Shown: piece by piece, positions 1-64,000 of the stretch
How positions within the stretch are numbered: position 1 is the stretch's first letter
How the letters are laid out: every line of letters begins with the position of its first letter
NCBI GenBank assembly: GCA_016187935.1
Contig: JACPIU010000014.1
Coordinates: 124,001 to 188,000 of the forward strand
Direction of reading: 5' to 3'
Length of the DNA stretch: 64,000 bases
Source of the DNA: Bdellovibrio sp.
Lineage (GTDB): Bacteria > Bdellovibrionota > Bacteriovoracia > Bacteriovoracales > Bacteriovoracaceae
Notes under the pieces: generated by a model
Told to the model about the DNA's origin: nothing
The model's input: only the letters and a program-made list of their open reading frames with translations
The model's database searches: none
Translations under genes and position numbers: made by a program

Positions 1-68
1 CATAAGATTACATTTGTATTCTTGTCCAGTTTAGCAAAGGTGCTGATTTTAGAGGGAATTTTAAAAAT

Positions 69-416
69 TTATGGATGTAAGTCCTTAAGGCAGTAGGGGC
101 ATAAAATGAAAAATTGTCGGTCAAAACTCTGATGACAGATATTACACTGACAAAGCAACTCGAAATCTTCAAGGCCATTTTCCCCTAGGACAAAAACATC
201 TGGTCGCAGGGCCAAGATAGTTTGAGGGTGGGCAAACCAAGTATCGGGGCAGGTGGGGTGGGCCTTAAATTTTCCGGGTGTAACATTGTTCTTTGGTAGA
301 ATCCGCACCTTGATCTCCTGACTCGCAGAAGATCCGACAAGGGGTAGTCCAGCAGCATTGGTTAAAGTTTTAAGTTGTTCGTAAATAGCATTTGGGTTGT
401 GTGGATCTTTTTTCAT
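69..416 (-). CDS. Small zinc-ribbon-like hypothetical protein
   Basis: 115-residue protein of unknown function. Near its C-terminus it has four closely spaced cysteines in two pairs (CQCNIC and CPYC), about a dozen residues apart, the layout of a zinc ribbon. There is no signal peptide or membrane segment, so it is probably cytoplasmic. The ATG at 416 is preceded by an AGGAAG ribosome binding site a few bases upstream, which supports the start. It diverges from queE on the other strand. Zinc binding is inferred from cysteine spacing only; no family name can be given. Confidence 0.6.
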   Translation of the reverse strand: MKKDPHNPNAIYEQLKTLTNAAGLPLVGSSASQEIKVRILPKNNVTPGKFKAHPTCPDTWFAHPQTILALRPDVFVLGENGLEDFELLCQCNICHQSFDRQFFILCPYCLKDLHP

Positions 417-494
417 ATCTTCCTGTTTTTAATGATGAGACATTGGTAAATTTTCTTCAAGATGGGAAAAGATGATGCGGCGCTATTTGCTTGA

Positions 495-1277
495 GTGTTT
501 CAGACCCATTGCATTAATGATGTGATAATGGTATTTGCCGGTACTATGACTCAGCGTTTGAATAATCTCTATCTTAACTCCATCTATTGCGCGACGGAAG
601 GAGAAGGTGCGCTCATCGGCCGACCACAGATTTTTGTGAGAGTGCAAGGGTGTGCCTTAGGGTGTGTTAATTGTGATTCAAAGGATACTTGGGAGTTTGG
701 GGTAAATCCTCCATGCCATGTCGATGATGCTCTTGGGCGGATTTCTGCCCTGGCCAAGCAAGGGTTAAAACGCGTCTCAATTACTGGTGGTGATCCGCTT
801 CATCCAAAGCATACTCCTGGTGTTTTACAGTTAGCGCGTGAGCTTAAGTCGCGAAAATTCTTTATTTCTCTTGAGGCATCAGGCACGAGGATTGTGCATG
901 AGATTTTTGATCTCATAGATTTTATTAATTTTGATTTTAAACCACCGAGTACTAAGATAGATCGCGCATTTGAAAATCAGGCCCAACTTATTATTGAGCT
1001 GGCACAGCAGTATCCTGGTAAATTTCAGATTAAGTCAGTGGTTCAAGATGAGCGAGATTTTACCATCGTTCTGAAGGCCTATAATTTTGTACTAGAGAAA
1101 TTAGGTCACTATGTGACTTTCGACTGGTGTTTAACACCCGTCTACAATCCTGGGGAAGCATTTCCTCAGGAACGTTTTAAGTTGATCTTACAGCTCAATG
1201 AAAATTCAGGTGGAGTTTTTCGTGTGATTGGTCAGCAACACAAATGGGTCTACGGCCCTGACGAAAAACAGGTTTAG
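495..1277 (+). CDS. queE: 7-carboxy-7-deazaguanine synthase QueE (radical SAM)
   Basis: QueE converts 6-carboxy-tetrahydropterin to 7-carboxy-7-deazaguanine in the preQ0/queuosine pathway, using SAM and a [4Fe-4S] cluster. The signature is direct: an N-terminal ATEGEG motif, then RVQGCALGCVNCDSKDTW, with the CX3CX2C cluster ligands and the D-S/T-W typical of the family, followed by SITGGDPLHP, the glycine-rich SAM-binding segment. The length is slightly long because the frame opens at a GTG at 495. The ATG at 546 (protein MTQRLNNLYL) would match the usual QueE N-terminus better, and neither has a convincing ribosome binding site. No other queuosine gene is next to it. A terminator follows directly. 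Confidence 0.9.
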   Translation: MFQTHCINDVIMVFAGTMTQRLNNLYLNSIYCATEGEGALIGRPQIFVRVQGCALGCVNCDSKDTWEFGVNPPCHVDDALGRISALAKQGLKRVSITGGDPLHPKHTPGVLQLARELKSRKFFISLEASGTRIVHEIFDLIDFINFDFKPPSTKIDRAFENQAQLIIELAQQYPGKFQIKSVVQDERDFTIVLKAYNFVLEKLGHYVTFDWCLTPVYNPGEAFPQERFKLILQLNENSGGVFRVIGQQHKWVYGPDEKQV

Positions 1278-1300
1278 CAGGTCTTGAAAAAAATCTGTTA

Positions 1301-1345
1301 TATCCTTCAACGCCCAAGAAAATCAAAATTCGAAGGATAGTTTTT
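1301..1345 (+). terminator. Rho-independent terminator after queE
   Basis: Eight-base arms TATCCTTC (1301-1308) and GAAGGATA (1332-1339) enclose a 23-base loop and are followed by a run of five T at 1341-1345. It sits between the convergent ends of queE and the SprT-like gene. The loop is long, so the terminator may be of moderate strength. Confidence 0.6.
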
Positions 1346-2453
1346 AATTCAAACGTAATGGTGTTGTGCCCTGAGATGGTTCAATGGGTTTTCTGATAGA
1401 CAGCTTTTCTCCTGCACTTTTGCCCAGACGATGTGCCATGGGATCTACTTTGGAACTGGAAAAACTGGCGCGCAGACGTGGATAGGCCCTTTCTTTATGG
1501 AATTGGAGATTGTGCTCAAGAGCTATGAGATCCTTTGAAGATACAGAAGACGAAGGGGAGGCGCGTAGAGCGCTGAGATTTTTTTGAGTCAGACCTTGTC
1601 CAATACCAGTGAAAAAAGAATTTTTTTGTCGTAAACCATGCAGGTTGGGATTTTCTTCCATGGCCTTTCGCCATAGGATTTCCATTTCGCGATCTAAAAA
1701 TGTTGCAACATAATGGGCCATTTCAACATTGGCATAAGGACCGACAGCTTCGAGATAGACGCCATCTTGACCAAGACTGAAACACAAGGCCACCTGAAAA
1801 CTATTGAGGGCCTCATAGATAGCACGCATTTTGGCATTATTTTTTTTCGAAAAGAGGATACGTTTGAGAAAAGTTGTTTCCTGATCGAATCCCTTCTTTT
1901 CCTTAAGCAAATCTAAGTTATGTTGGATAATCAATTGATTAGCTTTGATGGTTGCAAGCTCTGCCTCATGACGATTAGAACTGGAAGCGAGTTCCAGCAG
2001 CTTCTGAACTTTTAAAATCAATCGTTCTGTCACCAGATCGCCTTCGACTTGTGAGTTCGCCTGATTCAGGTCTGCGCGGGCGGCCTGAATTTCATCTCCC
2101 CAACCATATCGCTGGCAAAAGGCGCGATATTCCGGCCCATGATGGGCAATGGTATTTCCATAAAGGAGATAGGTCATGTAATGGGCCATCTCGTGTCGGA
2201 GAATGTTTTGCAGGACGACCTCTTTAGACTCCCATATAAGACGTTCGTTGAGACCAATTTGATAATTATGGGGATCAAAGCTGCCAAGCTTTTCACTTGA
2301 ACGAAACACCGTTACACCTATGGGCATAAGGAGATTCTGGAAGACAAACCTTGTTCTTCTTACTTCAAGGCGAAGTTCATCTCGAATAATGGAGATGAGC
2401 AGGGGAAACACTCGCCTCAGGAAGGTCTCTGTTGTGTTAGAAAAAACTTGCAT
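1344..2453 (-). CDS. SprT-like zinc metallopeptidase fused to DUF2786
   Basis: 369 residues. Residues about 60-130 form an SprT-like zincin: the HEMAH motif at 87-91 gives two zinc ligands and the general-base glutamate, followed by HHGPEY, the usual site of the third ligand in SprT-like proteins. Residues about 145-185 match DUF2786 (ILKVQKLLELASS, then HEAELATIKANQLI), a helical module often found beside SprT-like domains. The remainder is charged, with a basic C-terminus. No signal peptide, so it is likely cytoplasmic. The family relates to SprT/Spartan proteins, some of which cleave DNA-protein crosslinks; that role is not shown here. The start ATG at 2453 has no clear ribosome binding site. 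Confidence 0.8.
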   Translation of the reverse strand: MQVFSNTTETFLRRVFPLLISIIRDELRLEVRRTRFVFQNLLMPIGVTVFRSSEKLGSFDPHNYQIGLNERLIWESKEVVLQNILRHEMAHYMTYLLYGNTIAHHGPEYRAFCQRYGWGDEIQAARADLNQANSQVEGDLVTERLILKVQKLLELASSSNRHEAELATIKANQLIIQHNLDLLKEKKGFDQETTFLKRILFSKKNNAKMRAIYEALNSFQVALCFSLGQDGVYLEAVGPYANVEMAHYVATFLDREMEILWRKAMEENPNLHGLRQKNSFFTGIGQGLTQKNLSALRASPSSSVSSKDLIALEHNLQFHKERAYPRLRASFSSSKVDPMAHRLGKSAGEKLSIRKPIEPSQGTTPLRLN

Positions 2454-2586
2454 AGATCATGGGATATTACTTGATAGAGCAGTTCCCGATCAAGTTATTC
2501 GGACATTTTGTTATAGGTAATGAGACTATTTTTCTGCTCTTACCAAATTTCAAATAGTTCTGATTTAAAGTTATAATTAAGATTAC

Positions 2587-5388
2587 ATGGCCAAACCAAA
2601 AGAAAGAACACATAGCTATGGTAAAAAACGTGAAACGCTGTCTGACGCAGACGGTGATCTTGTTATTGAAAATCAGGAGAACAAACCGCGTGATACTGCC
2701 TCAGCACCCCAAGAAGGTGTTCAAAAGAATAAGCTGGGCGATGGAGAAAAAGTTTTTGACTTCGATATGGAAGTGGCCTTTTGCCCTTGTGTCAGATTTA
2801 GAATTCCTGGTTGTAAGGATAGCATCTGCTTTGAGATTGGCCCTAAATTGCTGATTGGCTCTGATCCCAAGCAATGCAAAATGGTACTAGACCATCCAAG
2901 CGTTTCTCCCGTGCATATGGTGGTTGGTGTGAAGGGAGATTCAGTTATTTTAAAACATGTCAGTCCAAATGGTGTCAAGTTGAAGGGAAAGGCCTTAGAA
3001 ATCAACAAACCCTATAAGATTCCATTCGATGAAAAAATAAAAATAGGTGCGCTTGTCATTGAGGTTTTACGCACCAAACCTTTGGATATTCAGAGCATGA
3101 ATATCAATCGTGCTTGGAAATCCCAGATCGCGGCAGAAAAACCCGCCGGTTATGGAGAGGCAAAGAAAAAGGAAGACGTCGGATTTTTTCGCTCGATCTT
3201 GAATGCCATATTTGGGATTTTTGACCCCAGAGATGAAGAGGAGCGGCAAGATGATGAGGATGATCGTGAATGGGTGACTGAGGAGGAATGGAAGAAGGCG
3301 CCTGAAGGTGATCGTGAAAAGATGAAGGTGATTGAAGCAGGCGAATTAATTGATAAAAATTTTAAAAATGATGATAAACAGAAAATAAAAAAGATTACTT
3401 TTTTCTTTCGACCTCTTTTCCTATTTTTTCATGGTCTCAAAGATGAATTTTCCATCTTCGATATGAAACGGCATAAAAACCTGAAAGGTCAGGTTGAAGC
3501 ATTTAAACGCAAATTAGTTGATATGAAGGCCAAGCATTTGGCACAAAATGCTATCATTCCTGAGGCGCAGGCGATGGCCCTGGCACAGGCGGGAGTTAGC
3601 ACACTCGCTTATGTGGCAAATATGGAATCCAAGCGGGTGGCAAAACTGCTGAAAGTAACCGAAGAGGAGGCCCAGATCGTACAGGAAAAAGTGCGCATGG
3701 GAATAGAGAGCGGGACCTTGGAAAAATCCTCAAAGGAAGTGACGAGCTTTGAGAAAAAGGTGCAAGCGAATGAATCGAAAGTTCAAGTAAAACGTGATCA
3801 TCTGCAAACTGCGGGGCCACTTAAAAGGATTTTTGGTGCTCTCGGTAATTTCTTTTCTATTTTTGGCGCCTTTTATTTCTTGGCCAATAATGAGCAAGCA
3901 AAGGCGATTTTTGATGCGCAGATCGGTCCTCATTTGCACAAGGCATTTATTGAATATATTAAACCTAATATTTTCCTGCTTTGGAAAGGTCCGGGTCCTG
4001 CTTTGGCCTTTATTGAAGTCGTCATGCCATTTGTGGCCTTCCACTTGGCCGTGCAAATACTGGCCCATCTAATTTTTGGTTTGACCCCCGGACAATTTTT
4101 CTTAGGCCTTCGCAATAGTCGAGGATTTTTAGCATCACGATTCCTCGGCCTGGTTCGTTATTTTGTCGGGATAATCACCGGCCCATTTCTCATCTTTGAT
4201 CTTCCCATTTTGTTTAAAAAGAAATCGTTAAAAGAGTTGATCTGTTTAAATACTTTGGTTCGTCGTTCAATTAGAAATCTTTTTGTTGAAATCCTCTCGG
4301 TCATAATTTTCTGTATCACCAGTGTCGTTGGCATTGGTACCTTTTTTTATTTTCTGAAAGAGAAAAATGAACAAAATCTTTTCCTCTTGCCAACCAGTAA
4401 CTTAGGGCAAATGATGGCCCCAGTCTTAGAAAAACTAAACTTTTATTCCAAAGAGTTATATAGCATAAACCGTGAGAGTATTATTTATGATTGGCATCCC
4501 GTGAAAGTAGGTGTGATCACGGGGGAGAGAGAGACATATACCATCCGGGCCTTTCGACGTGAGATGGCGGTTAAATTCGAAACAGCAAACGTTCTTCATA
4601 CCATGCATTGGCTAGAGGTGCATAAAGATGCCCGAGTGCAGCTTGATATCGATACTGGAAGAGTGCTTACGCTGACAGGCCCCTTGCAAGTGGTGGTGGA
4701 CCAGATGACCGGTTCTAAAGAATTTATAATTTATTTGGCCAATGGGGTGTTAGAAAGCCAATCGAAAGTTACGGGAGAGAGCTTATACGTGATTGCCGGT
4801 GATGGGCTTTTTGATATTAGTGAAGGTCGCGTGATCATCGCTAGTCAAGGAACCAACGCGCTGGCTTTGACTTTTGATGGGATTCACCACGTATCAAGGA
4901 TTCAGGGAATGGATTTAAGGGTTTTTGACAGTATTCAGAGGGCGCGAGGCATTTTGGGCCAGATGCTGGCCTCTGGAAAATTTATCCGTCCCACCAAGAC
5001 AGGCTGTCTTACTTTGATGGAAAAGGGTCAGAAGGCCCCGGCCCAACCAGTCAGGCTCCATCCCGATCAGTTTTCTCTGATGGCCAAAGTAACCAAAATA
5101 CCTGAGATGTATGTTTGTAAAAGTCATTCGCCGACTGAAACTCCGAACCCCGCTGACCCGGCCCCACCGCTTCGCGCGGGCGGGGTGATTGATCTGGTGA
5201 AAAGGGAATATATTCCCCCAACCAAGAATGCCCCATGGGATGAATCATATGGGGTTTATGTTTACGACAAAAATGATATTACCTTTGATTCAGAATCGGG
5301 AGCAGTGCAATTTCGAGCAGCGCCTGCTGCTGCCGAACCTTCGCTACTTGATACGTCTACAAAATTAGACAAAACGCTTCGGAAATAA
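2587..5388 (+). CDS. FHA-RDD membrane protein with FecR-like periplasmic tail
   Basis: 933-residue membrane protein. Residues about 75-160 look like an FHA phosphothreonine-binding domain (LLIGSD, SVSPVHM, SPNGVKL). A charged linker contains a strongly acidic stretch near residues 215-235. About five hydrophobic segments follow between about 410 and 600, including an RDD-like unit (TPGQFFLGLR, then a run ending FLIFDLPILF). The last 300 residues lie after the final membrane segment and contain beta-rich sequence resembling FecR, then a motif (GVIDLVKREYIPP, YGVYV, FDSESG) that recurs in the FecR protein at 21767-23641. Inference: an inner-membrane protein linking cytoplasmic phosphoprotein recognition to a periplasmic domain. 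It starts at ATG 2587 with a weak ribosome binding site and converges on sdhB. Confidence 0.75.
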   Translation: MAKPKERTHSYGKKRETLSDADGDLVIENQENKPRDTASAPQEGVQKNKLGDGEKVFDFDMEVAFCPCVRFRIPGCKDSICFEIGPKLLIGSDPKQCKMVLDHPSVSPVHMVVGVKGDSVILKHVSPNGVKLKGKALEINKPYKIPFDEKIKIGALVIEVLRTKPLDIQSMNINRAWKSQIAAEKPAGYGEAKKKEDVGFFRSILNAIFGIFDPRDEEERQDDEDDREWVTEEEWKKAPEGDREKMKVIEAGELIDKNFKNDDKQKIKKITFFFRPLFLFFHGLKDEFSIFDMKRHKNLKGQVEAFKRKLVDMKAKHLAQNAIIPEAQAMALAQAGVSTLAYVANMESKRVAKLLKVTEEEAQIVQEKVRMGIESGTLEKSSKEVTSFEKKVQANESKVQVKRDHLQTAGPLKRIFGALGNFFSIFGAFYFLANNEQAKAIFDAQIGPHLHKAFIEYIKPNIFLLWKGPGPALAFIEVVMPFVAFHLAVQILAHLIFGLTPGQFFLGLRNSRGFLASRFLGLVRYFVGIITGPFLIFDLPILFKKKSLKELICLNTLVRRSIRNLFVEILSVIIFCITSVVGIGTFFYFLKEKNEQNLFLLPTSNLGQMMAPVLEKLNFYSKELYSINRESIIYDWHPVKVGVITGERETYTIRAFRREMAVKFETANVLHTMHWLEVHKDARVQLDIDTGRVLTLTGPLQVVVDQMTGSKEFIIYLANGVLESQSKVTGESLYVIAGDGLFDISEGRVIIASQGTNALALTFDGIHHVSRIQGMDLRVFDSIQRARGILGQMLASGKFIRPTKTGCLTLMEKGQKAPAQPVRLHPDQFSLMAKVTKIPEMYVCKSHSPTETPNPADPAPPLRAGGVIDLVKREYIPPTKNAPWDESYGVYVYDKNDITFDSESGAVQFRAAPAAAEPSLLDTSTKLDKTLRK

Positions 5389-5409
5389 CACCAAACGTAG
5401 AAATAAATA

Positions 5410-6180
5410 CTACATGGTTGGATGTGTGGCCGCTGAACAAAGATACTGGCGATTCATGCGAGCAATATTACTAATGCTGATATTTTTCGGGCAATTGGCT
5501 TCGCATTCGGCTTCATTCGTACAGTTCCCAAAACCTAATTCATCCATTTTTTCCACCATGGATAAAACACGGGTTTTGGCTTCCGCTTGTCCTTGAGGGA
5601 GAAGTCCCAAATGGGAAATTTTGGCAGAAGTAAAGAGCATGGCCGAAGCATTTTTACAGCTGGCCACGCAAGCTCCACAGCCAATACATTGGGCCGCATC
5701 CATGGATAATTCGGCATCGCCCTTTGGAACCAAAAGGGTGTGGGCATCAGGTGCTTGACCTGTACTCACAGTAATAAAGCCACCGGCCTTAATGATTTCA
5801 TCAAAGGCGCTTCGGTTCACCATCAGGTCTTTAAGGACAGGAAAAGGTTTGGCCCTGAATGGTTCGATCACAATGGTATCGCCATTTTTAAATTTTCTCA
5901 TATGCAATTGGCAGGTGGTCGTTTCCTTTTCCGGTCCATGCGCTTGACCATTAATGACCACGCCACACATTCCACAAATACCTTCTCGACAGTCATGATC
6001 GAAGGCCACGGGGTCTTTGCCCTCTTTAATTAATTTATCGTTGAGTTGATCCATCATTTCCAAGAAAGAAACATCCGGTGACACTCCATCAAGCTCATAG
6101 TCAACCATTTGTCCTTTGCTTAGTGAGTTCGCTTGGCGCCAAATTTTGAGACTCAATCTCATGTTATGCTGATCTGACAT
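5410..6180 (-). CDS. sdhB: Succinate dehydrogenase / fumarate reductase iron-sulfur subunit
   Basis: 256-residue electron-transfer subunit of complex II. It carries the N-terminal plant-type [2Fe-2S] ligands ([10 protein letters not shown] and a later cysteine in TTTCQLH) and the C-terminal ferredoxin-like ligands for [4Fe-4S] and [3Fe-4S] clusters ([11 protein letters not shown], then CEANCP). Electrons pass from FAD in SdhA through these clusters to the quinone site. It is the last gene of the order sdhC-sdhA-sdhB, ten bases after sdhA. The non-classical gene order and single cytochrome subunit are those of the b558 family of complex II, found in Bacteroidetes, Chlamydiae and Bdellovibrio-type bacteria. 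It can run as dehydrogenase or fumarate reductase; sequence alone does not decide. Confidence 0.95.
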
Positions 6181-6190
6181 ATATCGGCTC

Positions 6191-8113
6191 CTATTTATAA
6201 CTACGCTGAGCTAATTTAACATGTTCAAATTTCAGTTCTTCCACGTTGCGAATGGGTTTTGTACCTTCACCTTGCCATTCCCAAGCCGCCACGTGACAGA
6301 ATTTTTCATCATCTCGCATGGCCTCATTGTCCTTCGTTTGGGATTCCTCTCTGAAGTGCCCACCGCACGACTCGGGTCGCTCAAGTGCATCTAAGGCCAT
6401 GAGTTCGCCCAATTCCAAGAAGTCAGCAAGACGACCGGCCTTTTCTAATTCAACGTTCACTTCACTGCCACTTCCCGGAATCCTAACATCACGCCAGAAC
6501 TCTTCTCGAATAGCAGGAATTTCTTTGAGAGCATGTTGGAGACCTTTGGCATTTCTAGACATGCCCACATCGTCCCACATTATTTTGCCCAGGGCCTTAT
6601 GGAAATCATCCACGGTGCGTTTGCCTTGAATCTTGAGAAGACGCTGGAAACGCTCGCTAGATTCATGTAAAGCCTTTTCAAATTCGGGGTGATCAGTTTT
6701 GAGGCCATCAGGTTTGTAATCAGCAAAATATCCACCGATAGTGTAGGGGATGACAAAATATCCATCGGCAAGTCCTTGCATAAGAGCAGAAGCCCCCAGT
6801 CTGTTGGCACCATGGTCGGAAAAGTTTGCCTCACCTAAAACAAAAAGCCCCTCTAGATTGCTCATGAGGTTGTAATCAACCCACAGTCCACCCATGGTAT
6901 AATGGCTAGCGGGATAGATGCGCATCGGCACTTGATAGGGGTTTTCCGCCGTAATTCGTTCGTACATATCGAAAAGATTGCCATATTTTTCTTTGACGAC
7001 ATTGAGTCCATCCCTCTTGATGGCATCCCGGAAATCTAAATACACCGCCATTCCCGAAGGACCCACTCCTTTTTTCTGATCGGCCTGAAACTTGGCATTT
7101 CGACTGGCGACATCGCGAGGAACCAAATTGCCAAATGATGGATAGATCCTCTCTAAGTAGTAATCCCTCTCTGCTTCTGTCACCTCGTTAGGTGGGCGCT
7201 TATCTCCCACTTTGCTAGGAACCCATACGCGTCCGTCATTTCTCAGAGATTCACTCATGAGTGTCAGTTTTGACTGATTGTCTCCATGGACAGGAATGCA
7301 GGTCGGGTGAATTTGTGTATAGCAGGGGTTTCCAAAAAATGCGCCTTTTTTGTAGGCACGCCAAATAGAGGAAGCATTGGATGCTTTGGCATTAGTGGAA
7401 AGATAAAAAACATTGCCATAACCACCGGTGGCCAAAATAACCGCATCGGCGACGTGCTTGCTAAATTCTCCCGTGACCACATCTCGCACAATAATTCCGC
7501 GGGCCTTGCCGTTGACCATGACCAAGTTAACCATCTCACTGCGCGTATGCAGTTTAACTTTACCGTGAGCGGCTTCCTTCATGAGTGCCGAGTATGCTCC
7601 GAGCAGCAGCTGCTGTCCCGTCTGCCCACGGGCGTAAAAAGTCCGTGAAACTTGGGCACCACCGAAAGAACGATTCGAGAGGTAGCCACCGTAATCGCGC
7701 GCAAAAGGTACACCTTGGGCCACGCACTGATCAATAATGTTGACCGAGACTTGGGCCAGACGATAGACGTTGGCTTCGCGCGCCCGGAAGTCTCCACCTT
7801 TGACCGTATCGTAAAAGAGGCGCCATATTGAATCGCCGTCGTTAGTGTAATTTTTGGCAGCGTTAATGCCTCCTTGAGCGGCGATAGAATGGGCCCTGCG
7901 CGCTGAATCCTGAATACAGAAGACATCGACGTTGTAACCAAGCTCGGACAAACTTGCGGCAGCTGAAGCCCCCGCCAGTCCGGTTCCCACTACGATGACC
8001 CGATATTTTCTTTTATTGGCGGGGTTGACTAGTTTTAATTTGAAGCGGTGATTGTTCCAACTATCTTGAATTGATCCACCAGGAACTTTTCCATCAAGTT
8101 TTTTGATAGTCAT
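6191..8113 (-). CDS. sdhA: Succinate dehydrogenase / fumarate reductase flavoprotein subunit
   Basis: 640-residue catalytic subunit of complex II, oxidising succinate to fumarate with covalent FAD. The N-terminal dinucleotide-binding motif is [27 protein letters not shown] holds the histidine that carries FAD in this family. HPTCIP and the C-terminal HYTMGG and [14 protein letters not shown] are substrate and FAD-binding segments. The length is typical of the b558-type complex rather than of E. coli SdhA (588). A strong AGGAGGG ribosome binding site precedes ATG 8113. It lies between sdhC and sdhB with gaps of only a few bases, so all three are one operon. The protein faces the cytoplasm, bound to the inner membrane through SdhB and SdhC. 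Confidence 0.97.
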
Positions 8114-8115
8114 TG

Positions 8116-8787
8116 TTAATTCCCTCCTTGCAGGTAGCAGTAAATGGGAAAAGCCGAATAACCTAGAGCGACAAAAACACCAAAGGCTTTAGAAACAAAG
8201 CGGATACAGCAATTATATTTCGGATGATTGACACCCAAAGACTGGAAGGCAGACCAAAATCCATGGAATGCATGCATTCCTGCAGCCGCCATGGCCAAGA
8301 TATAAAGCCCCACATGCCACTCGATTTGGAAATATTCGATCACCAATTTATGCAGGTCTCGCATGACAACGCCGTTATAGGTGGCTTCATAATGAGGGCC
8401 GTATTTGAGACTCACGACGTGCCAAATTAAAAATGTCAGAATAATGAAACCTGTAATTGGCATCGTCGATGAGCTTAATGTAGCTCCTCGACCGCTGTGG
8501 ACACTCACATAATAGGGTTCGGGTCGTGCCGCCCTGTTCTCAAGAGTTACTTTGATGGCCAAACAAATATGAGAAAGAAAAATAAGCACTAGGATAGCTT
8601 CAGCTATGTAGATAAAGGGATTCGAAATCAATTTGTGTGAGTAAGTGTTAAAAAATTCTGGGCCAAAATAGATGAGAAAGTTTCCCGCCATATGCGTGAG
8701 GAGAAATCCGCATAAAAGCAACCCGCTCGCCGCCATAAGTTGTTTTTTGACAATGGATGTTTTGACGTACTTGAGCAAATACGACAT
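8116..8787 (-). CDS. sdhC: Succinate dehydrogenase cytochrome b558 subunit
   Basis: 223-residue membrane anchor of complex II with five hydrophobic helices and conserved histidines for two b hemes ([35 protein letters not shown]). It matches the b558 family, in which one polypeptide replaces SdhC plus SdhD. The frame is open to 8901, but the start at 8787 is chosen because AAAGGAGAGG lies six bases upstream and the protein then begins [16 protein letters not shown], as usual for the family. First gene of sdhCAB; the promoter must lie in 8788-8950. Confidence 0.93.
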
Positions 8788-9073
8788 ATGCCCTCTCCTT
8801 TCAGTTTTGGCCAAGTCCCTTGACCGATTCGAGAAAATGTTTGGATAAGTGTTGGATAGTATAGTGGAAGCATTGTCATTGGTTAAGATAATATTTATCA
8901 ATTTTTAATCAAAAAACTTTAAAATCTGAAGTAGAAATGATGATGAAAAATGGAGAACGCGAGCGGGTCATTAAATTGAATAACTGACGCCCTGTGGCGT
9001 GTCGAGATTCTGACGGTTAAAATTTTTTGCGATGCGAAATTACTATAGATCAAATCTTATATATTAGGTACTT

Positions 9074-9175
9074 ATGATGACGCCAGAGAAGTTTATCTCG
9101 TCGGCAAGATTGGCACATTGGTTGCAATACCAATATATGTGTGTGTGGGAGGAAAGAAGAAAGGATTTTTTCTGA
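9074..9175 (+). CDS. Possible 33-residue small ORF in the sdhC-glpD gap
   Basis: The only clear structure in the 480-base gap between sdhC and glpD. ATG ATG at 9074 opens a 33-codon frame (MMTPEKFISSARLAHW..., rich in Trp, Tyr and Arg) ending at 9175, and a strong terminator hairpin follows 20 bases later. There is no good ribosome binding site and no convincing sigma70 promoter. The unit could equally be a small non-coding RNA that ends at the same terminator. A short bulged hairpin lies upstream at 8986-9003 (GACGCC / GGCGTGTC). Confidence 0.25.
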   Translation: MMTPEKFISSARLAHWLQYQYMCVWEERRKDFF

Positions 9176-9194
9176 ACTCCGTAAATGTCTCTCG

Positions 9195-9223
9195 AAAAGG
9201 CCCAGCTTCTGTTGGGCCTTTTT
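9195..9223. terminator. Bidirectional Rho-independent terminator
   Basis: AAAAGGCCCA (9195-9204) pairs with TGGGCCTTTT (9213-9222) around an eight-base loop, with T-runs on both strands. On the minus strand it closes the operon that ends with glpD; on the plus strand it ends any transcript from the small ORF at 9074. Confidence 0.8.
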
Positions 9224-9268
9224 CATTTATTCTTCATTTCTGAAGATCTGATGTCGCTGAATTTGTCT

Positions 9269-10705
9269 TTAAAGAAGTGATTTTGTATCTTCTATCTTTG
9301 TATTTTCTATCAAGGTCCGTATCAAGGCCTGACCTTCTGAAAAAGATGGTCCAGAAGCGAACAATAAATTCCATTCGTCGGCATTGTAAGCGCCAATTCT
9401 TCTATACAGTACGTCTTCTAAAGTGCGCGGTCGCTCATTGCGCATGATATGTTCTAAAATTTCTGGGTTAAAGGTATTGTGTTGCCAGGGCAGGATCGTG
9501 CCACGCTGTCTTAAAGAGTTGGTTGTTAAACCTGCCAGATAGGGACGGTTCTCTCGATGTTGGGCCCAGCTGGCGACATCTTCGGCCATTTTGCGAAAAG
9601 TGGTATATTTTCCACCTGCGATTACACACAGATTGTGCATGGGAAAGTAAAGCTTGTGCTCTCTTGCCGTTTTTGAGAGATCACCGGAAGCATCATCCCT
9701 CACCAGAGGGCGGACTCCCGCAAAACTGGACAATTGCGAAGACGGTCCGAAATTGCTGTTTGGGAAATAGTCTTGAAGAAGATTGATGAGGTATTGGATT
9801 TCTTCCTGCGAGGGAGTGAGAGATTCAAAAGGTTGTTCTGCCAAGACTTCAGTTGTTCCTACAAGTACACGGTCATTGTGAGGAATGACAAAGATAATGC
9901 GTCCCTTTTTTTCCTGGATAACCAGGGCCGCTTGAATCGGCAGGGTCTCTTTTTTAAACCACAGATGGCTCCCTTTATTAGGCAGAAGGCAAGGGGTCCA
10001 AGAGTTGCCTAAAATTTTATTCATGAAAATATCGGTAAAAGGTCCGACTGCGACAATCACCTGATTAGCGGTGATTTGTTTGCTTTGATTAGTCAAAGCA
10101 TCTTTGAGCGTCGCTTGGACAATTGTTGAACCAGGGGAAGTTATGAGTTTGGTTACTTCAACATAATTGAGGGCCTCGGCATTGCTTTCCTGGAGACCGT
10201 CATAAATGACTTCAAGTCCAAGTTTTGTGTCGTCTACGATGCAGTCATAATAAACCCCTGCGCCTTTCAGCCCCTGGCCTTTAAGACCTGGCAGAATTTT
10301 CTGAGTTTCCTTGCGTCCCAAAATTTTATGGTGGTGGTTGGAGAAGCCAGAAAGTAGATCGTAGAGGAAGAGACCGGCCCGTATCATCCACAGCGGTCGG
10401 AGAGAATCTTTAAAAACCGGGATAAGAAAAGGGCTTTCCCGACATAAGTGTGGGGCAAGATGGGCCCATAAATTTTTTTCGTGCAGGGCCTCATAGACGA
10501 GATGGAATTCGAAATTCTCCAAGTAACGGATGCCACCGTGGAGCATTTTTGAGCTTTTTGAACTGGTTTCGCCACAAAAATCATATTTATCCACCATTAA
10601 AACCCGATGCCCATGCAGGGCCAAGTCCCGAAAAATGCCGGCCCCGACAATACCACCACCGATGATCAATGTTTCGACATGATTGGCGGTATCATCCAGC
10701 TTCAT
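9269..10705 (-). CDS. glpD: Aerobic glycerol-3-phosphate dehydrogenase
   Basis: FAD-dependent oxidase of glycerol-3-phosphate to dihydroxyacetone phosphate, peripheral on the inner membrane and feeding electrons to quinone. The N-terminus has the Rossmann motif IIGGGIVGAGIFRDLALHG, then ETSSKSSKMLHGGIRYLE, a GlpD signature, and a C-terminal GGKYTTFRKMAEDVA. About 478 residues, near the family's usual 500. The frame is open to an ATG at 10732, but the ATG at 10705 forms an ATGA overlap with the stop codon of the upstream gene, so I prefer it. It is the last gene of a minus-strand run from the PP2C gene through secA and is closed by the terminator at 9195-9223. No glpF or glpK is nearby. Confidence 0.93.
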   Translation of the reverse strand: MKLDDTANHVETLIIGGGIVGAGIFRDLALHGHRVLMVDKYDFCGETSSKSSKMLHGGIRYLENFEFHLVYEALHEKNLWAHLAPHLCRESPFLIPVFKDSLRPLWMIRAGLFLYDLLSGFSNHHHKILGRKETQKILPGLKGQGLKGAGVYYDCIVDDTKLGLEVIYDGLQESNAEALNYVEVTKLITSPGSTIVQATLKDALTNQSKQITANQVIVAVGPFTDIFMNKILGNSWTPCLLPNKGSHLWFKKETLPIQAALVIQEKKGRIIFVIPHNDRVLVGTTEVLAEQPFESLTPSQEEIQYLINLLQDYFPNSNFGPSSQLSSFAGVRPLVRDDASGDLSKTAREHKLYFPMHNLCVIAGGKYTTFRKMAEDVASWAQHRENRPYLAGLTTNSLRQRGTILPWQHNTFNPEILEHIMRNERPRTLEDVLYRRIGAYNADEWNLLFASGPSFSEGQALIRTLIENTKIEDTKSLL

Positions 10706-12180
10706 AGCGGTGGTTGTAGATGTGAAAGCCATACGACATTACCAGTGCAAGTAATACGATAGGCGTTTGTCAGCCCATCATCGCCACCTCTCGCGCTGGT
10801 CAGAGTGGTTGTGATGGGGGTGATTTGATAGTTAATACCAACAACGGCATTGCCTTTTAATTCTTTTGCTTGCAATCGGAGCTTTTGCGCCAAATCCTTA
10901 TATATTTCCGCCAAATTGGGAGAGGCGAAGTCCAGGTCAAAAATATCGATTGTCTTCTTTTTATTGCCAGGGAGTTTGCCTTGATTATGCTTATGGGGGG
11001 TGTGAAAAGTTAGTTCATCGACCAGAACAGATTCTGAGGCAACGTCAAGATAGCGATGTATTTTGTAATTATCCAAAGTCGAGAGAGTGGAGAGAATAAT
11101 TTGATCTAATGTCACCGGGCCACCAACCAGATCAACATTACTTTCAACATTTTGGTAGAGAGAATGTTTGGATACAAGACCACGATAGTTCTCGTCTTTA
11201 TAACTCTTGCTGCGGTGAAGTTCGGCGGAAAGTCCCATTTCCAAGGTTAGGTCGAAACGTCGAAATGCATGCGCCAAAAAAATGGCAGGGTACTCCGACA
11301 GCTGCGAGAGAAGAATGGACCCATTCACCAATCCTTGCTCGATTTCCTTCGATGTATTTTCATTTAACAGACCATGTTCCTTGAGCACTCTTTTAATTTC
11401 CTCGGCATCTTCCTTATAAAGAATATTGCGCAAGATTATACTATAGGGGGGATTTCCACCTTGACCTACTTGGCCGAAAGTCATGGATTCGGCGAAATCC
11501 CGAACATCTTGGAAGTTTTCTTTTGCTAAAACCTCATGATGGGGTTTCACCTCATTGGAGGCATCATCCACGCTCACATCGTCAATTTGCACATCGGCGA
11601 GGTTCTCTGATGGTGTCTCGGCAGATTCTGGAATGATGGCGGTATCTTCAGCGATCGTGAGGTCCTCATCAAGATTGGTGTCCTTACTTTCGTCAAGTGT
11701 CGGGATTTGAAATTCGGCGGTATCGTGCTCATCTTCATGAGCATCCAAATGAGTATCTTGAGTATCCAAAGAAGTATCCGACGAAGTATCCGACGAAGTA
11801 TCCAAAGATAACTCATCAGTCGTTGCATTCTCAGGGACTTCGGGAACTGACTCGATAGCTATTTCTTCAGTAGGTTCTTCAACCTCTTGGGCGGGAGCAA
11901 CACCAATCTCATCAGTGGAATCGGATTCGATGGCTTCGATGGCCTCATCTATTGTAATGTCATCATGCTCTTCTTTTTTATCAGGTTCAGCTTTTTCTTC
12001 CTCTGGATCGAGTTCATCTAAATCATCAAGACTAGCGGCATCGCTAGCTTTTTTGGCGGAATCCTTCTTATTGTTTTTTGCCAGGATGGCTTCTGTCTCG
12101 GGATCAGGTTCGTGCAAAAATTCAGACAAATCTTCCAGTCGAGTGAGGTCTGTTTTGTCTTCTGAATCAGAAGTGGACAT
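10702..12180 (-). CDS. Acidic low-complexity protein with YbjQ-like C-terminal domain
   Basis: 492 residues. The first 220 are very acidic and of low complexity (Asp, Glu, Ser, Thr), including a tandem SSDTSSDTSLDTQD run near residues 130-145. Residues about 225-400 are of unknown type. The C-terminal 90 residues contain LRLQAKELKGNAVVGINYQ followed by beta-strands, the core pattern of the YbjQ/UPF0145 pentameric domain; this assignment is from pattern only. There is no signal peptide or membrane helix. It starts three bases after the secA stop and overlaps glpD by an ATGA, so it is cotranscribed with secA. The function is unknown. Confidence 0.7.
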   Translation of the reverse strand: MSTSDSEDKTDLTRLEDLSEFLHEPDPETEAILAKNNKKDSAKKASDAASLDDLDELDPEEEKAEPDKKEEHDDITIDEAIEAIESDSTDEIGVAPAQEVEEPTEEIAIESVPEVPENATTDELSLDTSSDTSSDTSLDTQDTHLDAHEDEHDTAEFQIPTLDESKDTNLDEDLTIAEDTAIIPESAETPSENLADVQIDDVSVDDASNEVKPHHEVLAKENFQDVRDFAESMTFGQVGQGGNPPYSIILRNILYKEDAEEIKRVLKEHGLLNENTSKEIEQGLVNGSILLSQLSEYPAIFLAHAFRRFDLTLEMGLSAELHRSKSYKDENYRGLVSKHSLYQNVESNVDLVGGPVTLDQIILSTLSTLDNYKIHRYLDVASESVLVDELTFHTPHKHNQGKLPGNKKKTIDIFDLDFASPNLAEIYKDLAQKLRLQAKELKGNAVVGINYQITPITTTLTSARGGDDGLTNAYRITCTGNVVWLSHLQPPL

Positions 12181-12183
12181 AGA

Positions 12184-14742
12184 TTAAGCCCCGTGACAAT
12201 GCTTGTATTTTTTTCCAGAACCACATGGACAGATATCGTTTCTTCCCACCTTCTGAGTGGTTCTTTTGATAGGACCAGCTTTGCCCGATTCTGTGGCCTT
12301 TTCGGCTGCCAACTGGGCCTGGCGATGGGCCTCCAATTGTGCTTTGAGCATGGCCTCCTGGCGGCGTTTAAATTCCTCAATTTCTTCTTTGGTATAGAGA
12401 TGGACCTTAAAAATCTGATCGACAATCGCTTTTTTAACATTGAGACGCATATCTTCAAAGATACGGAAAGCTTCACGCTTATACTCTGTCAGCGGGTCTT
12501 TTTGGGCATAAGCGCGCAGGTTAATACCCTCTTTGAGATGATCCATGGAAAGTAAGTGATCTTTCCAATGATGATCGAAGATAGAAAGCAAAATTTCTCG
12601 CAAGGCCAATTTGACTTGTTCTGGTTCGTAGGCGTTTAACTTTTTCTCTAGAATACTGTTGGCAATGGCGGAAGAATATTTCTCAATATCGCCATCATAC
12701 TGGGTATTGCATTCTGTAAGGTTGATTGTAATGTCAGTATTAAATGTTGCTTTGAAGCCATTGGCCATATCTTCCCACGGCCACGAATCGACAGGAACCT
12801 TTTTTTGCGGTCGATAAGCATCGACATGCATGAGCACCACATCTTCAAGTAATTCTTTTACAAAGCCTAAATTGTCATTATCGCCCAGAATGTCACGGCG
12901 AATTCGATAGATGACTCGTCGTTGTTCATTCATGACGTTGTCGTATTCCAGCAGGTGCTTTCTAATTTCAAAGTTATGCGCCTCAACTTTTTTCTGGGCC
13001 CGTGCGATGGCATTCGTAATCATTTTATGTTCAATGGGTTCATCATCTTCCATACCCATAGTGGTCATGATGCCCTTAATGCGTTCTGATCCGAAAATGC
13101 GCATCAGATCGTCTTCAAGAGACAAAAAGAATTTGGAACATCCGGGATCGCCTTGACGGCCAGAGCGTCCGCGTAATTGGTTGTCGATACGTCTCGCTTC
13201 ATGCCGTTCCGTTCCCATGATAAATAGTCCGCCCAACACACGAGTTTCATCGGTCAATTTGATGTCCGTTCCACGACCGGCCATATTTGTGGCAATCGTG
13301 ACGGATTTCGCTTGGCCGGCATTCTTAATGATTTCGGCCTCGCGTGCGTGATTCTTGGCGTTTAATACTTCGTGAGGAATAGACAGCTTTTGCAATTGAT
13401 TGGCTATGATCTCGGAGTTTTCTATCGAGATGGTTCCGACCAAGACGGGCTGACCTTTGGTATACAATTCTTTTATAAGAGTCGTGATGGCCTTAAGTTT
13501 GGCATTCTTGGTTTTGTAAATAACATCGGCTTGATCATCGCGAATCATGGGGACATTGGTGGGAACAACCACTACGTCGAGATTATAAATTTTATTAAAT
13601 TCTTCGGCTTCGGTATCGGCGGTACCCGTCATCCCGGCAAGGTTGCTATAGAGTCGGAAGTAATTTTGGAAAGTAATACTGGCCAAGGTTTGATTTTCGG
13701 AACGAATCTCCACATTCTCTTTAGCTTCAACTGACTGATGTAATCCATCAGACCAACGCGATCCTTCTTTTAATCTTCCAGTAAACTCGTCAACGATAAC
13801 AATTCTACCTTCCTTAATAACGTAGTGAACATCAAGTTTAAAAAGATGGAATGCCTTGAGTGCTTGATTAATATGATGGAGCAAGGTCGAATGTTGAATG
13901 TTGAAGAGGTTGTCGATGCGCAGGATTTTCTGAATTTTATTAATGCCCGCATCGGTAAAAACGGTTGAATGGGCCTTCTCATCCAGAGTGAAATCTTCCC
14001 CTACGACTAATTGGGGAATGAGCTGGCGCGCCACCTTGTAAAGTCCTGTGTCACCTTCCGAGGGACCAGAAATAAGCAAGGGAGTTCTGGCTTCATCAAT
14101 AAGGATGGAGTCCACTTCGTCAACAATACAAAAATTGTGTTCGCGTTGAACATAATCCTCCAAGGAGAATTTCATATTGTCTCGCAGATAGTCGAAGGCG
14201 AATTCATTATTGGTGCCGTAGGTGATATCGGCGGCATAGGAGTTCTTGCGGTCCTCATCGCTCATATGGGTTAAGATGCATCCGACCGTGAGTCCAAGCC
14301 AAGTGAAGAGTTTTCCCATATCAACAGCATCGCGATTTGCCAGATAATCATTCACCGTTACAACATGTGCCCCTTTACTGGTCAATCCATGCAAATAGAG
14401 TGGGAGAGTTGCCGTGAGTGTTTTTCCTTCTCCTGTTTTCATTTCAGCTATTTTATTTTGAAATAAGACTATCCCACCGATCAATTGCACATCAAAATGG
14501 CGCATGCCTAAAACACGGATAGAGGCTTCGCGTACAGTGGCAAAAGCTTCCGGAATGAGAGAGGGAAGCGGAGTTCCCTCTGCCAAAAGGGAACGGAATT
14601 TTACCGTCTGGGCCTTGAGTTCGTCATCTGACATGCTCTTTATCTTCGGCTCTAGGGCATTTATTTGCATGACGAAAGGTTTTAGGGTCTTGAGGTCTCT
14701 GTCATTTTTGGTTCCGAGAATTTTTTTCAACATATTCAACAT
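12184..14742 (-). CDS. secA: Preprotein translocase ATPase SecA
   Basis: Motor of the Sec pathway: it drives unfolded preproteins through SecYEG using ATP. Features in order: MKTGEGKT (Walker A) near residue 105, [19 protein letters not shown]-type DEAD segment, the preprotein cross-linking domain, NMAGRGTDI and RGRSGRQGD of the second motor domain, and a C-terminal zinc SEC-C motif [14 protein letters not shown] that binds SecB or phospholipid in other bacteria. The frame opens at TTG 14748, but AGGAG lies seven bases before ATG 14742, which is the better start (852 residues). It sits in an operon with the upstream M23 peptidase gene, 18 bases away. The odd point is that SecA shares a transcript with phosphatase, peptidase and glycerol metabolism genes. 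Confidence 0.98.
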
Positions 14743-14760
14743 CGTCAAACTCCTACGGAC

Positions 14761-15912
14761 TTAATCAAGAATAAAATACAACGGGTCGACAGGCGTTTCA
14801 TTCACTCTGACTTCATAATGGACGTGAGGGCCGGTTGAGTATCCAGTGTTACCTACGAGCGCGATGAGATCACCTCGTTTGACCACTTGCCCTTTCTTGG
14901 CAATGACTCTTTGGGCGTGAGCATAGACAGTCTCAATCCCATAGCCGTGATCGATATTGACAAAATTGCCAAATCCCGGTTTTTCTCCCGAATATGTCAC
15001 CACACCATCAGCAGTTGCCAGGATATACTTTCCCTGATGTGCTCCGACATCGATACCTTCATGCATTTTGATACGTTGGGCGTAATGGGATAAGCGCGGG
15101 CCATAGTAGCTTGTGATCCAACCTTTAGCAGGCATAAGTGAAGGGGTTGAACGGAGAAATGACTCGCGATCAAGCAGCGATTGGTCAAGTTGATTGATCT
15201 CGGACTCCAAATTTCTTACGACATTTTTTAACGTATTATATTTGCAGTCAAAAAGAGCGTACTGGCCGGCCAATGAGAAACTTTGCTTGGAAAGCTCCGT
15301 CCATTCCTTTGTATAAGCATAGCTGGATTGCTGACCAAATTCGGCAGCAATTTTTTGTTCATACAAATTTTTTAAATTGAGATACTCAGGGTCTTGATCG
15401 AGAGTTTCATCAGATTGAACTTTATGCAAAAGGGTGCGTTTGTCGATGCTTGTTGACGGAATTTGTTTTTTGTCGGCGGAAGGTTTTATATCGATATCGT
15501 GGGATTCTTCCGGGCCGGTAGATTCCTCCGGGTTGGGCATGAGGGGAGTCGTGAGATTGGCGATGTCTAGACCGGTGATGACTTTAAGTTTCTCTTCAAA
15601 AACACGAATACGTTCCAAGTCTTCTGTCAATGCATTGATCTTCATTTGGAAAAGTTGAATCTGTTCTTTGAGTTGGCGGTTCTCAATAGAGAGGTGCTTG
15701 TTTCGATAAACCTGCTGCATGATTTTGAGGTAATCGTAGGTAAGAATGCCAATAGCAAAGATACTTATGAAGGTGAAGAAGGCCAGGGCAAAGGCCACAA
15801 GTCGTGGGAGGCGAAAGGAACGAACGCCCTTTTCACGCTCTGGAACTAATAATACAGTGTAATATCTATTCAAGTTGTAAGCCGCCCAAATTAACAGATT
15901 GAAATTCTTCAA
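14761..15912 (-). CDS. LytM/M23 family peptidase with coiled coil (envelope protein)
   Basis: 383 residues. One hydrophobic segment near residues 35-58 anchors it in the inner membrane, a coiled-coil-rich stretch follows (about 60-120 and 200-250), and the last 125 residues are an M23 domain. Zinc ligands are visible: HEGIDVG and GPHVHYEVR. M23 enzymes cleave peptide cross-bridges in peptidoglycan, or, when degenerate, activate amidases as EnvC and NlpD do. Here all the usual ligands seem present, so it may be active. The layout (TM, coiled coil, M23) resembles the MepM and EnvC type. The apparent start is TTG 15912 with no good ribosome binding site, so the N-terminus is uncertain. Between the PP2C gene and secA, same strand. 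Confidence 0.88.
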   Translation of the reverse strand: MKNFNLLIWAAYNLNRYYTVLLVPEREKGVRSFRLPRLVAFALAFFTFISIFAIGILTYDYLKIMQQVYRNKHLSIENRQLKEQIQLFQMKINALTEDLERIRVFEEKLKVITGLDIANLTTPLMPNPEESTGPEESHDIDIKPSADKKQIPSTSIDKRTLLHKVQSDETLDQDPEYLNLKNLYEQKIAAEFGQQSSYAYTKEWTELSKQSFSLAGQYALFDCKYNTLKNVVRNLESEINQLDQSLLDRESFLRSTPSLMPAKGWITSYYGPRLSHYAQRIKMHEGIDVGAHQGKYILATADGVVTYSGEKPGFGNFVNIDHGYGIETVYAHAQRVIAKKGQVVKRGDLIALVGNTGYSTGPHVHYEVRVNETPVDPLYFILD

Positions 15913-15963
15913 GTATTTTAACTGGGGGGGTGAAGGGTGGCAAGCGCAGAAAAGACCAAGCAG

Positions 15964-16755
15964 CTACTTGGCCAAAACCAAAATCACGCTAATGTTGTCA
16001 TTTCCGCCATTGTGATTGGCCAGGTCAATTAACGCTTTGACGGCGGCCTGCAAATTCTCTTTTGTGCTCTCACCCGGAGTGGGCACATGAGTGTTAATGG
16101 TATACAAAATATCGCGATCACTTACACGCCCATGCAATCCATCCGAGCAAATCAGCAGCATATCATTCTTGGAAACTTTATAAGTAAAGACATCGACATC
16201 GACATTTTCCTCAAAACCAACTGTTCGGACGATAATATTTTTTTGTGGATCAAAGGCGGCGCTTTCCCGTGTGTAATCTCCAACGCCTCCAATGATAGAG
16301 AGCGCAAGTTTTTCTTGCACTAAACTATGATCGGCGGACATCTGGTAGAGCTGGTGGGAATTAATTAAGTAGCACCGTGAGTCACCAACATTGGCGAGAT
16401 AGACAACAAGGGCTTGGCCATTGCCTTCTGGACGAGTATCGTGTTTGAAGAGGAGGGCCACCGAAGTGGTACCCATTCCCTGTAATTTTGCATCAATTTT
16501 GGATTTCTTATGAATAGCAGCATTGGCATAGCGAATGGAGTTTCGCATGAGTTGGATAGGGTCTTCGGAAAAGTGTTCAATCACATACTCTGGAATACAT
16601 TTGACCGCCATAGCGGAGGCAATGTCTCCACCGTTATGTCCCCCCATCCCATCGGCCACGACAAAAAAATTTTTCTCCAGATCGAGATAGATCGCATCTT
16701 GGTTTGTTTTTCTTTTTTTACCGATATCCGTGAGACCAGCGGCCAATACTTGCAT
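15964..16755 (-). CDS. PP2C-type Ser/Thr protein phosphatase
   Basis: 263 residues with the full set of bacterial PPM/PP2C metal-binding motifs: RKTNQDAI near the N-terminus, VADGMGGHNGGDIAS, LANVGDSRCYL, ICSDGLHGRVSD, and the C-terminal HNGGNDNISVILV. It removes phosphate from Ser and Thr residues and is the natural counterpart of Hanks-type kinases (Stp/PrpC group). No membrane segment: cytoplasmic. First gene of the minus-strand run leading to secA and divergent from prkA, which is itself a protein kinase. The nearest Hanks kinase is 30 kb away at 47184-49907. Confidence 0.95.
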   Translation of the reverse strand: MQVLAAGLTDIGKKRKTNQDAIYLDLEKNFFVVADGMGGHNGGDIASAMAVKCIPEYVIEHFSEDPIQLMRNSIRYANAAIHKKSKIDAKLQGMGTTSVALLFKHDTRPEGNGQALVVYLANVGDSRCYLINSHQLYQMSADHSLVQEKLALSIIGGVGDYTRESAAFDPQKNIIVRTVGFEENVDVDVFTYKVSKNDMLLICSDGLHGRVSDRDILYTINTHVPTPGESTKENLQAAVKALIDLANHNGGNDNISVILVLAK

Positions 16756-16938
16756 AGATAATTCCTTGCCTCGTATCTAGATTCTAGGTGGTCTCTATCC
16801 AGTGTCAACTGCGAATCATGAAATCTTCCTGAGTAAAAAAGGCGGTCATAATTCGTTTTATTTTCTTCGTTTGCTTTTTGAATACATGTATAACATGAGG
16901 TAAGATAAGCGTAGATAGTTCTACGCTGTGGAGGGATA

Positions 16939-18996
16939 ATGGCGAAATTAGATGTAAATCAATATATGCGGCAGCATTACAGACCTGAAGATTTCAAGCA
17001 TCTTCATTGGAAAGGATCATTTCAAGAATATCTTGAGCTGGTGAGTAAGAATCCGAAAGTGACTCGAAATGCATTTCAAAGAGTCTACGATATGGTGTAT
17101 TCCTTTGGGCATTCCCAATATATGGAATATAAGAAAGAGGTTACTCGTTACCACTTTTTTGATGATCCTTTTGATGCCGGCCGAGATGCTGTTTATGGGA
17201 TCGATGTTCATTTGATGAAATTAGTGAACTTTTTTAAATCTGCTGCGGCAGGATACGGAACTGAGAAACGTGTTCTTCTTTTACATGGACCAGTTGGATC
17301 GGCGAAATCCTCTATTGCACGCTTGTTTAAAAAAGGTATCGAGCATTACTCACGAACTGATGACGGTGCTTTGTATACCTTCGAATGGGTGGATGATCAG
17401 GAAACTGAAATTTTGGGGGGGCAGAAAATTTTCCCATCCCCAATGCATGAGGAGCCACTCAAATTGATACCTGTGGAGGTGCGCAAGGATTTTCTTGATA
17501 ATCTCAATAAGGGTTTATCTTCTGATTTTAAAATAAAAATTAAGGGTGCCCTCTGTCCTGCCGACCGCTATATATATAGCGCGTACATGGATAAATATAA
17601 CGGTAATTGGGAAAAGGTCATGGGACACATTCGAGTCAAACGTCTACTCCTCTCTGAAAAAGATAGGATAGGCATTGGCACTTTCCAACCCAAAGATGAA
17701 AAAAACCAGGACTCGACTGAATTAACTGGCGATATCAACTATCGTAAGATTGCCCAGTATGGTTCTGATTCCGATCCTCGAGCATTTAACTTTGACGGTG
17801 AATTTAATATTGCTAATCGGGGCATTATTGAGTTCATCGAAATGCTAAAACTTGATGTGGCGTTTCTATACGACCTATTGGGTGCCTCGCAAGAGCATTC
17901 CATAAAACCAAAGAAATTTGCTCAAACTGATATTGATGAGGTGATCATTGGGCATACCAATGAGCCAGAATACAGAAGATTGCAGAGCAATGAGTTTATG
18001 GAGGCCCTCAGGGACCGAACAGTTAAAATAGATATTCCTTACATCACAAGGCTAGAACAGGAAGTTAGAATTTATCTTAAGGATTTTAATCTCGATAAAA
18101 TTCCTCATGTGCATATTGCACCTCATACCATTGAGATGGCAGCAACCTGGGCCATCCTAACTCGTCTTGAGGAACCGAAGAAATCTGATTTAACCAAGCT
18201 TCAGAAAATGAAGCTTTACAATGGCAAAACTTTGCCCGGTTATAACGAGGATAATGTGAAGGAACTGCGCAAAGAGGCCATGCGCGAAGGACTTGAAGGG
18301 ATTTCTCCTCGCTACATTCAGGACAAAATTTCTAATTCATTGGTCAAACACGGTCATGTTGGATGCCTCAATCCGTTCATGGTGTTTAACGAATTAGAGG
18401 CAGGGCTTAAGCATCACGCCCTGATTAATGGACAAGAACAGTTGGATCATTTTAAGGAAATGTTGGCGGTTGCAAGACAGGAATATGAAGACATAGTTAA
18501 AAATGATGTTCAAAAGGCCATCAGCGTTGATGAAACGGCAATTCAAACTCTTTGTGCCAACTACATTGATAACGTCAAGGCCCATACTCAAAAAGAAAAA
18601 GTCAGGAACAAGTACAGTAACCGTCTTGAGGACGCTGATGAACGTTTTATGCGTTCGATTGAGGAAAAAATAGATATTCCAGAATCGCGCAAAGATGATT
18701 TCAGGCGGGAAATCATGAATTACATCGGTGCCTTGGCCATCGAGGGGAAAGTGTTTGATTACAAAATGAATGAAAGACTTCATCGGGCCTTAGAGTTGAA
18801 ACTTTTTGAAGATCAGAAGGATTCGATTAAATTAACGACAATCATTTCTAAAGTGGTGGATAAGGAAACACAAGAAAAGATCGACGTTGTTAAATCACGT
18901 TTGATCAAGAATTTTGGCTACTGTGAAATTTGTGCCACGGATGCTCTGAATTTTGTTGCCTCAATTTTTGCCAAGGGGGATTCGGCTAAATCCTAG
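16939..18996 (+). CDS. prkA: PrkA-type serine protein kinase (YeaG family)
   Basis: 685 residues. PrkA/YeaG proteins have an N-terminal AAA+ domain and a C-terminal region related to protein kinases, and in enterobacteria they act in starvation and stress responses. The Walker A motif [17 protein letters not shown] lies near residue 118, and the conserved PrkA core follows ([19 protein letters not shown], then RTVKIDIPY). The length fits the family (about 640-690). GTGGAGGG precedes ATG 16939 by a few bases. It heads the prkA-yeaH-spoVR operon, conserved in many proteobacteria. Divergent from the PP2C gene, with a shared 183-base promoter region in which I see no clear sigma70 or sigma54 match. 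Confidence 0.95.
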
Positions 18997-19008
18997 GATA
19001 ATCCTAGG
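18992..19008 (+). promoter_or_regulatory. Perfect palindrome spanning the prkA stop codon
   Basis: CCTAGGAT (18992-18999) and ATCCTAGG (19001-19008) form an eight-base stem around a single base; the TAG stop lies within the left arm. There is no T-run, so it is not an intrinsic terminator. It could be an mRNA processing or stabilising element between prkA and yeaH, or a protein site. The function is inferred. Confidence 0.35.
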
Positions 19009-19042
19009 GCCCTTAGTGTTGAAGTTAAGATGATGGAGATTT

Positions 19043-20155
19043 ATGGATCATCCGATTAAACGCGATCATTCTCGTTTTCGTAAAATAATTAAAGGTAAGA
19101 TTCGCGAAAATCTTCGGAAATATATTTCCAAAGGAGAGATGCCTTTACCTAAGGGAGATGGTACTTACCGCATTCCTATGCCCTCTATCGATACTCCCCG
19201 TTTTAAATTCGGAGAGCGGCAGCAGGGCGGGATGGGCCAAGGGGAAGGACAGCCGGGAGACCCAGTCGATGGGCAGCAAGGAGAAGGGCCCGGTCAGGGA
19301 GAAGCTGGCCAGGGTGAAGGCAAGAAAGAACTTGAAGTTGATCTGAGTTTGCAGGAATTGGCGCAAATTTTGGGTGATGAACTGGCCCTTCCTAATATTG
19401 AACCCAAAGGTAAAAAAACCATTCAAAGCGATGCTAAACGCTACACCAGTATTGGCACCACCGGTCCCGATTCTTTAAAACACTTCAAGCGTTCCTATAA
19501 GGAGGCCCTGAAGCGTCAGGTGGCTTCGGGAACCTACGATCCAACCAATCCAACCATTATTCCGATACGACAAGATTTCCGATTCCGTTCTTCGGATATG
19601 AAAACGGAGTACGAAAATGCCGCTGTTGTCATTTATATGATGGATGTTTCCGGTTCTATGGGAGACGAGCAAAAGGAGATTGTGCGTACCGAGAGTTTTT
19701 GGATCAATTTATGGTTGAAGAGCCAATATAAGGATATCGTGATTCGTTACATCATCCACGATGCCACCGCCAAAGAAGTTGATGAAGAAACATTTTTTCG
19801 TACCCGTGAGAGTGGTGGAACTTTGATTTCTTCCGCCTTCAAATTATGCCGCGATATTATTGCGGCCGATTATAATTCCGCCGATTGGAACATCTATCCA
19901 TTTCATTTTTCTGATGGTGACAACTGGAGTACTGACGATACCAAGATTTGCTTGGAAATACTCGACCAGGAAATTCTCCCGAGTTCCAATGTGTTTTGCT
20001 ATGGTCAGGTTGAAAGTCGCTATGGTTCAGGTCAATTCTATAAGGATTTGAGTTCCCATTATGGTGAAGCAGGTGAAAAGGTCATACTGAGTAAGATAAA
20101 AAACAAAGATTCCATTTTAGATTCCATCAAAGATTTTCTTGGGAAGGGCAAATGA
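19043..20155 (+). CDS. yeaH: YeaH/YhbH family VWA-domain protein (DUF444)
   Basis: 370 residues. Member of the DUF444 family encoded beside PrkA in many bacteria. The N-terminus is basic, followed by a Gly/Gln/Glu-rich linker (residues about 60-100). The C-terminal half is a von Willebrand A domain with a MIDAS motif [14 protein letters not shown] and the threonine-containing [12 protein letters not shown]. It probably acts as an adaptor with PrkA and SpoVR; the biochemistry is not settled. No signal peptide. The stop codon overlaps the spoVR start by ATGA, showing translational coupling. Confidence 0.93.
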
Positions 20156-21681
20156 CCAATTTCCGTACTCGTTCAATTGATGGTGAGCTGCAAATACTTA
20201 AAGAAGAGATTGAGGGATACGCGCTCACATCAGGATTAGATTTTTATCCGGTGTTGTTTGAAGTTTGTGATTACGACACCGTCAACATTTTGGCCGCCCA
20301 AGGTGGTTTTCCTTCGCGCTATCCTCATTGGCGTTTTGGGATGGAGTATGACCAGCTTTCCAAAGGGTATGCTTACGGTTTACAAAAAATTTATGAAATG
20401 GTGGTTAACACCAATCCCTGCTATGCCTATCTTTTGAACGCCAATCACTGGGTGGATCAGAAAATTGTCATGGCCCATGTCTTTGGGCATGCCGATTTTT
20501 TTAAAAATAATTTGTGGTTTCACAATACTGATAGAAAGATGATGGATGTGATGGCCAATCATGGCACCAAAATACGGCGTTACATGAATAGGTATGGTCA
20601 GGATCGGGTGGAGGCCCATATTGATCGCGTTTTATCTTTAGAAAATCTGCTTTCGATGGACGTGCTCTTCGAAACTGCAGAATTACAAAGACGAAGAACC
20701 GATATTGAAAAATTGGCCAGTGAGGAAAAGAAACAAGGGCAAGATGATGATCGATCCCAGGCACTTAAATCTTTTATGCGATCGAAAGAACGCTACAAGG
20801 GGAAGCTAGAAGGTCCCGCAAAAGACGATGAGCGTGCTTCAGATGAGGCCCGTCCCATGGCCGCGGCCCTCAAGAAACTTCCAACCAAAGATATTATGGC
20901 CTTTTTGATGGATTACGCGCCTTTGCAGGAATGGGAATCCGACGTGGTTGGGATTTTGCGTGACGAAGCCTATTATTTTTTGCCTCAGAGAATGACTAAG
21001 ATAATGAATGAAGGTTGGGCCAGTTATTGGCACTCCACCATTATGTGTACAAAGGCCTTGAGCCCCAGCGAAATTATCGATTTTGCCGACCACCACGCCG
21101 GAGTTATGGCCATGTCCCGGCAACAGCTAAACCCTTACAAAGTAGGCATCGAACTCTTTCGGGATATCGAATATCGCTGGAATACCGGCAAGTTCGGGAA
21201 GGATTATTTGGAATGCAATGACATGCATGAAAAAACCCACTGGAATAAAAATCTTGGGCAGGGAAGAGAGAAAATCTTTCAAGTACGACGGACTCACAAT
21301 GACATTACGTTTATAGATGAGTTTTTCACTCCGGAATTTTGCGAGCGTCAGCAACTCTTTACTTACAAGTACAACCCAAGAACCGGAAGAAATGAAATTG
21401 AAACGCGCGATTTTCAGCTGATAAAATCAAAACTCCTTACCTCACTCACCAACTTTGGGCAGCCTCTGATTGAAATAACTGAGGCGAACTTTGAGAATCG
21501 GGGCGAGCTTCTCTTGCGTCATGTCCATCAAGGAGTCGATCTCGACATGGGATTTGCTACCGAGACCATGAGAAATATTTTCCAATTATGGAAAAGACCA
21601 ATCAATCTGCTCACAAAAGTGGATGACAGCGAAACCCTTTTTTCTTTTGATGGCAAGGAAATGAGAACACGTGCGAAATAG
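20152..21681 (+). CDS. spoVR: SpoVR family protein (YcgB)
   Basis: 509 residues. SpoVR was named from Bacillus sporulation, but the family is widespread in non-sporulating proteobacteria, where it goes with PrkA and YeaH. Family features: [27 protein letters not shown], the histidine-rich [11 protein letters not shown], and [13 protein letters not shown]. About 45 residues after the second third are charged and variable (190-235). ATGA-coupled to yeaH. Cytoplasmic, with no catalytic function proven. A gap of 85 bases separates it from the FecR gene. Confidence 0.95.
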
Positions 21682-21766
21682 TTCTTTGTAGACTCTTTCT
21701 GGGCATTCGTTCTTAGTATACAATTTACTTTGTTCATTAATCTTCAATGTAAGAGGTCAAATTGCT

Positions 21767-23641
21767 ATGTCCCATTTATTCAAATTATCCCTGGCAGGCC
21801 TGGTGGTATTTTTGTGCTTTGCCATGGAAGCAAAAGTTCCGCCGATCGTTGGTAAAGTAGAGAAAATTCGCGGTAAGGTGACTCAACTGCGTGCCGGCGC
21901 CCATTTAGCTTCCATCGTTCAGCAAGATGATACCTTTATTGAAGATACATCGCTGGTGACTTATGAGAATAGTTTTGTACAAGTGAGAATGAGTGATCAA
22001 TCGCTTGTATCCTTGGGGCCCAAAAGCATGTTGCTATTGAAGGAAACCAGCAAACCCGATTCTCCTGGCGTGATTACTCTGTTGAAGGGCAGGTTGCGTT
22101 CCCAGGTGGAAGGCGATACCTCTAAGCGCACCAAACTTATGATTCGGACCCAGACGGCCGCAATGGGTGTGCGTGGCACAGATTTTCAAACGATTTATAA
22201 TCCTCAAAACAAAAATACCGCTCTGGTGACGTTTGAAGGGAAAGTCGCCATGGCCCAGTTAGATGAGGAGCAAGTGCGTGCGGCAATGCTAGAAAAAGTT
22301 CGGAACATTGAAATTGATGAGGTTACAGCGCAGGGAATTTCTGTCAAACAGACGGATGAGACTTTGGGAGAGACCAAGAGTCTGGTGAGAGTTCTCGAAA
22401 GTGATAAAGTGATCGAGGTGAAAGGAGGACAGTTCTCGGGTACCGTTCAGGCGCTTGAGCGTGCTTCCGAACCTGTGAAGATATCGCCTGTACAGTTGAA
22501 CGCGCTTTATAAAAATGCTGAAATGAAGGAAAAATCCGAGGAAACTGTGAAGGCCACTGAAGAGGAGGTTCAGGATTTAGATAGTCTACGTTTAAATGTT
22601 AAACAGGAGCCGCAAAAGGTCGCTCCTGAGGGCGTGATAGATGTGAAGAATGATGTGTATGCACCCAAATCGGGAGGGTTGGTTGATCTTGAAAGCGGGA
22701 TTTATGTTCCGCCTCCGAAGGATAGCGAGTTTAATGACAAGTATGGTGTTTTTGTTCCCAAAAATGTCGGTGCTGTGGATGTTGAAACCGGGCAGTATAA
22801 GGCCCCGGATGGTGTTAAGCTTGATGCTTCTAAAGGTTTTGTTCCTGTTCCGGGAGCGAAGGCAAACGATACTGTTCTGCTTGCGACGATTTCTGGGCTC
22901 AATCAAAATCTCAATACCAACGTGGTACTTAGTTCGCATGTGAACGAAACAGTAATGCAAGAACCGACTCTCACTTTGCAAGAGTTATCAACCAAAGATC
23001 AGCTCAAGTTTGAGGCGGGTTTTATGTCACAGAAGTTGGAATACTCGAATGATCCGCAACATGGAGACGTAACTCTCAAGGCCGATAGCTATAAGTACTA
23101 CGAGGTTTGGTGGTTTATGGCCTCGGGAACCCAGTTTCAACCTTTTATTTCAATTGGGGCCCACTATATTGATTACAAAACGTCTAATCCTTCCGTGCTT
23201 CAAGGTTCTGATAAGCATCTGGCGATTTCCACTGGCGGAAAATTAATCCTGAATGATCGCTGGAATCTTCTGGCAATTGGAAGTACGGAGCAAACCCCAT
23301 ATCTTAAATATACTGGGACCCAACAAAGTATCGAAAGGGTAGCGCGTATTAAGATGAAGGCCCGGGCCACCGGGACTATTTGGGAGAAAGATAAATGGAA
23401 TTTAGTCTTTGATGGTTGTGTGATTTTTATGCCATCCAAAACCAAGGCAGACATGGAGACGGGGATTGGCTATGGTTTTGAAATTTCTCCCAAGATACGT
23501 TACCAATGGCGCCCTGTGCGGACCATCGAAGCTGGTCCCCTGGTACGGAATGAAATGTCGACAGTTTCTGGTCCTGGCTTTCAATCCGATGCCAACCAGT
23601 TTACGGGCGGATTACTTCTGAACTACCGTCACTTTTTTTGA
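21767..23641 (+). CDS. Secreted FecR-domain protein with outer-membrane beta-barrel-like end
   Basis: 624 residues. A signal peptide (LAGLVVFLCFAMEAKVP) leads into a FecR domain at about 25-140, with IVGKVEKIRGKVTQLRAG, VQVRMSDQSLVSLGPKSMLLL and QTAAMGVRGTDF, the last being very typical. A middle region of about 190 residues contains repeated GxxDxExGxYxxP units near residues 285-360 (GGLVDLESGIYVPPP, YGVFVPKNVGAVDVETGQY), similar to the tail of the FHA-RDD protein at 2587. The C-terminal 190 residues alternate polar and hydrophobic residues and end in Phe, as outer-membrane barrels do. Family knowledge: FecR domains are periplasmic; a FecR-barrel fusion is unusual and its role here is unknown. 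It converges on the next gene with a 30-base overlap of the coding ends. Confidence 0.75.
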   Translation: MSHLFKLSLAGLVVFLCFAMEAKVPPIVGKVEKIRGKVTQLRAGAHLASIVQQDDTFIEDTSLVTYENSFVQVRMSDQSLVSLGPKSMLLLKETSKPDSPGVITLLKGRLRSQVEGDTSKRTKLMIRTQTAAMGVRGTDFQTIYNPQNKNTALVTFEGKVAMAQLDEEQVRAAMLEKVRNIEIDEVTAQGISVKQTDETLGETKSLVRVLESDKVIEVKGGQFSGTVQALERASEPVKISPVQLNALYKNAEMKEKSEETVKATEEEVQDLDSLRLNVKQEPQKVAPEGVIDVKNDVYAPKSGGLVDLESGIYVPPPKDSEFNDKYGVFVPKNVGAVDVETGQYKAPDGVKLDASKGFVPVPGAKANDTVLLATISGLNQNLNTNVVLSSHVNETVMQEPTLTLQELSTKDQLKFEAGFMSQKLEYSNDPQHGDVTLKADSYKYYEVWWFMASGTQFQPFISIGAHYIDYKTSNPSVLQGSDKHLAISTGGKLILNDRWNLLAIGSTEQTPYLKYTGTQQSIERVARIKMKARATGTIWEKDKWNLVFDGCVIFMPSKTKADMETGIGYGFEISPKIRYQWRPVRTIEAGPLVRNEMSTVSGPGFQSDANQFTGGLLLNYRHFF

Positions 23642-25120
23642 TGGACTGGATGTACGCCCAAGAAGTTGGACTTCTATGCCATCTAATTCTTCAATATCTT
23701 TTTGATCAATAAGCAATGTCTCTTGCAGTGGTCCCTCGGTGGCTTTATCTTTTAATAGAGCAAGGGTAACCTCAGTATCGCTAAAAGTTTGTTCATCACG
23801 CTTCATCGTTTTGGATAAATCATCCCAGATGATACTCTGAAATAGAAACCAGCAATTAAGGCCATCATTTTTACGGCAGGCATTGCTGGCATTTTGATAG
23901 GCCAGTTTGATATCTTCATTCATGAGTGCGATGTAACTTCCCATGATAGAAGCTTCTTTGGGCAATTCGCCTTGAAAGAGCATTTTTAGAGAGCGCATTT
24001 GTTGGTGTGAACGTTGAAAATTATTAAGTCTGACTTGAAAGGCGGTATTAAGGAGAACTTTTTTCCTAATATCTGTCTCTTGATCGAGGATACGTGATAA
24101 AAGAGAAAGACCATCTTTGTATTGGGCCAGTATCCATGCCAGAGGTAAGGCGCGCTCGATGGCGTTTTTGGAGTTTTCTTTTTTTAGCAGGGCCAGTTTG
24201 AAATGACCGAAGGCCAACTCATAATGTCCTTTGGCCATTTCAATGTTTCCTTTAATATTTTCAGCATTGGGGCCGCTTAAGTCTTCTACAAATTCCAGGG
24301 CCTTCTTATCTTCACTAAGCCTAAAGTAAATGAGCCCTATAAGTTCTCGCGTTTTGTGTGATTGAAAAGCTTCACCAGGCAATTCTTGCAGGTATGGTTC
24401 GAGATAGCGTTCACGATTTGTATAAAGACCAAGCTTCAACCAAATACGAATGATATTATTGTCATCCAGATCGCGAGCAAAATTGCTCAAATCTCTTCCT
24501 CTAAGTGCAAAAACGTCGCCGCTTGCGAATTTGTAGAGTGAACTCGGCCACATGTGCTCTGTATCGGAATAGCGAAATGTTTGCGGTCCACAGGTGAAAA
24601 ATTCTTCTTTCATTTTCTGTTGATCTTTGGCCACCAAAGCACCCATGAACTTCAACATACAAATTTGCGGGTAATAGGCCACATTGCTGAAAAATTTGTT
24701 ATCCAGGATTTCATTCATGTCCGAAAAACGATCTTGGATGAAATAGGTCAGCGCCAGATAACGGTTGCGCACCATTTGAATGCCCATACCTTTGGGACGC
24801 CATTTTTCTAGAAAGAATTGCGCCCGTTTAACTTGACCATTGATCAAGTAATTCTTGGCCTCAAGAAGATTTAGAAAATCTTGTTTTCTGGCCGAAAGTT
24901 CTATTTGTTGAATTCTTTCTTCAACTTCTGGCAGCGACAAACCAGACCAGTCTTGGCCTTCAAAAGATTGCTGCAGTTTTTTTGTGCCATTATTGGAAGT
25001 CCTTTGGGCCCAAACCATCCCGCTCGAGATGAATATCAGTAAGAACCCCAGGACAAAAATCTTACCGAGCAAAAAAAACCCTTTTTTAAATTGCAAATCC
25101 TGATGATGTTCCATATTCAA
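23612..25120 (-). CDS. Secreted TPR-like helical repeat protein
   Basis: 502 residues. An N-terminal signal sequence or membrane anchor (FFLLGKIFVLGFLLIFISSGMVWAQ) precedes a long all-helical region of TPR character (for example AKNYLINGQVKRAQFFLEKW, then NIEMAKGHYELAFGHFKLALLKK). TPR proteins are scaffolds; no enzyme motif is present. The start is TTG 25120 or ATG 25114; neither has a strong ribosome binding site. Its last 30 bases overlap the end of the FecR gene. It diverges from the next gene by 49 bases. Confidence 0.65.
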   Translation of the reverse strand: MNMEHHQDLQFKKGFFLLGKIFVLGFLLIFISSGMVWAQRTSNNGTKKLQQSFEGQDWSGLSLPEVEERIQQIELSARKQDFLNLLEAKNYLINGQVKRAQFFLEKWRPKGMGIQMVRNRYLALTYFIQDRFSDMNEILDNKFFSNVAYYPQICMLKFMGALVAKDQQKMKEEFFTCGPQTFRYSDTEHMWPSSLYKFASGDVFALRGRDLSNFARDLDDNNIIRIWLKLGLYTNRERYLEPYLQELPGEAFQSHKTRELIGLIYFRLSEDKKALEFVEDLSGPNAENIKGNIEMAKGHYELAFGHFKLALLKKENSKNAIERALPLAWILAQYKDGLSLLSRILDQETDIRKKVLLNTAFQVRLNNFQRSHQQMRSLKMLFQGELPKEASIMGSYIALMNEDIKLAYQNASNACRKNDGLNCWFLFQSIIWDDLSKTMKRDEQTFSDTEVTLALLKDKATEGPLQETLLIDQKDIEELDGIEVQLLGRTSSPSKKVTVVQK

Positions 25121-25169
25121 ACTCTTCGGGACTTATACCGATAAACTTGAAAAATGCTGTGAATAAGTT

Positions 25170-26855
25170 ATGAAGATGAGTGGGTTGAAGATCCTGAGTA
25201 TATTGGTTGCATCGGTTGTCGCTGTGGCCCATGCCTTTGTACCACTGGAATCGCTGGTTCTGGGTGATCTCTCGCAAATTTTGTTGGAGAGAAAATCGGA
25301 CCCGATACAATATGTCCTTCGTATCGACAAGGAGAGCGATGCTAGCATGAATGCTTATACCCGCTTTCTGGCATTTTATCGGGGAGTCTACGCGGAAGGT
25401 GAAAATCTAAAAAATTACTGCCCTTATGCGCCGACAGCTATCTATGCTCGTCCAATTGAGCTCGAACAGGTTAAGCGTTCGGTGATGGCGACTTTGCAAT
25501 ATCTCGGCCTTGATTTGAGCACTCGCGCCTTGGCCCTCTATGCCAAGCAGCTTGAATTCAACCAGGATGAATGGCGCAATTTGGCCGACCGCCTAGTTGG
25601 ACAATATTGCTCAAGAAATTTAACCATTATCAGTCTCAAGCAGTTGCGAAAAAATTTAGATATTTATTTTGAGCATGGAGCATCTTTTGAATTACCGTCA
25701 GTTCAGGCCAATCCACTTTTTCCTAAATCGCTTTCAGGTAAATTTCAAACTGAAAAATCTCGCGAGTTGGAATTCCTACAAACAGTGAAGTTATTTCGTG
25801 CTGTTTGTTCTTGGGGGAACGAATCAGATAATCCTCGACTTCTGGTTCCCTTTTTACGCAATCCTATCATCATGGCCACAGTTATCCGACATCTCACTGA
25901 TATGGAGATGGCCTATAATTCCATTGATAATTCTGTTTACTTAACATCAAGAATAAACAGCGGTGTCAAAGTGTGGTGTGAGAATTTAGTTTGTCGCAAG
26001 AGAACTTCGGAATATATGGAGAAAAAGCTTTTTCGAGCGATCGGAAGTAAATCCTTTAAGGGGGATCTCGAATCACTCTATTGTCACAATTTCAGAGATC
26101 TCGATTTCCTCAATCGTGAGCAGGTTCCGGAAATTAAAAAGTGGACGGATCATCAGAGCTTTGATGATTTTAATTTTCAACAATCACAGTTTCTGGCGCT
26201 CTTAACCGGTGTTCCCGATTTTCTTTTGCGAAGTACAAATTTCTTGACCTCACAGGAAATCTTGCGAACAAGTTTTGATCAAACCTGGGATGAATGGGCC
26301 CAAGGTCAAGTCAAAACCCAAAGTCGTGATCTCTATTATGAGGAACCTCTTGCCATGGAGTTGGTTGAGCGAAAGTTATATTTCAATCCGTTCAGGCCCG
26401 ATTTTAAGGTGGTATTTGATGTCAATCTCGGAGAGTTGGATCGTGCCAATCGCATTGTCGGCAAGATTCGGGCCAAGTTCCATTTACAAATCCACAATTC
26501 TTTTCTTGCATGGATTCGCAATGAGTGGAATAACTTAGATCCTCGTAATGTGCGTAAAAAAGATTCTATCATCAAGAATATGATAAAGAGTATTGAAGAC
26601 CAGGTTCAGGCCAATCGGAAAAATTTTATTCTCCCACCCTGGGATGGTAACCTGGAAAATCTTATTGCCGATGAGATTATTCAGCAGCTTTCTCTTTACA
26701 AAGGGCCTTTTTTTAGTAAGTCCCCCAAAGGAATTACGCGTATCCCTATCGAGATCAATTATGGGCCATTCGCTCTTAAATATTTGGCCTATGAGGCCCA
26801 AGTCAAAAAAGAGTCCCAAGCGATAGATTACTCCTCCTACGAATATAGTGATTAG
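25170..26855 (+). CDS. Secreted hypothetical protein, 561 residues
   Basis: A large protein that I do not recognise. The N-terminus is a signal peptide (LKILSILVASVVAVAHAF), so it is exported, probably to the periplasm. The body is helical and basic, with no repeats and four cysteines near residues 270-310 (VWCENLVCRKR, SLYCHNF). It starts at ATG 25170, with a second ATG at 25176. The gap to the divergent TPR gene is 49 bases, so the promoter overlaps that gene's. It is followed closely by rpoH on the same strand. Confidence 0.65.
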   Translation: MKMSGLKILSILVASVVAVAHAFVPLESLVLGDLSQILLERKSDPIQYVLRIDKESDASMNAYTRFLAFYRGVYAEGENLKNYCPYAPTAIYARPIELEQVKRSVMATLQYLGLDLSTRALALYAKQLEFNQDEWRNLADRLVGQYCSRNLTIISLKQLRKNLDIYFEHGASFELPSVQANPLFPKSLSGKFQTEKSRELEFLQTVKLFRAVCSWGNESDNPRLLVPFLRNPIIMATVIRHLTDMEMAYNSIDNSVYLTSRINSGVKVWCENLVCRKRTSEYMEKKLFRAIGSKSFKGDLESLYCHNFRDLDFLNREQVPEIKKWTDHQSFDDFNFQQSQFLALLTGVPDFLLRSTNFLTSQEILRTSFDQTWDEWAQGQVKTQSRDLYYEEPLAMELVERKLYFNPFRPDFKVVFDVNLGELDRANRIVGKIRAKFHLQIHNSFLAWIRNEWNNLDPRNVRKKDSIIKNMIKSIEDQVQANRKNFILPPWDGNLENLIADEIIQQLSLYKGPFFSKSPKGITRIPIEINYGPFALKYLAYEAQVKKESQAIDYSSYEYSD

Positions 26856-26921
26856 ACAACTTAGCTGTCCCTGACATATTTGGCCTGCAAGTATTAAAAA
26901 ATTTTGGTAAAAACCTGTTTC

Positions 26922-27890
26922 ATGAAGATACCCAAGCGCAAGTCTCCCAAAAAAACTGCCAGACCTGAAGTGGTGGATGTCAGTTCTGAGTCCCCAACTG
27001 AGTTACCCATTGTTCCGGTATCAAATGGGCGCGCTGTTACTCTTTATGAACCAGGCCCTACTCGCGATCCGCTTATTTTGTATTTGCGGCAGATCGCACG
27101 ATATAAGCTATTATCGCCTGAACAAGAGCAGGCCTTGACCCGGGCCTTGCATGAAACCGGCGATATTGAAGTAGCAAAGCAACTTGTTTTGGCCAATCTC
27201 CGTTTGGTGGTCAAGATTGCTTTTGAATATCGCAAGGTATATCAAAATCTCATGGACCTTATTCAAGAAGGTAATTTGGGCCTCATGAAGGCCGTCTCCA
27301 AATATGATCCTGATAAAGGCGCAAAACTCTCTTATTACGCAAGCTGGTGGATAAGGAGTTATATTTTAAAATACATTCTGGATAATTTTCGCTTAATTAA
27401 AATCGGTACGACCAATGAGCAAAAAAAACTTTTTTACAACTTATTGCGTGAAAAAAATCGTTTGATCTCCATGGGCATTGACCCGGATTATCAAACCTTG
27501 AGTGATAATTTAGGTGTTTCGGTTAAATCGGTGGCGTTGATGGATGAGCGGTTAAGTGGAGGACCTCAAGAGATCAGTTTAGATGCCCCCGTGGGGGATG
27601 ATGATTCCAAGTCCCTGGGAGATTATATTGGCAATGTTACCCCTGGGGTGGATGAGGAATTGGCCCACCTCGAAGAGCTTGATATTTTAAAAAAACATCT
27701 GGGTGGTTTTCTAGAAACATTAAAAGATAATCGTGACCGTGAGATCTTCAAAAAGCGTCTTATGGATGAAATACCTGCTTCTTTGCAGGCCATTGCTGAT
27801 GAATATGGTGTGTCACGGGAGCGAATTCGACAGATAGAAGAACGGCTTATCAAGAACTTAAGGGTTTACATGCAGAAATTTATGGGGTAA
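26922..27890 (+). CDS. rpoH: RNA polymerase heat-shock sigma factor, sigma32 type
   Basis: Sigma70-family factor of the RpoH group, directing polymerase to heat-shock promoters. Region 2 is clear (NLRLVVKIAFEYRK, DLIQEGNLGLMKAV, YASWWIRSYI). An RpoH-box-like segment NEQKKLFYNLLREK follows, which separates it from primary sigma factors. Region 4 is at the C-terminus (LQAIADEYGVSRERIRQIEERLIK, a helix-turn-helix). Length about 322, against 284 for E. coli; the N-terminal extension of about 55 is Lys/Pro-rich. I use ATG 26922; a TTG at 26904 is in frame. Neither has a good ribosome binding site. An RpoH-type sigma next to rpsO-pnp is a plausible but not universal context. Confidence 0.85.
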   Translation: MKIPKRKSPKKTARPEVVDVSSESPTELPIVPVSNGRAVTLYEPGPTRDPLILYLRQIARYKLLSPEQEQALTRALHETGDIEVAKQLVLANLRLVVKIAFEYRKVYQNLMDLIQEGNLGLMKAVSKYDPDKGAKLSYYASWWIRSYILKYILDNFRLIKIGTTNEQKKLFYNLLREKNRLISMGIDPDYQTLSDNLGVSVKSVALMDERLSGGPQEISLDAPVGDDDSKSLGDYIGNVTPGVDEELAHLEELDILKKHLGGFLETLKDNRDREIFKKRLMDEIPASLQAIADEYGVSRERIRQIEERLIKNLRVYMQKFMG

Positions 27891-27967
27891 AAGTCCCCCT
27901 TTAGCGCCCTGCTCTGGGGATGGACAGGCCATCAACTGGGGTCGTGGTAAGTAAAGGAGTCATTGAA

Positions 27968-28234
27968 ATGATTACATTTGAGCAGAAGAAAAAAGTAGTC
28001 TCTCGTTTTGGTAAAAACGATAAAGACACTGGATCACCTGAAGTCCAAATTGCCTTGCTAACAGAAAGAATTAATGACTTGGCACCACATTTTGCCGCCA
28101 ATCCGAAGGACCATAACGGCAATCGCGGTTTGATGAAAATGATTGGGCAGCGTAAAAATCTGCTTCGGTATGTGCAGAGAATTGATCAGGCCAAATACAC
28201 TAAATTAATTACCGATCTAGGTCTCAGAAAATAA
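27968..28234 (+). CDS. rpsO: 30S ribosomal protein S15
   Basis: 88 residues, the usual S15 length. Typical sequence: FGKNDKDTGSPEVQIALLTERI, then HNGNRGLMKMIGQRKNLLRYVQ, where the small subunit protein binds 16S rRNA helix 22. AAAGGAG at 27953-27959 lies eight bases before ATG 27968, which decides the start over the upstream in-frame ATG at 27920. It is followed by a terminator and pnp, the classic rpsO-pnp arrangement. S15 in other bacteria represses its own translation through the 5' leader; the 77-base leader from rpoH contains a weak stem (TCCCC / GGGGA), but I cannot show a pseudoknot. Confidence 0.97.
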   Translation: MITFEQKKKVVSRFGKNDKDTGSPEVQIALLTERINDLAPHFAANPKDHNGNRGLMKMIGQRKNLLRYVQRIDQAKYTKLITDLGLRK

Positions 28235-28250
28235 CAAACCTTAAACTGAA

Positions 28251-28273
28251 GGGAGAATCAAATCTCCCTTTTT
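28251..28273 (+). terminator. Rho-independent terminator after rpsO
   Basis: GGGAGA (28251-28256) pairs with TCTCCC (28263-28268), six-base loop, followed by five T at 28269-28273. It separates rpsO from pnp, so pnp probably has its own promoter in the region to 28542, in addition to readthrough. Confidence 0.75.
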
Positions 28274-28467
28274 ATGTATTCATATCCTGGACTTTCACTG
28301 CGTGCGAGAGAAGTTATCATCATGAGAAGCTGATCGACGGCGTGTATATTTTGCGATAGAATGAAGTGATTGCAGAACAAAGTGAGGAGCGGGAGTTTGA
28401 ATTTGGGGGATATTTGAGGGGAAAACGAGCGTTTTTCTTTGAAATATTCTTTAAATTCAACTTCCAA
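28258..28467 (-). CDS. Possible small protein opposite the rpsO-pnp gap
   Basis: 69-codon frame from a TTG at 28467 on the strand opposite rpsO and pnp, filling most of the 308-base gap. Its sequence (for example LPLLTLFCNHFILSQN, then AVDQLLMMITSLARSE) looks protein-like, and an AAAGGG lies upstream, but the start is weak and the frame also stays open into antisense pnp. The stop lies within the rpsO terminator. The same region must contain the pnp promoter. Evidence is limited to coding appearance; it may be spurious. Confidence 0.3.
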   Translation of the reverse strand: MEVEFKEYFKEKRSFSPQISPKFKLPLLTLFCNHFILSQNIHAVDQLLMMITSLARSESPGYEYIKREI

Positions 28468-28542
28468 TTCTTTTGCAATCCCTTTTAAATATTTTTTATT
28501 ATGGCCCTTATCCTTTGGAGGGTTAGCATAGGAGTTATGTGT

Positions 28543-30663
28543 ATGTTGAAACGTGAGTTCCGTTTTGATTACGGCGGAAAAGAAGTAGTTGTTGAAACTG
28601 GACGATTGGCCAAGCAGGCCGATGGGTCAGTGCTTGTGACATCTGGTAAAACACAAGTGTTGGTTACCGCCACTTCGGCGCGATCAATGAAACCCGATCA
28701 GGATTTTTTCCCTTTAACGGTTGAGTATACTGAAAAATTTTACGCTGCCGGTAAGTTTCTGGGCGGTTTTTTAAAACGTGAAGGCCGTCCTTCGACTCAG
28801 GAAAGTTTGAATGCACGATTGATCGATCGCCCCCTTCGGCCTCTCTTTCCAGAAGGATATATGGCAGAAACCGTCATCTCTTGTACGGTATTATCTTACA
28901 GCGGAGAGGGTGATCCTGAAATCTTGGCCGGACTCGGTGCCTCTGCCGCCCTTTGTATTTCAGATATTCCTTTTGATGGTCCGATTGGCTCATGCAAAGT
29001 TGGTAAAATTGACGGTAAATTGGTGATTAACCCCAATTTTGAAGATTGGGCCAAGTCAGAATTTGAACTTGCCGTGGCAGCTTCAGATGATGCCATTCTC
29101 ATGGTTGAAGGCGAAGCGCATGAACATACCGAGAAAGAAATATTGGAAGCCATTTTGTTTGGACATTCCCATATTAAACAATTTTGTACCTTGGTCCGCC
29201 AGATGCAAAAAGAAGTTGGGGTTGCCAAGCGTGCCTTTGCACCCGTGATCCCCAATCCCACTTTGATGGCAACTCTCGAATCGCGCTTTAAGGAAATGGC
29301 CCGCCAAGCTCTCACAATTTCCGAAAAGTTGGAACGGCAAAATGCTGTAGGTGCCTTGGTGACAAAGGCCAAAGAGGCCTTGGCTGCCAATCCTAAAGAT
29401 TTTGGTCTTGAGGAGAGTGCCGATTTTGAGAAGGCCGCCTTATCAGGTATTGATCTCCTTTTGTATAAACTTATGCGTGCCGATGTTCTGCTCGAAAATC
29501 GGCGTATTCAAGGACGTGGTTTGGATCAAATTCGTAAAATCACCACTGAAATTGATGTTTTAAAATCACCGCATGGTTCCGCCCTATTCACACGTGGTGA
29601 AACCCAAGTCTTGGCCACTGTGACGATTGGTGGGTCTAAAGGCGACCAGATGGTCGATAGGATTGTCGGTCAACATTATGACAAATTTTATCTCCATTAT
29701 TTTTTCCCGCCCTATTCTGTGGGTGAAGCCCGTGCCTCTCGCGGAGTTGGACGTCGAGAATTGGGGCATGGTAACTTGGCCGAGCGCGCTCTTAAGGCCA
29801 TGGTTCCCCCACAAGAGAAATTTTCCTACACGATTCGTGTTGCATGTGAAGTTTTGGAATCTAACGGGTCATCTTCCATGGGTTCCGTATGTTCTGGTTC
29901 CATGGCGCTTATGGATGCCGGTGTTCCTCTTAAAAGTCCAGTCGCTGGGATTGCGATGGGTTTGATCAGTGATGGGAAAAATTATCGTATTTTGTCTGAT
30001 ATTATTGGCGATGAAGATCACTTAGGTGACATGGACTTTAAAGTCGCCGGCACCCATACCGGAATTACCGCGATCCAAATGGATATCAAAATCAAAGGAT
30101 TAACACCTCAAATTATGGAGGAAGCACTGGAGCAAGCGCGTAAGGGCCGTTTACATATTTTGGGTGAAATGGCCAAAACGGTTCAGACTCACCGTGATCA
30201 CTTCAAAGAAGGTGTTCCAAGAATTGAGATGATCAAAATTCCACAAGACAAGATTGGGGCCTTAATTGGTCCGGGCGGAAAAAATATTAAGGCCCTGCAA
30301 GAGGGGTATCAGGTTCAAATTGAAGTTGATGAAGATGGTACCGTGCGCGTGCTTGGTAGCGATCCAAAAATTCTGCAGGAATGTGTATCGACTGTAAAAT
30401 TACAACTCAATGGGCCTGAGGTCGGTGCAGATTATGTGGGAACCGTTGTTACAGTGAAAGATTATGGTGCTTTTGTTGACTTGGCACCCGGTGTATCTGG
30501 ACTGGTGCATGTCAGTGAATTTACCAACGAACGTGTGGCCGATCCTGGAGAATATGTGCGCGAAGGTGATCAATGCCACGTCCGCGTGGTTGAAATTGAT
30601 CGCATGGGAAGGATTAAACTTTCGGCCAAAGTTGTGACTCCACTTAAGAAAAAAAGCAAATAG
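28543..30663 (+). CDS. pnp: Polyribonucleotide nucleotidyltransferase (PNPase)
   Basis: 706-residue phosphorolytic 3'-to-5' exoribonuclease of the RNA degradosome. Two RNase PH domains are visible (residues about 1-225 with LLTRPLRPLF-type RPLRPLFPEGY, and about 300-530 with RGETQVLATVTIGGS and SNGSSSMGSVCSGSMALMD), then a KH domain with IGPGGKNIKAL and an S1 domain ending the protein (GLVHVSEFTNERV). The frame is open to 28501, but AGGAG at 28530-28534 places the start at ATG 28543 (spacing eight), which also gives the standard N-terminus MLKREFRFDYGG. After rpsO; followed 24 bases on by dut. Confidence 0.97.
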   Translation: MLKREFRFDYGGKEVVVETGRLAKQADGSVLVTSGKTQVLVTATSARSMKPDQDFFPLTVEYTEKFYAAGKFLGGFLKREGRPSTQESLNARLIDRPLRPLFPEGYMAETVISCTVLSYSGEGDPEILAGLGASAALCISDIPFDGPIGSCKVGKIDGKLVINPNFEDWAKSEFELAVAASDDAILMVEGEAHEHTEKEILEAILFGHSHIKQFCTLVRQMQKEVGVAKRAFAPVIPNPTLMATLESRFKEMARQALTISEKLERQNAVGALVTKAKEALAANPKDFGLEESADFEKAALSGIDLLLYKLMRADVLLENRRIQGRGLDQIRKITTEIDVLKSPHGSALFTRGETQVLATVTIGGSKGDQMVDRIVGQHYDKFYLHYFFPPYSVGEARASRGVGRRELGHGNLAERALKAMVPPQEKFSYTIRVACEVLESNGSSSMGSVCSGSMALMDAGVPLKSPVAGIAMGLISDGKNYRILSDIIGDEDHLGDMDFKVAGTHTGITAIQMDIKIKGLTPQIMEEALEQARKGRLHILGEMAKTVQTHRDHFKEGVPRIEMIKIPQDKIGALIGPGGKNIKALQEGYQVQIEVDEDGTVRVLGSDPKILQECVSTVKLQLNGPEVGADYVGTVVTVKDYGAFVDLAPGVSGLVHVSEFTNERVADPGEYVREGDQCHVRVVEIDRMGRIKLSAKVVTPLKKKSK

Positions 30664-30687
30664 GTCTAGGGTTGGAAGGGAGAACTT

Positions 30688-31149
30688 ATGAATGAGATTT
30701 GTGTCAAAGTAAAAAAACTGGCGCATTTTGATGAGAGTTTTTCCCTTCCCAGTTATGAAACTACTGGGGCAGTCGGTGCTGATGTACGTGCATCATTGAC
30801 GAATCGTGACACGCTGGTCATTGCCCCGGGAGAGCGTAAGCTTGTGCCTACGGGACTGGCCTTTGAAATTCCAATTGGTTTTGAAATTCAAGTGCGCCCT
30901 CGTTCGGGATTGTCTCTTAAAACCGCGCTTATGGTCGTAAATAGTCCCGGGACTATTGATGCTGATTATCGTGGTGAAGTACAAATCATTTTAGGTAATT
31001 TAGGCCCGCGCGATGAGGTTATTAAACATGGCGATCGAATTGCTCAATTGGTTTTGGCCACAGTGACGCGGGCCGGATATCAAGTCGTAACCGAGCTTGA
31101 GGAAACTACAAGAGGTGAGGGTGGTTTTGGGTCCACTGGACGACGTTAG
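30688..31149 (+). CDS. dut: Deoxyuridine 5'-triphosphate nucleotidohydrolase
   Basis: 153-residue homotrimeric dUTPase that hydrolyses dUTP to dUMP and pyrophosphate, keeping uracil out of DNA. All five family motifs are seen: GAVGADVRA, RPRSGLSLK, NSPGTIDADYRGEV, GDRIAQLVL and the C-terminal RGEGGFGSTGR, which closes over the active site. Length is standard. AGGGAG lies before ATG 30688. It is in line with pnp and the small gene that follows. Confidence 0.97.
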   Translation: MNEICVKVKKLAHFDESFSLPSYETTGAVGADVRASLTNRDTLVIAPGERKLVPTGLAFEIPIGFEIQVRPRSGLSLKTALMVVNSPGTIDADYRGEVQIILGNLGPRDEVIKHGDRIAQLVLATVTRAGYQVVTELEETTRGEGGFGSTGRR

Positions 31150-31164
31150 GACGGGGAAAGATAA

Positions 31165-31443
31165 ATGAAAGTGCCTTACAAAACGGTCAAGGATAAGGGC
31201 GAAGCGTTTGCTAGGATTAAAAGTTATATTACCCCCAGTTTATTTAGCAAATACAACATTAATCCCAAGATTGAGTACCTGCCAGGGAATGACCAGATCG
31301 TGGCCCTGGGAAAAGGATTTGAGTTAAAAATTATTTTTGCCGATAGCGATTTATTACTCGATCTCAATGTTGGAATCTTTCTTCGAGCTTTCAAACAGGT
31401 TATTTTAGAAAAAATAGAAAAAGAAGTTAGGGGCCTTGTGTAA
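31165..31443 (+). CDS. Small conserved-looking protein, 92 residues
   Basis: 92 residues, no signal peptide, starting at ATG 31165 with GGGGAAAG upstream. The C-terminal half (GKGFELKIIFADSDLLLDLN, then FLRAFKQVILEKIEKEV) has the look of small proteins annotated as polyhydroxyalkanoic-acid-system or granule-associated family, where a G-x-x-L-x-I strand is followed by an amphipathic helix. This is a weak resemblance, not an assignment. It is part of the pnp-dut run and precedes the ferredoxin gene by 32 bases. Confidence 0.65.
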   Translation: MKVPYKTVKDKGEAFARIKSYITPSLFSKYNINPKIEYLPGNDQIVALGKGFELKIIFADSDLLLDLNVGIFLRAFKQVILEKIEKEVRGLV

Positions 31444-31475
31444 GAAGAAATTCACTGGATGGATGGAGCACGCGA

Positions 31476-32096
31476 ATGTCTAAAGTATTACTATGGCCGC
31501 CAATAATGAATTTAAAAGAGATCGAAGTAAGCAACGACCAGTCTCTCTTGGAGCAACTGAAAAAGGCCGGAGTGTCGGTTCAATCAGACTGTGGCGGACA
31601 TGCCAGTTGCGGAAAATGTGTGGTGAAAATTCATACAGGCGAGGACCATCTTTCACCTCCAGAATTCAAAGAATTAAAACTTCTTGGGAATGTCTTTCAT
31701 CTCACAAAGGAGCGTTTGTCTTGCCAGACCCATATCATGGGTGATGTGACGATTGATATTTCTGCCCACGCAACGCAAATGAACAATTTGGAATCTCAAA
31801 AAATACATGAATCTTCAGGAAGTTCCAAAATAAATTCCCAAACAAATTCTAAGACTCTATTGAAAAAGGGTGAGCAACTCAAGGCCGAGGCCATGGAGCG
31901 TTCACGCCAAGAAGTGGTCGAAGATGGCGATAAAACGATGCAGGACCCTGATTGGTTTCGGCACTGGGAAAAAAAATCAAAAGATGAAAAAGAGAAGCCA
32001 ATGGGAAAACGTCTTGATGGTAACAAACGTCCTCGGATGTTTAAAACCCCCGAGGATGATCCAAAGGGTAGTGATGATAAGACCAAGAAAGAGTAA
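31476..32096 (+). CDS. [2Fe-2S] ferredoxin with charged C-terminal tail
   Basis: 206 residues. The first 95 form a plant/adrenodoxin-type ferredoxin fold with the ligands CGGHASCGKC (CX5CX2C) and a fourth cysteine about 37 residues later (RLSCQTH), so the cluster is complete. The remaining 110 residues are Lys/Glu-rich, without a known domain, and end in a highly charged KTPEDDPKGSDDKTKK stretch. It is an electron carrier; the partner is unknown. It starts at ATG 31476 with GGATGGAG upstream. Its last 23 bases overlap the next gene in a different frame. Confidence 0.8.
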   Translation: MSKVLLWPPIMNLKEIEVSNDQSLLEQLKKAGVSVQSDCGGHASCGKCVVKIHTGEDHLSPPEFKELKLLGNVFHLTKERLSCQTHIMGDVTIDISAHATQMNNLESQKIHESSGSSKINSQTNSKTLLKKGEQLKAEAMERSRQEVVEDGDKTMQDPDWFRHWEKKSKDEKEKPMGKRLDGNKRPRMFKTPEDDPKGSDDKTKKE

Positions 32097-32733
32097 TTGC
32101 TGCTTATTTTTGATTTTGTGCTTTAATATCATTCTCGGGAACGCCCAAGAACCTAGTCAGGCAGAGCTACGTGCCAAGGCCTTTGATGATACTCCTGTTC
32201 GCGGCCAAACACCGGAGCCAACTCCAGCTCCCGGCCATAAGAGCTTTATCAACGAAGGCCTAGGCAAGATGGAAATGCTGGAAGAAGTCGATAAGCATTT
32301 GGCGAGTATGACCAACACTTTGAACCAACTAACAGGTCGGATTACTAAGATTGAAGAGACCTTAAAAAAAATCCCTCAGGATATCGATCAAATCAAAAAT
32401 ACCGAACTGCCGGCGATTAAAAAGCAATTGAGTACGAGTATCTATGCCGCTCCCTTGGGGCCGAACACTGCGGGCACCACGGGAACAGGCACCGGTAGTG
32501 GGGCCACCTTAGGCAAAGTGCTTGAAGGGATCGGGGATGGTGAACTTAAAGATATGAAGTCCAAGGTGGAAGAAATGCATAGTACTTCCGTACCTAATTT
32601 ACAGTTTGAAGTTTCATTATTGAAGGATACGCTCCGCACGCTTGAGGCCATTGTGACTACCATGGACCCTTTCAAAGGCAAAGGCCCCGTTGGCGGTGTG
32701 AGTATTGAACAAGATAAAAAGAAGGCCCCCTGA
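32074..32733 (+). CDS. Secreted coiled-coil protein, 219 residues
   Basis: The gene overlaps the ferredoxin gene end by 23 bases. I choose ATG 32074, preceded by AAAGGG, because the protein then begins with a signal peptide (SNCCLFLILCFNIILGNAQ). The longer frame open to 31870 lies in the ferredoxin gene and is not needed. The mature protein has a coiled coil near residues 60-115 (MLEEVDKHLASMTNTLNQL and following), a Gly/Thr-rich low-complexity stretch near 135-150 and a second coiled coil to 190. The function is unknown; it is likely a periplasmic or surface protein. It ends just before the SDR gene. Confidence 0.65.
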   Translation: MIRPRKSNCCLFLILCFNIILGNAQEPSQAELRAKAFDDTPVRGQTPEPTPAPGHKSFINEGLGKMEMLEEVDKHLASMTNTLNQLTGRITKIEETLKKIPQDIDQIKNTELPAIKKQLSTSIYAAPLGPNTAGTTGTGTGSGATLGKVLEGIGDGELKDMKSKVEEMHSTSVPNLQFEVSLLKDTLRTLEAIVTTMDPFKGKGPVGGVSIEQDKKKAP

Positions 32734-32765
32734 AAGCGATTTCTTATTTTCAACAAAAATCGGTT

Positions 32766-33560
32766 TTGATCACTGGTGCCGGCTCGGGAGTTGGACGTGC
32801 CCTTGCTGTGAAGTTGGCACCTCATGCTCGCGCTCTGATTTTACTTGATATCAGTACAGAGGGATTAAAAGCAACGGAACAACTCATAAACTCTGCCAAG
32901 AATCTCCGCTGTCATACGCTTGATGTCCGTTCTCTTGAGGGTCTGCAACAACTTGCCCAATCATTGGCATCGAATGATTTACCCGATATCGTTATTGCCA
33001 ATGCTGGCCTTGGCGGTATTAATCCGGCCTATGCCTGGAATGCCGAGATAGATAGACGTTTTATGGAGGTCAATTATTTTGGAACTTCCAATTTGGTGGC
33101 GGTTTTTGCGCCGATTATGGCCAAGCGGCGATCAGGCCATATTGTCGGTGTCTGCAGTCTCGCGGCCATGCGTGGCCTCCCAATGGCCGCTTCGTATTCT
33201 GCTTCCAAAGCCGCCCAACTTACATTGCTTGAGTCCATTCGCAACGATTTGAGACCGTATGGTGTTTTTGTCAGTACCTTTTTACCGGGATTTATTAAGA
33301 CTCCCATGGCCGATCACAATGAATTTGATCGGCCTTTTATGATTACCAGTGAGGACTGTGCCGATGAGATAATTAAGGGAACTGCTCGGAAAGTGGCACA
33401 GTTGATGTTCCCTTGGCCTATGCGGATTTTAGGCCGGATTAACAGGCTTCTACCCGTTCTCATTTACGATTTCTTGATACCGCGCTTAAGTGGTGCCCGT
33501 TCTTCTGCCCCCAAGACGCCTAAGATATTTGGTAATTTTACTATACCCTTCGGATTTTGA
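32766..33560 (+). CDS. Short-chain dehydrogenase/reductase
   Basis: NAD(P)-dependent oxidoreductase of the classical SDR fold. The TGAGSGVG nucleotide-binding loop opens the protein, NAGLGG follows, and the catalytic Ser, Tyr and Lys appear in VCSLA and YSASKAA. The substrate cannot be predicted. The frame continues upstream without a stop to a CTG at 32730 (residues KAISYFQQKSV), and SDR proteins normally have 6-12 residues before this point, so the true start is probably there or at an ATT at 32739. The TTG at 32766 is the conservative start. The C-terminal residues TIPFGF and the stop codon are encoded by the left end of a 127-bp palindromic element, so the original end may have been changed. 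Confidence 0.85.
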   Translation: MITGAGSGVGRALAVKLAPHARALILLDISTEGLKATEQLINSAKNLRCHTLDVRSLEGLQQLAQSLASNDLPDIVIANAGLGGINPAYAWNAEIDRRFMEVNYFGTSNLVAVFAPIMAKRRSGHIVGVCSLAAMRGLPMAASYSASKAAQLTLLESIRNDLRPYGVFVSTFLPGFIKTPMADHNEFDRPFMITSEDCADEIIKGTARKVAQLMFPWPMRILGRINRLLPVLIYDFLIPRLSGARSSAPKTPKIFGNFTIPFGF

Positions 33561-33667
33561 TTTTCTAGGGCGTTGGCCTGCGGACTCGACGCCTGCGACG
33601 TGCTGGAAGCACGCCTCAGCGTCGCGCCTTGTCCGCCTACTTGAAAACCAAACTGCGAAGGGTATAG
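33541..33667. repeat. 127-bp nested palindromic element at the SDR 3' end
   Basis: CTATACCCTTCG (33541-33552) and its exact reverse complement (33656-33667) enclose a nested, GC-rich fold. Inner arms are GCGGAC (33580-33585) / GTCCGC (33631-33636), CGACGC (33587-33592) / GCGTCG (33619-33624), and CGTGCT (33599-33604) / AGCACG (33608-33613), with a three-base loop. It is much GC-richer than its surroundings and contains the last codons of the SDR gene. It has no T-run and no ORF, so it is best described as a palindromic repeat or MITE-like insertion, not a terminator. I found no second copy in the window. Confidence 0.65.
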
Positions 33668-33810
33668 GTAAGTTTTTCCTAACTTATTTTCTCTCCTTTC
33701 TTTTGTAAAGAAGTCCCGCCGCGAACTCGAAAGGCATTTATATCAATGGTGTATTTTTCTGGCCGGAAGAAGAAGGTGCAAAAAGAAGGTGCAAGATGCG
33801 CCTGAGTAAA

Positions 33811-33827
33811 TCTGCCCGATAGGCAGA
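33811..33827 (+). promoter_or_regulatory. Leader hairpin upstream of the C25 protease gene
   Basis: TCTGCC (33811-33816) and GGCAGA (33822-33827) form a perfect six-base stem with a five-base loop, 29 bases before the ATG. It is within a 190-base leader that also contains a short tandem (AGAAGGTGCAA twice, about 33767-33793). No known riboswitch class is recognised. A strong ribosome binding site (GGAGGG) follows. A role in translation control is possible but inferred. Confidence 0.3.
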
Positions 33828-33855
33828 CCCGAGCAGGAAGCGGAGGGAAGAAATC

Positions 33856-35469
33856 ATGAAACATATCAAATCGCTTGTTTTATTAATTTTCCTTGTGCTG
33901 GCATGGAAAGCACAGGCCACTTCATTTACCGTTAAAAAAGAACAGTCGGCAGGACGTGTGAGCTTTCATCTCTCCCAACCTGATAAAGGCCTGCGCTTTT
34001 CAGGATTGGAACGGACCAGTGAAGTCTCCAAGGCCATTTTGCCTTTTAAGGCCTTCTTCATCAATGCCCGCCCTGAGGAATTAGATGTTGTAATTGAGAC
34101 CGGTGAGCTTCAGGATTTGGGAGAGATGGCGCTTGAACCTTATCTTCCACGTCCATGTCGATGCAATGAGGTTCTCCAGAATCAATTCGTGAGTGAAACG
34201 TTTTTACAGTCCGACCCCGGGGCCTTTTACAAACTCGAGTACCTGGGAGACCTGCGAGGTGTCCCGTTGACTCGTCTGTTGGTATTTCCGGTGCGTTTGC
34301 AAGCAGGTGTGGGACAGAATTTTAAGGTGCATCTTTTTCCCGAACTGAATTTGCAAGTATCACGTAAAGGCCATTCAGTCTCTCTTTTTTCTGCAGATCA
34401 GGTGACACAGTGGCAGACCCGAGGAGAACAAAAGATGCTGATGGTGGCCCCCGAGAGGCATATAGGTGGCCTTCAGGCCTTTGTGGACTATAAGAGCAGA
34501 CATGGAATTCCTGTGACTGTGAAAAGCTTTGAAAGTATCGGAGGAACTAAGGAAGGATTGGCAGAATTCATAAAGACCAATCAGAAATTTACTCATGTTT
34601 TGATTGTAGGACATGAAAATATCATTCCAACATATTATCTTGCCACTGAATTCGAAGCGCAAACTCCCAGTGATCTTCCCTATTTCACCTTTGGGGGCGA
34701 GGGGGACACCATTGCGGATGTTTTTTATGGCAGAATTGCCAGTGACAGTAGCGAGGAAATTGCACGCATCCTTCAAAAAAGTATGGCCTTTGAACAATTA
34801 CCATTCGCGGATTATAAAAAATCCCTTGGACTGATCGGGATTGCCAGCAATGAAGGACAAAATCCCAGTGATAAACAATATTTGGAAGGTATGATGACGC
34901 CGTTAGAACAGGCCATCGGTGTTGCCGCCATTCGTTTTCATCAAGATACGCCTTTTTCGACTCCTGAGAATATTAACAAAAGATTGTCTCTTGGGGCCTA
35001 TTGGCTATCTTATATCGGTCATGGCAGTGGTTATTCTTGGCCTTCCATTGGAAGTCGTCCCTATGAAGTTGCCGATATTTTGAATATTCAGGCCTCCAAA
35101 GTCTTGCCGGTTATTGTTGATGTCGCCTGTCAGAACGGCCGTTTTCGAGGTGAAGCACGATTGGGAGAAAGTTTTATGAATGCCCGCCATGGTGAAACCG
35201 CCAGTGGGGCCCGAGCTTATTATGGTGGCACAGTCGATATCTCATGGGATCCACCTGCGATTATGAGTCAAGGTATTTCTCGTTTTGTGGCAAAAAGTTT
35301 TCAGGCAGGAAAACAGGGGAGTACCACAATTAGCGAAGCCTTGTGGGCCGGGCAGTTGCACTTAATGGAAACACATAGCGACCTCAAGGCCACCACTGAA
35401 AATCGCATTTGGTATCACCTCCAAGGTGATCCCACCATGTTACTCTCAGGAGCGGTACGCGATTTATAG
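33856..35469 (+). CDS. Secreted C25 (gingipain-type) cysteine protease
   Basis: 537 residues. A signal peptide (SLVLLIFLVLAWKAQATSF) is followed by a propeptide-like region of about 170 residues. The catalytic domain of clan CD, family C25, is at about 200-510. The catalytic pair is visible: His in SYIGHGSGYSWP and Cys in VIVDVACQNGRF, the order and spacing of the family. Gingipains cleave after Arg or Lys; this specificity cannot be read here. GGAGGG before ATG 33856 is a strong ribosome binding site. There is no T9SS C-terminal domain, so export is by Sec, with unknown final location. Likely nutritional or predatory protease. Confidence 0.85.
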   Translation: MKHIKSLVLLIFLVLAWKAQATSFTVKKEQSAGRVSFHLSQPDKGLRFSGLERTSEVSKAILPFKAFFINARPEELDVVIETGELQDLGEMALEPYLPRPCRCNEVLQNQFVSETFLQSDPGAFYKLEYLGDLRGVPLTRLLVFPVRLQAGVGQNFKVHLFPELNLQVSRKGHSVSLFSADQVTQWQTRGEQKMLMVAPERHIGGLQAFVDYKSRHGIPVTVKSFESIGGTKEGLAEFIKTNQKFTHVLIVGHENIIPTYYLATEFEAQTPSDLPYFTFGGEGDTIADVFYGRIASDSSEEIARILQKSMAFEQLPFADYKKSLGLIGIASNEGQNPSDKQYLEGMMTPLEQAIGVAAIRFHQDTPFSTPENINKRLSLGAYWLSYIGHGSGYSWPSIGSRPYEVADILNIQASKVLPVIVDVACQNGRFRGEARLGESFMNARHGETASGARAYYGGTVDISWDPPAIMSQGISRFVAKSFQAGKQGSTTISEALWAGQLHLMETHSDLKATTENRIWYHLQGDPTMLLSGAVRDL

Positions 35470-35606
35470 TGTTCGATTACTTTTTCCAGGATGATTTCTC
35501 GGGGAACATTAGGGTAAATTTCCATCAAAATTTTTTCCCATTTGGAAATGTTGCTTTCGATTTGTGATAAGTTTTTTAAGATTCCCAGGCAGTCTCGGTA
35601 AATCAT
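35415..35606 (-). CDS. Small hypothetical protein, 63 residues
   Basis: ATG at 35606 with an AGAGG ribosome binding site five bases upstream. The protein (MIYRDCLGILKNLSQIESNI..., then IYPNVPREIILEKVIEHYKS) is helical and without a signal peptide. It overlaps the last 55 bases of the C25 gene on the opposite strand. Codon use and ribosome binding site look genuine, so I include it; the function is unknown. The promoter would lie in 35607-35720. Confidence 0.5.
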   Translation of the reverse strand: MIYRDCLGILKNLSQIESNISKWEKILMEIYPNVPREIILEKVIEHYKSRTAPESNMVGSPWR

Positions 35607-35640
35607 AATAACCTCTTGGATTTGTATGTAAAACTAAAGT

Positions 35641-35669
35641 TTGACATATCAAACATGTTGAGCTATTAT
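35641..35669 (+). promoter_or_regulatory. Consensus sigma70 promoter
   Basis: TTGACA at 35641-35646 and TATTAT at 35664-35669, separated by 17 bases, is nearly the ideal sigma70 promoter. A start near 35677 is predicted. It points into the 3' end of the cyclase gene, which is on the opposite strand. The -35 box overlaps a TTTGACATATCAAA palindrome (35640-35653), a possible operator. Confidence 0.55.
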
Positions 35670-35676
35670 TGATTTC

Positions 35677-35763
35677 AAGTCAAGTCTGGAATTGTTACAG
35701 GACAGATCAGAATGCGGCCTAGGCCACCAATTTCATAGGATTGAAAGTGGCCTTGGCCTTTTT
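35677..35763 (+). ncRNA. Candidate small antisense RNA
   Basis: About 87 bases between the promoter above and an intrinsic terminator whose arms are GGCCTAGGCCAC (35716-35727) and GTGGCCTTGGCC (35747-35758): twelve base pairs with one T-T mismatch, followed by five T (35759-35763). The last 45 bases are antisense to the end of the nucleotide cyclase coding sequence. No coding frame is present. The terminator could instead serve only the C25 transcript that ends at 35469, so the RNA is a hypothesis. Confidence 0.35.
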
Positions 35764-37218
35764 GTATTTCACGCTATACACGGAGACTTGTTGGCTTCTT
35801 CCTTTGACTGAGATCAGACCCTTGTTTTCAATTTGAAAGAGTCCCGCCACAGCTTCATAGACATAACCTGTAATCAAAATATCCACATGCAATTCTTTGG
35901 TGGCCGATTCTATTCGCGACGCCAAGTTAACAGAATCACCAATCGCCGTATATTCACGACGAAGTGATGAACCATAATTGCCAACCATCGCAATACCATT
36001 GGCAATGCCGATTCCTATTTTCATGGGAACCTTGCCTTCTTGTTCCCATTTCTCCCGCATATTGCTGATAGTCTCTTGCATTTCAACCGCCACTTCAACC
36101 GCATTTTTCTCCTGATAGGCATCGTCGATAGGAGCGCCAAAGATTGCCATGAGTCCGTCACCTGTAAATTTTGCTACAGTCCCCTGATGTGCGTAAATTA
36201 TATCGACCATTTTTTCAAAATACTCATTAAGCTGGTTAAACATGATTTCTGGATCAATTGTCTCTGAGTAGGTACTAAAATTTCTCATGTCGCTAAAGAG
36301 CACGGTAACTTTCTTTCTCACGGGGTTGAGATTTGCCAGGCCTCCGGCATTTAATACTTGTTGGGCGACCGAAGGGGAAACAAATTTGAAAAGCGCATCT
36401 TCCATCACTTTTCTTTCTTGTAATTTATCGCCCATGATGTTTAGTTCCAGACCTATTGTTACAAATTCATTCGTACTTTTGAGTTCAGGAATGGAAATGC
36501 GGGAGTCCAGCTTTCCGTTGGCGATAGATTGCACCATCGCCACGATTTTAGACACCGGAGAGCTTAAATTTTTAGCGAAAAAATGAGTCAAAAGGAGAGC
36601 GATAATGGTCGAGAACATAAAACTCATGACTCCATAGAGGAGTAACTGATTTGTTCTTGCGGTCACATCGCTGGCTTTGACGTCAAGACTAACCTGTGAA
36701 ACAAATTCGCCTTTGGAATTAAAAATTGGTGCAGCTGCCGTGACCCATTCTCCCCAACGGTCTTTTTCATTTTTGTCACTGACTTCGAGATTGCTCAGGT
36801 CTTGTGGGCCGTCATATTCCTTATAGACTTCACCAGGTTTGGAGACCAGATCGGGATTTTCTTCAGCATCAATGGAAAATCGCACATGTCTCAGACTGTC
36901 TGGCCGAGTGTACATGGTGTAGATGTAACTGGTGTAAATATCATCTCGGCGGTTGGCATCGCGGACTTTGCGCAATTGATTGGCCAATTCTAAATAAGTG
37001 GGGCTTGTGTTCTCTGCTGCGGCAATGACGAACTGGTGTTTATCACCATCTTGCAAGGCCGCTGTGGTCGTGGCAATAGAAAGAACTTTGCTTTTGATCT
37101 CTTGCAACAGCATTTCTTTTGATTGAAGCATGATGAGAATAGAGGCCACAGAACTGGCCAAGAGGCCAAGACATAGATAACTCGCAAAAAGCTTGAGTTT
37201 AAAGCTCGTCGATCTCAC
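35719..37218 (-). CDS. Class III nucleotide cyclase with periplasmic sensor and HAMP
   Basis: 499 residues. Two transmembrane helices (about 11-33 and 193-215) bracket a periplasmic sensor of about 160 residues with CHASE/Cache-like length. A HAMP follows (SPVSKIVAMVQSIANGKLDSRI), then a class III catalytic domain at about 300-490. Metal-binding aspartates are in VLFSDMRNF and FTGDGLMAIFGAP; the lysine preceding the second (VAKFTGDG) fits adenylate specificity, and EYTAIGDSVNLASR is conserved. Probably an adenylate cyclase making cAMP on a periplasmic signal. The gene end overlaps a candidate antisense RNA. It is followed upstream by a radical SAM gene on the same strand. Confidence 0.88.
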   Translation of the reverse strand: MRSTSFKLKLFASYLCLGLLASSVASILIMLQSKEMLLQEIKSKVLSIATTTAALQDGDKHQFVIAAAENTSPTYLELANQLRKVRDANRRDDIYTSYIYTMYTRPDSLRHVRFSIDAEENPDLVSKPGEVYKEYDGPQDLSNLEVSDKNEKDRWGEWVTAAAPIFNSKGEFVSQVSLDVKASDVTARTNQLLLYGVMSFMFSTIIALLLTHFFAKNLSSPVSKIVAMVQSIANGKLDSRISIPELKSTNEFVTIGLELNIMGDKLQERKVMEDALFKFVSPSVAQQVLNAGGLANLNPVRKKVTVLFSDMRNFSTYSETIDPEIMFNQLNEYFEKMVDIIYAHQGTVAKFTGDGLMAIFGAPIDDAYQEKNAVEVAVEMQETISNMREKWEQEGKVPMKIGIGIANGIAMVGNYGSSLRREYTAIGDSVNLASRIESATKELHVDILITGYVYEAVAGLFQIENKGLISVKGRSQQVSVYSVKYKKAKATFNPMKLVA

Positions 37219-37258
37219 ATCTGCTTTTCGGCTAAATAGATTTTACTCTTGATAGGCA

Positions 37259-38176
37259 CTAGAGGCATGGAATAGTGCTGGAAGGGTTTTTCTGCCGCGT
37301 TGATGCCAAAGGGAGAAGATCATCAATTTCGGCCACTAAGCGGGCCCGATCTCTCGGCAGAGTGCCAGCGAAAGGAACGCGATTAGACACGTGATTTGCT
37401 CGGAAAATAATGGCATTCTGCTGTTGTTCTGAAATATGCTCTAAGATGGTCCGCATTTCCCAAAGTTCTTCTCTTTCATTGAGCATGGTTAGAGGTTTTC
37501 CACGACTGATCATGGTGTGATAGGGGGTGCCTGGAACCGGAGTCGTTACCAGGTAGGAAAAAAAATTAGGTGAGGTTTTATTTACAATTTCCGCCGAACT
37601 CAGACAATGCTCTCCGGACATTTCTTTACCTCCAAGTCCGATCATGAGAATGGTGGATAATTTCCAACCACATCTCTTGATCTTCAAAGAGGCCTCAATC
37701 ATCTCTTGTGCGCTATTACCTTTGACCACCATCTTCAATATTTCGTCATGGCCACTTTCCAGACCTAAGTATGCCATATTCAATTTAAGCGTGCTTAAGG
37801 ATTGCAGCTCACTGTCGGATTTTTGCAGGATATTCATGGCCGTAGCGTAAATTCCTACGCGTTGCAGGTTAGGGAAGTGGGCATGCACAGAATGTAAACA
37901 TTCAAGCAGAAAATCCGTGGGCGCTGCGAGGGCATCGCCGTCGCAAAAAAATATTTTTGCTGGGGAAATGTGATAGCGCTCAAAATAGGACTTTGCCATT
38001 TCCAGGTCGCGCTTGATCTGAGCGATGGGTCGTATCTGGAATTTTTTGGTTCGATACATTCCGCAGTAGGTGCATTGATTGTGGGAACATCCCAAAGTGA
38101 CTTGAATTAAAAGACTGTTGGCCTCCGAAGGCGGCCTGAAGACCGGTGCCTCGTAATTGATAGGAAAATCAAACAT
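37259..38176 (-). CDS. Radical SAM protein
   Basis: 305 residues. Cluster motif CSHNQCTYC (CX4CX2C) near residue 30 with the preceding QVTLGC, then GLESGHDEIL and a long TIM-barrel pattern with MIGLGGKE, typical of the Elp3/MiaB-like radical SAM proteins often named in Bdellovibrio-type genomes. The spacing differs from the usual CX3CX2C by one residue, which also occurs in known relatives. No B12 or TRAM domain is visible. Product unknown. It is between the cyclase and the repeat protein, all on the minus strand with separate gaps. Confidence 0.85.
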   Translation of the reverse strand: MFDFPINYEAPVFRPPSEANSLLIQVTLGCSHNQCTYCGMYRTKKFQIRPIAQIKRDLEMAKSYFERYHISPAKIFFCDGDALAAPTDFLLECLHSVHAHFPNLQRVGIYATAMNILQKSDSELQSLSTLKLNMAYLGLESGHDEILKMVVKGNSAQEMIEASLKIKRCGWKLSTILMIGLGGKEMSGEHCLSSAEIVNKTSPNFFSYLVTTPVPGTPYHTMISRGKPLTMLNEREELWEMRTILEHISEQQQNAIIFRANHVSNRVPFAGTLPRDRARLVAEIDDLLPLASTRQKNPSSTIPCL

Positions 38177-38269
38177 GAGCGTCCCAACTTATATGACATG
38201 TTCACACTAGCATTGAAGCATGCAATATTAAAGAATTGATGCGTTATGCTTCAGGAGCTGCCAATGAGA

Positions 38270-40753
38270 TTAAAATTTCAAAGCAGCAAAGGCCTTTTTT
38301 ACCAGGGCCTCGCAAGGTGTTTTCTTGAGCGACCAAACATTTTTTGTAAGATTAACATGTGAACCAAAGTTCTGTTTTTCGAAATCCATTTTGACCGAAC
38401 ATTTATGCACGAACAAGGTGGATTTAAATTTTAGAACATTGACCGTGAGTGAAGGAAGTTTGACTTCATTTCCAAGACTAAATTGATATTTAATTTTCTT
38501 GCGCTCCAGAAGTTTTACCAGCGTTGCAGTATGGCCATCGGTCAATAATTTTACACTGAGAATATCACCGTTATTGGTAGGGAGGTCTACGTCGCTATCA
38601 GATTCACCTAAATACTTCAGCACTTTTTTTCGTAACTTCTGTTCAAAGATGACGTTGTCATGTTTTTTTAGAAAATCCAGAAGATCAACTTTTAAATCGG
38701 CATAGTCTTCATCTTTAATCACGAGGGGATGAATGCCATAAGCATCGAAATAGGTCCCTTCTTCACTTAGCGCTCGCGCCAAACCCTTGATCCAATTAAT
38801 CTGATCCGACTCGAGTTCTTTTTCATTCGCGCCAAAAATCTTGGCAGAGAGTGTATGCAATTTTGCCACATCATCACCTGCCAATTTTTTCTTGGCCTCA
38901 TAAAGTATGGCACCATTGGAAAACAATTTTTTGACGGTGCCGGCATCGCCGGACGAATCAACAATTTTTTGGTCTCTCTGATATGTTTGGAACTCGGCCA
39001 CTTCTAAAAAGAGTTTGCTCACGATAAAGGAATATCCTTGCGCCACAAATTCCATTTTCTTATTAGCGAAAAATCTTTTGACTTTACCAATCCAATAAGA
39101 GTCAGTGCTGTAGTCATCGTCCTTATTATAGGTGTCATGAGAATCAACTTCTGGGCTGACTGAACTTACAATGTATTGGTAACCTGAGGAAAGTTCTTTG
39201 TGAACGATGCTGCCGTTTTTAAACAAATAAGCGATTTTTCCTACGCGATTGTTTTCATCCAAGACAATTAAATCTGCCGAGAGATTGCCGAGATTGGCCA
39301 CCTCAGGCGAAGGACGGTTGGTTATATAACTGTAGCCGCTGACAGATTCCTTAAATTGAATGCGACCATCTTCGAAAACATAAGTCGTTATGCCGATGCG
39401 ATTGTTGGGATCAATGATTCGAGTATTTTTGCTGACACTCTCAAACTCGTTGACTTCGTTCATGAGAGAGCTAGATATATAAGAATAGCCGGTGGAATTT
39501 TCAATAAATTGCGCCTTTTTATTGGCAAAAACATAAACGACTTTACCAATGCGGTTATTTGAATCAATGGCGATAACTCCCATCGATAAACCGCCCAATT
39601 CAGGAACTTCGGGAGAAGGTGATAAGGCAATATAATTATACCCCGTCGAGTTCTCCTTATATTGCGCTTTTTGATTGGCAAAAGTATGCAGCACACGACC
39701 AATGCGATCATTTCCATCAATGGCTATCATGCCTGGTTTTAAACCGTTTTCCAATACTGCAACCTCTGCCGACATATTTCCCGAGATGTATGTATAACCG
39801 CTGTCAGGGTCACGATATTGGGCCTTTCCATTTTTAAAAACTGTTACAGTTTTGCCCACACGATTATTAGAGTCGATGGCAAAGGCATCTTTCTTAAGGC
39901 CGTTGAATTCTCCAATCTCGGGATTGAGATCACCTGAGACATAAGAATAATTTGTTGACGTTTCTTTATATTGACCTAGCCCATTGGCGAAAACATGCAT
40001 GGCCTTCCCGATCCGGTCGTTGGAATCTATGACCATCATGCCTGCTTTGGTTCCATTGGGAAGTGAAGTTACCTCGGGTGAGAGATTTTGTGAGATGTAA
40101 GTATATCTTGTCTCAGGTTCCTGATATGAGGCCTTGCGATTGCCAAAAATAACTTGAACCACCCCCACGCGTTTATTAGAATCAATCGCGACTATCCCTT
40201 TGGCCAGACCATCAAGTGAATCAACTTCTGCGGTGGCGTGGGCGACGATATAGTTGTAACCAGAGCTATCTTCACGGAATTGGGTTTGGCCTTTTTCAAA
40301 GACGTGTAAAGTCTTACCGATGCGGTCATTTGCATCAATGACGTATTTATTTTTGGCAATGCCCGAATACTCAGCAACCTCGGGAGTTGCATTGTTTGAG
40401 ATATAGCTATATCCGGTACTTTCTTCTTTTAATTGCACTTTTCCATTGGCAAAGGCCATCTTGACCGGACCGAGATGATTGCTAGCATCGAGAACAAAAC
40501 TCCCTTCAGGAAATCTTGTACTGGTCACTTTTTTGGCCAGTCGTTCATACGTGGAACTATAAGAATAACCTGAACTTGATTCTGTGAATTTTATAATGGA
40601 GCCGCTCACGCTGGTTTCAATGGCCGAAACAACTCCAATACGATCATTGTTATCAATGACAGTATCACGTAAACAAATATCTTGCAGGCAATCGCCGGCG
40701 AAAACTTGTCCTGTACACGCGAGAAGACTGAATGAAACGAGCATTTTCTTCAT
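38270..40753 (-). CDS. Secreted protein with about twelve 45-residue repeats
   Basis: 827 residues. A signal peptide (LVSFSLLACTGQVFAGD) precedes about twelve tandem units of 45-48 residues to about residue 590. The unit consensus is VIDxNxRIG, a hydrophobic strand ending in FxNGKxQ, then a (S/T)GYxYI strand and a SPEV turn. The last repeats degenerate (STDSYWIG, VDSSGDAG). The C-terminal 240 residues are unrelated, with cysteines near the end. The repeats are probably a solenoid or beta-propeller surface; I do not know a named family. ATG 40753 has TAGGAG upstream. No sigma54 site is present. Confidence 0.75.
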   Translation of the reverse strand: MKKMLVSFSLLACTGQVFAGDCLQDICLRDTVIDNNDRIGVVSAIETSVSGSIIKFTESSSGYSYSSTYERLAKKVTSTRFPEGSFVLDASNHLGPVKMAFANGKVQLKEESTGYSYISNNATPEVAEYSGIAKNKYVIDANDRIGKTLHVFEKGQTQFREDSSGYNYIVAHATAEVDSLDGLAKGIVAIDSNKRVGVVQVIFGNRKASYQEPETRYTYISQNLSPEVTSLPNGTKAGMMVIDSNDRIGKAMHVFANGLGQYKETSTNYSYVSGDLNPEIGEFNGLKKDAFAIDSNNRVGKTVTVFKNGKAQYRDPDSGYTYISGNMSAEVAVLENGLKPGMIAIDGNDRIGRVLHTFANQKAQYKENSTGYNYIALSPSPEVPELGGLSMGVIAIDSNNRIGKVVYVFANKKAQFIENSTGYSYISSSLMNEVNEFESVSKNTRIIDPNNRIGITTYVFEDGRIQFKESVSGYSYITNRPSPEVANLGNLSADLIVLDENNRVGKIAYLFKNGSIVHKELSSGYQYIVSSVSPEVDSHDTYNKDDDYSTDSYWIGKVKRFFANKKMEFVAQGYSFIVSKLFLEVAEFQTYQRDQKIVDSSGDAGTVKKLFSNGAILYEAKKKLAGDDVAKLHTLSAKIFGANEKELESDQINWIKGLARALSEEGTYFDAYGIHPLVIKDEDYADLKVDLLDFLKKHDNVIFEQKLRKKVLKYLGESDSDVDLPTNNGDILSVKLLTDGHTATLVKLLERKKIKYQFSLGNEVKLPSLTVNVLKFKSTLFVHKCSVKMDFEKQNFGSHVNLTKNVWSLKKTPCEALVKKAFAALKF

Positions 40754-40875
40754 AACAACTCCTAAACATATCTAATCGAATGATGCTAAAGGATGTTTAC
40801 CTGCTCAGCAAGGATACGAGTAAAAGTTACTCACTAACTAAGCGACGGTTTCTGATCAAAGATAATTGCAGGAAA

Positions 40876-40946
40876 GAAATTGGTGCCATGTACTCGACGT
40901 GACGTATTAAAATGAAACACTACACCGAGTACATGGCACCAATTTC
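40876..40946. repeat. Perfect 21-bp inverted repeat
   Basis: Two exactly complementary 21-base arms (40876-40896 and 40926-40946; core GGTGCCATGTACTCG) around a 29-base spacer, in the gap between the repeat-protein gene and its minus-strand neighbour. C-run on the right, no T-run, so it is not a standard terminator. It may be a palindromic mobile or regulatory element. No second copy is seen in the window. Confidence 0.6.
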
Positions 40947-40970
40947 CCCCCCCAATTTCCCTAATTGAGA

Positions 40971-41483
40971 TTATTTTTTGTTTTCGATGAGATTGGCAGA
41001 TGGGTCAGTTTTTGGCCCTAGCAGAGTTTTTCTTTTGAGTTCGGCGGCAGAGCTGATCGAGCCAAAGGATGTCATTGAACCGTCTTTAAAAAGGCAGAAG
41101 CCGACTTCAGCTCCATTGGCAGTTTTTCCCACAATGGTATTGCCACTGAAGACTTCGAGGCAGGCAAGTGCACCAAATTCCCGCCCCCCACTGAGGTCGA
41201 TATTTGAATAAGAATCAGGCAGTAGTTTGAGAAGCGCCTTGGCGGCTTCGCAATCCAAGTTGACATTCTGTTTGAGGCAATTGGCACTAATAATAAGTTC
41301 GTTTTTTTTGTAGTAGAAAAAAGGAGTTTCAGCTCCACCAATATTATAGATTCGCGTCGATGAACTGCCTTCAAAAGGGTGAAACTCATCAAGCTTGCTC
41401 TTTTTTGCTTCTTCAGCATTGATTTCTAGTGAGGTAATGCCAAGAAGCAAGGCCAGAAGCATGTTATTCAAAATAGTTTGCAT
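40971..41483 (-). CDS. Secreted hypothetical protein, 170 residues
   Basis: A signal peptide of about 23 residues (NNMLLALLLGITSLEINAEE) precedes a 147-residue mature protein with four cysteines (NCLKQNVNLDC, LACLEVF, FCLFKDG). No family recognised. It overlaps by about 20 bases the end of the broken papain-like gene and is in the same direction, so the protease and this protein may be cotranscribed. It might be a partner or inhibitor of the protease, but nothing in the sequence proves that. Confidence 0.6.
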   Translation of the reverse strand: MQTILNNMLLALLLGITSLEINAEEAKKSKLDEFHPFEGSSSTRIYNIGGAETPFFYYKKNELIISANCLKQNVNLDCEAAKALLKLLPDSYSNIDLSGGREFGALACLEVFSGNTIVGKTANGAEVGFCLFKDGSMTSFGSISSAAELKRKTLLGPKTDPSANLIENKK

Positions 41484-41961
41484 CTATTGTATTCCTCATT
41501 AAATAGTCAGCAGGGACACTGATCTCCCCACGATCTGCATCACACTGGCCGGCCCTTCTTTGTGCTTCAGAATAGCCTCCGCATTCAGCACCCCAACTAT
41601 TGCGAATGATAAAATGGCATTTGCCGTTGAGCATTTTCCTGCCGACCACCACCACGGCATGGGGGCGGCAATCGCAGAACTGTTGATTGCAATAATAATG
41701 TTCGGAAGAGCGTTCATTGACTCCTGAGTAATTGGAAGAAGAGGGGCCGGTAAAGATATTGGCGCACATTGAAATTCCGGCCGGGCGGCCTCGACTGAGC
41801 TGGTTATCAATGGCCTGTTTCATAGATGCTTCACTCCCTTGGACAGAAATGAGCTTTGGTAAGGTTAAGCTTGGTCGAGGAAGACTCGCGCAACGAGCAT
41901 TGACCCACTTACGGGCAAATTCTTCAGCATTCTTGACGTCCCAGTTGTCAATTTTGCTCAT
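41464..41961 (-). CDS. Papain-like cysteine protease, C-terminal half (frame break)
   Basis: 165 residues. Contains the catalytic His in PHAVVVVGRK and the Asn in RNSWGAECGG of the C1A papain family, but not the catalytic Cys, which is in the overlapping gene at 41948-42805. The two frames overlap by 14 bases and the reading frame shifts by +1, near GAGCAAAATTG. There is no ribosome binding site before ATG 41961. The likely explanation is one gene of about 450 residues broken by a one-base insertion at the A4 run, or a sequencing error, or a programmed shift. Confidence 0.75.
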   Translation of the reverse strand: MSKIDNWDVKNAEEFARKWVNARCASLPRPSLTLPKLISVQGSEASMKQAIDNQLSRGRPAGISMCANIFTGPSSSNYSGVNERSSEHYYCNQQFCDCRPHAVVVVGRKMLNGKCHFIIRNSWGAECGGYSEAQRRAGQCDADRGEISVPADYLMRNTIDANYFE

Positions 41962-42805
41962 GAATGTGATGGACGGCGGCCTGCATATCGGTGGTCATGC
42001 CCTGGCCTCTAATATATGTGCAAGAAGAATTATTTTCGCGCGGATCACTACGAAGAAAAGGGACATAAGAACTTTCGAATTCGGCAATGGCCTCACTACA
42101 CTGCCTGCGATAAGCGGCAATATTTCTCAAGTTATTAAAGGCGCTCTCATTACTTTCATACTCCAGAGTATCAAAAACCTGTGCCAGTGCGGTATTTGCC
42201 TCACTATGTGAAGCATGGTCATAGCGATAGAGTGCTTTCAAAAACTCCATGAATCCATGCAGGCCATTGGCGGTTTCAAATCCCAAAGCACGATGATCGC
42301 ACGTTTTGCCATTCATATTTTTGGTGAAAATTTGATGGGCGGCATCGAACGTTCCGCCGCTATTTGGGGCACTGGCGACACTACCAAGAACTTTAAATTG
42401 CCCTGGGCGAGTTTGACACATCATTTTCTCACGACATTGTGAATTGTATCTGCGCTTAACCTCACCGACGACATCAGTAGAATTATTGGTTACGGGAATC
42501 GGCCATGGTGACATTCTAAAACCTTCACGATTTCTGGTGCGAGCGGCGGGTGGCCCTCCGGGGTCGCTGGGAGACTGGCGTCCCTCGACGCAACGTAAAT
42601 GAGCATCGACCATTGAGGAATAGGCAAAGGCCCAGCAATTATTTGTCGCCCCCTGACTCAGAGGAGGCAGATCTTCCAGACAATTTCCATTACCAGTCAA
42701 ATGTACGGGACTGCCTGTACACTCTTGTGAAACCCCTCTTGGGATACAAATCAGCTGAATTAGCAGGATGAAAAAAATCTGTTTAGGATTCAATTTTTTC
42801 TTCAA
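41948..42805 (-). CDS. Papain-like cysteine protease, N-terminal half (frame break)
   Basis: 285 residues with a signal peptide (IFFILLIQLICIPRGVSQ). The catalytic cysteine is in SQGATNNCWAFAYSSM, equivalent to QGxCGSCWAFS of papain. Residues 90-280 are unique, with cysteine-rich stretches. The protein ends at AAVHHIHEQN just where the partner frame begins. The apparent start is TTG 42805; the upstream region contains a hairpin GGATAT / ATATCC near 42912-42928 but no sigma54 motif. If the frame break is real the product lacks the catalytic His and Asn and is inactive. Confidence 0.75.
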   Translation of the reverse strand: MKKKLNPKQIFFILLIQLICIPRGVSQECTGSPVHLTGNGNCLEDLPPLSQGATNNCWAFAYSSMVDAHLRCVEGRQSPSDPGGPPAARTRNREGFRMSPWPIPVTNNSTDVVGEVKRRYNSQCREKMMCQTRPGQFKVLGSVASAPNSGGTFDAAHQIFTKNMNGKTCDHRALGFETANGLHGFMEFLKALYRYDHASHSEANTALAQVFDTLEYESNESAFNNLRNIAAYRRQCSEAIAEFESSYVPFLRSDPRENNSSCTYIRGQGMTTDMQAAVHHIHEQN

Positions 42806-42989
42806 GATTATATGCCCAACATTTTAATCAACGCATCAATTGATCTTATCGCATCTTAAGATGAAAAAAAAATATTAATTAGCTATGTTGTTCTAAGATA
42901 GATAAGCCTTTGGATATACTGATATCCTACAGGAATTCGTCGCTAAACTCACATCAGCGACTGGCATAGAAAGTGGTGGGATGGCGAGT

Positions 42990-43562
42990 TTAAGGAAGAT
43001 TTTTAGGAAGAATGAGGCGTCGTCTTGAGACCAGTGCGGCAATAAAAAGTGTTAAAGGAAGAATACTGATTGCCCCTACGATGCCAATGGTTGAGAGCAA
43101 GTGTGAATTGGAATTTGCCGCCATTGTTTGAGGAGATGGCGGAACTTCGAAAGGAACATCAAAAGAAAGGGATTTATCGCCTTCTATCGAAACATTCAGA
43201 TGATAGGTTTGGTCTGGAAGAAGTTGGAGCTGAAGAATGTAAAGAAATCTTTCATCAGTATAGTTCCGGGTGATCTTTTGAATCTCACCCGTGGGAGTTT
43301 TAATTTTGAAATATAACTTCCCTTGATAATGGGTATCACTATTTAAATCGTAGAGGTAAAGATAAATATCGACAGTCGTCAGCGACCCAATGGACCGATA
43401 CAAGGTATATCCCAATTCGAAATTTTTATTAAAATACACCATGGGTGACGTTGGATCGTCTTGGCGTTGGACATAATGCAGGGGCATGGAATGATCGGCA
43501 TAGCAAAATCCCGCTATCAACAATACTCCTGCAATGAAAAGAGCAAGACCAAAAGTTTTCAT
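42990..43562 (-). CDS. DHSM-family membrane-anchored protein 1
   Basis: 190 residues. A signal peptide ends in FCYA, directly before DHSMPLHYVQRQD, the conserved start of this protein type, shared with the protein at 51366-51947 (DHSMLLHYVGRLD). A periplasmic domain of about 130 residues, rich in beta-strand patterns, is followed by a C-terminal transmembrane helix (VGAISILPLTLFIAALVS) and a short basic tail. It is predicted to be anchored with the domain outside the cytoplasm. It overlaps the upstream propeller gene by ATGA, so the pair is translated together. Function unknown; partner of the propeller lipoprotein. Confidence 0.75.
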   Translation of the reverse strand: MKTFGLALFIAGVLLIAGFCYADHSMPLHYVQRQDDPTSPMVYFNKNFELGYTLYRSIGSLTTVDIYLYLYDLNSDTHYQGKLYFKIKTPTGEIQKITRNYTDERFLYILQLQLLPDQTYHLNVSIEGDKSLSFDVPFEVPPSPQTMAANSNSHLLSTIGIVGAISILPLTLFIAALVSRRRLILPKNLP

Positions 43563-46500
43563 CGTGTACCTTGGGTTGAAAGAATATTGCTCTCATAGTT
43601 ATCCGTTGTTTGTAGAAAATCTTCCTTTGGAATTTCGGTTGCAGTAGAAGAAGAAGTGGTAAAGTTGACTTCCGAACCGTCCAGAATTAAGTTGGCGAAG
43701 TCAATTAAGGTATCTCCAATTTCTGTCAGCGCGATGGTGAAACAATTCTGGCAAACTTCCTGTTTGTTCACAAAGTTTTTAAAAATGCCTCTGCCGCAGG
43801 TGGTGGCCAAGAGATATTCACCTCCTGAGGCAAAGGCAAGGCGGTAGGGATAGGTATGGCTAAGCAGGGGAACGTAACCATTTTGGGCCCAGCGCCAATT
43901 GTTGCCGCCATCGTGAGTGACTAGCACTCCGGGATCATGCAGGCCTACGAATACCCTCTCAGGGAATTTCGGATCAATCACAATCGAGTCGACTCCTCCT
44001 CCAAATCCGATATGTTTATATTCGGTGTTGTAGGTATAACTTTTGTCATACGCCCCTCCCAGATATTTGTTGTAATTATTCAAACCGTTGAGTAGGCGTG
44101 TCCATGTGGCACCACCATTTTCAGTTTTATAGAGACCATTGGCATTGGTCCCCTCGACTTGACCATAGTGAGAAGCCGTTCCGGCATACATAATTTGGGG
44201 ATTTTGCGGGTGAAGGGCCAAAGCCTGAGTAAAAATACCTACGGCGGTCGAAGTGGTTGTACCATTAGTGGTTGTGAATTTAAGCGAGGGATTAATACAG
44301 CTTTGATAATTAAGGGTGCAAGCAGTTCCATTCATAGCAGAAAAAGTATTTCCACTGTCTGTGCTCACATAGACGCCACTTCCCAATGTAGTGACCACGA
44401 CAATATTGGTTTGGGCGGGATGAATTTCTATTGCGGACACAACATTCATGGGTACGGAAGGAATGCGATACCATGTCTGTCCGGAGTCATCGCTTTTCCA
44501 AAGTCCCGTGCCCCAGCAAGGGTTCTTAGGAAGTGAAGCTGAATTGACCACCTCCTGAGCGACGTTACGATTTTTGGCATCCACGATTGAGGTTTTTAGA
44601 CTATTTGATTCCAAATTATTCGCGGCCCATGTGACCACATTGGCCTGGCCGCTATTAGGCACACCATAGTAACAAGCGCCTTGGGGGCCTTCTCCGGCAC
44701 CGGCGAATAATGTTGTAGGAGTTGTTGGATGAAAGGCCAGGCTGGTGATAGAACTATAGAAAGGAGCTTTTTTGCTTAGATCAACGGGCTGGACTGTGCC
44801 CGCTTGGTAATAATAAAGACGAGTTGATGCCCATCTTCCGCCACCAACAATAAAGGTATCCGGGTCTGTTGGATGAACTGCAATGGCATTATAATCGGTG
44901 CCATAAAGTCCCGCCCAACTCCAATTTTCTCCAGCATCGATTGATTTGTATAATCCACCTTCGGCCACAGTATAGACAATATTATTATCGGAAGGCGCGA
45001 TGACCACCGCTCGAACAGCGGAAATCTTAAGTCCATTGTTTCTGCTCTCGAAGGAGCTCACCGCGACTCCTGCGCTATTTTTGATATCGTGACCTCCGTT
45101 GAGAGAAACTTTGGTACCATACCCGTAGGAGTTGCTATAAATGACGTTGGGATTGGCGGGAGAAATATCAGAATAACCATGGTCAATGGTTGCGTGATTG
45201 CAAGTTCCGCGCTTAGTCCAATTCAAAAAACCATCGCCTTCCACAATACACTTGTGACCGATGACCAGGACCTTTTTGGGACTTGAGAATTCATCAATGC
45301 GAACTGTCTTCAGGAACAAGCCATTGAAGGCCGTTGCGCTTAATTTTTTCCAGGTGGTACTTTGCAAATCATTGGGTAGAACATAGATGGCCTGGGCGGC
45401 CGTGATGGCAATAATCAGGGGCACTTTCGAGTACGAGAGTTGCGCCAAACTATAACTATTATAATTGGTGGAAGGATGGACTTTGGAATCAGGATAAAAA
45501 AATTGTATATCCGTGATATCTTGCCCTGTAGGAAGTCCCTCACTTAAGTCCACCCAGGTTTTTCCTCCATCGAAACTGCGGATGATTGGAGTACTGGCGG
45601 GGGCGACTGTGTGCCAACCTTTATTGGTTCTGGTTCCTGCCACCAGATGGACACCACTGTTGGTTTTAACCGGATCAATTCGTATGACGGAAATGTTTCC
45701 ACCACCATTGCCGCTCCCGTTAGTGCCTGTAATGGCGACGCCATTTTTCATAATTTTGTTATGCGTGATTGGTAAGGTGGTGGTGAAGGTTTTACCACCA
45801 TTATATGATTCCCAAATGCCATCTTTGGTCGGCCATTGATCCATGCCGGAAAAAATATGGTAGGGATTTTCAGGATCAATTGCCACGGCAAAGATTTCTC
45901 CCTCAAGTGAAATATTACCGGCGCTGGTCCACTTCCAAGTTTTCCCACCGTTATCACTTCGCCATAATGGTGAAACATGTTTGCCGACAGTTCCGACGTA
46001 AATGATATCGGGATTTTTACTTGAAATGCTAATGGCCCGTACCCGAATTTTATGCAGTTCTCCCGGAATTCCAATCTCCTTCCAGGTATTGCCGTAATCT
46101 TCTGTTTTAAATAGTCCGCCGTCTGTGCCCCCCATAAAAGCAACATTGGGCAAAGTCGGATGGGCGGTAACAGCATTTGACCAGCCTCCTTGGAAAGCGA
46201 CTTGATGCCATGATTTTGAATAATCCAAGCGCGCAGAACTGATCTTGAGATTATCTAAGTCCATTTTTCCGTTATGAAGACCGATTAAGGTTTTCCCAAA
46301 ATGTATTTTCCCCTTTGTATCCAAGGAATTAATGAGAGCGGTCGTGCCGCTATAGACAATGATTCGCACTCCGGAAAATTCTCTCTTCAGAGATACTTTA
46401 ACATCATTCCATATTCCTACAGGGATAGTATAAGTGGCGGTGGCCAAAGTGGTATTATTTGAGGTTGCCCCAGCGGTCAGGATATCCTGTCGATAAAGCG

Positions 46501-46978
46501 TCCAGGTAGAGCCGTTATAGGTGACCCAGTATCCTTGCAGGCCGGTATAGTAGACGGCAAAATAGGTCGTGCCAAAATAGTAGCGCATGCTGATTTGAAA
46601 ATCATAATCTTCCCAAGTTAAGGATTCCGGGGAATAAAGCCAGGGAGAGAGTGAAAGAGTACCGCTTAGTTGCGCAATATAGTCAACGCCTCCTGGAACG
46701 ACCTGGTAATTTCCGTTTTGACCGTTGGTTAATTTCAGACCTCCCAATGAGAATCCTTTGGTGTTGTCTGTGGCGGTGTTGTATTTTTTTTCTTCAAAAA
46801 AATCGAGCCGTTCATTTCGCAGATCATCTTCGTATAATACCCACGGCTCACTGCTGCTGGTTTTAATTGCCTCCCAAGCTTCTTGATTAAGCGCTTGAGC
46901 AGGATCATGGGGCGGTAGACAACCCACTGTGATTGCAATAATTATCAGACTTAAAACTATATTGAATTTGTATTTCAT
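43559..46978 (-). CDS. BNR/Asp-box beta-propeller lipoprotein 1
   Basis: 1139 residues. A signal sequence with a cysteine (ITVGCLPPHDP) suggests lipidation. Residues about 30-250 contain a LamG/concanavalin-like unit (GYWVTYNGSTWTLYRQD, LKREFSGVRI, LHNGKMDLDNLKISS). The rest is a propeller region with about nine Asp-boxes of the S/T-x-D/N-x-G-x-T-W type (SDNGGKTWKW, SYNGGKTFTT, SFDGGKTWVD, SIDAGENWSW, TENGGATWTR). Conserved blocks GAGEGPQGAC, CWGTGLW and CGRGIFKN recur in the paralogues. The C-terminus has a CQNC pair. BNR folds occur in sialidases and binding proteins; no catalytic set is visible. A sigma54-type promoter lies 31 bases upstream; ATGA-coupled to the partner. Confidence 0.85.
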   Translation of the reverse strand: MKYKFNIVLSLIIIAITVGCLPPHDPAQALNQEAWEAIKTSSSEPWVLYEDDLRNERLDFFEEKKYNTATDNTKGFSLGGLKLTNGQNGNYQVVPGGVDYIAQLSGTLSLSPWLYSPESLTWEDYDFQISMRYYFGTTYFAVYYTGLQGYWVTYNGSTWTLYRQDILTAGATSNNTTLATATYTIPVGIWNDVKVSLKREFSGVRIIVYSGTTALINSLDTKGKIHFGKTLIGLHNGKMDLDNLKISSARLDYSKSWHQVAFQGGWSNAVTAHPTLPNVAFMGGTDGGLFKTEDYGNTWKEIGIPGELHKIRVRAISISSKNPDIIYVGTVGKHVSPLWRSDNGGKTWKWTSAGNISLEGEIFAVAIDPENPYHIFSGMDQWPTKDGIWESYNGGKTFTTTLPITHNKIMKNGVAITGTNGSGNGGGNISVIRIDPVKTNSGVHLVAGTRTNKGWHTVAPASTPIIRSFDGGKTWVDLSEGLPTGQDITDIQFFYPDSKVHPSTNYNSYSLAQLSYSKVPLIIAITAAQAIYVLPNDLQSTTWKKLSATAFNGLFLKTVRIDEFSSPKKVLVIGHKCIVEGDGFLNWTKRGTCNHATIDHGYSDISPANPNVIYSNSYGYGTKVSLNGGHDIKNSAGVAVSSFESRNNGLKISAVRAVVIAPSDNNIVYTVAEGGLYKSIDAGENWSWAGLYGTDYNAIAVHPTDPDTFIVGGGRWASTRLYYYQAGTVQPVDLSKKAPFYSSITSLAFHPTTPTTLFAGAGEGPQGACYYGVPNSGQANVVTWAANNLESNSLKTSIVDAKNRNVAQEVVNSASLPKNPCWGTGLWKSDDSGQTWYRIPSVPMNVVSAIEIHPAQTNIVVVTTLGSGVYVSTDSGNTFSAMNGTACTLNYQSCINPSLKFTTTNGTTTSTAVGIFTQALALHPQNPQIMYAGTASHYGQVEGTNANGLYKTENGGATWTRLLNGLNNYNKYLGGAYDKSYTYNTEYKHIGFGGGVDSIVIDPKFPERVFVGLHDPGVLVTHDGGNNWRWAQNGYVPLLSHTYPYRLAFASGGEYLLATTCGRGIFKNFVNKQEVCQNCFTIALTEIGDTLIDFANLILDGSEVNFTTSSSTATEIPKEDFLQTTDNYESNILSTQGTR

Positions 46979-47008
46979 ATTATTTCCCCCTACATTTCCA
47001 TTCTGAAA

Positions 47009-47024
47009 TGCAGAGATGATGCCA
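47009..47024 (-). promoter_or_regulatory. Sigma54 -24/-12 promoter of propeller operon 1
   Basis: On the minus strand TGGCATCATCTCTGCA: the GG and GC invariant dinucleotides are ten bases apart, with 4 of 5 bases of TTGCA. It is 31 bases before the ATG, giving a leader of about 20 bases with GGGGGA as ribosome binding site. One of four strong matches in the minus-strand accessory region. Confidence 0.65.
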
Positions 47025-47183
47025 AAACTATATCTTTGATTTTTCTAAGATTTCAAAACGACGAGTCAAATATGTGTAAGGAAATCAAGACTGTGTCAGG
47101 TTAGGTTGACCATTGAAATGAAATTACTTGGGCGAAGGTCAGGAGCATGGTAGTGCCTGTACTGATTAGGCGATTAGGATACC

Positions 47184-49907
47184 TCACTGCTTCTTACAGT
47201 TTATGTTAGTCTTCAGCATCCTAAAATGTTGTTTCCAATCGGGTTCGAGAATTTCCGTGGTAGTCTGGGGTGAAATTTGAAAATTGACAGTTGCAAGCGT
47301 CATAAGTTCATAAAAGATAAAAAATAAACATTCTACATCATACTGAGGAAGTGAGTCATTACCCATTATTTGAGTGAGGATGAAATTCCCAATAGGTGAA
47401 ACTGTAACACCATTAGATCTAATCATAATGTCGCGTAGGTTTAAGATAGTCTGATACGATGCTTGGGAATTTCCGGGGATAATTAGTCGTGCCCAAGCGG
47501 GGCCTAAATAATTTGCAAATTCAATCTCACGTTTTTCGGAATAGACTTTAATAGGGATAAACAGTAAGTCTTCGCGCTGAAGTAAGGTATCTTTAGGAAG
47601 GGTATCAGAGGTAACACTGAACCTGATGGGATCATTCACTTTTTGGGGATGACGTTTAATGCAAACTTTCGTTTCTTGAATCTGTGAAGCTGGTTCGTTC
47701 AAGTGTTGCATAAGACAGGGGAGTTCATAGTCCTTAAGATTGAGAGAACGATTAAACAGAGTCGTCTTTGAATTTATCTGAGTGTTTGTTCTCCCTTCAG
47801 AGGATCGAAGATTGATTAATCCGCTTGAAACGAGAGTGTCATTGTAGGTAATTTCTACAATTCCAAAATCGAGGTCTTCTGGCAAAATGGTATAGAAGCG
47901 CAAAGGAAACTGTTTTTGGTCATTGGAAATTGTAAAATCGAGATCAGGAGTCAATTCAAGAGGTGGTGAATTTGAGTTTTCTGCCTTGAGAGGAAAGTAA
48001 AAATTATCCTCACGCAAGATTCTTAGCTTGATAGAAGAACCTGCAGGAAGTTTGAGCTGGTCGACCTCAAGTGAAAGGGTAATGGGAATCATTTTTGTAT
48101 TTCTTTCGTTGGGCATAAGCTGACAAGGTGGGGCGGTGGAAAAAATATGGGTGTTGGCCGTGATTTCTTCCTTAAGAACATTTGGGGGAGTGGACCAAGG
48201 ATGTTGGCCATACTTCTGTTTGAGAGTTTCAGTTAAGAAAAGATAGGGATTGACAATGCAACGGAATGAAAAAAAATCTGATTTATTCTGCTTTAGCACA
48301 AAATTAGCAAGCAGGGTTGTTGCAGCATTGATTGACACAACTTTCTCATCACTTAAGATGGCCATGTTGGCCATTCCTCTGGCCAACACGTTGCTTTCGC
48401 CTGAACTGCTTTGGATCAAGCTCAGTATGAATGGAGAAGGTCTCTTGGAACGAAATAAGATTGGAATCTTGGCGCCTGTTAAATTTTCCGCTTTAAGTTC
48501 TACTTGGGCACTATATTCAGCATGATCACCCCCCGGGCGTGTTAGCGCAATTTCAACGGGGTAATCCAGGGGGCCATCGATCTTTAAAAAAAGGTTTTGC
48601 TTGTTTTTGGCAAAGTCTAAATTTATGACAGCTTCAACTGTTATATAGGTTTCTTGCGCAGTTGATGTATTTTCAGATGCAAGCTGAGTAGGTGCCATCA
48701 TTGGCGTGGGAATCGGCGAAGTAGGAATTGGAGTTGCAATCTTCAGATTCGTCACTATTTGAGTTTCATCTGACTGCGGGTGAACAATTGCGCTCTTGGC
48801 CTCATTTTGACCTCGGGTGAAATGACGGAGATACTTTATTGAGACGATACTGATCAATGCAATAACAAGAAGAAAAGGAAAGATCGGAAGTGATTTTTTT
48901 TGTTGTGGTGGTTTATTTTCTTCTTGTGGCGTTAGGATGACATTTTTTTCACTAGATTGATCGACCTTTTCAATCATGGTTAGAAATGTTTCGGCGGACT
49001 TCGGACGTCTATCGATCATTTTTTCCAGAGACTTGCTGACAAGGGAATACAAAGATCTGGCCTTTTCGGTTTGGGGAAGGTCATCAAAACGCAGAAATCC
49101 CTGATCTGTTCTTGTATTCAGTAATTCGGTACGATTCTTTGCCTTGGGTGGTTTTCGATGCGTAAGCATCTCGTACATAATGAGGCCCAGCGAATAGAGA
49201 TCAGACCTTCCATCAAGTTGAAATCCCAAAATTTGCTCCGGCGACATATAAGTCGGAGTTCCCACGACAAAGCCTGTGCCGGTTAGGTCCGAATCTTCTT
49301 TTTTGTCGAAAATATTTTTTGCAATCCCAAAGTCGAGAACCTTTACAAAATCTTTTTCGCCAAAGTCTTCCGTGAGCATGATGTTACTGGATTTTAAATC
49401 ACGATGAATAATGCCATGCTCGTGCGCTTCGCGCAGTGATCTGAGAATTTGTTTTGTGATTGCAGAAACCTCGTCGATGGTAAACTTTCGACCTGCTTTT
49501 ACATAATCACGGATTGTTTTGCCTTGAATGTACTCCATGGCCATGAAGAGGGCACCGGATTCGGTTTCCCCATAATCATAAAGTTTAACAGTGTTAGGGT
49601 GCTGTAGCTGACCAACGGTCATGGCCTCTCGTTGGAAGCGAATGAGGTCATTTTCGGCCTGGGGCCTATCCGATAATAAGATCTTAACTGCCACGTCGCG
49701 GCCGACAGAGATCTGTTTGGCCAGATAGACTTTTCCCATCCCCCCTTCACCAATCAGTTTCTCAATTTGATAGCGATTTACAAACACTTGCCCGATAAGA
49801 GGGTCGGCAATTTTCAGCTTGAAATTCTTTTTTTCGCTGGTTTGAAAACCATCAATAGGGCAAATTTCCTGATCTGTTTCTTTTAGGCAGTTGGGGCAGA
49901 TGCGCAT
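47184..49907 (-). CDS. Transmembrane Ser/Thr protein kinase with zinc ribbon
   Basis: 907 residues. Starts with a zinc-ribbon-like CPNC...CPIDG, then a Hanks-type kinase at about 46-310: GEGGMGKVYLA, VAVKILL, HRDLKSSNIM and LDFGIAK are intact, so it should be active. A transmembrane helix at about 343-362 (FPFLLVIALISIVSIKYL) leads to about 540 extracytoplasmic residues with no known domain (candidate sensor). Ends in a few cysteines. The start overlaps the stop of the downstream part of the sigma54 activator (TAATG), so it is translated with it. This is the classic kinase plus FHA arrangement in which the kinase phosphorylates or binds the FHA protein. Confidence 0.9.
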   Translation of the reverse strand: MRICPNCLKETDQEICPIDGFQTSEKKNFKLKIADPLIGQVFVNRYQIEKLIGEGGMGKVYLAKQISVGRDVAVKILLSDRPQAENDLIRFQREAMTVGQLQHPNTVKLYDYGETESGALFMAMEYIQGKTIRDYVKAGRKFTIDEVSAITKQILRSLREAHEHGIIHRDLKSSNIMLTEDFGEKDFVKVLDFGIAKNIFDKKEDSDLTGTGFVVGTPTYMSPEQILGFQLDGRSDLYSLGLIMYEMLTHRKPPKAKNRTELLNTRTDQGFLRFDDLPQTEKARSLYSLVSKSLEKMIDRRPKSAETFLTMIEKVDQSSEKNVILTPQEENKPPQQKKSLPIFPFLLVIALISIVSIKYLRHFTRGQNEAKSAIVHPQSDETQIVTNLKIATPIPTSPIPTPMMAPTQLASENTSTAQETYITVEAVINLDFAKNKQNLFLKIDGPLDYPVEIALTRPGGDHAEYSAQVELKAENLTGAKIPILFRSKRPSPFILSLIQSSSGESNVLARGMANMAILSDEKVVSINAATTLLANFVLKQNKSDFFSFRCIVNPYLFLTETLKQKYGQHPWSTPPNVLKEEITANTHIFSTAPPCQLMPNERNTKMIPITLSLEVDQLKLPAGSSIKLRILREDNFYFPLKAENSNSPPLELTPDLDFTISNDQKQFPLRFYTILPEDLDFGIVEITYNDTLVSSGLINLRSSEGRTNTQINSKTTLFNRSLNLKDYELPCLMQHLNEPASQIQETKVCIKRHPQKVNDPIRFSVTSDTLPKDTLLQREDLLFIPIKVYSEKREIEFANYLGPAWARLIIPGNSQASYQTILNLRDIMIRSNGVTVSPIGNFILTQIMGNDSLPQYDVECLFFIFYELMTLATVNFQISPQTTTEILEPDWKQHFRMLKTNINCKKQ

Positions 49908-50128
49908 TACTCGATTCCGTATTTTTTCATTTTTTCATAGAAAGCAGCACGACTTATGCCGAGAAGCTCCGCTGCTTTTTTTTTGTTGCCGCCTGCTTTG
50001 ACGATGGCGTCGCGAATATGGGCCGAGATTTTTTCTTTTTCAAACTCATTGATTGAGAGAAAAGACTCACCATTTGCAGTACTGCTTGACGGTGAATTTT
50101 CAGTTAAATTTAAATCAGCAATTAACAT
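49907..50128 (-). CDS. Fis-type DNA-binding end of the sigma54 activator (frame break)
   Basis: 73 residues in a frame that overlaps the end of the gene at 50115-51164 by 14 bases. The C-terminal HTH (GGNKKKAAELLGISRAAFYEKMKKYG) is that of NtrC-type activators, which recognise enhancer sites. The two frames differ by +1 at an A5 run; removing one A would give one protein of about 420 residues with a normal RELK-... transition. Reported as a separate ORF because that is how the sequence stands. Either a real decay, an assembly error, or a coupled reinitiation giving a separate DNA-binding module. Confidence 0.75.
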   Translation of the reverse strand: MLIADLNLTENSPSSSTANGESFLSINEFEKEKISAHIRDAIVKAGGNKKKAAELLGISRAAFYEKMKKYGIE

Positions 50129-51164
50129 TTTTCAATTCGCGAATATTGCCGGGCCATGTATGATGATTCAAGCACTCCATCGCCTCGGGAGAGATGGTAA
50201 AAGGTTTTTTTCCCATATCGATGGAGAGGACGTTTAAATAATGCTTAACTAAAATTGGAATGTCTTGTTTACGCTCTTTGAGTGATGGTACTTTGAAGTG
50301 AATGACTTTGAGACGATGTAGAAGATCTTTTCTGAACCCATCATTCTCTGCCAGTGTGGAAAGATTTTTATGAGAAGCTGCCAGCACGCGAACATTGACA
50401 CTTACTTCATGCTCGCCCCCAAGACGTCGAATCTGCTTAGATTCGAGGACCCGTAATAGTTTGGTTTGTGCCGACAAAGGTAAGTCACCAATTTCGTCAA
50501 GGAAAAGAGTTCCGCCACTGGCATCTTCAAAATGTCCGATGTGCCTTTTCTCTGCCCCTGTGAATGCACCTTTTTCATGTCCGAAAAGCTCACTCTCGAT
50601 TAGGTTATCGGGGATTGCCCCACAATTGATGGCGATGAAGCGTTTGTCGCATCGAGCGCTGAGAGTATGAATCGCTCGTGCGATAATTTCTTTTCCTGTG
50701 CCAGTGTCACCTTCGAGTAAAACAGTGCAGTCAAGTGGTGCTACCTTGTTGATGAATTCAATCACACCTTCTGTCAGCTTGGAGGTTCCCAAAATGCTGG
50801 CCCTGGGATCAAACGGAACTGTTAAGGTTTCAGAGTTTTTTTTCTTTTTTGTTTCCTCATTTGCGTCCTTTCGCTCGACGACTTGTATCTCAACTTTTCC
50901 TATAACAATTTTGTCCCTGGGAATAACTTCTGTGGGACGACTGATCGGTAGGCCATTGATAAAGGTTCCATTGGTGCTGCCTAAATCCTTGATCCACCAT
51001 TTGTCATTTTCAAGATAAACCTCGGCATGGCGAGAAGAAATCCCTGGATCAGACAAATGCAGCGAAAGTGATTTTTCACTCCCGATGACATATTTCGCCT
51101 CACTGCTTTTTAAAAGAAAGCAGGTTCCCTCAATACGGCCTTTTGAAATAAATAATCCAATCAT
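50115..51164 (-). CDS. FHA-domain sigma54 activator (NtrC-type AAA+)
   Basis: 349 residues. An FHA domain at about 20-95 (YVIGSEKSLSL, GISSRHAEVYLE, DLGSTNGTFING) binds phosphothreonine. The AAA+ domain of sigma54-dependent activators follows at about 130-345: GDTGTGKEI (Walker A), GHEKGAFTGAEK (the GAFTGA loop that contacts sigma54), GGTLFLDEIGDLP (Walker B) and WPGNIRELKNV. The ORF ends directly after this motif, with the Fis HTH in another frame (49907-50128). FHA-sigma54 activators are common in deltaproteobacteria and respond to Ser/Thr kinases, here the next gene. It is the likely controller of the sigma54 promoters at 47009, 55565, 56182 and 61914. Confidence 0.9.
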   Translation of the reverse strand: MIGLFISKGRIEGTCFLLKSSEAKYVIGSEKSLSLHLSDPGISSRHAEVYLENDKWWIKDLGSTNGTFINGLPISRPTEVIPRDKIVIGKVEIQVVERKDANEETKKKKNSETLTVPFDPRASILGTSKLTEGVIEFINKVAPLDCTVLLEGDTGTGKEIIARAIHTLSARCDKRFIAINCGAIPDNLIESELFGHEKGAFTGAEKRHIGHFEDASGGTLFLDEIGDLPLSAQTKLLRVLESKQIRRLGGEHEVSVNVRVLAASHKNLSTLAENDGFRKDLLHRLKVIHFKVPSLKERKQDIPILVKHYLNVLSIDMGKKPFTISPEAMECLNHHTWPGNIRELKNVNC

Positions 51165-51234
51165 AGCTATGGATTATTATTACATAAAATAATATTTTGT
51201 TCCTCAGGTTATACTTTGCACCTTTAAATTCTGA

Positions 51235-51369
51235 TTATTCTGGTCGGTTAACAGTTTTTTGTGCAGACATGTTCTTCTTAAAGCGACTGATACGTTGTTG
51301 TATCTCGGGATCAATCCGCTGGACAGAATCAGTTTTATGGGGCTGATTCAGATAATCAAAGGCCTTCAA
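51235..51369 (-). CDS. 44-residue ORF coupled to DHSM protein 2
   Basis: Begins with a TTG that overlaps the stop of the preceding gene (TTGA), a coupling like ATGA. The encoded residues (KAFDYLNQPHKTDSVQRIDP, then EIQQRISRFKKNMS) look protein-like and helical, with no signal peptide. The ribosome binding site is weak. It fills most of the gap to the sigma54 activator gene. Cassette 1 has no clear counterpart. Confidence 0.4.
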   Translation of the reverse strand: MKAFDYLNQPHKTDSVQRIDPEIQQRISRFKKNMSAQKTVNRPE

Positions 51370-51947
51370 GACGACAGGCCACGGGAGTGCTTCCTTTGTT
51401 TAAAATAAACATAAGAAAAAAGAACCAAAAGACAGGTCCCCAAGCTCAGCAATATGGCGTAATCGCGTCTGTGTTGTTTGGACTGGGCAAGTGGCAGTTT
51501 CTGCTCAAAGAACATGTCAATTTGATGGTTCGAAGCTTCTAAAAGTCTTGCTCTTAATAAATACTGGCCACTGGCTTCAATGAAGGGCCGTAGCAGATAG
51601 AGATCACCTTCGTCGGTCTTTTCTCTAGCAAAAGTTGCGATTAGCCGTTGATAGTCCCGACCTCCGTAAAGTCTGAACTCAACGGGGCCCAAATAAGCAT
51701 CGGCAATCACAAGGTCGTAAAGGTAGACATAGAAGTCTTTGTTTGGAGAGCTTGGCTTTGGTCTCTGGAATTTAGTGGGGTAGCTAGTCATCCCCATTTC
51801 AAAACGAGCATCCATGGTGACAAAGGGAGCGTCGGCACCATCCAGCCTACCAACGTAATGTAAGAGCATAGAATGATCGGACCATGCCGTTTGCATTAGC
51901 ATTATCGATAGCCAGCCAAACAGTACAATGGGCCATTCATGTCTCAT
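51366..51947 (-). CDS. DHSM-family membrane-anchored protein 2
   Basis: 193 residues, paralogue of the protein at 42990-43562. A signal peptide ends in QTAWS, before DHSMLLHYVGRLDGADAPF. A shared central pattern (FYVYLYDL versus IYLYLYDL; LYLLRPF versus LYILQLQ) follows, then a C-terminal transmembrane helix (ILLSLGTCLLVLFSYVYF) and a basic tail. It overlaps the propeller gene by ATGA and is probably exported and anchored as in cassette 1. Confidence 0.75.
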   Translation of the reverse strand: MRHEWPIVLFGWLSIMLMQTAWSDHSMLLHYVGRLDGADAPFVTMDARFEMGMTSYPTKFQRPKPSSPNKDFYVYLYDLVIADAYLGPVEFRLYGGRDYQRLIATFAREKTDEGDLYLLRPFIEASGQYLLRARLLEASNHQIDMFFEQKLPLAQSKQHRRDYAILLSLGTCLLVLFSYVYFKQRKHSRGLSS

Positions 51948-54900
51948 TTATCTTCCTTCTCATAGTACTGGCGCTGGACTAGATTCGTAAATTCTTGTTC
52001 ATTCTCAAGCAGCGGATCAAAGGATGGGAAAAGTGAGCTGATACTCTGGAGCATCGGCTCTACCCACTTCTCCATGAACCCGAAGTCAACAAAATCACAG
52101 TTAGTACATTCCTTAACATTAAGCTCGTTTCTAAAGATGCCCCGACCGCAGGTAGTCGCCAGCAGATAGCTTCCATTGGGAGCTATGGCCATACGATATG
52201 GATAGCTATGGGACATAATCGGAAGATATCCCTCCTGGGCCCAGCGAAAATTTTTGCCACCATCATGGGTCACAAGAACACCTGGATCGTGCAATCCAAA
52301 GAAAACCCTTTCAGGAAAATTCGGATCAATGACCATAGAATCCACTCCACCACCGAAGCCGATATTCCTATAGGCGACATCATGACTATAGGCCATTGAT
52401 TGATCCTTGACAGGACTATTGTTTCCATCGAGCAGTCTTGTCCAGACCTTTCCGCCGTTAATGGATTTCCACAGGGCATTTCCTTTGGCGTCTTTACTGT
52501 TGGCGTAGTGTGCTGCCGTTCCTGCATATATTACCAATTTATCGAGATTAATGGTTTTATCGGACTGGTTGAAACCGCTGGTGGGGTCTACCGCCATGGC
52601 CTGTACGATACGACCGTAGGCATTCCAGTTCCCCTTTTCATCTTGTTCCTCATTTGGCCAAATGCAATCAGGAGTTCCGTCAGCTTTGAAGGTACAAGGA
52701 CCATTTGCGGAGTTAAAGTTTCGCCCCCCATCTGTGCTGATGTAGACCCCATTGCCTAGAGTCGAGATTACTACAAGATTAGAATTTGCCGGGTGGATGT
52801 TTATGGTGGAGACGGCCCTCAAAGGAACGGACGCAATCCAGGTCCAGCTTGCACCAGCATCTTCACTTAGCCAAAGGCCCGTCCCCCAACATCTTTCATG
52901 AGTGCTCATTTTGCCAGCGATGATGGCCTTGGCAAGCTCGTAATTGGGATTAGAAATGTCGTTTCCATCGATAATCTGCTTCGCGGCCTTGTAGATGTTA
53001 TCTGGAGCGCGCCACCAGCAGGCATTCTGTGGCCCTTCTCCGGCACCGACGAACACCCTATTGGAAGCTTTCGGATCCACTGCAATTGTGTTGATTGATG
53101 ACCAGAACTGATTTTTTAGAATGGATGACCAGGTCTGGCCTCCATCAGTCGACTTTTTTAAGATTGTCGTATTATTCATCCCGCCACCAGCATAGATAAC
53201 TTGATTGGTGTTGGAGGGCATGGCCAAAGCATTATAGCGACCGTACTCGCCAAGAGACTTCCAGGTGATGCCAGCATTGTCTGACCTGTAAATCCCGCCT
53301 TCCGCTGCGGCAAAGGCCAAGTTAGAATCGTACCCGGAGATGGTGACGGCACGAACAGAGCTGACTTTGTTGCCGAGGTTTTTAGACTGAAAAGATGCGC
53401 CAGCGTCATTGGAAACCTGCATGCCCAAAGCTAAGCTTGAGCCATAGATATAGCTTGGATTGGCCTTTGAAAGGTCTCCGTTTAAAAGATTGTGCCCATC
53501 TCCTACCTTACGCCAATTGTAGATCCCGTCGCCTTCCCAGACCGCCTTTTGAGCGATGACTACAACTCGCGAAGGTTTGGTGGAATGGTCTATACGAACG
53601 TTCATAGGCGTTGTACCTTGAAAGAGATTGGGAATAAGGCCGCCGGTACCATTAAGTTGCACCCATTTTTTGGACTTACCATCATTTGGGAGCACATAAA
53701 GTATGCCTTTGAGCGAAAGGGCAATCACTAGATCCTCGGAGTTCCACTGGGGTAGATTGAAAGCTGTGAGATTTTGATCACCAAGAACAAGAAAAGGATC
53801 GGTTTCTTCGAATGTAGACCCTTGCTCAAGCACGGTGAGATCTTGACTATCAAGAAGGTGTGATTCTTCTAAAATAAATTCTTCCGACGAAGTGTCTGCT
53901 ATTTCGACCTCAGAATTTGCTGTTTCGGCAGCAAAAACATCAGTAACCGCAAAAACCTGCACTGGCCCTAAGGTCGGATTCCCCTTTCTAAAGACGATCT
54001 CCTTGATCTCCACGGGACTTTCAATATACATATCATCTTTCAGGTATCCAGTATAAAGATTTTCGCTAAACTCCTGCCACGATTGGCCTCCATCGATACT
54101 TCTTATAATGGGAAAAGCAATTTTACCGTTGGCGTTCCAATCGGCGAAATCCATGGAGGCGGCCATGATTTGCCGATATCCATTGATGGTTTTTGTGTCA
54201 TCAATGGCAATGTCACGCATGAGCCCACCTCCTGTATAGATGGTGGAGAAGGATTTGCTTGTCTCGTTGTAGACAGTACGCTTGACCAAGCTCCCATCGT
54301 TCCGATGGAGCTTTCCTTTGGAGATGGGAGTCATACTCTCTCCCCCATCAAAGGATTCAAAAACACCGTCACCGGTAACGGAAAAGAATACATGTTTCCA
54401 ATTGGATGGATCAACTGCCAGCGCCCATCCTTCCCCTCCGCGATTTATCTCTCCGGCGGCCGTCCATTGCCAGGTCTTCCCACTGTCCTCACTGCGCCAG
54501 TAGCTTGAGATATGCTTGGCTGCAGTGCCAACATAGAGCACGTTATGGTTATTAGGCGCCACCTTGATCGACCTGATACGAATCTTTGAAAGACCATTTG
54601 GAATTCCAATCTCCTGCCAGGTATTACCGTAGTCTTCGGTGTGGTAGACACCGCCATCGGCCCCTCCCATATACGCAACGTTTTCTTTGGATGGATGAGC
54701 AGTGACCGTTCGAACCATGCCGCCGTAAAGCTGGGCCTGTTTCCATGTCTGGGAAAAGTCGACTTTTGATGTGATCTTTAAGTTATCAAGATACAGCTCG
54801 CCCTGATGAACACCAAACCTAACATCTCCAAAAAATGACTTTCCATTGGTATCGAGATGGTCAAATAGCAACGTGTTGTCTATTAGCGCTTTGATGCGAA

Positions 54901-55528
54901 CACCGCTGAACTCGCGTTTGGTGACAATTTTTAGCTGCTTCCAGACTCCGAGCGGAAGAGACTGACCATTGACTGCGAGGGTGGTCCTATTTGCAATAGA
55001 CTCCTCAGCTTTTTTGTCCTGCCGATACAACTTCCAGTTTGCACCAGTGTATTCCAGCCAGTAACCTTTTTGAGGACTTTCAGATATATGTTCCGAAAAT
55101 TGGTAAAACCCAAAATATGCCTTTCCCTTATTGATTTTAAAGTCAGTGGTTATAGTGTAGTTTTCCCAAGTTAAGGCCGATGGGCTGTGACCATGACGAT
55201 AGAGTTCCGCTGTCCCCGAAAGCTTGACGGCATAGTCGCTTCCCGAGGCAATAAAATCCAAGGCCCCATAGTCGGCGCTACCTTTCGGCCAAAGGATTCC
55301 CCCCACATCCAGACTAAAAGAAGGAGAGCCTTTTTTAGCTCTGAAGAGATCAAACATTTTATTTCTGATATCGTCGGCATAAAGCACGACTTCCTCGGTC
55401 AAGGTAGACTTCATGTCGTCATAGAGTTTGGCATCTCCCACATCCTGTGGGTCATGTGGTGTACAGCTCAAGGACAACAGAAAAAATGCCAGAAATGAGA
55501 GTTTTGTGGGTCTTAAATTCATATTCAT
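51944..55528 (-). CDS. BNR/Asp-box beta-propeller lipoprotein 2
   Basis: 1194 residues, close paralogue of propeller 1 throughout. Signal plus SLSCTPHDPQD gives a possible lipobox. The lectin-like unit (GYWLEYTGANWKLYRQD, KREFSGVRIKAL, FGVHQGELYLDNLKITS) and about eleven Asp-boxes (SEDSGKTWQW, SIDGGQSWQE, STDGGQTWSS, SEDAGASWTW, THDGGKNFRW) match. Unlike propeller 1 it has an insertion of about 60 Glu/Ser/Asp-rich residues in the middle (VFAAETANSEVEIADTSSEE). GAGEGPQNACWW and CWGTGLW are conserved, and it ends in ECTNC. A sigma54 promoter lies 37 bases upstream. Confidence 0.85.
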   Translation of the reverse strand: MNMNLRPTKLSFLAFFLLSLSCTPHDPQDVGDAKLYDDMKSTLTEEVVLYADDIRNKMFDLFRAKKGSPSFSLDVGGILWPKGSADYGALDFIASGSDYAVKLSGTAELYRHGHSPSALTWENYTITTDFKINKGKAYFGFYQFSEHISESPQKGYWLEYTGANWKLYRQDKKAEESIANRTTLAVNGQSLPLGVWKQLKIVTKREFSGVRIKALIDNTLLFDHLDTNGKSFFGDVRFGVHQGELYLDNLKITSKVDFSQTWKQAQLYGGMVRTVTAHPSKENVAYMGGADGGVYHTEDYGNTWQEIGIPNGLSKIRIRSIKVAPNNHNVLYVGTAAKHISSYWRSEDSGKTWQWTAAGEINRGGEGWALAVDPSNWKHVFFSVTGDGVFESFDGGESMTPISKGKLHRNDGSLVKRTVYNETSKSFSTIYTGGGLMRDIAIDDTKTINGYRQIMAASMDFADWNANGKIAFPIIRSIDGGQSWQEFSENLYTGYLKDDMYIESPVEIKEIVFRKGNPTLGPVQVFAVTDVFAAETANSEVEIADTSSEEFILEESHLLDSQDLTVLEQGSTFEETDPFLVLGDQNLTAFNLPQWNSEDLVIALSLKGILYVLPNDGKSKKWVQLNGTGGLIPNLFQGTTPMNVRIDHSTKPSRVVVIAQKAVWEGDGIYNWRKVGDGHNLLNGDLSKANPSYIYGSSLALGMQVSNDAGASFQSKNLGNKVSSVRAVTISGYDSNLAFAAAEGGIYRSDNAGITWKSLGEYGRYNALAMPSNTNQVIYAGGGMNNTTILKKSTDGGQTWSSILKNQFWSSINTIAVDPKASNRVFVGAGEGPQNACWWRAPDNIYKAAKQIIDGNDISNPNYELAKAIIAGKMSTHERCWGTGLWLSEDAGASWTWIASVPLRAVSTINIHPANSNLVVISTLGNGVYISTDGGRNFNSANGPCTFKADGTPDCIWPNEEQDEKGNWNAYGRIVQAMAVDPTSGFNQSDKTINLDKLVIYAGTAAHYANSKDAKGNALWKSINGGKVWTRLLDGNNSPVKDQSMAYSHDVAYRNIGFGGGVDSMVIDPNFPERVFFGLHDPGVLVTHDGGKNFRWAQEGYLPIMSHSYPYRMAIAPNGSYLLATTCGRGIFRNELNVKECTNCDFVDFGFMEKWVEPMLQSISSLFPSFDPLLENEQEFTNLVQRQYYEKEDK

Positions 55529-55564
55529 AATTGTTCCCCTGGTAGCGTCCTTTCCCCCTAATAT

Positions 55565-55580
55565 AGCAATACTTATGCCA
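55565..55580 (-). promoter_or_regulatory. Sigma54 -24/-12 promoter of propeller operon 2
   Basis: TGGCATAAGTATTGCT on the minus strand, an almost perfect match to TGGCAY-N5-TTGCW with GG-N10-GC. It is 37 bases before the ATG, and AGGGGAA near the start is the ribosome binding site. Confidence 0.75.
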
Positions 55581-55739
55581 GATCATCGGCGCTTAAATCG
55601 TGGAAACTCTATAAAGAAGGGAATGGCCATGATCGAAAAGGCAGATAGGGTGTTTGGAAGACCGGACTGGCCAGAGATCTGTCCTAATTCTAGGGACACC
55701 GATATTTGCCGGCACTCGCGGCTTTGGAAAGAAATGAGA

Positions 55740-55761
55740 AAAGGGCCCGTCAGGGCCCTTT
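55740..55761 (-). terminator. Rho-independent terminator after the Cys-rich gene
   Basis: AAAGGGCCC (55740-55748) pairs with GGGCCCTTT (55753-55761) around a four-base loop. The minus strand continues with TTTTC, so it ends transcription of the Cys-rich gene and insulates the next operon. Confidence 0.8.
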
Positions 55762-55791
55762 AAGATGAGAAGCTGGCAGATCAAGCGGGAT

Positions 55792-56139
55792 CTATGGTTT
55801 ATAGGGGGGATAGGGATTGCAGACACAGCTGGCGTTGTTATCGGGATCACACAAGAGGCCATAGGAACACACACACTTACAGCCCTTGCCGGTATCGGGA
55901 TCACATGCCGGAACCTGATTTTCAGGACAGCGAAGACGTAGTTCTTCTGCTGAAACAATCTGGAAACAGATACCAAGATCGTTAGAGTAAACCCGATTGT
56001 CACCGCAATTACGCTTGAGTTGCACCTCATGGGCATATGAGACGAGTGGCTCATGGACCGGGTTCAGTATCAATAAAGATGCTGAAAAAGCGCTGTTCAA
56101 AAATGTCAGAAGAAGTACAACCAAAATTAATCCTTTCAT
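55792..56139 (-). CDS. Small secreted cysteine-rich protein
   Basis: 115 residues with a signal peptide (GLILVVLLLTFLNSAFSA), then about 95 residues containing ten cysteines. Two CDPD-x-C-x-C-type units (ACDPDTGKGCKCVC, LCDPDNNASCVC) suggest a disulfide-rich or metal-binding repeat. The frame is open to 56205, but GGGAGAG before ATG 56139 fixes the start. A strong sigma54 promoter lies 43 bases upstream and a terminator just after the end, so it is a single-gene unit of the sigma54 regulon. Confidence 0.7.
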   Translation of the reverse strand: MKGLILVVLLLTFLNSAFSASLLILNPVHEPLVSYAHEVQLKRNCGDNRVYSNDLGICFQIVSAEELRLRCPENQVPACDPDTGKGCKCVCSYGLLCDPDNNASCVCNPYPPYKP

Positions 56140-56181
56140 AACTCTCTCCCTTGTGTAGGTTGTTGTGATGTCTTTGGGTAT

Positions 56182-56197
56182 TGCAACCGATATGCCA
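56182..56197 (-). promoter_or_regulatory. Sigma54 -24/-12 promoter of the Cys-rich gene
   Basis: TGGCATATCGGTTGCA on the minus strand matches TGGCA-N6-TTGCA exactly at the invariant positions, GG-N10-GC. It is 43 bases before the ATG. Confidence 0.75.
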
Positions 56198-56238
56198 AAT
56201 AGCAATCGTACTCAAGTAGGCGAAATAGAGGGCATAAC

Positions 56239-56511
56239 TTGAAAGAAAAAGATGTTCATGTCTGGTTTTGCGGACGTGCCTCAGATAGTTCGGGCATTTG
56301 GTATTTAAATGTTAAAAACATTGCGAGCGTAACATGGAAAAAATCTACAAGCCAGTCGGCGCCAGAGGCCCATTTGCCCAGAAACTGGGTCGTTTTTGCA
56401 CAACGAGGGACCGCCCTAAGCAAGGCGACCTTGATCAAACAAGACCCTATAAAAGGCGTTCCGGCAGCGGATTTTGCCGTGGAATTACCGGTTTTGGATC
56501 TGGTACGGTAA
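56239..56511 (+). CDS. Hypothetical protein fragment, frame-broken
   Basis: 90 residues from a TTG at 56239 with AGAGGG upstream. The second half of the sequence continues naturally in another frame (56500-56624, GSHALIQFETAAGETFCLNE), so one gene of about 125 residues is probably interrupted by the loss of one base at the AAAA of GGTAAAAGG. No family recognised and no signal peptide. The region is transcribed divergently from the Cys-rich gene, with the start only about 100 bases from that gene's. Confidence 0.4.
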   Translation: MKEKDVHVWFCGRASDSSGIWYLNVKNIASVTWKKSTSQSAPEAHLPRNWVVFAQRGTALSKATLIKQDPIKGVPAADFAVELPVLDLVR

Positions 56512-56624
56512 AAGGTTCACACGCCCTGATCCAGTTTGAAACCGCCGCCGGGGAAACTTTTTGCCTTAACGAAGGATTGATCAAGCACCGCCCAACCTAC
56601 TTTAAAGGCCCTTGTGCAAAATAA
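56500..56624 (+). pseudogene. C-terminal remainder of the frame-broken gene
   Basis: The last 38 codons of the frame that begins at 56334 read HALIQFETAAGETFCLNEGLI, then KHRPTYFKGPCAK. This continues the preceding ORF by sense and position rather than forming a separate gene, since the ATG at 56334 lies inside that ORF. A -1 (or +2) shift near 56510 would join them. Confidence 0.4.
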
Positions 56625-56715
56625 TTCTTTAGAAGGCGCATAAAAAATACACTCCATATTCACACGATGGCCGCATTATTATATGGTCTGGCATCTAAAA
56701 ATTGGAGATGAGACC

Positions 56716-57246
56716 GTGAATAAATTGCATGCAGCTTTGGTCGTTTTGGTTTTAATCATAAGCACTAAGTCCTTTGCGCTCAATTTGGAATATTTGCCAG
56801 GACCATCAGGGGAAACCCTATTTTCACGGCCAGTTTTTAAAAACAGTGACACTGAAATTGTCTATAAGCAAAGATACACCGTAACCAGGGATGATTTGTC
56901 GTTCAGGGCATTCCCCATCTCTATCATGGTAAGGACTCCTCAATACAGAACAACTCTCTGCTCAAGCTATTATGATTGCCCCATCCCTGAGTTGGCGCCC
57001 TTTAATTTCAACCTGAAATTTAAGCTGGGAAGCAAGCCTGAAAAAAATGAGGCCGTGACCATCAATGTGACCACTCTTCATCAACCTAATTCAGAGATGC
57101 CCTATGTGGATGTCTCGGCAGTAAGCAGCAACGACGCCAGAAAATACAAAGTGGAGCTTAAAACCAAGTCAACCTATGAGTGGCAGGGACTTTATTTGGT
57201 GGTTGGCCCTTTGAAAAATTATTTTCTGGTCTCACGGCTTAAATAA
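56716..57246 (+). CDS. Secreted hypothetical protein, 176 residues
   Basis: GTG at 56716 follows GGAG (56704-56707) by eight bases and gives the signal peptide NKLHAALVVLVLIISTKSFA; the frame is also open to an earlier ATG at 56683, which lacks such a signal. The mature 155 residues are beta-rich (NLKFKLGS, AVTINVTTLH) with a cysteine pair CSSYYDCPIP. No family recognised. It is on the plus strand, unlike the sigma54-controlled genes, and I see no sigma54 motif before it. Confidence 0.6.
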   Translation: MNKLHAALVVLVLIISTKSFALNLEYLPGPSGETLFSRPVFKNSDTEIVYKQRYTVTRDDLSFRAFPISIMVRTPQYRTTLCSSYYDCPIPELAPFNFNLKFKLGSKPEKNEAVTINVTTLHQPNSEMPYVDVSAVSSNDARKYKVELKTKSTYEWQGLYLVVGPLKNYFLVSRLK

Positions 57247-57449
57247 TTCCGGACGGCCGAGGCCGGCCATGCTTTAGGTCTTGATGACGAGTACGGCGGC
57301 GATGAAAGAGAATTATATAATGTGTGGTGATAACGATTCAGTCCGAAGCATTTACAATTTAATCGCAGTTTTCCTTTATATTTTGAAATAACCCTGGAAA
57401 CAGTCGGGTGTCCATTCATATTAGTCAGGATTGGTGGCATGACATGTTT

Positions 57450-58478
57450 TTACATCAACCATCTTTTTTTTATGAGGTGATAGGAACAGAAAAAGGTGAA
57501 GAGACCAGATAATAGTAGGGACAACCATTCGTAGGAAAGGTTAGATATTTTCTCGCCGTCGAGCAAGATTGCGCTAACTGGTTTATAAAACTGATAAGAA
57601 GTTAAAAAAGGAGCGATCGCCGTCAGTTTGGTAGAGAAATCTGATAGGGCCGACGGAAGAATATTTGGCAGATAAAAAATAACACCTAAGGTCCTTGCAC
57701 TTGCTTGATTGCGACATAAAAAACCCAAAAGGATTCCGTATGAGGAAAAGCAGAAACTGCCGAGGCCAAGATACACAGCATAACTTGCGATATTTTCAAC
57801 TTCAAATTGGCCAAGAAGGTGGAGAAAAATGACCGCAGCGATAATTGAGATCATCCCAAAAAATAATTTTGCAAAAAGCCAGTCAATTTCGCGAATAGGA
57901 GTTTGTAATAGAGCAAGCAGTAGTTTCTTTTCTTTTTCTTCGGCAACCTGCGCCGGTATGATGATAAAACTTATCAACAAAACCAACATGAGAACCCAGG
58001 TAGGTAAACTCTTTTTTTGAATTTCACTTTCCTGAAGTGGTTTAACATCAGAGATCCAGCTTAACCGCCTGCCTTCGTTTGCTTGTTGCACTGTGGAGAG
58101 GGCCTCTACGATTGAGAGAGTTATGCGAGAATCTTTTCTTAAGACGACAAGACATAAGCTATCTTGATTTTTTTCGGATCTTATTAATAGGCCATCAATT
58201 TTCTTCTCTTTTAACCAACGCTTACCTTCTTCCGCATTCGACAATGAGGAAATGGAAAACAGCGCGCTCTCGGCCTTAATAGTTCGCAGTATAACGGGAT
58301 TATATATTTCTGTCTGGATAAGTCCGATGCGCAGCTTTTGGAAGCTAACCGTTTGTGGGTCTATCAGCTTCAAGGATGTAAAAACAAATAAAGGTATAAA
58401 AATAATGAGATACATTGTCTTGTTCTTGAAGGCCGTGGCCAAATCATGCAACGTTAATGTCACAATTTTTCTTATCAT
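57450..58478 (-). CDS. ABC-2 type transporter permease
   Basis: 342 residues. One helix near the N-terminus (MYLIIFIPLFVFTSLKLI), an extracytoplasmic loop of about 130 residues, then five helices (LVLLISFIIIPAQVAEEKEKKLL..., ILLGFLCR, WLSLLLSGLFTFFCSYHL), the NatB/ABC-2 layout. It exports an unknown substrate with the ATPase next door, with which it overlaps by four bases. Its last residues are near the 57.3 kb gap, where no gene is seen. Confidence 0.85.
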   Translation of the reverse strand: MIRKIVTLTLHDLATAFKNKTMYLIIFIPLFVFTSLKLIDPQTVSFQKLRIGLIQTEIYNPVILRTIKAESALFSISSLSNAEEGKRWLKEKKIDGLLIRSEKNQDSLCLVVLRKDSRITLSIVEALSTVQQANEGRRLSWISDVKPLQESEIQKKSLPTWVLMLVLLISFIIIPAQVAEEKEKKLLLALLQTPIREIDWLFAKLFFGMISIIAAVIFLHLLGQFEVENIASYAVYLGLGSFCFSSYGILLGFLCRNQASARTLGVIFYLPNILPSALSDFSTKLTAIAPFLTSYQFYKPVSAILLDGEKISNLSYEWLSLLLSGLFTFFCSYHLIKKRWLM

Positions 58479-59170
58479 TGGGTATATAGCTCTTTGTATA
58501 GTTTTTGGTGTGTCTCTGATCGGAAATATTGTTCCGTTGAATCATTGAATACTAAACGTCCCTGATGAAGAATTAAGATGCGTGTGGCGAATTCTCTTAT
58601 CTCTTCCGGCCGATGTGAGGTAAATATGATCGTTTTTTCCTGGGAATGAAAATTATTGAGCAGCTGATATATCCCCTTTGTCATCTCGAAATCTAAACCG
58701 GAGGTAGGTTCATCAAAAAGAAGGATCGGCGGATTTGGCAAAAGTGAGCGGGCGATGCTTACACGTTGCTTTAATCCTTTCGACAAAATCTGTATCTTGT
58801 TTTTCCGAAAAGATAGCAAATCAAATTCGTTCAGCATTTGCTCAATTCGCGAGAAAGGGATTTTAAAGAGGCGCGCAAATAATTTTAAATTGTATTCGAC
58901 TGAGAAAAGATCAAAAAGATTAGGTGTTTCCGGCACAAATCCAATCTTTCTCACTAAAGACATTCTGTCTTTGAGGTTGATTCCGTCTATTAAAACAGTG
59001 CCACTATCGGGAAGAATGCAATTTGCTAATATTTTGAGCAGGGTGGATTTTCCTGCTCCATTGTGCCCGACTATGGCAATCAATTCACCTTTCTTAACCT
59101 CAAAACTAGTTGGAAAAAGCCCTCTTTTTTTATCGTATGCTTTTGTCAGTTCGCGAACTTCAATTTGCAC
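58475..59170 (-). CDS. ABC transporter ATP-binding protein
   Basis: 231 residues with all ABC motifs: VGHNGAGKST (Walker A), LSKGLKQRVSIARSLL (signature LSKG), ILLFDEPTSGLD (Walker B), and TSHRPEEI (H-loop). It has the CcmA/NatA type of ABC-2 exporters and pairs with the permease, whose gene overlaps by four bases. GTG at 59170 lies two bases after the stop of the micro-ORF at 59173-59238, so translation is probably coupled to it. Confidence 0.93.
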   Translation of the reverse strand: MQIEVRELTKAYDKKRGLFPTSFEVKKGELIAIVGHNGAGKSTLLKILANCILPDSGTVLIDGINLKDRMSLVRKIGFVPETPNLFDLFSVEYNLKLFARLFKIPFSRIEQMLNEFDLLSFRKNKIQILSKGLKQRVSIARSLLPNPPILLFDEPTSGLDFEMTKGIYQLLNNFHSQEKTIIFTSHRPEEIREFATRILILHQGRLVFNDSTEQYFRSETHQKLYKELYTQ

Positions 59171-59172
59171 AT

Positions 59173-59238
59173 TTATATTAATCGTATGATAACCAATACT
59201 AAAACAACAACCAGTAAGACTGCGATAATAAATCCCAT
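59173..59238 (-). CDS. 21-residue single transmembrane micro-protein
   Basis: ATG at 59238 with a strong AAGGAG six bases upstream; the whole product is MGFIIAVLLVVVLV plus LVIIRLI, essentially one transmembrane helix. Its stop is two bases before the GTG of the ABC ATPase. The good ribosome binding site and clean hydrophobic composition suggest a translated leader or small membrane subunit of the exporter. Length is too short for homology. Confidence 0.55.
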   Translation of the reverse strand: MGFIIAVLLVVVLVLVIIRLI

Positions 59239-59273
59239 TTTTTGCTCCTTGGTGCTTAAGTTGTAAGCTTTAA

Positions 59274-59471
59274 TTAATTTATCTTTCCGCCCCGTATCAC
59301 ACCAAATGGCCCTACAATGCCTGCAAGCAATCCACCAATCATAAGGTACACCGCCTTATTGGTTGGTGCCCCCGTGAAGAAGCGCGAAACATCAGAACTA
59401 AACGATTCCACCCTGCCTTTTTTAATGTTGTGTTTAGGATATTGAAAAAACCGCAAAATCACGCTGAGCAA
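59274..59471 (-). CDS. Possible small membrane protein, 65 residues
   Basis: Frame from TTG 59471 (or GTG nine bases on). The C-terminal part, VYLMIGGLLAGIVGPFGVI, is a Gly-rich transmembrane segment, and the rest is basic. It lies 36 bases upstream of the micro-ORF and could head the exporter operon. The ribosome binding site is poor. Confidence 0.4.
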   Translation of the reverse strand: MLSVILRFFQYPKHNIKKGRVESFSSDVSRFFTGAPTNKAVYLMIGGLLAGIVGPFGVIRGGKIN

Positions 59472-59643
59472 TGCTTATCTTCTTCGTGATTTAGTTCACC
59501 TATACTTTTTTTAGCTGTCAGCACATCCAAGGCTTTCGGCCACACCCTTCACATCCACCCAGAAAGGCTGAGGTAAATCTGGAAAGTTTTAAGGTCAGAG
59601 GCGATTAAACTCAGCCAGTGTGCATGCTTTCGCCAGGTTCCTT

Positions 59644-60330
59644 CTAAAGAAAAGACTGGATAATTTTTTCCGAAATTGAGGTTTTAAAGGCCACGCCCAT
59701 TTTCATCTTAGTGATGCGAGCGCCGGAACTCATAAATTCAATTTTCTTTAGATATACCACGCGGCCTTCGATGGGGGTTTTGAAGGGAATCTGGCCTAAC
59801 TTGTGGATACAAATCTCTGTCCCCTCAGTAAAAAAAATCTGATCTTTTAAATTGAAATTAAAACATATTCCAGTCGCCGAGATATCATAAAGGTTAAAAA
59901 CAAACTCTTTTTGCAGGTCAGAAGAGGCGTTGATTTTGAGTTCAAGTTTCCCAAGATAGGGTGAGTTAAATCCAAGTTTGACGCGAGGACTGATTCTGTT
60001 TTCAAACATCCTCACTTCTTTGGGGATGTCTATGATAATGCATTTTTTTTCGATTCTGACGCTCTCTCGTTTGAACAGAATGCTTTTTTCGTGACCGCGA
60101 ATATAAACGGCGCGATGGACAAGAAAGTCAAAGCGCTTATGCGGATCATTCCTAATGATCACAAACTTGCCGGTGGTCAGGTCGATGTGGTCGATAATGG
60201 CATTCCTGATAATGCGTCGTTCGCCGAGATTCTGCCACACCAAGATGGGAGATTGATCATGGTACATTTTCCGCAGCGTCGAAATAATTTCTAAGCTGTC
60301 TTTGGTTACACGTAAATTAAAGTTGTGCAT
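59644..60330 (-). CDS. PilZ-domain protein
   Basis: 228 residues. The second half contains PilZ signatures NRISPRVKL (RxxxR) and LYDISATGICF (DxSxxG), the usual cyclic di-GMP binding pair, followed by beta-strand pattern to FKTSISEKIIQSFL. The N-terminal 110 residues are unassigned, resembling the YcgR-type N domain. The frame is open to 60378, but AGGGGGA before ATG 60330 fixes the start. A possible sigma54 promoter is 32 bases upstream. Likely effector in motility or surface control. Confidence 0.85.
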   Translation of the reverse strand: MHNFNLRVTKDSLEIISTLRKMYHDQSPILVWQNLGERRIIRNAIIDHIDLTTGKFVIIRNDPHKRFDFLVHRAVYIRGHEKSILFKRESVRIEKKCIIIDIPKEVRMFENRISPRVKLGFNSPYLGKLELKINASSDLQKEFVFNLYDISATGICFNFNLKDQIFFTEGTEICIHKLGQIPFKTPIEGRVVYLKKIEFMSSGARITKMKMGVAFKTSISEKIIQSFL

Positions 60331-60361
60331 AAATCCCCCTTGCAACTCTGCTTGGAAGAGG

Positions 60362-60377
60362 TGCAAAACAGAGACCA
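60362..60377 (-). promoter_or_regulatory. Possible sigma54 promoter before the PilZ gene
   Basis: TGGTCTCTGTTTTGCA on the minus strand: GG-N10-GC is kept and TTGCA is perfect, but the -24 box reads TGGTC instead of TGGCA. Weaker than the other four sites. Confidence 0.4.
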
Positions 60378-60407
60378 ACGCAAAATCCTGTGTTTTCAGG
60401 TTGCTAT

Positions 60408-60467
60408 GGAGTGATGAAGTATGAGCTGTCTTGAATTAGCGACATCGTCGCCAGCTCATAATACTCC
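60408..60467. repeat. Imperfect inverted repeat
   Basis: TATGAGCTG (60420-60428) with CAGCTCATA (60452-60460), flanked by GGAGT and ACTCC at unequal distances. It lies in the gap between the PilZ gene promoter and the TolB-like gene end. No T-run. Could be a weak terminator without T-tail for the TolB-like gene or a regulatory fold. Confidence 0.35.
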
Positions 60468-60541
60468 GAATCGAAGAAGCGCTGCTTGAGGAAGCATGAG
60501 GAGACGGAAGCAAAGATAAGAAGGCGCAATGTCTGAGCTAA

Positions 60542-61885
60542 TTACAGGCAGGTTTTAATCAGGCCACGGTAGGAGAAGTAGGTCGCCTGTACTCCGTTGC
60601 TTTTCAACTGGGTGAGTGGAAGGTTGTTGGTTCCATCAGTTCCGATGGCCCAGATGTTCCAATTTTCGTTTGTCTCTTTGGCCTCTTTTCCATCGAGGGC
60701 GGCATAGCTGCTATAGATGAGAACTCCGTTTTCCTCATTCAGCAGGAAATCATTAACCCAGGCCTTGGAATGCTTCGTGACTGGTATAAGGTCGGTTCCG
60801 TCCCACTTCACGCTCCAAATGTTTCTTGGGTTGGTGTAGCGGTCTTCCCCAGTCAAAGGAAGACTGGCAATGAAAAAAACCCGTTCCCCCTTCTCTTTTA
60901 AGGAAAAACGAGGGGATAACGCCGAGGCATTAATAAACTTTGTTAGAGGGCGATGTACTTTGCCCTCTATGTCGGTTATCCACAAATTATAGACCCAATC
61001 CGCTATTTTGTTGTCGCTTCCGTCTAACCTTCTGTTGGAGATATATATGATTTCTTTTTGATTCGGACCGAATAAGGCCCCAACGGCCTTGGCATTTGTA
61101 AGACTGGTCAGGAGACGTGTCTTTCCAGTGATCTGCGATATCATTATGACGTTAGCATAGCTCCAGGAGGTAGAAGACTCAGACGCCAAGATCCACTCAC
61201 TATTTTGATCGCTAACGTTTGGAGCATTCATGTTTGGGCCGCTTGGCGCGAGAGTTCGAAGTGTTGAGTCGCGGAAATTGAATTCATATGAAGTTATTTT
61301 GCTTTCGTCCGACAGTTGGGTCTGGTTTTCAAAGTCCATGACTCCGTTGAAGAAAAGCCGCTCGTTACTCGATAGAATGAGGTTATAATGCACGTAATCC
61401 CACTCTTCATAAGAGGCTTCTTGTATGTTGGTGATGGGAGCGCTCTTTCCGTCCTTTAAGGAAAGACTCCATAAGTTGAAGATTCCGTCACCTTCCAGTT
61501 TATCTTCTCCGTTTCTTGCGGCCGAGCTAACGAATGCGATTCGATCGCCGACTGGCAATGCTACCGGTGAGGCGAGGACCGAGGGGACACCACCGCTTTT
61601 GTGGCCTAGATTCTCGTAGCGAGTAAGAGGACGCGATTTCCCGTCAAGGCCCACGGCCCAGATATTGTCGCTACCTCCTTGCGAGTCGGTTCCATCCAGG
61701 TGGCGAGAACTTACATAGAGGTATTCTGTGCGACAGGAAGGGACTGAAACTGTTTGTTCCAGGTCGAAAGAAGGTGGAGGCAGAGCAGTGTCTGGTCTTC
61801 CACATGCGCTACAGAAGAGAAGCGCACCCAGTGTCTGCCAGATTGATAGTGCGACGTTAATTTTCCGCGGTATTAAATGGCCCAT
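60542..61885 (-). CDS. TolB-like beta-propeller lipoprotein
   Basis: 447 residues with ATG 61885 after a strong TTGGAGGGAAGC. The signal ends LGALLFCSACGRPD, with a plausible lipidation cysteine. The mature protein consists of TolB/WD40-type repeats: DNIWAVGLDGKSRPLTRY, NLWSLSLKDGKSAPIT, NLWITDIEGKVHRPLTKF, NIWAIGTDGTNNLPLT, i.e. six or so propeller blades with a W-x-x-D-G-K/T motif. TolB-like propellers bind proteins in the periplasm; no enzyme site is visible. A sigma54 promoter lies 29 bases upstream. It is just downstream of propeller 3. Confidence 0.8.
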   Translation of the reverse strand: MGHLIPRKINVALSIWQTLGALLFCSACGRPDTALPPPSFDLEQTVSVPSCRTEYLYVSSRHLDGTDSQGGSDNIWAVGLDGKSRPLTRYENLGHKSGGVPSVLASPVALPVGDRIAFVSSAARNGEDKLEGDGIFNLWSLSLKDGKSAPITNIQEASYEEWDYVHYNLILSSNERLFFNGVMDFENQTQLSDESKITSYEFNFRDSTLRTLAPSGPNMNAPNVSDQNSEWILASESSTSWSYANVIMISQITGKTRLLTSLTNAKAVGALFGPNQKEIIYISNRRLDGSDNKIADWVYNLWITDIEGKVHRPLTKFINASALSPRFSLKEKGERVFFIASLPLTGEDRYTNPRNIWSVKWDGTDLIPVTKHSKAWVNDFLLNEENGVLIYSSYAALDGKEAKETNENWNIWAIGTDGTNNLPLTQLKSNGVQATYFSYRGLIKTCL

Positions 61886-61913
61886 GCTTCCCTCCAAGGT
61901 TATCAACCTGGGT

Positions 61914-61929
61914 TGCAATTCTTATGCCC
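61914..61929 (-). promoter_or_regulatory. Sigma54 -24/-12 promoter of the TolB-like gene
   Basis: GGGCATAAGAATTGCA on the minus strand: GG-N10-GC, perfect TTGCA, one base off in the -24 box (GGGCA). 29 bases before ATG 61885. Confidence 0.65.
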
Positions 61930-61968
61930 GCATTTGGTCCTTATTTTCGGTGGGTTATGGGGGACGGA

Positions 61969-62004
61969 GACGGCCCAGCTGTAAGCGAATCGAGACGGGC
62001 CGTC
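61969..62004. repeat. Inverted repeat between propeller 3 and the TolB-like gene
   Basis: GACGGCCC (61969-61976) and GGGCCGTC (61997-62004) are exact complements with a 20-base spacer, lying about 40-75 bases upstream of the sigma54 promoter. It may be an activator binding site or the end of the propeller 3 transcript. There is no T-run. Also the only structure in the 200-base gap. Confidence 0.4.
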
Positions 62005-62086
62005 CAGTGATCTGCTTTGATACGCCAGATTGTCCAGAGCGTTGGTCAGATCGAAGGTGGTGGCAGTGACCGGTGAGTTGTTCTCG

Positions 62087-64000
62087 CTATTCTTTCAGCC
62101 CTATATTGTATTGATAGGTTTGAAGCATATTCTCCGATGTTATATCTGTAGAAAGCATGATCTCCATGAATTCATAGAGCGGAATGACTTCGTCCATAAC
62201 ATAATTTGTTAAAGCACTTTGGATGTCTGTAGCTGCCAGTCTATTTTTGAAAATGCTTCTTCCGCAAGTTGCCGACAGGAGATAGCTCCCATCGGGACTC
62301 ATAATCAAGCGATAGGGATATAGATGAGCAAGCGTTGGCATCAATCCCTCATTGGCATATCTCCAGTTTTTTCCGCCATCTTCAGTCACAATCACACCTG
62401 GGTCATGGAGGGCGACAAAAATTCTGTTCGGATATTTGGGATCAAGAGCGATAGCATCAACACCACCGCCAAAATTAATCATGACATAGTCCTTGTATTG
62501 CAAGGTTGCCGGAGCTGTTTGAGCATTCTCCTTATTGTTGAGCAAAGACAACCAAGTGGAACCTTGGTCGTAAGTCACGTAGAGCGCATTTTCTGCACCA
62601 TTCGTGAGATGGGGATATTGAGAATTAGTGCCTGCATAGATGATCTGGGCATTCGAGGGATGCAGGGCAATTGTCCAAACCATTTTTCCTTGAGCAACAC
62701 TGTTTTCTAATGAGTCTTGGATTCCCTGAGTGACATTTCCATTAATCGAGTTAAAGGATTTTCCTGCATCAAGACTCAGGTAAACCCCTTCTCCAAGAGT
62801 TCCCACCACCATAATATTATCATTAACAGGAGATACCTTGATGTCAGAAATGATGCGATCTGGAACGCTTGTGATCTTGGTAAACGTTTTACCAGCATCG
62901 GGTGAAAACCATAGTCCTGTCGCCCAGCATTTTTTACCTTCATCACTTGCCTTGTAGTACATTCCTCCCAGGGCCCACTTCTTATGTTTACTGGATGTGC
63001 CAGGGCCAGCATTGCAGGCCCCTTGAACACCCGGCCCTGCACCAATAAAGATCCAATCGCTGGATTGTGGATGAACGAGAATAGAACCGATGGAAAAAGA
63101 AACTTCGTCCACATTCAGCTCATCCCAACTCATTCCTCCGTCTGGTGAGCGGTACAAATATGAACTAGTACCATCAAAATCTCCCCCTCCTGCATAAACG
63201 ATGTCATCATTCTGAGGATCGACCGCAATGACGTTGAACATACCCGTAAGGATCGTTGGTGACCAAGATTCGCCGCCATCCACTGAACGGAAAACACCAT
63301 TATCTGATGCCGCGTAGGCCTTTTGCGTATTATTCTTGGCAATGCTTACGGCCCTAATGGGATGGACCTTGAGACCTTTATTTATGACATGACTTGGTGG
63401 AAACGTCTTGCCTCCGTCCGTCGAATAGATCATCCCCAGGACCCCGTCAGTAGCATACACCCGATTAGGATCGCTGGGAGCAACGGCGGCCGTAACCATT
63501 CCAAACACAGGTGAATGTTGTGACCAAGGTAACTCATCTCGCCCGTAATTCGCGGAGAGCTTAATCCCGAGCTGACTATAAACCGCAACTTTTGCAGGTG
63601 CATTGGTTTGTGGGAAAAATAAAATTCCGCGCACCATATCGCCGAGAAGTGCCGTTCCGGGCTGCCATTCATTCATCGATGTGTTCAGATAATTGCGCCA
63701 AAAAAAGCGCCCAGAGTCCGTCGTCAGATAAACAAGACCATCCATCTGAGGATGGAATTTTATCTCACGCACAATCTCTACTGTGCCACCAAAGGAAAGT
63801 CCTGCGCCATAGGCTTCCCAAGTTTTTCCGCCGTCAGGTGAAGACAAAAGCGTTTGTTCTGCTGTTTTTGCTCCTGTTTTTCCAAGGTAAGTCCCGGCCA
63901 AAAGATGGAGTTTATTGTGAGGATTGATGGCCAAAGCACCAATCAATCCACCGCCATCGGCCATTCTTTCTATAACTTCTCCCGACAACGGGTCTCTTTT
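62087..64000 (-). CDS. BNR/Asp-box beta-propeller protein 3 (partial)
   Basis: At least 637 residues, open to the right edge of the window, so the N-terminus and any signal sequence are missing. It is a more distant paralogue of propellers 1 and 2: SPDGGKTWEA, STDGGKTFPP, SVDGGESWSP, SPDAGKTFTK, TEDGGKNWRY and the blocks GAGPGVQGAC, CWATGLWFS and CGRSIFKN. The final Cys pair of the other two (CQNC, CTNC) is absent. Its own promoter and any partner gene lie outside the window. Followed by the TolB-like gene. Confidence 0.8.
   Translation of the reverse strand, partial: KRDPLSGEVIERMADGGGLIGALAINPHNKLHLLAGTYLGKTGAKTAEQTLLSSPDGGKTWEAYGAGLSFGGTVEIVREIKFHPQMDGLVYLTTDSGRFFWRNYLNTSMNEWQPGTALLGDMVRGILFFPQTNAPAKVAVYSQLGIKLSANYGRDELPWSQHSPVFGMVTAAVAPSDPNRVYATDGVLGMIYSTDGGKTFPPSHVINKGLKVHPIRAVSIAKNNTQKAYAASDNGVFRSVDGGESWSPTILTGMFNVIAVDPQNDDIVYAGGGDFDGTSSYLYRSPDGGMSWDELNVDEVSFSIGSILVHPQSSDWIFIGAGPGVQGACNAGPGTSSKHKKWALGGMYYKASDEGKKCWATGLWFSPDAGKTFTKITSVPDRIISDIKVSPVNDNIMVVGTLGEGVYLSLDAGKSFNSINGNVTQGIQDSLENSVAQGKMVWTIALHPSNAQIIYAGTNSQYPHLTNGAENALYVTYDQGSTWLSLLNNKENAQTAPATLQYKDYVMINFGGGVDAIALDPKYPNRIFVALHDPGVIVTEDGGKNWRYANEGLMPTLAHLYPYRLIMSPDGSYLLSATCGRSIFKNRLAATDIQSALTNYVMDEVIPLYEFMEIMLSTDITSENMLQTYQYNIGLKE

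Follow-up and report, generated by a model that had tools for sequence, protein, structure and literature searches.

In the window, i.e., the whole 64,000-nt stretch of Bdellovibrio sp. DNA that was analyzed, one palindromic operator would control two divergent, overlapping promoters: on the minus strand that of a conserved small protein, modeled as two helices, and on the plus strand that of an RNA of ~87 nt ending at a hairpin and a T5 run (Table 1). Judged by the targets of the same motif in related genomes, the predicted plus-strand transcript looks like an iron-controlled small RNA and not a dedicated antisense RNA of the adjacent cyclase gene. As a whole, the reading that we moderately favor is that of a single Fur-type operator serving a divergent small protein and a trans-acting starvation sRNA.

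Table 1. Features of the focal locus and its neighbors (positions are those of the window; G numbers denote genomes, G002 being the sister species Bdellovibrionales bacterium GWA2_49_15)
Feature	Position	Strand	Basis
Operator GTTTGACATATCAAAC (GTTTGA-N4-TCAAAC)	35639-35654		Sequence; family motif; common to two divergent promoters
Second palindrome AAACTAAAGTTT, half-site AAAC/GTTT	35631-35642		Sequence; overlaps first palindrome
-35 box TTGACA	35641-35646	+	Sequence; inside operator; retained in G002
-10 box TATTAT	35664-35669	+	Sequence; TATTCT in G002
Predicted short non-coding RNA, about 87 nt	35677-35763	+	Promoter and terminator; fold z; layout at five other genus loci
Terminator hairpin	35716-35758	+	-23.6 kcal/mol; G002 comparison
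Terminator T5 run	35759-35763	+	Sequence
Small protein gene, 63 aa, MIYRDCLGILKNLSQIE... (MIYRDC...)	35415-35606	-	Homologs; alignment; operator upstream
Proposed -35 box TTGACT of small protein gene	35678-35683	-	Conserved in G002; layout in G004, G072, G122
Proposed -10 box CAACAT, immediately before operator	35655-35660	-	Sequence comparison; weak consensus match in this genome
Peptidase C25 (gingipain-like) protein gene	33856-35469	+	Pfam; convergent
HAMP/adenylate-guanylate cyclase gene	35719-37218	-	Pfam; last codons overlap RNA terminator

The palindromic operator and its small protein gene

A TTTGA-N4-TCAAA palindrome incorporating the -35 box had originally been put forward as a possible operator. 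The palindrome is indeed present, albeit longer than proposed (Table 1), and is overlapped by a second one, AAACTAAAGTTT, to which a similar sequence, AAACTATAGTTT, occurs in G009. Genome-wide pattern searches indicated GTTTGACATATCAAAC to be one instance of a motif, GTTTGRYATRYCAAAC, whose exact form is found in 84 of the 129 family genomes, as compared to two genomes for a reversed control pattern. In addition, all 17 inspected copies of a small ORF, from this and other genera, carry the operator within ~66 nt upstream, with 0–3 mismatches (shuffled sequences average ~6). Motif distribution and small-ORF linkage thus strongly support the suggested operator function.

The focal copy of this ORF, on the minus strand, had been missed in the original prediction. 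It has a ribosome site (AAGAGG) a few nucleotides ahead of its ATG (35606), and a profile built from six homologs retrieved relatives from 61 of the 129 family genomes and 25 of 48 genera at a cut-off of E ≤ 0.05, so that the weakest few matches may be due to chance. By these comparisons, the small gene is the most conserved partner of the palindrome, and the palindrome is almost certainly its operator. Residues M1, C6, L10, and E17 are invariant in the protein alignment. No Pfam or NCBIfam family fits the protein, and none of the Fbp families is among the Pfam/NCBIfam matches (E ≤ 1) of 20 members. Structure modeling yielded a two-helix hairpin of modest confidence (pLDDT 70), for which a fold search of the PDB returned no significant match.

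Its putative promoter reads TTGACT-N17-CAACAT in this genome and TTGACT-N17-CACAAT in the same place in G002; the corresponding -10 box is TACAAT in G004, and G004, G072, and G122 have TTGACT-N16/17-TA(C/T)AAT immediately before the operator. With the boxes so placed, the plus- and minus-strand promoters overlap. The plus-strand string TTTCAAGTCAAGT had at first suggested either a second operator or a conserved 5′ end of the RNA; comparison with the latter three genomes instead favors a -35 region of the minus strand (ACTTGACTT), although the string is also found at G002:C11. At that locus (L036:1501-1548), a perfect operator, GTTTGACATGTCAAAC, with TTGACA-N17-TATTAT lies upstream of a DUF438/hemerythrin/PAS gene, and the string TTTCAAGTCAAGTGCGG is common to it and the focal locus of G002. 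Two further small ORFs (L103 and L104, in G076 and G009) are preceded by TAAA-N15/16-GCCGATAG, a sequence similar to a sigma-28 (FliA) promoter and overlapping the -10 box usually present there.

A short terminated RNA predicted on the plus strand

The plus-strand promoter, TTGACA-N17-TATTAT, is present as originally described and matches the consensus at 11 of 12 positions. Taken alone, it is not remarkable in number, with two sites of at least 11/12 in the 64-kb window versus 1.4 expected. In an unbiased set of operators, 20 of 24 TTGACA halves are followed, at a spacing of 16–18 nt, by a -10 box with 4/6 or more matching positions, as compared to 34% in shuffles, which argues that a second role of the operator as -35 box is common.

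The hairpin begins ~46 nt past the -10 box; the 87 bases formerly given for this interval instead span the predicted transcript as a whole, from its presumed start (~35677) through the last T of the run. Hairpin and T5 run were both confirmed, although the 12 stem positions comprise 11 Watson-Crick pairs and one T·T mismatch rather than 12 pairs. At -23.6 kcal/mol, this is the top T5-abutting hairpin on both strands of the window, and five Markov-shuffled windows yielded no hairpin as stable as -20 kcal/mol; a looser scan admitting T4 runs and longer hairpins picked up one on the minus strand, at 43785, that is lower in energy. The fold of the 89-nt focal RNA has a z-score of -3.2 (-4.4 for its G002 counterpart), and the predicted transcript contains no plus-strand ORF of at least 40 aa. 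By sequence only, the focal unit thus combines the promoter, intrinsic terminator, and non-coding character of FsrA- and RyhB-type sRNAs. Rfam searches at the gathering threshold gave no match in the window, and related loci gave a single sub-threshold match. Between start and hairpin, the RNA body is poorly conserved even when compared to G002, the comparison comprising two orthologous sequences only. As TAAAGTTT is absent from G002, we discarded its interpretation as a sigma-28 element. Taken together, the plus strand likely gives rise to a short RNA that ends at this terminator.

The predicted RNA unit outlives the cyclase gene

As originally proposed, the predicted RNA overlaps the 3′ end of the cyclase gene on the opposite strand, covering its last 45 nt including the stop codon (35719-35763). 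The accompanying suggestion that it modulates the cyclase mRNA, i.e., acts as a cis-antisense RNA lowering cyclase expression, was not supported. The overlap consists almost wholly of the stable, self-paired terminator hairpin. Moreover, in the sister species the cyclase has been deleted save for its last 16 codons (KYKNAQATLNPMKLVA and the stop), which directly follow the stop codon of a radical SAM gene and are exactly the terminator-forming stretch. Promoter, operator, minus-strand -35 box, and hairpin are all retained there, the hairpin with a compensatory change of its outer G-C to T-A, T·G in place of T·T, and a longer stem. The RNA unit thus outlives the cyclase. Conversely, the cyclase homolog of G001 ends in KYKTAQDLKDNLKLVA and a stop codon, with neither a hairpin nor such a promoter. 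The same two genomes, one with the hairpin but without the gene and one with the gene end but without the hairpin, led us to reject the hairpin as mere cyclase coding sequence. The predicted focal RNA hence shows the opposite-strand overlap of a cis-antisense RNA without depending on the target gene; control of the cyclase appears very improbable, and the overlap is most likely incidental.

Sibling loci in the genus and the peptidase mRNA

Six loci of the genus (the focal one, G002:C32, G000:C2, G000:C46, G001:C298, and G001:C346, whose operator is degenerate) have a terminator-like hairpin on the sRNA side of the operator, its T run starting 116–152 nt from the latter. No such hairpin adjoins any of the 53 flanks of other operators, and the window background is 4.7%, yet the 6/6 is not a blind test since the loci were partly found by their sRNA-like look. 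The whole layout of small ORF, operator, and RNA is repeated at G001:C298 and G001:C346, and G000:C2 contains a possible small-ORF remnant (MLTNNC...). Outside the genus, one of 15 small-ORF loci has an even marginal hairpin; among the loci examined, the combination of operator and terminated RNA was seen only in this genus.

A covariance model (R1) built from two sibling sRNA loci finds G001:C346 in a family scan (E = 2.6e-6) and G000:C46 in a local scan. The focal RNA is not recognized by this model. We therefore rejected homology of sequence between it and the sibling sRNAs; the focal unit resembles them in position and design only. The R1 candidates (about 110 nt; L039:1377-1486 at G000:C2, L040:366-478 at G001:C298, L141:1501-1604 at G001:C346, and L046:1550-1662 at G000:C46) have a 5′ hairpin, an unpaired CUCUUUCC, CUCCUUCC, or CCUCCCCCC stretch, a strong terminator, and the same operator. 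Their largely unpaired CUCUUUCC-like stretch could bind ribosome sites, and with these predicted features the R1 RNAs are a stronger analog of FsrA and RyhB than the focal RNA.

The focal elements might alternatively be explained without an RNA unit, with the palindrome serving the minus-strand gene only, TTGACA being a mere operator half-site, TATTAT an accident of A+T-rich DNA, and the hairpin terminating the C25 peptidase mRNA and shielding the cyclase gene. Such an arrangement would accommodate the poor conservation of the RNA body and the 17 small-gene loci at which the operator mostly has no RNA opposite, and a search from the peptidase stop codon to position 35716 found no second terminator-like hairpin. 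It would, however, require a 290-nt antisense 3′ UTR across the whole small gene, which would be unusual, and it accounts neither for the correctly spaced -10 box that usually accompanies TTGACA halves of the operator nor for the operator-hairpin loci beyond the focal one and its G002 ortholog, which have no preceding peptidase gene. We therefore consider it rather unlikely and retain the RNA unit as the preferred reading.

Operator targets in relatives point to iron

In related genomes, the operator neighbors identified by Pfam include FUR and FeoB at one site, three TonB-dependent receptors, two ChaN heme-uptake proteins, two CCP_MauG di-heme peroxidases, a solute-binding protein, FumC (fumarase C), and hemerythrin/DUF438. 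TonB receptors, FeoB, a Fur-family regulator, and ChaN are the make-up of an iron regulon, which argues for a Fur-type repressor as the likely reader of the operator. Fur-family proteins were found in each of five genomes tested, one per genome, including the focal genome (G000). At G103:C151 (L065), a Fur-family gene and feoB lie on opposite sides of one operator, and this Fur-family protein would be a good candidate for the regulator in question. The focal genome itself has only three strong operators, none of which adjoins a classical iron gene, so that the iron link rests on the relatives.

Could another regulator, for instance of the MarR or TetR type, read the operator of a regulon that is not iron-specific? 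For some of the targets, such as Kelch, DUF4856, and further secreted proteins, no role in iron metabolism is known, and GTTTGRYATRYCAAAC differs both from the E. coli Fur box and from the box predicted for other delta-proteobacteria, WTGAAAATNATTTTCAW (PMC545781). On the other hand, the association with a classical set of iron genes, among them feoB and a Fur-family gene at a single operator, and the presence of one Fur-family protein per tested genome both speak against this explanation, to which we assign a minor share of the probability. A Fur-type metal-sensing protein is most likely the repressor, the motif possibly representing a lineage-specific Fur box, and iron or a similar metal is quite probably the signal.

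Proposed mechanism and known parallels

The plus-strand -35 box lies within the operator, as does the point at which the minus-strand transcript presumably starts, and a bound repressor would thus shut both units. Given the same operator at iron and heme uptake genes across the family, this repressor is most likely of the Fur type and both units would be on under iron scarcity: in metal-replete cells, it would occupy the operator and keep both promoters silent, while metal-poor cells would make the small protein and the RNA together. As their promoters overlap, the two units may also compete. The RNA, ending at its hairpin, would then be a trans-acting starvation sRNA, which may work with the small protein; for action in trans, we put the chances at about even. 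More speculatively, the locus might represent a new type of compact starvation module of Bdellovibrio-like bacteria, in which an iron-type operator divergently expresses a short RNA and a two-helix protein of the M-I-I-x-N-C family that jointly reprogram translation under metal scarcity, the layout staying constant while the RNA sequence turns over fast.

The nearest working parallel is found in Bacillus subtilis, where the 84-nt sRNA FsrA and the small proteins FbpA, FbpB, and FbpC are controlled by Fur (PMC7430163). Both systems would place a short RNA of similar length and a small protein in one regulon under a metal box; FbpB has 48 aa (PMC7430163), as compared to 51–63 aa for the protein of the focal locus and of its ortholog in G002. 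In contrast to FsrA/Fbp, the RNA and the small protein lie back to back on one operator here, the protein has no Pfam/NCBIfam match to the Fbp families, and the focal RNA lacks the unpaired C-rich stretch that its genus siblings have and that, in sRNAs of the FsrA and RyhB type, is complementary to ribosome-binding sites; such sRNAs pair with mRNAs of iron-using enzymes. The likeness is hence one of design, with no kinship claimed. Among proteobacteria, Fur-controlled sRNAs such as RyhB are similar in their operator-overlapped promoter, short RNA, and strong intrinsic terminator; they differ in that the RNA is here paired with a small protein and shows no sequence relation to them (no Rfam match at the gathering threshold in the window). 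Bdellovibrio bacteriovorus, of the same broader bacterial group, likewise has short non-coding RNAs. These are attack-phase transcripts, of which three have FliA-type promoters, and in the passages covered they are linked to neither iron nor a small protein (PMC3627812). In a search of openly accessible papers, we found no description of an iron-linked sRNA or of this small protein in Bdellovibrio-like bacteria.

If correct, our reading would provide a Bdellovibrionota lineage with an iron-sparing RNA, a conserved but unannotated small protein family, and a candidate lineage-specific Fur box. It would also constitute an independent parallel to the Bacillus FsrA/Fbp pair, and with its two genes diverging from one operator, the locus would lend itself to a clean test of whether such small proteins help the RNA.

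As to the neighborhood, the C25 peptidase is conserved in the Bdellovibrionales MAGs GWA2_49_15 and nzgw164. In addition, the minus strand (38270-40753) encodes an 827-aa secreted protein without a Pfam match, which contains about a dozen repeats of the form DxNxRIGK...F.N...Q..E.S.GY.YI.

What the first reader, a model, noticed from the sequence alone, without database searches (positions are those of the whole stretch)
46979..61930. A predicted sigma54 regulon of secreted propeller and Cys-rich proteins
Four minus-strand transcription units carry GG-N10-GC sigma54 promoters at 29-43 bases before the start: 47009-47024 (TGGCATCATCTCTGCA, propeller 1), 55565-55580 (TGGCATAAGTATTGCT, propeller 2), 56182-56197 (TGGCATATCGGTTGCA, Cys-rich protein) and 61914-61929 (GGGCATAAGAATTGCA, TolB-like protein). 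A fifth, weaker one is at 60362 before a PilZ gene. The matching FHA-sigma54 activator is encoded in the middle (50115-51164). The promoters are seen directly; control by this activator is inferred.
Basis: partly seen in the sequence, partly recalled or inferred. Interest (0 to 1): 0.9.

Follow-up and report, generated by a model that had tools for sequence, protein, structure and literature searches.

The report
Sigma54 circuit controlling surface propeller proteins
A bacterium appears to switch on a set of exported, mostly propeller-shaped proteins through one shared DNA control site, an unusual sigma54 activator and a receptor-like kinase; the activator copy in this window is broken, but an intact twin lies elsewhere in the genome.

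Summary
The promoters are real. All five -24/-12 sites lie where stated, 28-42 bases before an ATG. Counting the motif proves nothing: in the window it is at chance, and genome-wide the right spacing is no commoner than wrong ones. Position does matter: 8 of 27 rightly spaced hits are in promoter position, against 1 of 60 wrongly spaced ones.

New here: (1) Two further propellers lie outside the finding; 4 of 4 have such promoters. (2) The promoters share an upstream palindrome, TGTC-N10-GACA, exact in 5 of 9; no spaced palindrome exceeded 3 in 1000 regenerated sets. It equals the published site of the sigma54 activator QseF/GlrR and, with one mismatch, precedes an unlinked RCC1-propeller lipoprotein gene. 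(3) The window's activator has a 41-bp deletion that puts its DNA-binding domain out of frame; an intact 435-aa twin lies on contig C9. (4) Each kinase's outer domain recurs in two lipoproteins with such promoters, and in none of 367 other genomes of the phylum.

TolB-like membership is not supported. Binding and regulation remain inferred.

The parts
43559..46978 (-). propeller 1, exported, sortilin/Vps10 type, 1139 aa, lipobox-like start
   Evidence: Pfam Sortilin-Vps10 96.5 bits; paralogue of three others
42990..43562 (-). DHSM protein 1, 190 aa, membrane-anchored partner, overlaps the end of propeller 1
   Evidence: alignment A2; no Pfam match
47009..47024 (-). -24/-12 element of propeller 1, 30 bases before ATG
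47075..47092 (-). candidate upstream site of propeller 1, AGTCTTGATTTCCTTACA (imperfect; another, GGTCAACCTAACCTGACA, at 47094-47111)
   Evidence: matrix score 9.7, rank 8 of 58; position
47184..49907 (-). receptor-like Ser/Thr kinase, 907 aa, with an outer domain of about 490 aa
   Evidence: Pfam Pkinase 175 bits; outer domain alignments
50115..51164 (-). FHA-sigma54 activator, truncated: FHA and AAA+ only
   Evidence: Pfam; 41-bp gap against the intact copy
49907..50128 (-). out-of-frame remainder with the Fis-type HTH (73 aa from an ATG that overlaps the end of the first ORF)
51366..51947 (-). DHSM protein 2, 193 aa
51944..55528 (-). propeller 2, exported, 1194 aa, lipobox-like start
   Evidence: Pfam Sortilin-Vps10 102.4 bits
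55565..55580 (-). -24/-12 element of propeller 2, 36 bases before ATG
55651..55668 (-). candidate upstream site of propeller 2, AGTCCGGTCTTCCAAACA (imperfect; an N11 variant at 55680-55698)
   Evidence: matrix score 8.4, rank 9 of 58
55792..56139 (-). exported Cys-rich protein, 115 aa
   Evidence: no Pfam match
56182..56197 (-). -24/-12 element of the Cys-rich gene, 42 bases before ATG
56259..56276 (-). upstream palindrome, one mismatch, CGTCCGCAAAACCAGACA
   Evidence: matrix score 11.2
59644..60378 (-). PilZ-like gene (ORF from TTG; the ATG used here lies 31 bases after the motif)
   Evidence: motifs by eye; no Pfam match
60362..60377 (-). weak -24/-12 element TGGTCTCTGTTTTGCA
   Evidence: score 12.9
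60427..60444 (-). exact upstream palindrome TGTCGCTAATTCAAGACA
60542..61918 (-). TolB-like lipoprotein gene with a -24/-12 element at 61914-61929; membership doubtful
   Evidence: best upstream site scores only 4.5; no Pfam match
62087..64000 (-). propeller 3, 3' part in the window; its start, promoter (C48:189393-189408) and exact palindrome lie beyond the right edge
   Evidence: Pfam

Best explanation
A sigma54 regulon driven by an FHA-type enhancer-binding protein. Two paralogous receptor-like Ser/Thr kinases sense something outside the cytoplasm through a domain of about 490 aa and pass the signal to the FHA activator, whose intact copy is on contig C9. The activator binds palindromes like TGTCTTGAATTCAAGACA 56-98 bases upstream of -24/-12 promoters and opens sigma54 polymerase. 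Output: four large exported sortilin-type propellers with DHSM partners, an RCC1-propeller lipoprotein, two lipoproteins that carry the same domain as the kinase's outer part, a Cys-rich exported protein and a PilZ-like protein. On C9 one such promoter stands before the genes for a lipoprotein, the activator and the kinase in a row, so the circuit probably amplifies itself. Shown from sequence: promoter elements, palindromes and their pairing, domain make-up, paralogy, the broken activator. Inferred: signalling from kinase to activator, binding of the palindrome by this activator, co-transcription, and the surface function.
For: 4 of 4 propellers have a -24/-12 element 23-36 bases before the ATG. 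Rightly spaced motifs are in promoter position in 8 of 27 cases, wrongly spaced in 1 of 60. Palindrome TGTC-N10-GACA exact in 5 of 9 focus promoters; maximum over all arms and gaps in 1000 regenerated sets is 3. In 202 kb, 58 sigma54-like sites: after the 5 training sites the next 4 are the RCC1 gene, Cys-rich, propeller 1 and propeller 2, then a gap. None of 46 other exact palindromes has a sigma54-like element above 12.1 in place, the 5 focus sites have 12.9 or more. Paired pattern 10 against 0 for the reversed control. TGTCN10GACA is the published QseF site; three copies precede the E. coli glmY sigma54 element in our scan. Activator, kinase and target genes lie together in both clusters.
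Against: No expression or binding data. rpoN was not searched for. The activator in the window lacks its HTH in frame. The counts of either motif alone are chance-like. The palindromes of propellers 1 and 2 are poor, that of the TolB-like gene very poor. HTH similarity to GlrR does not single out the FHA activator: two other activators score 52, this one 50. Five of the ten paired hits have weak palindromes or lie inside ORFs. The Arg that FHA domains usually have after the first Gly (recalled) is Ser here, so phosphothreonine binding is unproven.
Confidence: 0.68

Rival explanations
1. The regulon is real but the palindrome is bound by another enhancer-binding protein of the genome, for example a GlrR-like response regulator; the FHA activators next door have other targets.
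For: 17 places of the genome match the activator query, most of them over the AAA+ part; HTHs of two other activators score slightly higher against GlrR (52 against 50); an unlinked gene carries the site.
Against: FHA activators lie inside both clusters of target genes; the recognition-helix R-x-x-F-Y of GlrR recurs in the FHA activator and in none of the 6 other HTHs printed.
Confidence: 0.2
2. The -24/-12 and palindrome matches are coincidence or leftovers of gene duplication, and the genes are transcribed otherwise.
For: Counts of either motif alone are chance-like; the propellers are paralogues and propellers 3 and 4 have similar leader sequences.
Against: Genes of unrelated families share the pair at differing distances, -56 to -98; the position test and the regenerated-sequence test.
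Confidence: 0.05
3. In the window the split activator still works as two pieces, the HTH being made from the overlapping ATG, so both clusters are regulated locally.
For: The HTH frame stays open and similar to the intact copy, with an ATG overlapping the end of the first ORF; codon-position differences show past constraint.
Against: The gap also removes part of the AAA+ lid (lid match 1-52 of 87, 1-73 in the intact copy); a recent break or an assembly fault explains the same data.
Confidence: 0.1

Closest known systems
FHA-domain enhancer-binding proteins of Myxococcus xanthus (Jelsbak et al. 2005; seen only as a reference title in PMC12288465; the paper is not held)
   Same: FHA plus sigma54 AAA+ plus Fis-type HTH architecture
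   Different: Here an adjacent receptor-like kinase whose outer domain is shared with lipoproteins, and exported propellers as targets; what is known of the Myxococcus proteins' sites could not be read
GlrR/QseF-glmY of enterobacteria (PMC8745638, passages; E. coli region)
   Same: Upstream site TGTC-N10-GACA with a sigma54 element; 41% identity over AAA+ and HTH
   Different: GlrR begins with a receiver-like domain (by eye) and lies beside a histidine kinase gene; here FHA and a Ser/Thr kinase; targets unrelated
Sigma54 control of the bacterial exterior (Francke et al. 2011, PMC3162934, passages)
   Same: Sigma54 promoters before genes of the cell exterior, lipoproteins included
   Different: That work is about biosynthesis routes across genomes; the word FHA does not occur in its text
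FetP/P19/FtrA periplasmic metal proteins, for the DHSM partner only
   Same: Several of the best fold hits; a DHSM relative lies beside a polyferredoxin and a molybdopterin oxidoreductase
   Different: Weak: E about 0.01, query TM about 0.37, model pLDDT 62; the top hit is an ApaG domain

Membership tests
sigma54 (-24/-12) promoter | GG and GC elements ten bases apart with TGGCAY-N5-TTGCW surroundings | tested here: met
   Nine focus promoters and the RCC1 gene
sigma54 (-24/-12) promoter | More such motifs than chance genome-wide | tested here: not met
   27 of 140 over five spacings
sigma54 (-24/-12) promoter | Transcription start 12 bases past GC and need for rpoN | not testable with these tools
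   No RNA data; rpoN not searched
FHA-type enhancer-binding protein | FHA, sigma54 AAA+ with GAFTGA, Fis-type HTH in one frame | tested here: met
   C9 copy: FHA 62.6, Sigma54_activat 223.3, HTH_8 46.9 bits
FHA-type enhancer-binding protein (window copy) | The same, in one frame | tested here: not met
   No HTH match; 41-bp gap
FHA-type enhancer-binding protein | Phosphothreonine-dependent control by a kinase | not testable with these tools
   Kinase gene adjacent in both clusters; biochemistry needed
GlrR/QseF system | TGTC-N10-GACA upstream of a sigma54 element | tested here: met
   5 of 9 focus promoters exact; E. coli control
GlrR/QseF system | Receiver domain in the activator and histidine kinase partner | tested here: not met
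   FHA at residues 25-89; neighbour is a Pkinase protein
Sortilin/Vps10-type propeller | Pfam PF15902 above its cut-off | tested here: met
   96.5, 102.4, 106 and 116.2 bits against 33

The most novel reading that the evidence does not exclude
A self-referencing surface circuit, known so far only from this genome: two receptor kinases share their outer domain with lipoproteins of the regulon they control, so that each kinase may monitor the assembly or occupancy of its own propeller and lipoprotein layer, and the FHA activator turns this into sigma54 transcription of the whole set, its own genes included.
Probability: 0.25. Interest if true: 0.75.

Novelty: new variant of a known kind. Interest (0 to 1): 0.55.

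Why it matters
It offers a concrete chain (receptor kinase, FHA activator, enhancer site, sigma54 promoters, targets) for a class of activators for which I found no such chain in the papers listed. A 435-aa activator, an 18-bp site and a 16-bp promoter can be tested in a laboratory strain. It also shows a lineage-specific set of sortilin-type propellers under one control, and a kinase outer domain reused in lipoproteins of the regulon.

Tried and rejected
Counting the -24/-12 motif as evidence: rejected, at chance. Counting the palindrome genome-wide: 52 distinct sites, chance-like for 8 fixed bases in 4.4 Mb (28 for the reversed pattern), and in the window 22 hits with up to one mismatch against 19.5 expected; only the pairing is informative. 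Structure of the kinase outer domain: model too poor (pLDDT 50), not searched further. DHSM fold: weak hits only. Footprinting in relatives: not possible; 15 of 79 genomes have some match to the propeller profile, but only this genome has full-length ones, the others reach 34.5 bits at most. Named genomes: 164 loci encode a relative, the best 80 kept, 21-38% identity; near records may be left out there. Chimeric bin as source of the C9 cluster: unlikely, tetranucleotide correlation of C9 36-56 kb with the window halves 0.97-0.98, although C9 66-78 kb gives 0.90-0.91. Allelic copy: unlikely, gene order differs and the kinases are 62% identical. Kinase beside FHA activators elsewhere: 0 of 8 loci by a motif rule, three of them short because the contig ends. 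Terminator- and sigma70-like patterns were at chance. The organism was not identified.
Full report
Setting. The window is bases 124001-188000 of contig C48 in a genome of 4,400,659 bases in 48 contigs, 99.25% complete, 2.9% contamination. The organism could not be named.

Observation. By themselves they prove little: with up to two mismatches there are 72 matches in the window against 67 expected; genome-wide TGGYAYN5TTGCW has 27 hits, while spacings N3-N7 together have 140, so the functional spacing is not over-represented. Position is the informative part. Of the 27, 16 lie outside ORFs and 8 of these stand 8-75 bases before a Shine-Dalgarno and start; of 60 wrongly spaced controls 4 and 1 do (Fisher p = 2.7e-4 for 8 of 27 against 1 of 60). 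Three more of the 27 (propeller 2, propeller 3, a 59-aa exported protein) also precede a good start, but an overlapping ORF kept them out of the count. Five of these eleven belong to the clusters under study. Of the eleven downstream proteins 10 begin like exported proteins or lipoproteins (by eye); the other is a response-regulator type activator.

The genome holds four full-length propellers of one family: two in the finding, a third that starts beyond the window's right edge, a fourth on contig C9. All four match Pfam Sortilin-Vps10 well above its cut-off and carry a -24/-12 element 23-36 bases before the ATG. The C9 cluster has an intact activator (435 aa), a second kinase (913 aa), propeller 4, a DHSM protein overlapping a polyferredoxin-like gene, and two lipoprotein-like proteins (open frames of 521 and 284 aa) with sigma54 elements of their own, 27 and 89 bases before the ATG.

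The activator in the window is broken. Aligned with the C9 copy it lacks 41 bp before the DNA-binding domain, so that the 349-aa ORF ends inside the AAA+ lid and the Fis-type HTH continues out of frame. The shared part is 86% identical and differs mostly at third codon positions (0.098, 0.064 and 0.46 per codon), so the break looks recent; an assembly fault is not excluded. An ATG overlapping the end of the first ORF would allow a separate 73-aa HTH peptide. The intact gene on C9 is the better candidate for the working regulator.

The enhancer site. Upstream of nine focus promoters (propellers 1-4, two lipoproteins, Cys-rich, PilZ-like, TolB-like) the palindrome TGTC-N10-GACA is exact in five, 56-98 bases upstream of the -24 element, and has one mismatch in three more. 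I first saw it by eye. A scan of all 4-bp arms with gaps 2-16 puts it first (5 promoters; next 3), and in 1000 Markov regenerations the best palindrome of any kind reached 3 in 16 runs and never more. A hit with up to one mismatch has a chance of 0.037 per region, so the one-mismatch hits alone are weak. Of ten other sigma54-like promoters tested, one has such a hit: an unlinked gene on C6 for an RCC1-repeat lipoprotein (RCC1 repeats by Pfam). A matrix from the five exact sites (consensus TGTCTTGAATTCAAGACA), run on 58 sigma54-like sites in 202 kb held, ranks after those five: RCC1 (14.7), Cys-rich (11.2), propeller 1 (9.7), propeller 2 (8.4), then a gap to 6.2; the TolB-like gene has 4.5. Since RCC1, Cys-rich and propeller 1 had been seen before as one-mismatch hits, this is a consistency test rather than a blind one. 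Genome-wide there are 52 exact palindromes, a chance-like number; of 46 others examined none has a sigma54-like element above 12.1 in place, against 12.9 or more at the five focus sites. A gapped pattern joining the half-site GACA to the -24/-12 element finds 10 places against 0 for the reversed control; five are propeller 4, both lipoproteins, Cys-rich and RCC1, the other five have weak palindromes or lie inside ORFs.

Independent support. TGTCN10GACA is given as the consensus site of QseF in PMC8745638, with reference to a paper on the sigma54 promoter of glmY (passages only), and a PpsR site has the same form (PMC3949515, passages). That QseF is GlrR is recalled. As a positive control the DNA before E. 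coli glmY shows three exact copies and one sigma54 element. The C9 activator is 41% identical to GlrR over 316 residues of AAA+ and HTH. The HTH does not single it out: two other activators of this genome score 52 against GlrR, the FHA activator 50; only the R-x-x-F-Y of the recognition helix is shared with it and with none of the 6 others printed.

The kinase. Each activator gene is followed at once by a receptor-like Ser/Thr kinase gene (Pkinase in both). The two kinases are 71% identical in the inner and 55% in the outer part. The outer domain recurs in the two C9 lipoproteins, and in the own genome only in these four places; of 368 genomes of the phylum only this one has it at E<=1e-6. One of these lipoprotein genes stands first in the C9 row lipoprotein-activator-kinase, behind an exact palindrome and a sigma54 element, which suggests positive autoregulation.

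Distribution. None of 78 relatives, two of the same genus, has a full-length propeller of this family; named genomes gave only generic propellers at 21-38% identity. Among the matches listed for the C9 activator (the list is cut), those that reach the FHA part lie in other families of the phylum, at 37-44% identity, apart from the two copies here; in eight such loci no kinase gene was seen. DHSM has one relative in 367 other genomes, next to a polyferredoxin and a molybdopterin oxidoreductase (Nap-like by eye); on C9 it also adjoins a polyferredoxin-like gene, whose Pfam score is below the cut-off. Its model is a beta sandwich with a membrane helix; several best hits are FetP/P19-type metal proteins, but weakly. 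A metal-related role of DHSM is a lead, no more.

Verdict. The promoters and the idea of a sigma54 regulon of exported propeller proteins hold and are strengthened by the enhancer site. Corrections: the local activator is broken and the C9 copy is the likely regulator; the PilZ-like gene belongs and the TolB-like gene probably does not; the regulon is larger and reaches at least one unlinked propeller lipoprotein. In kind it is a new variant of FHA-type sigma54 control, within the published theme of sigma54 and the cell exterior (PMC3162934, passages).

Noticed in passing
window 41464-42805, minus strand: A papain-like protease seems split over two overlapping ORFs (41948-42805 and 41464-41961); the second matches Pfam Peptidase_C1, the first has a CWAF-like active-site stretch by eye. 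A second broken gene near the broken activator.
   Followed up: partly
window 38270-40753, minus strand: An exported 827-aa protein made of repeats of about 45 aa (VIDSNDRIGK...FANG...YSYIS) with no Pfam family above its cut-off; no sigma54 element noticed before it.
   Followed up: no
L314 2571-5524 (C6:331571-334524): Unlinked RCC1-propeller lipoprotein of about 970 aa with a perfect -24/-12 element and a one-mismatch palindrome.
   Followed up: yes
L337 (G283:C19) 534-7749: The only DHSM relative outside this genome in 367 others lies in a molybdopterin oxidoreductase cluster with ferredoxin-type proteins, Nap-like by eye.
   Followed up: partly
window 9111-9126, plus strand: A perfect -24/-12 element TGGCACATTGGTTGCA with no ORF of 60 aa or more close behind it and no palindrome; perhaps a small RNA, a short gene or chance.
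   Followed up: partly
C31:1576-1591 (L326): -24/-12 element TGGCACCCGGCCTGCA, one base from that of the 284-aa lipoprotein on C9, before a small exported protein; the palindrome is poor.
   Followed up: partly
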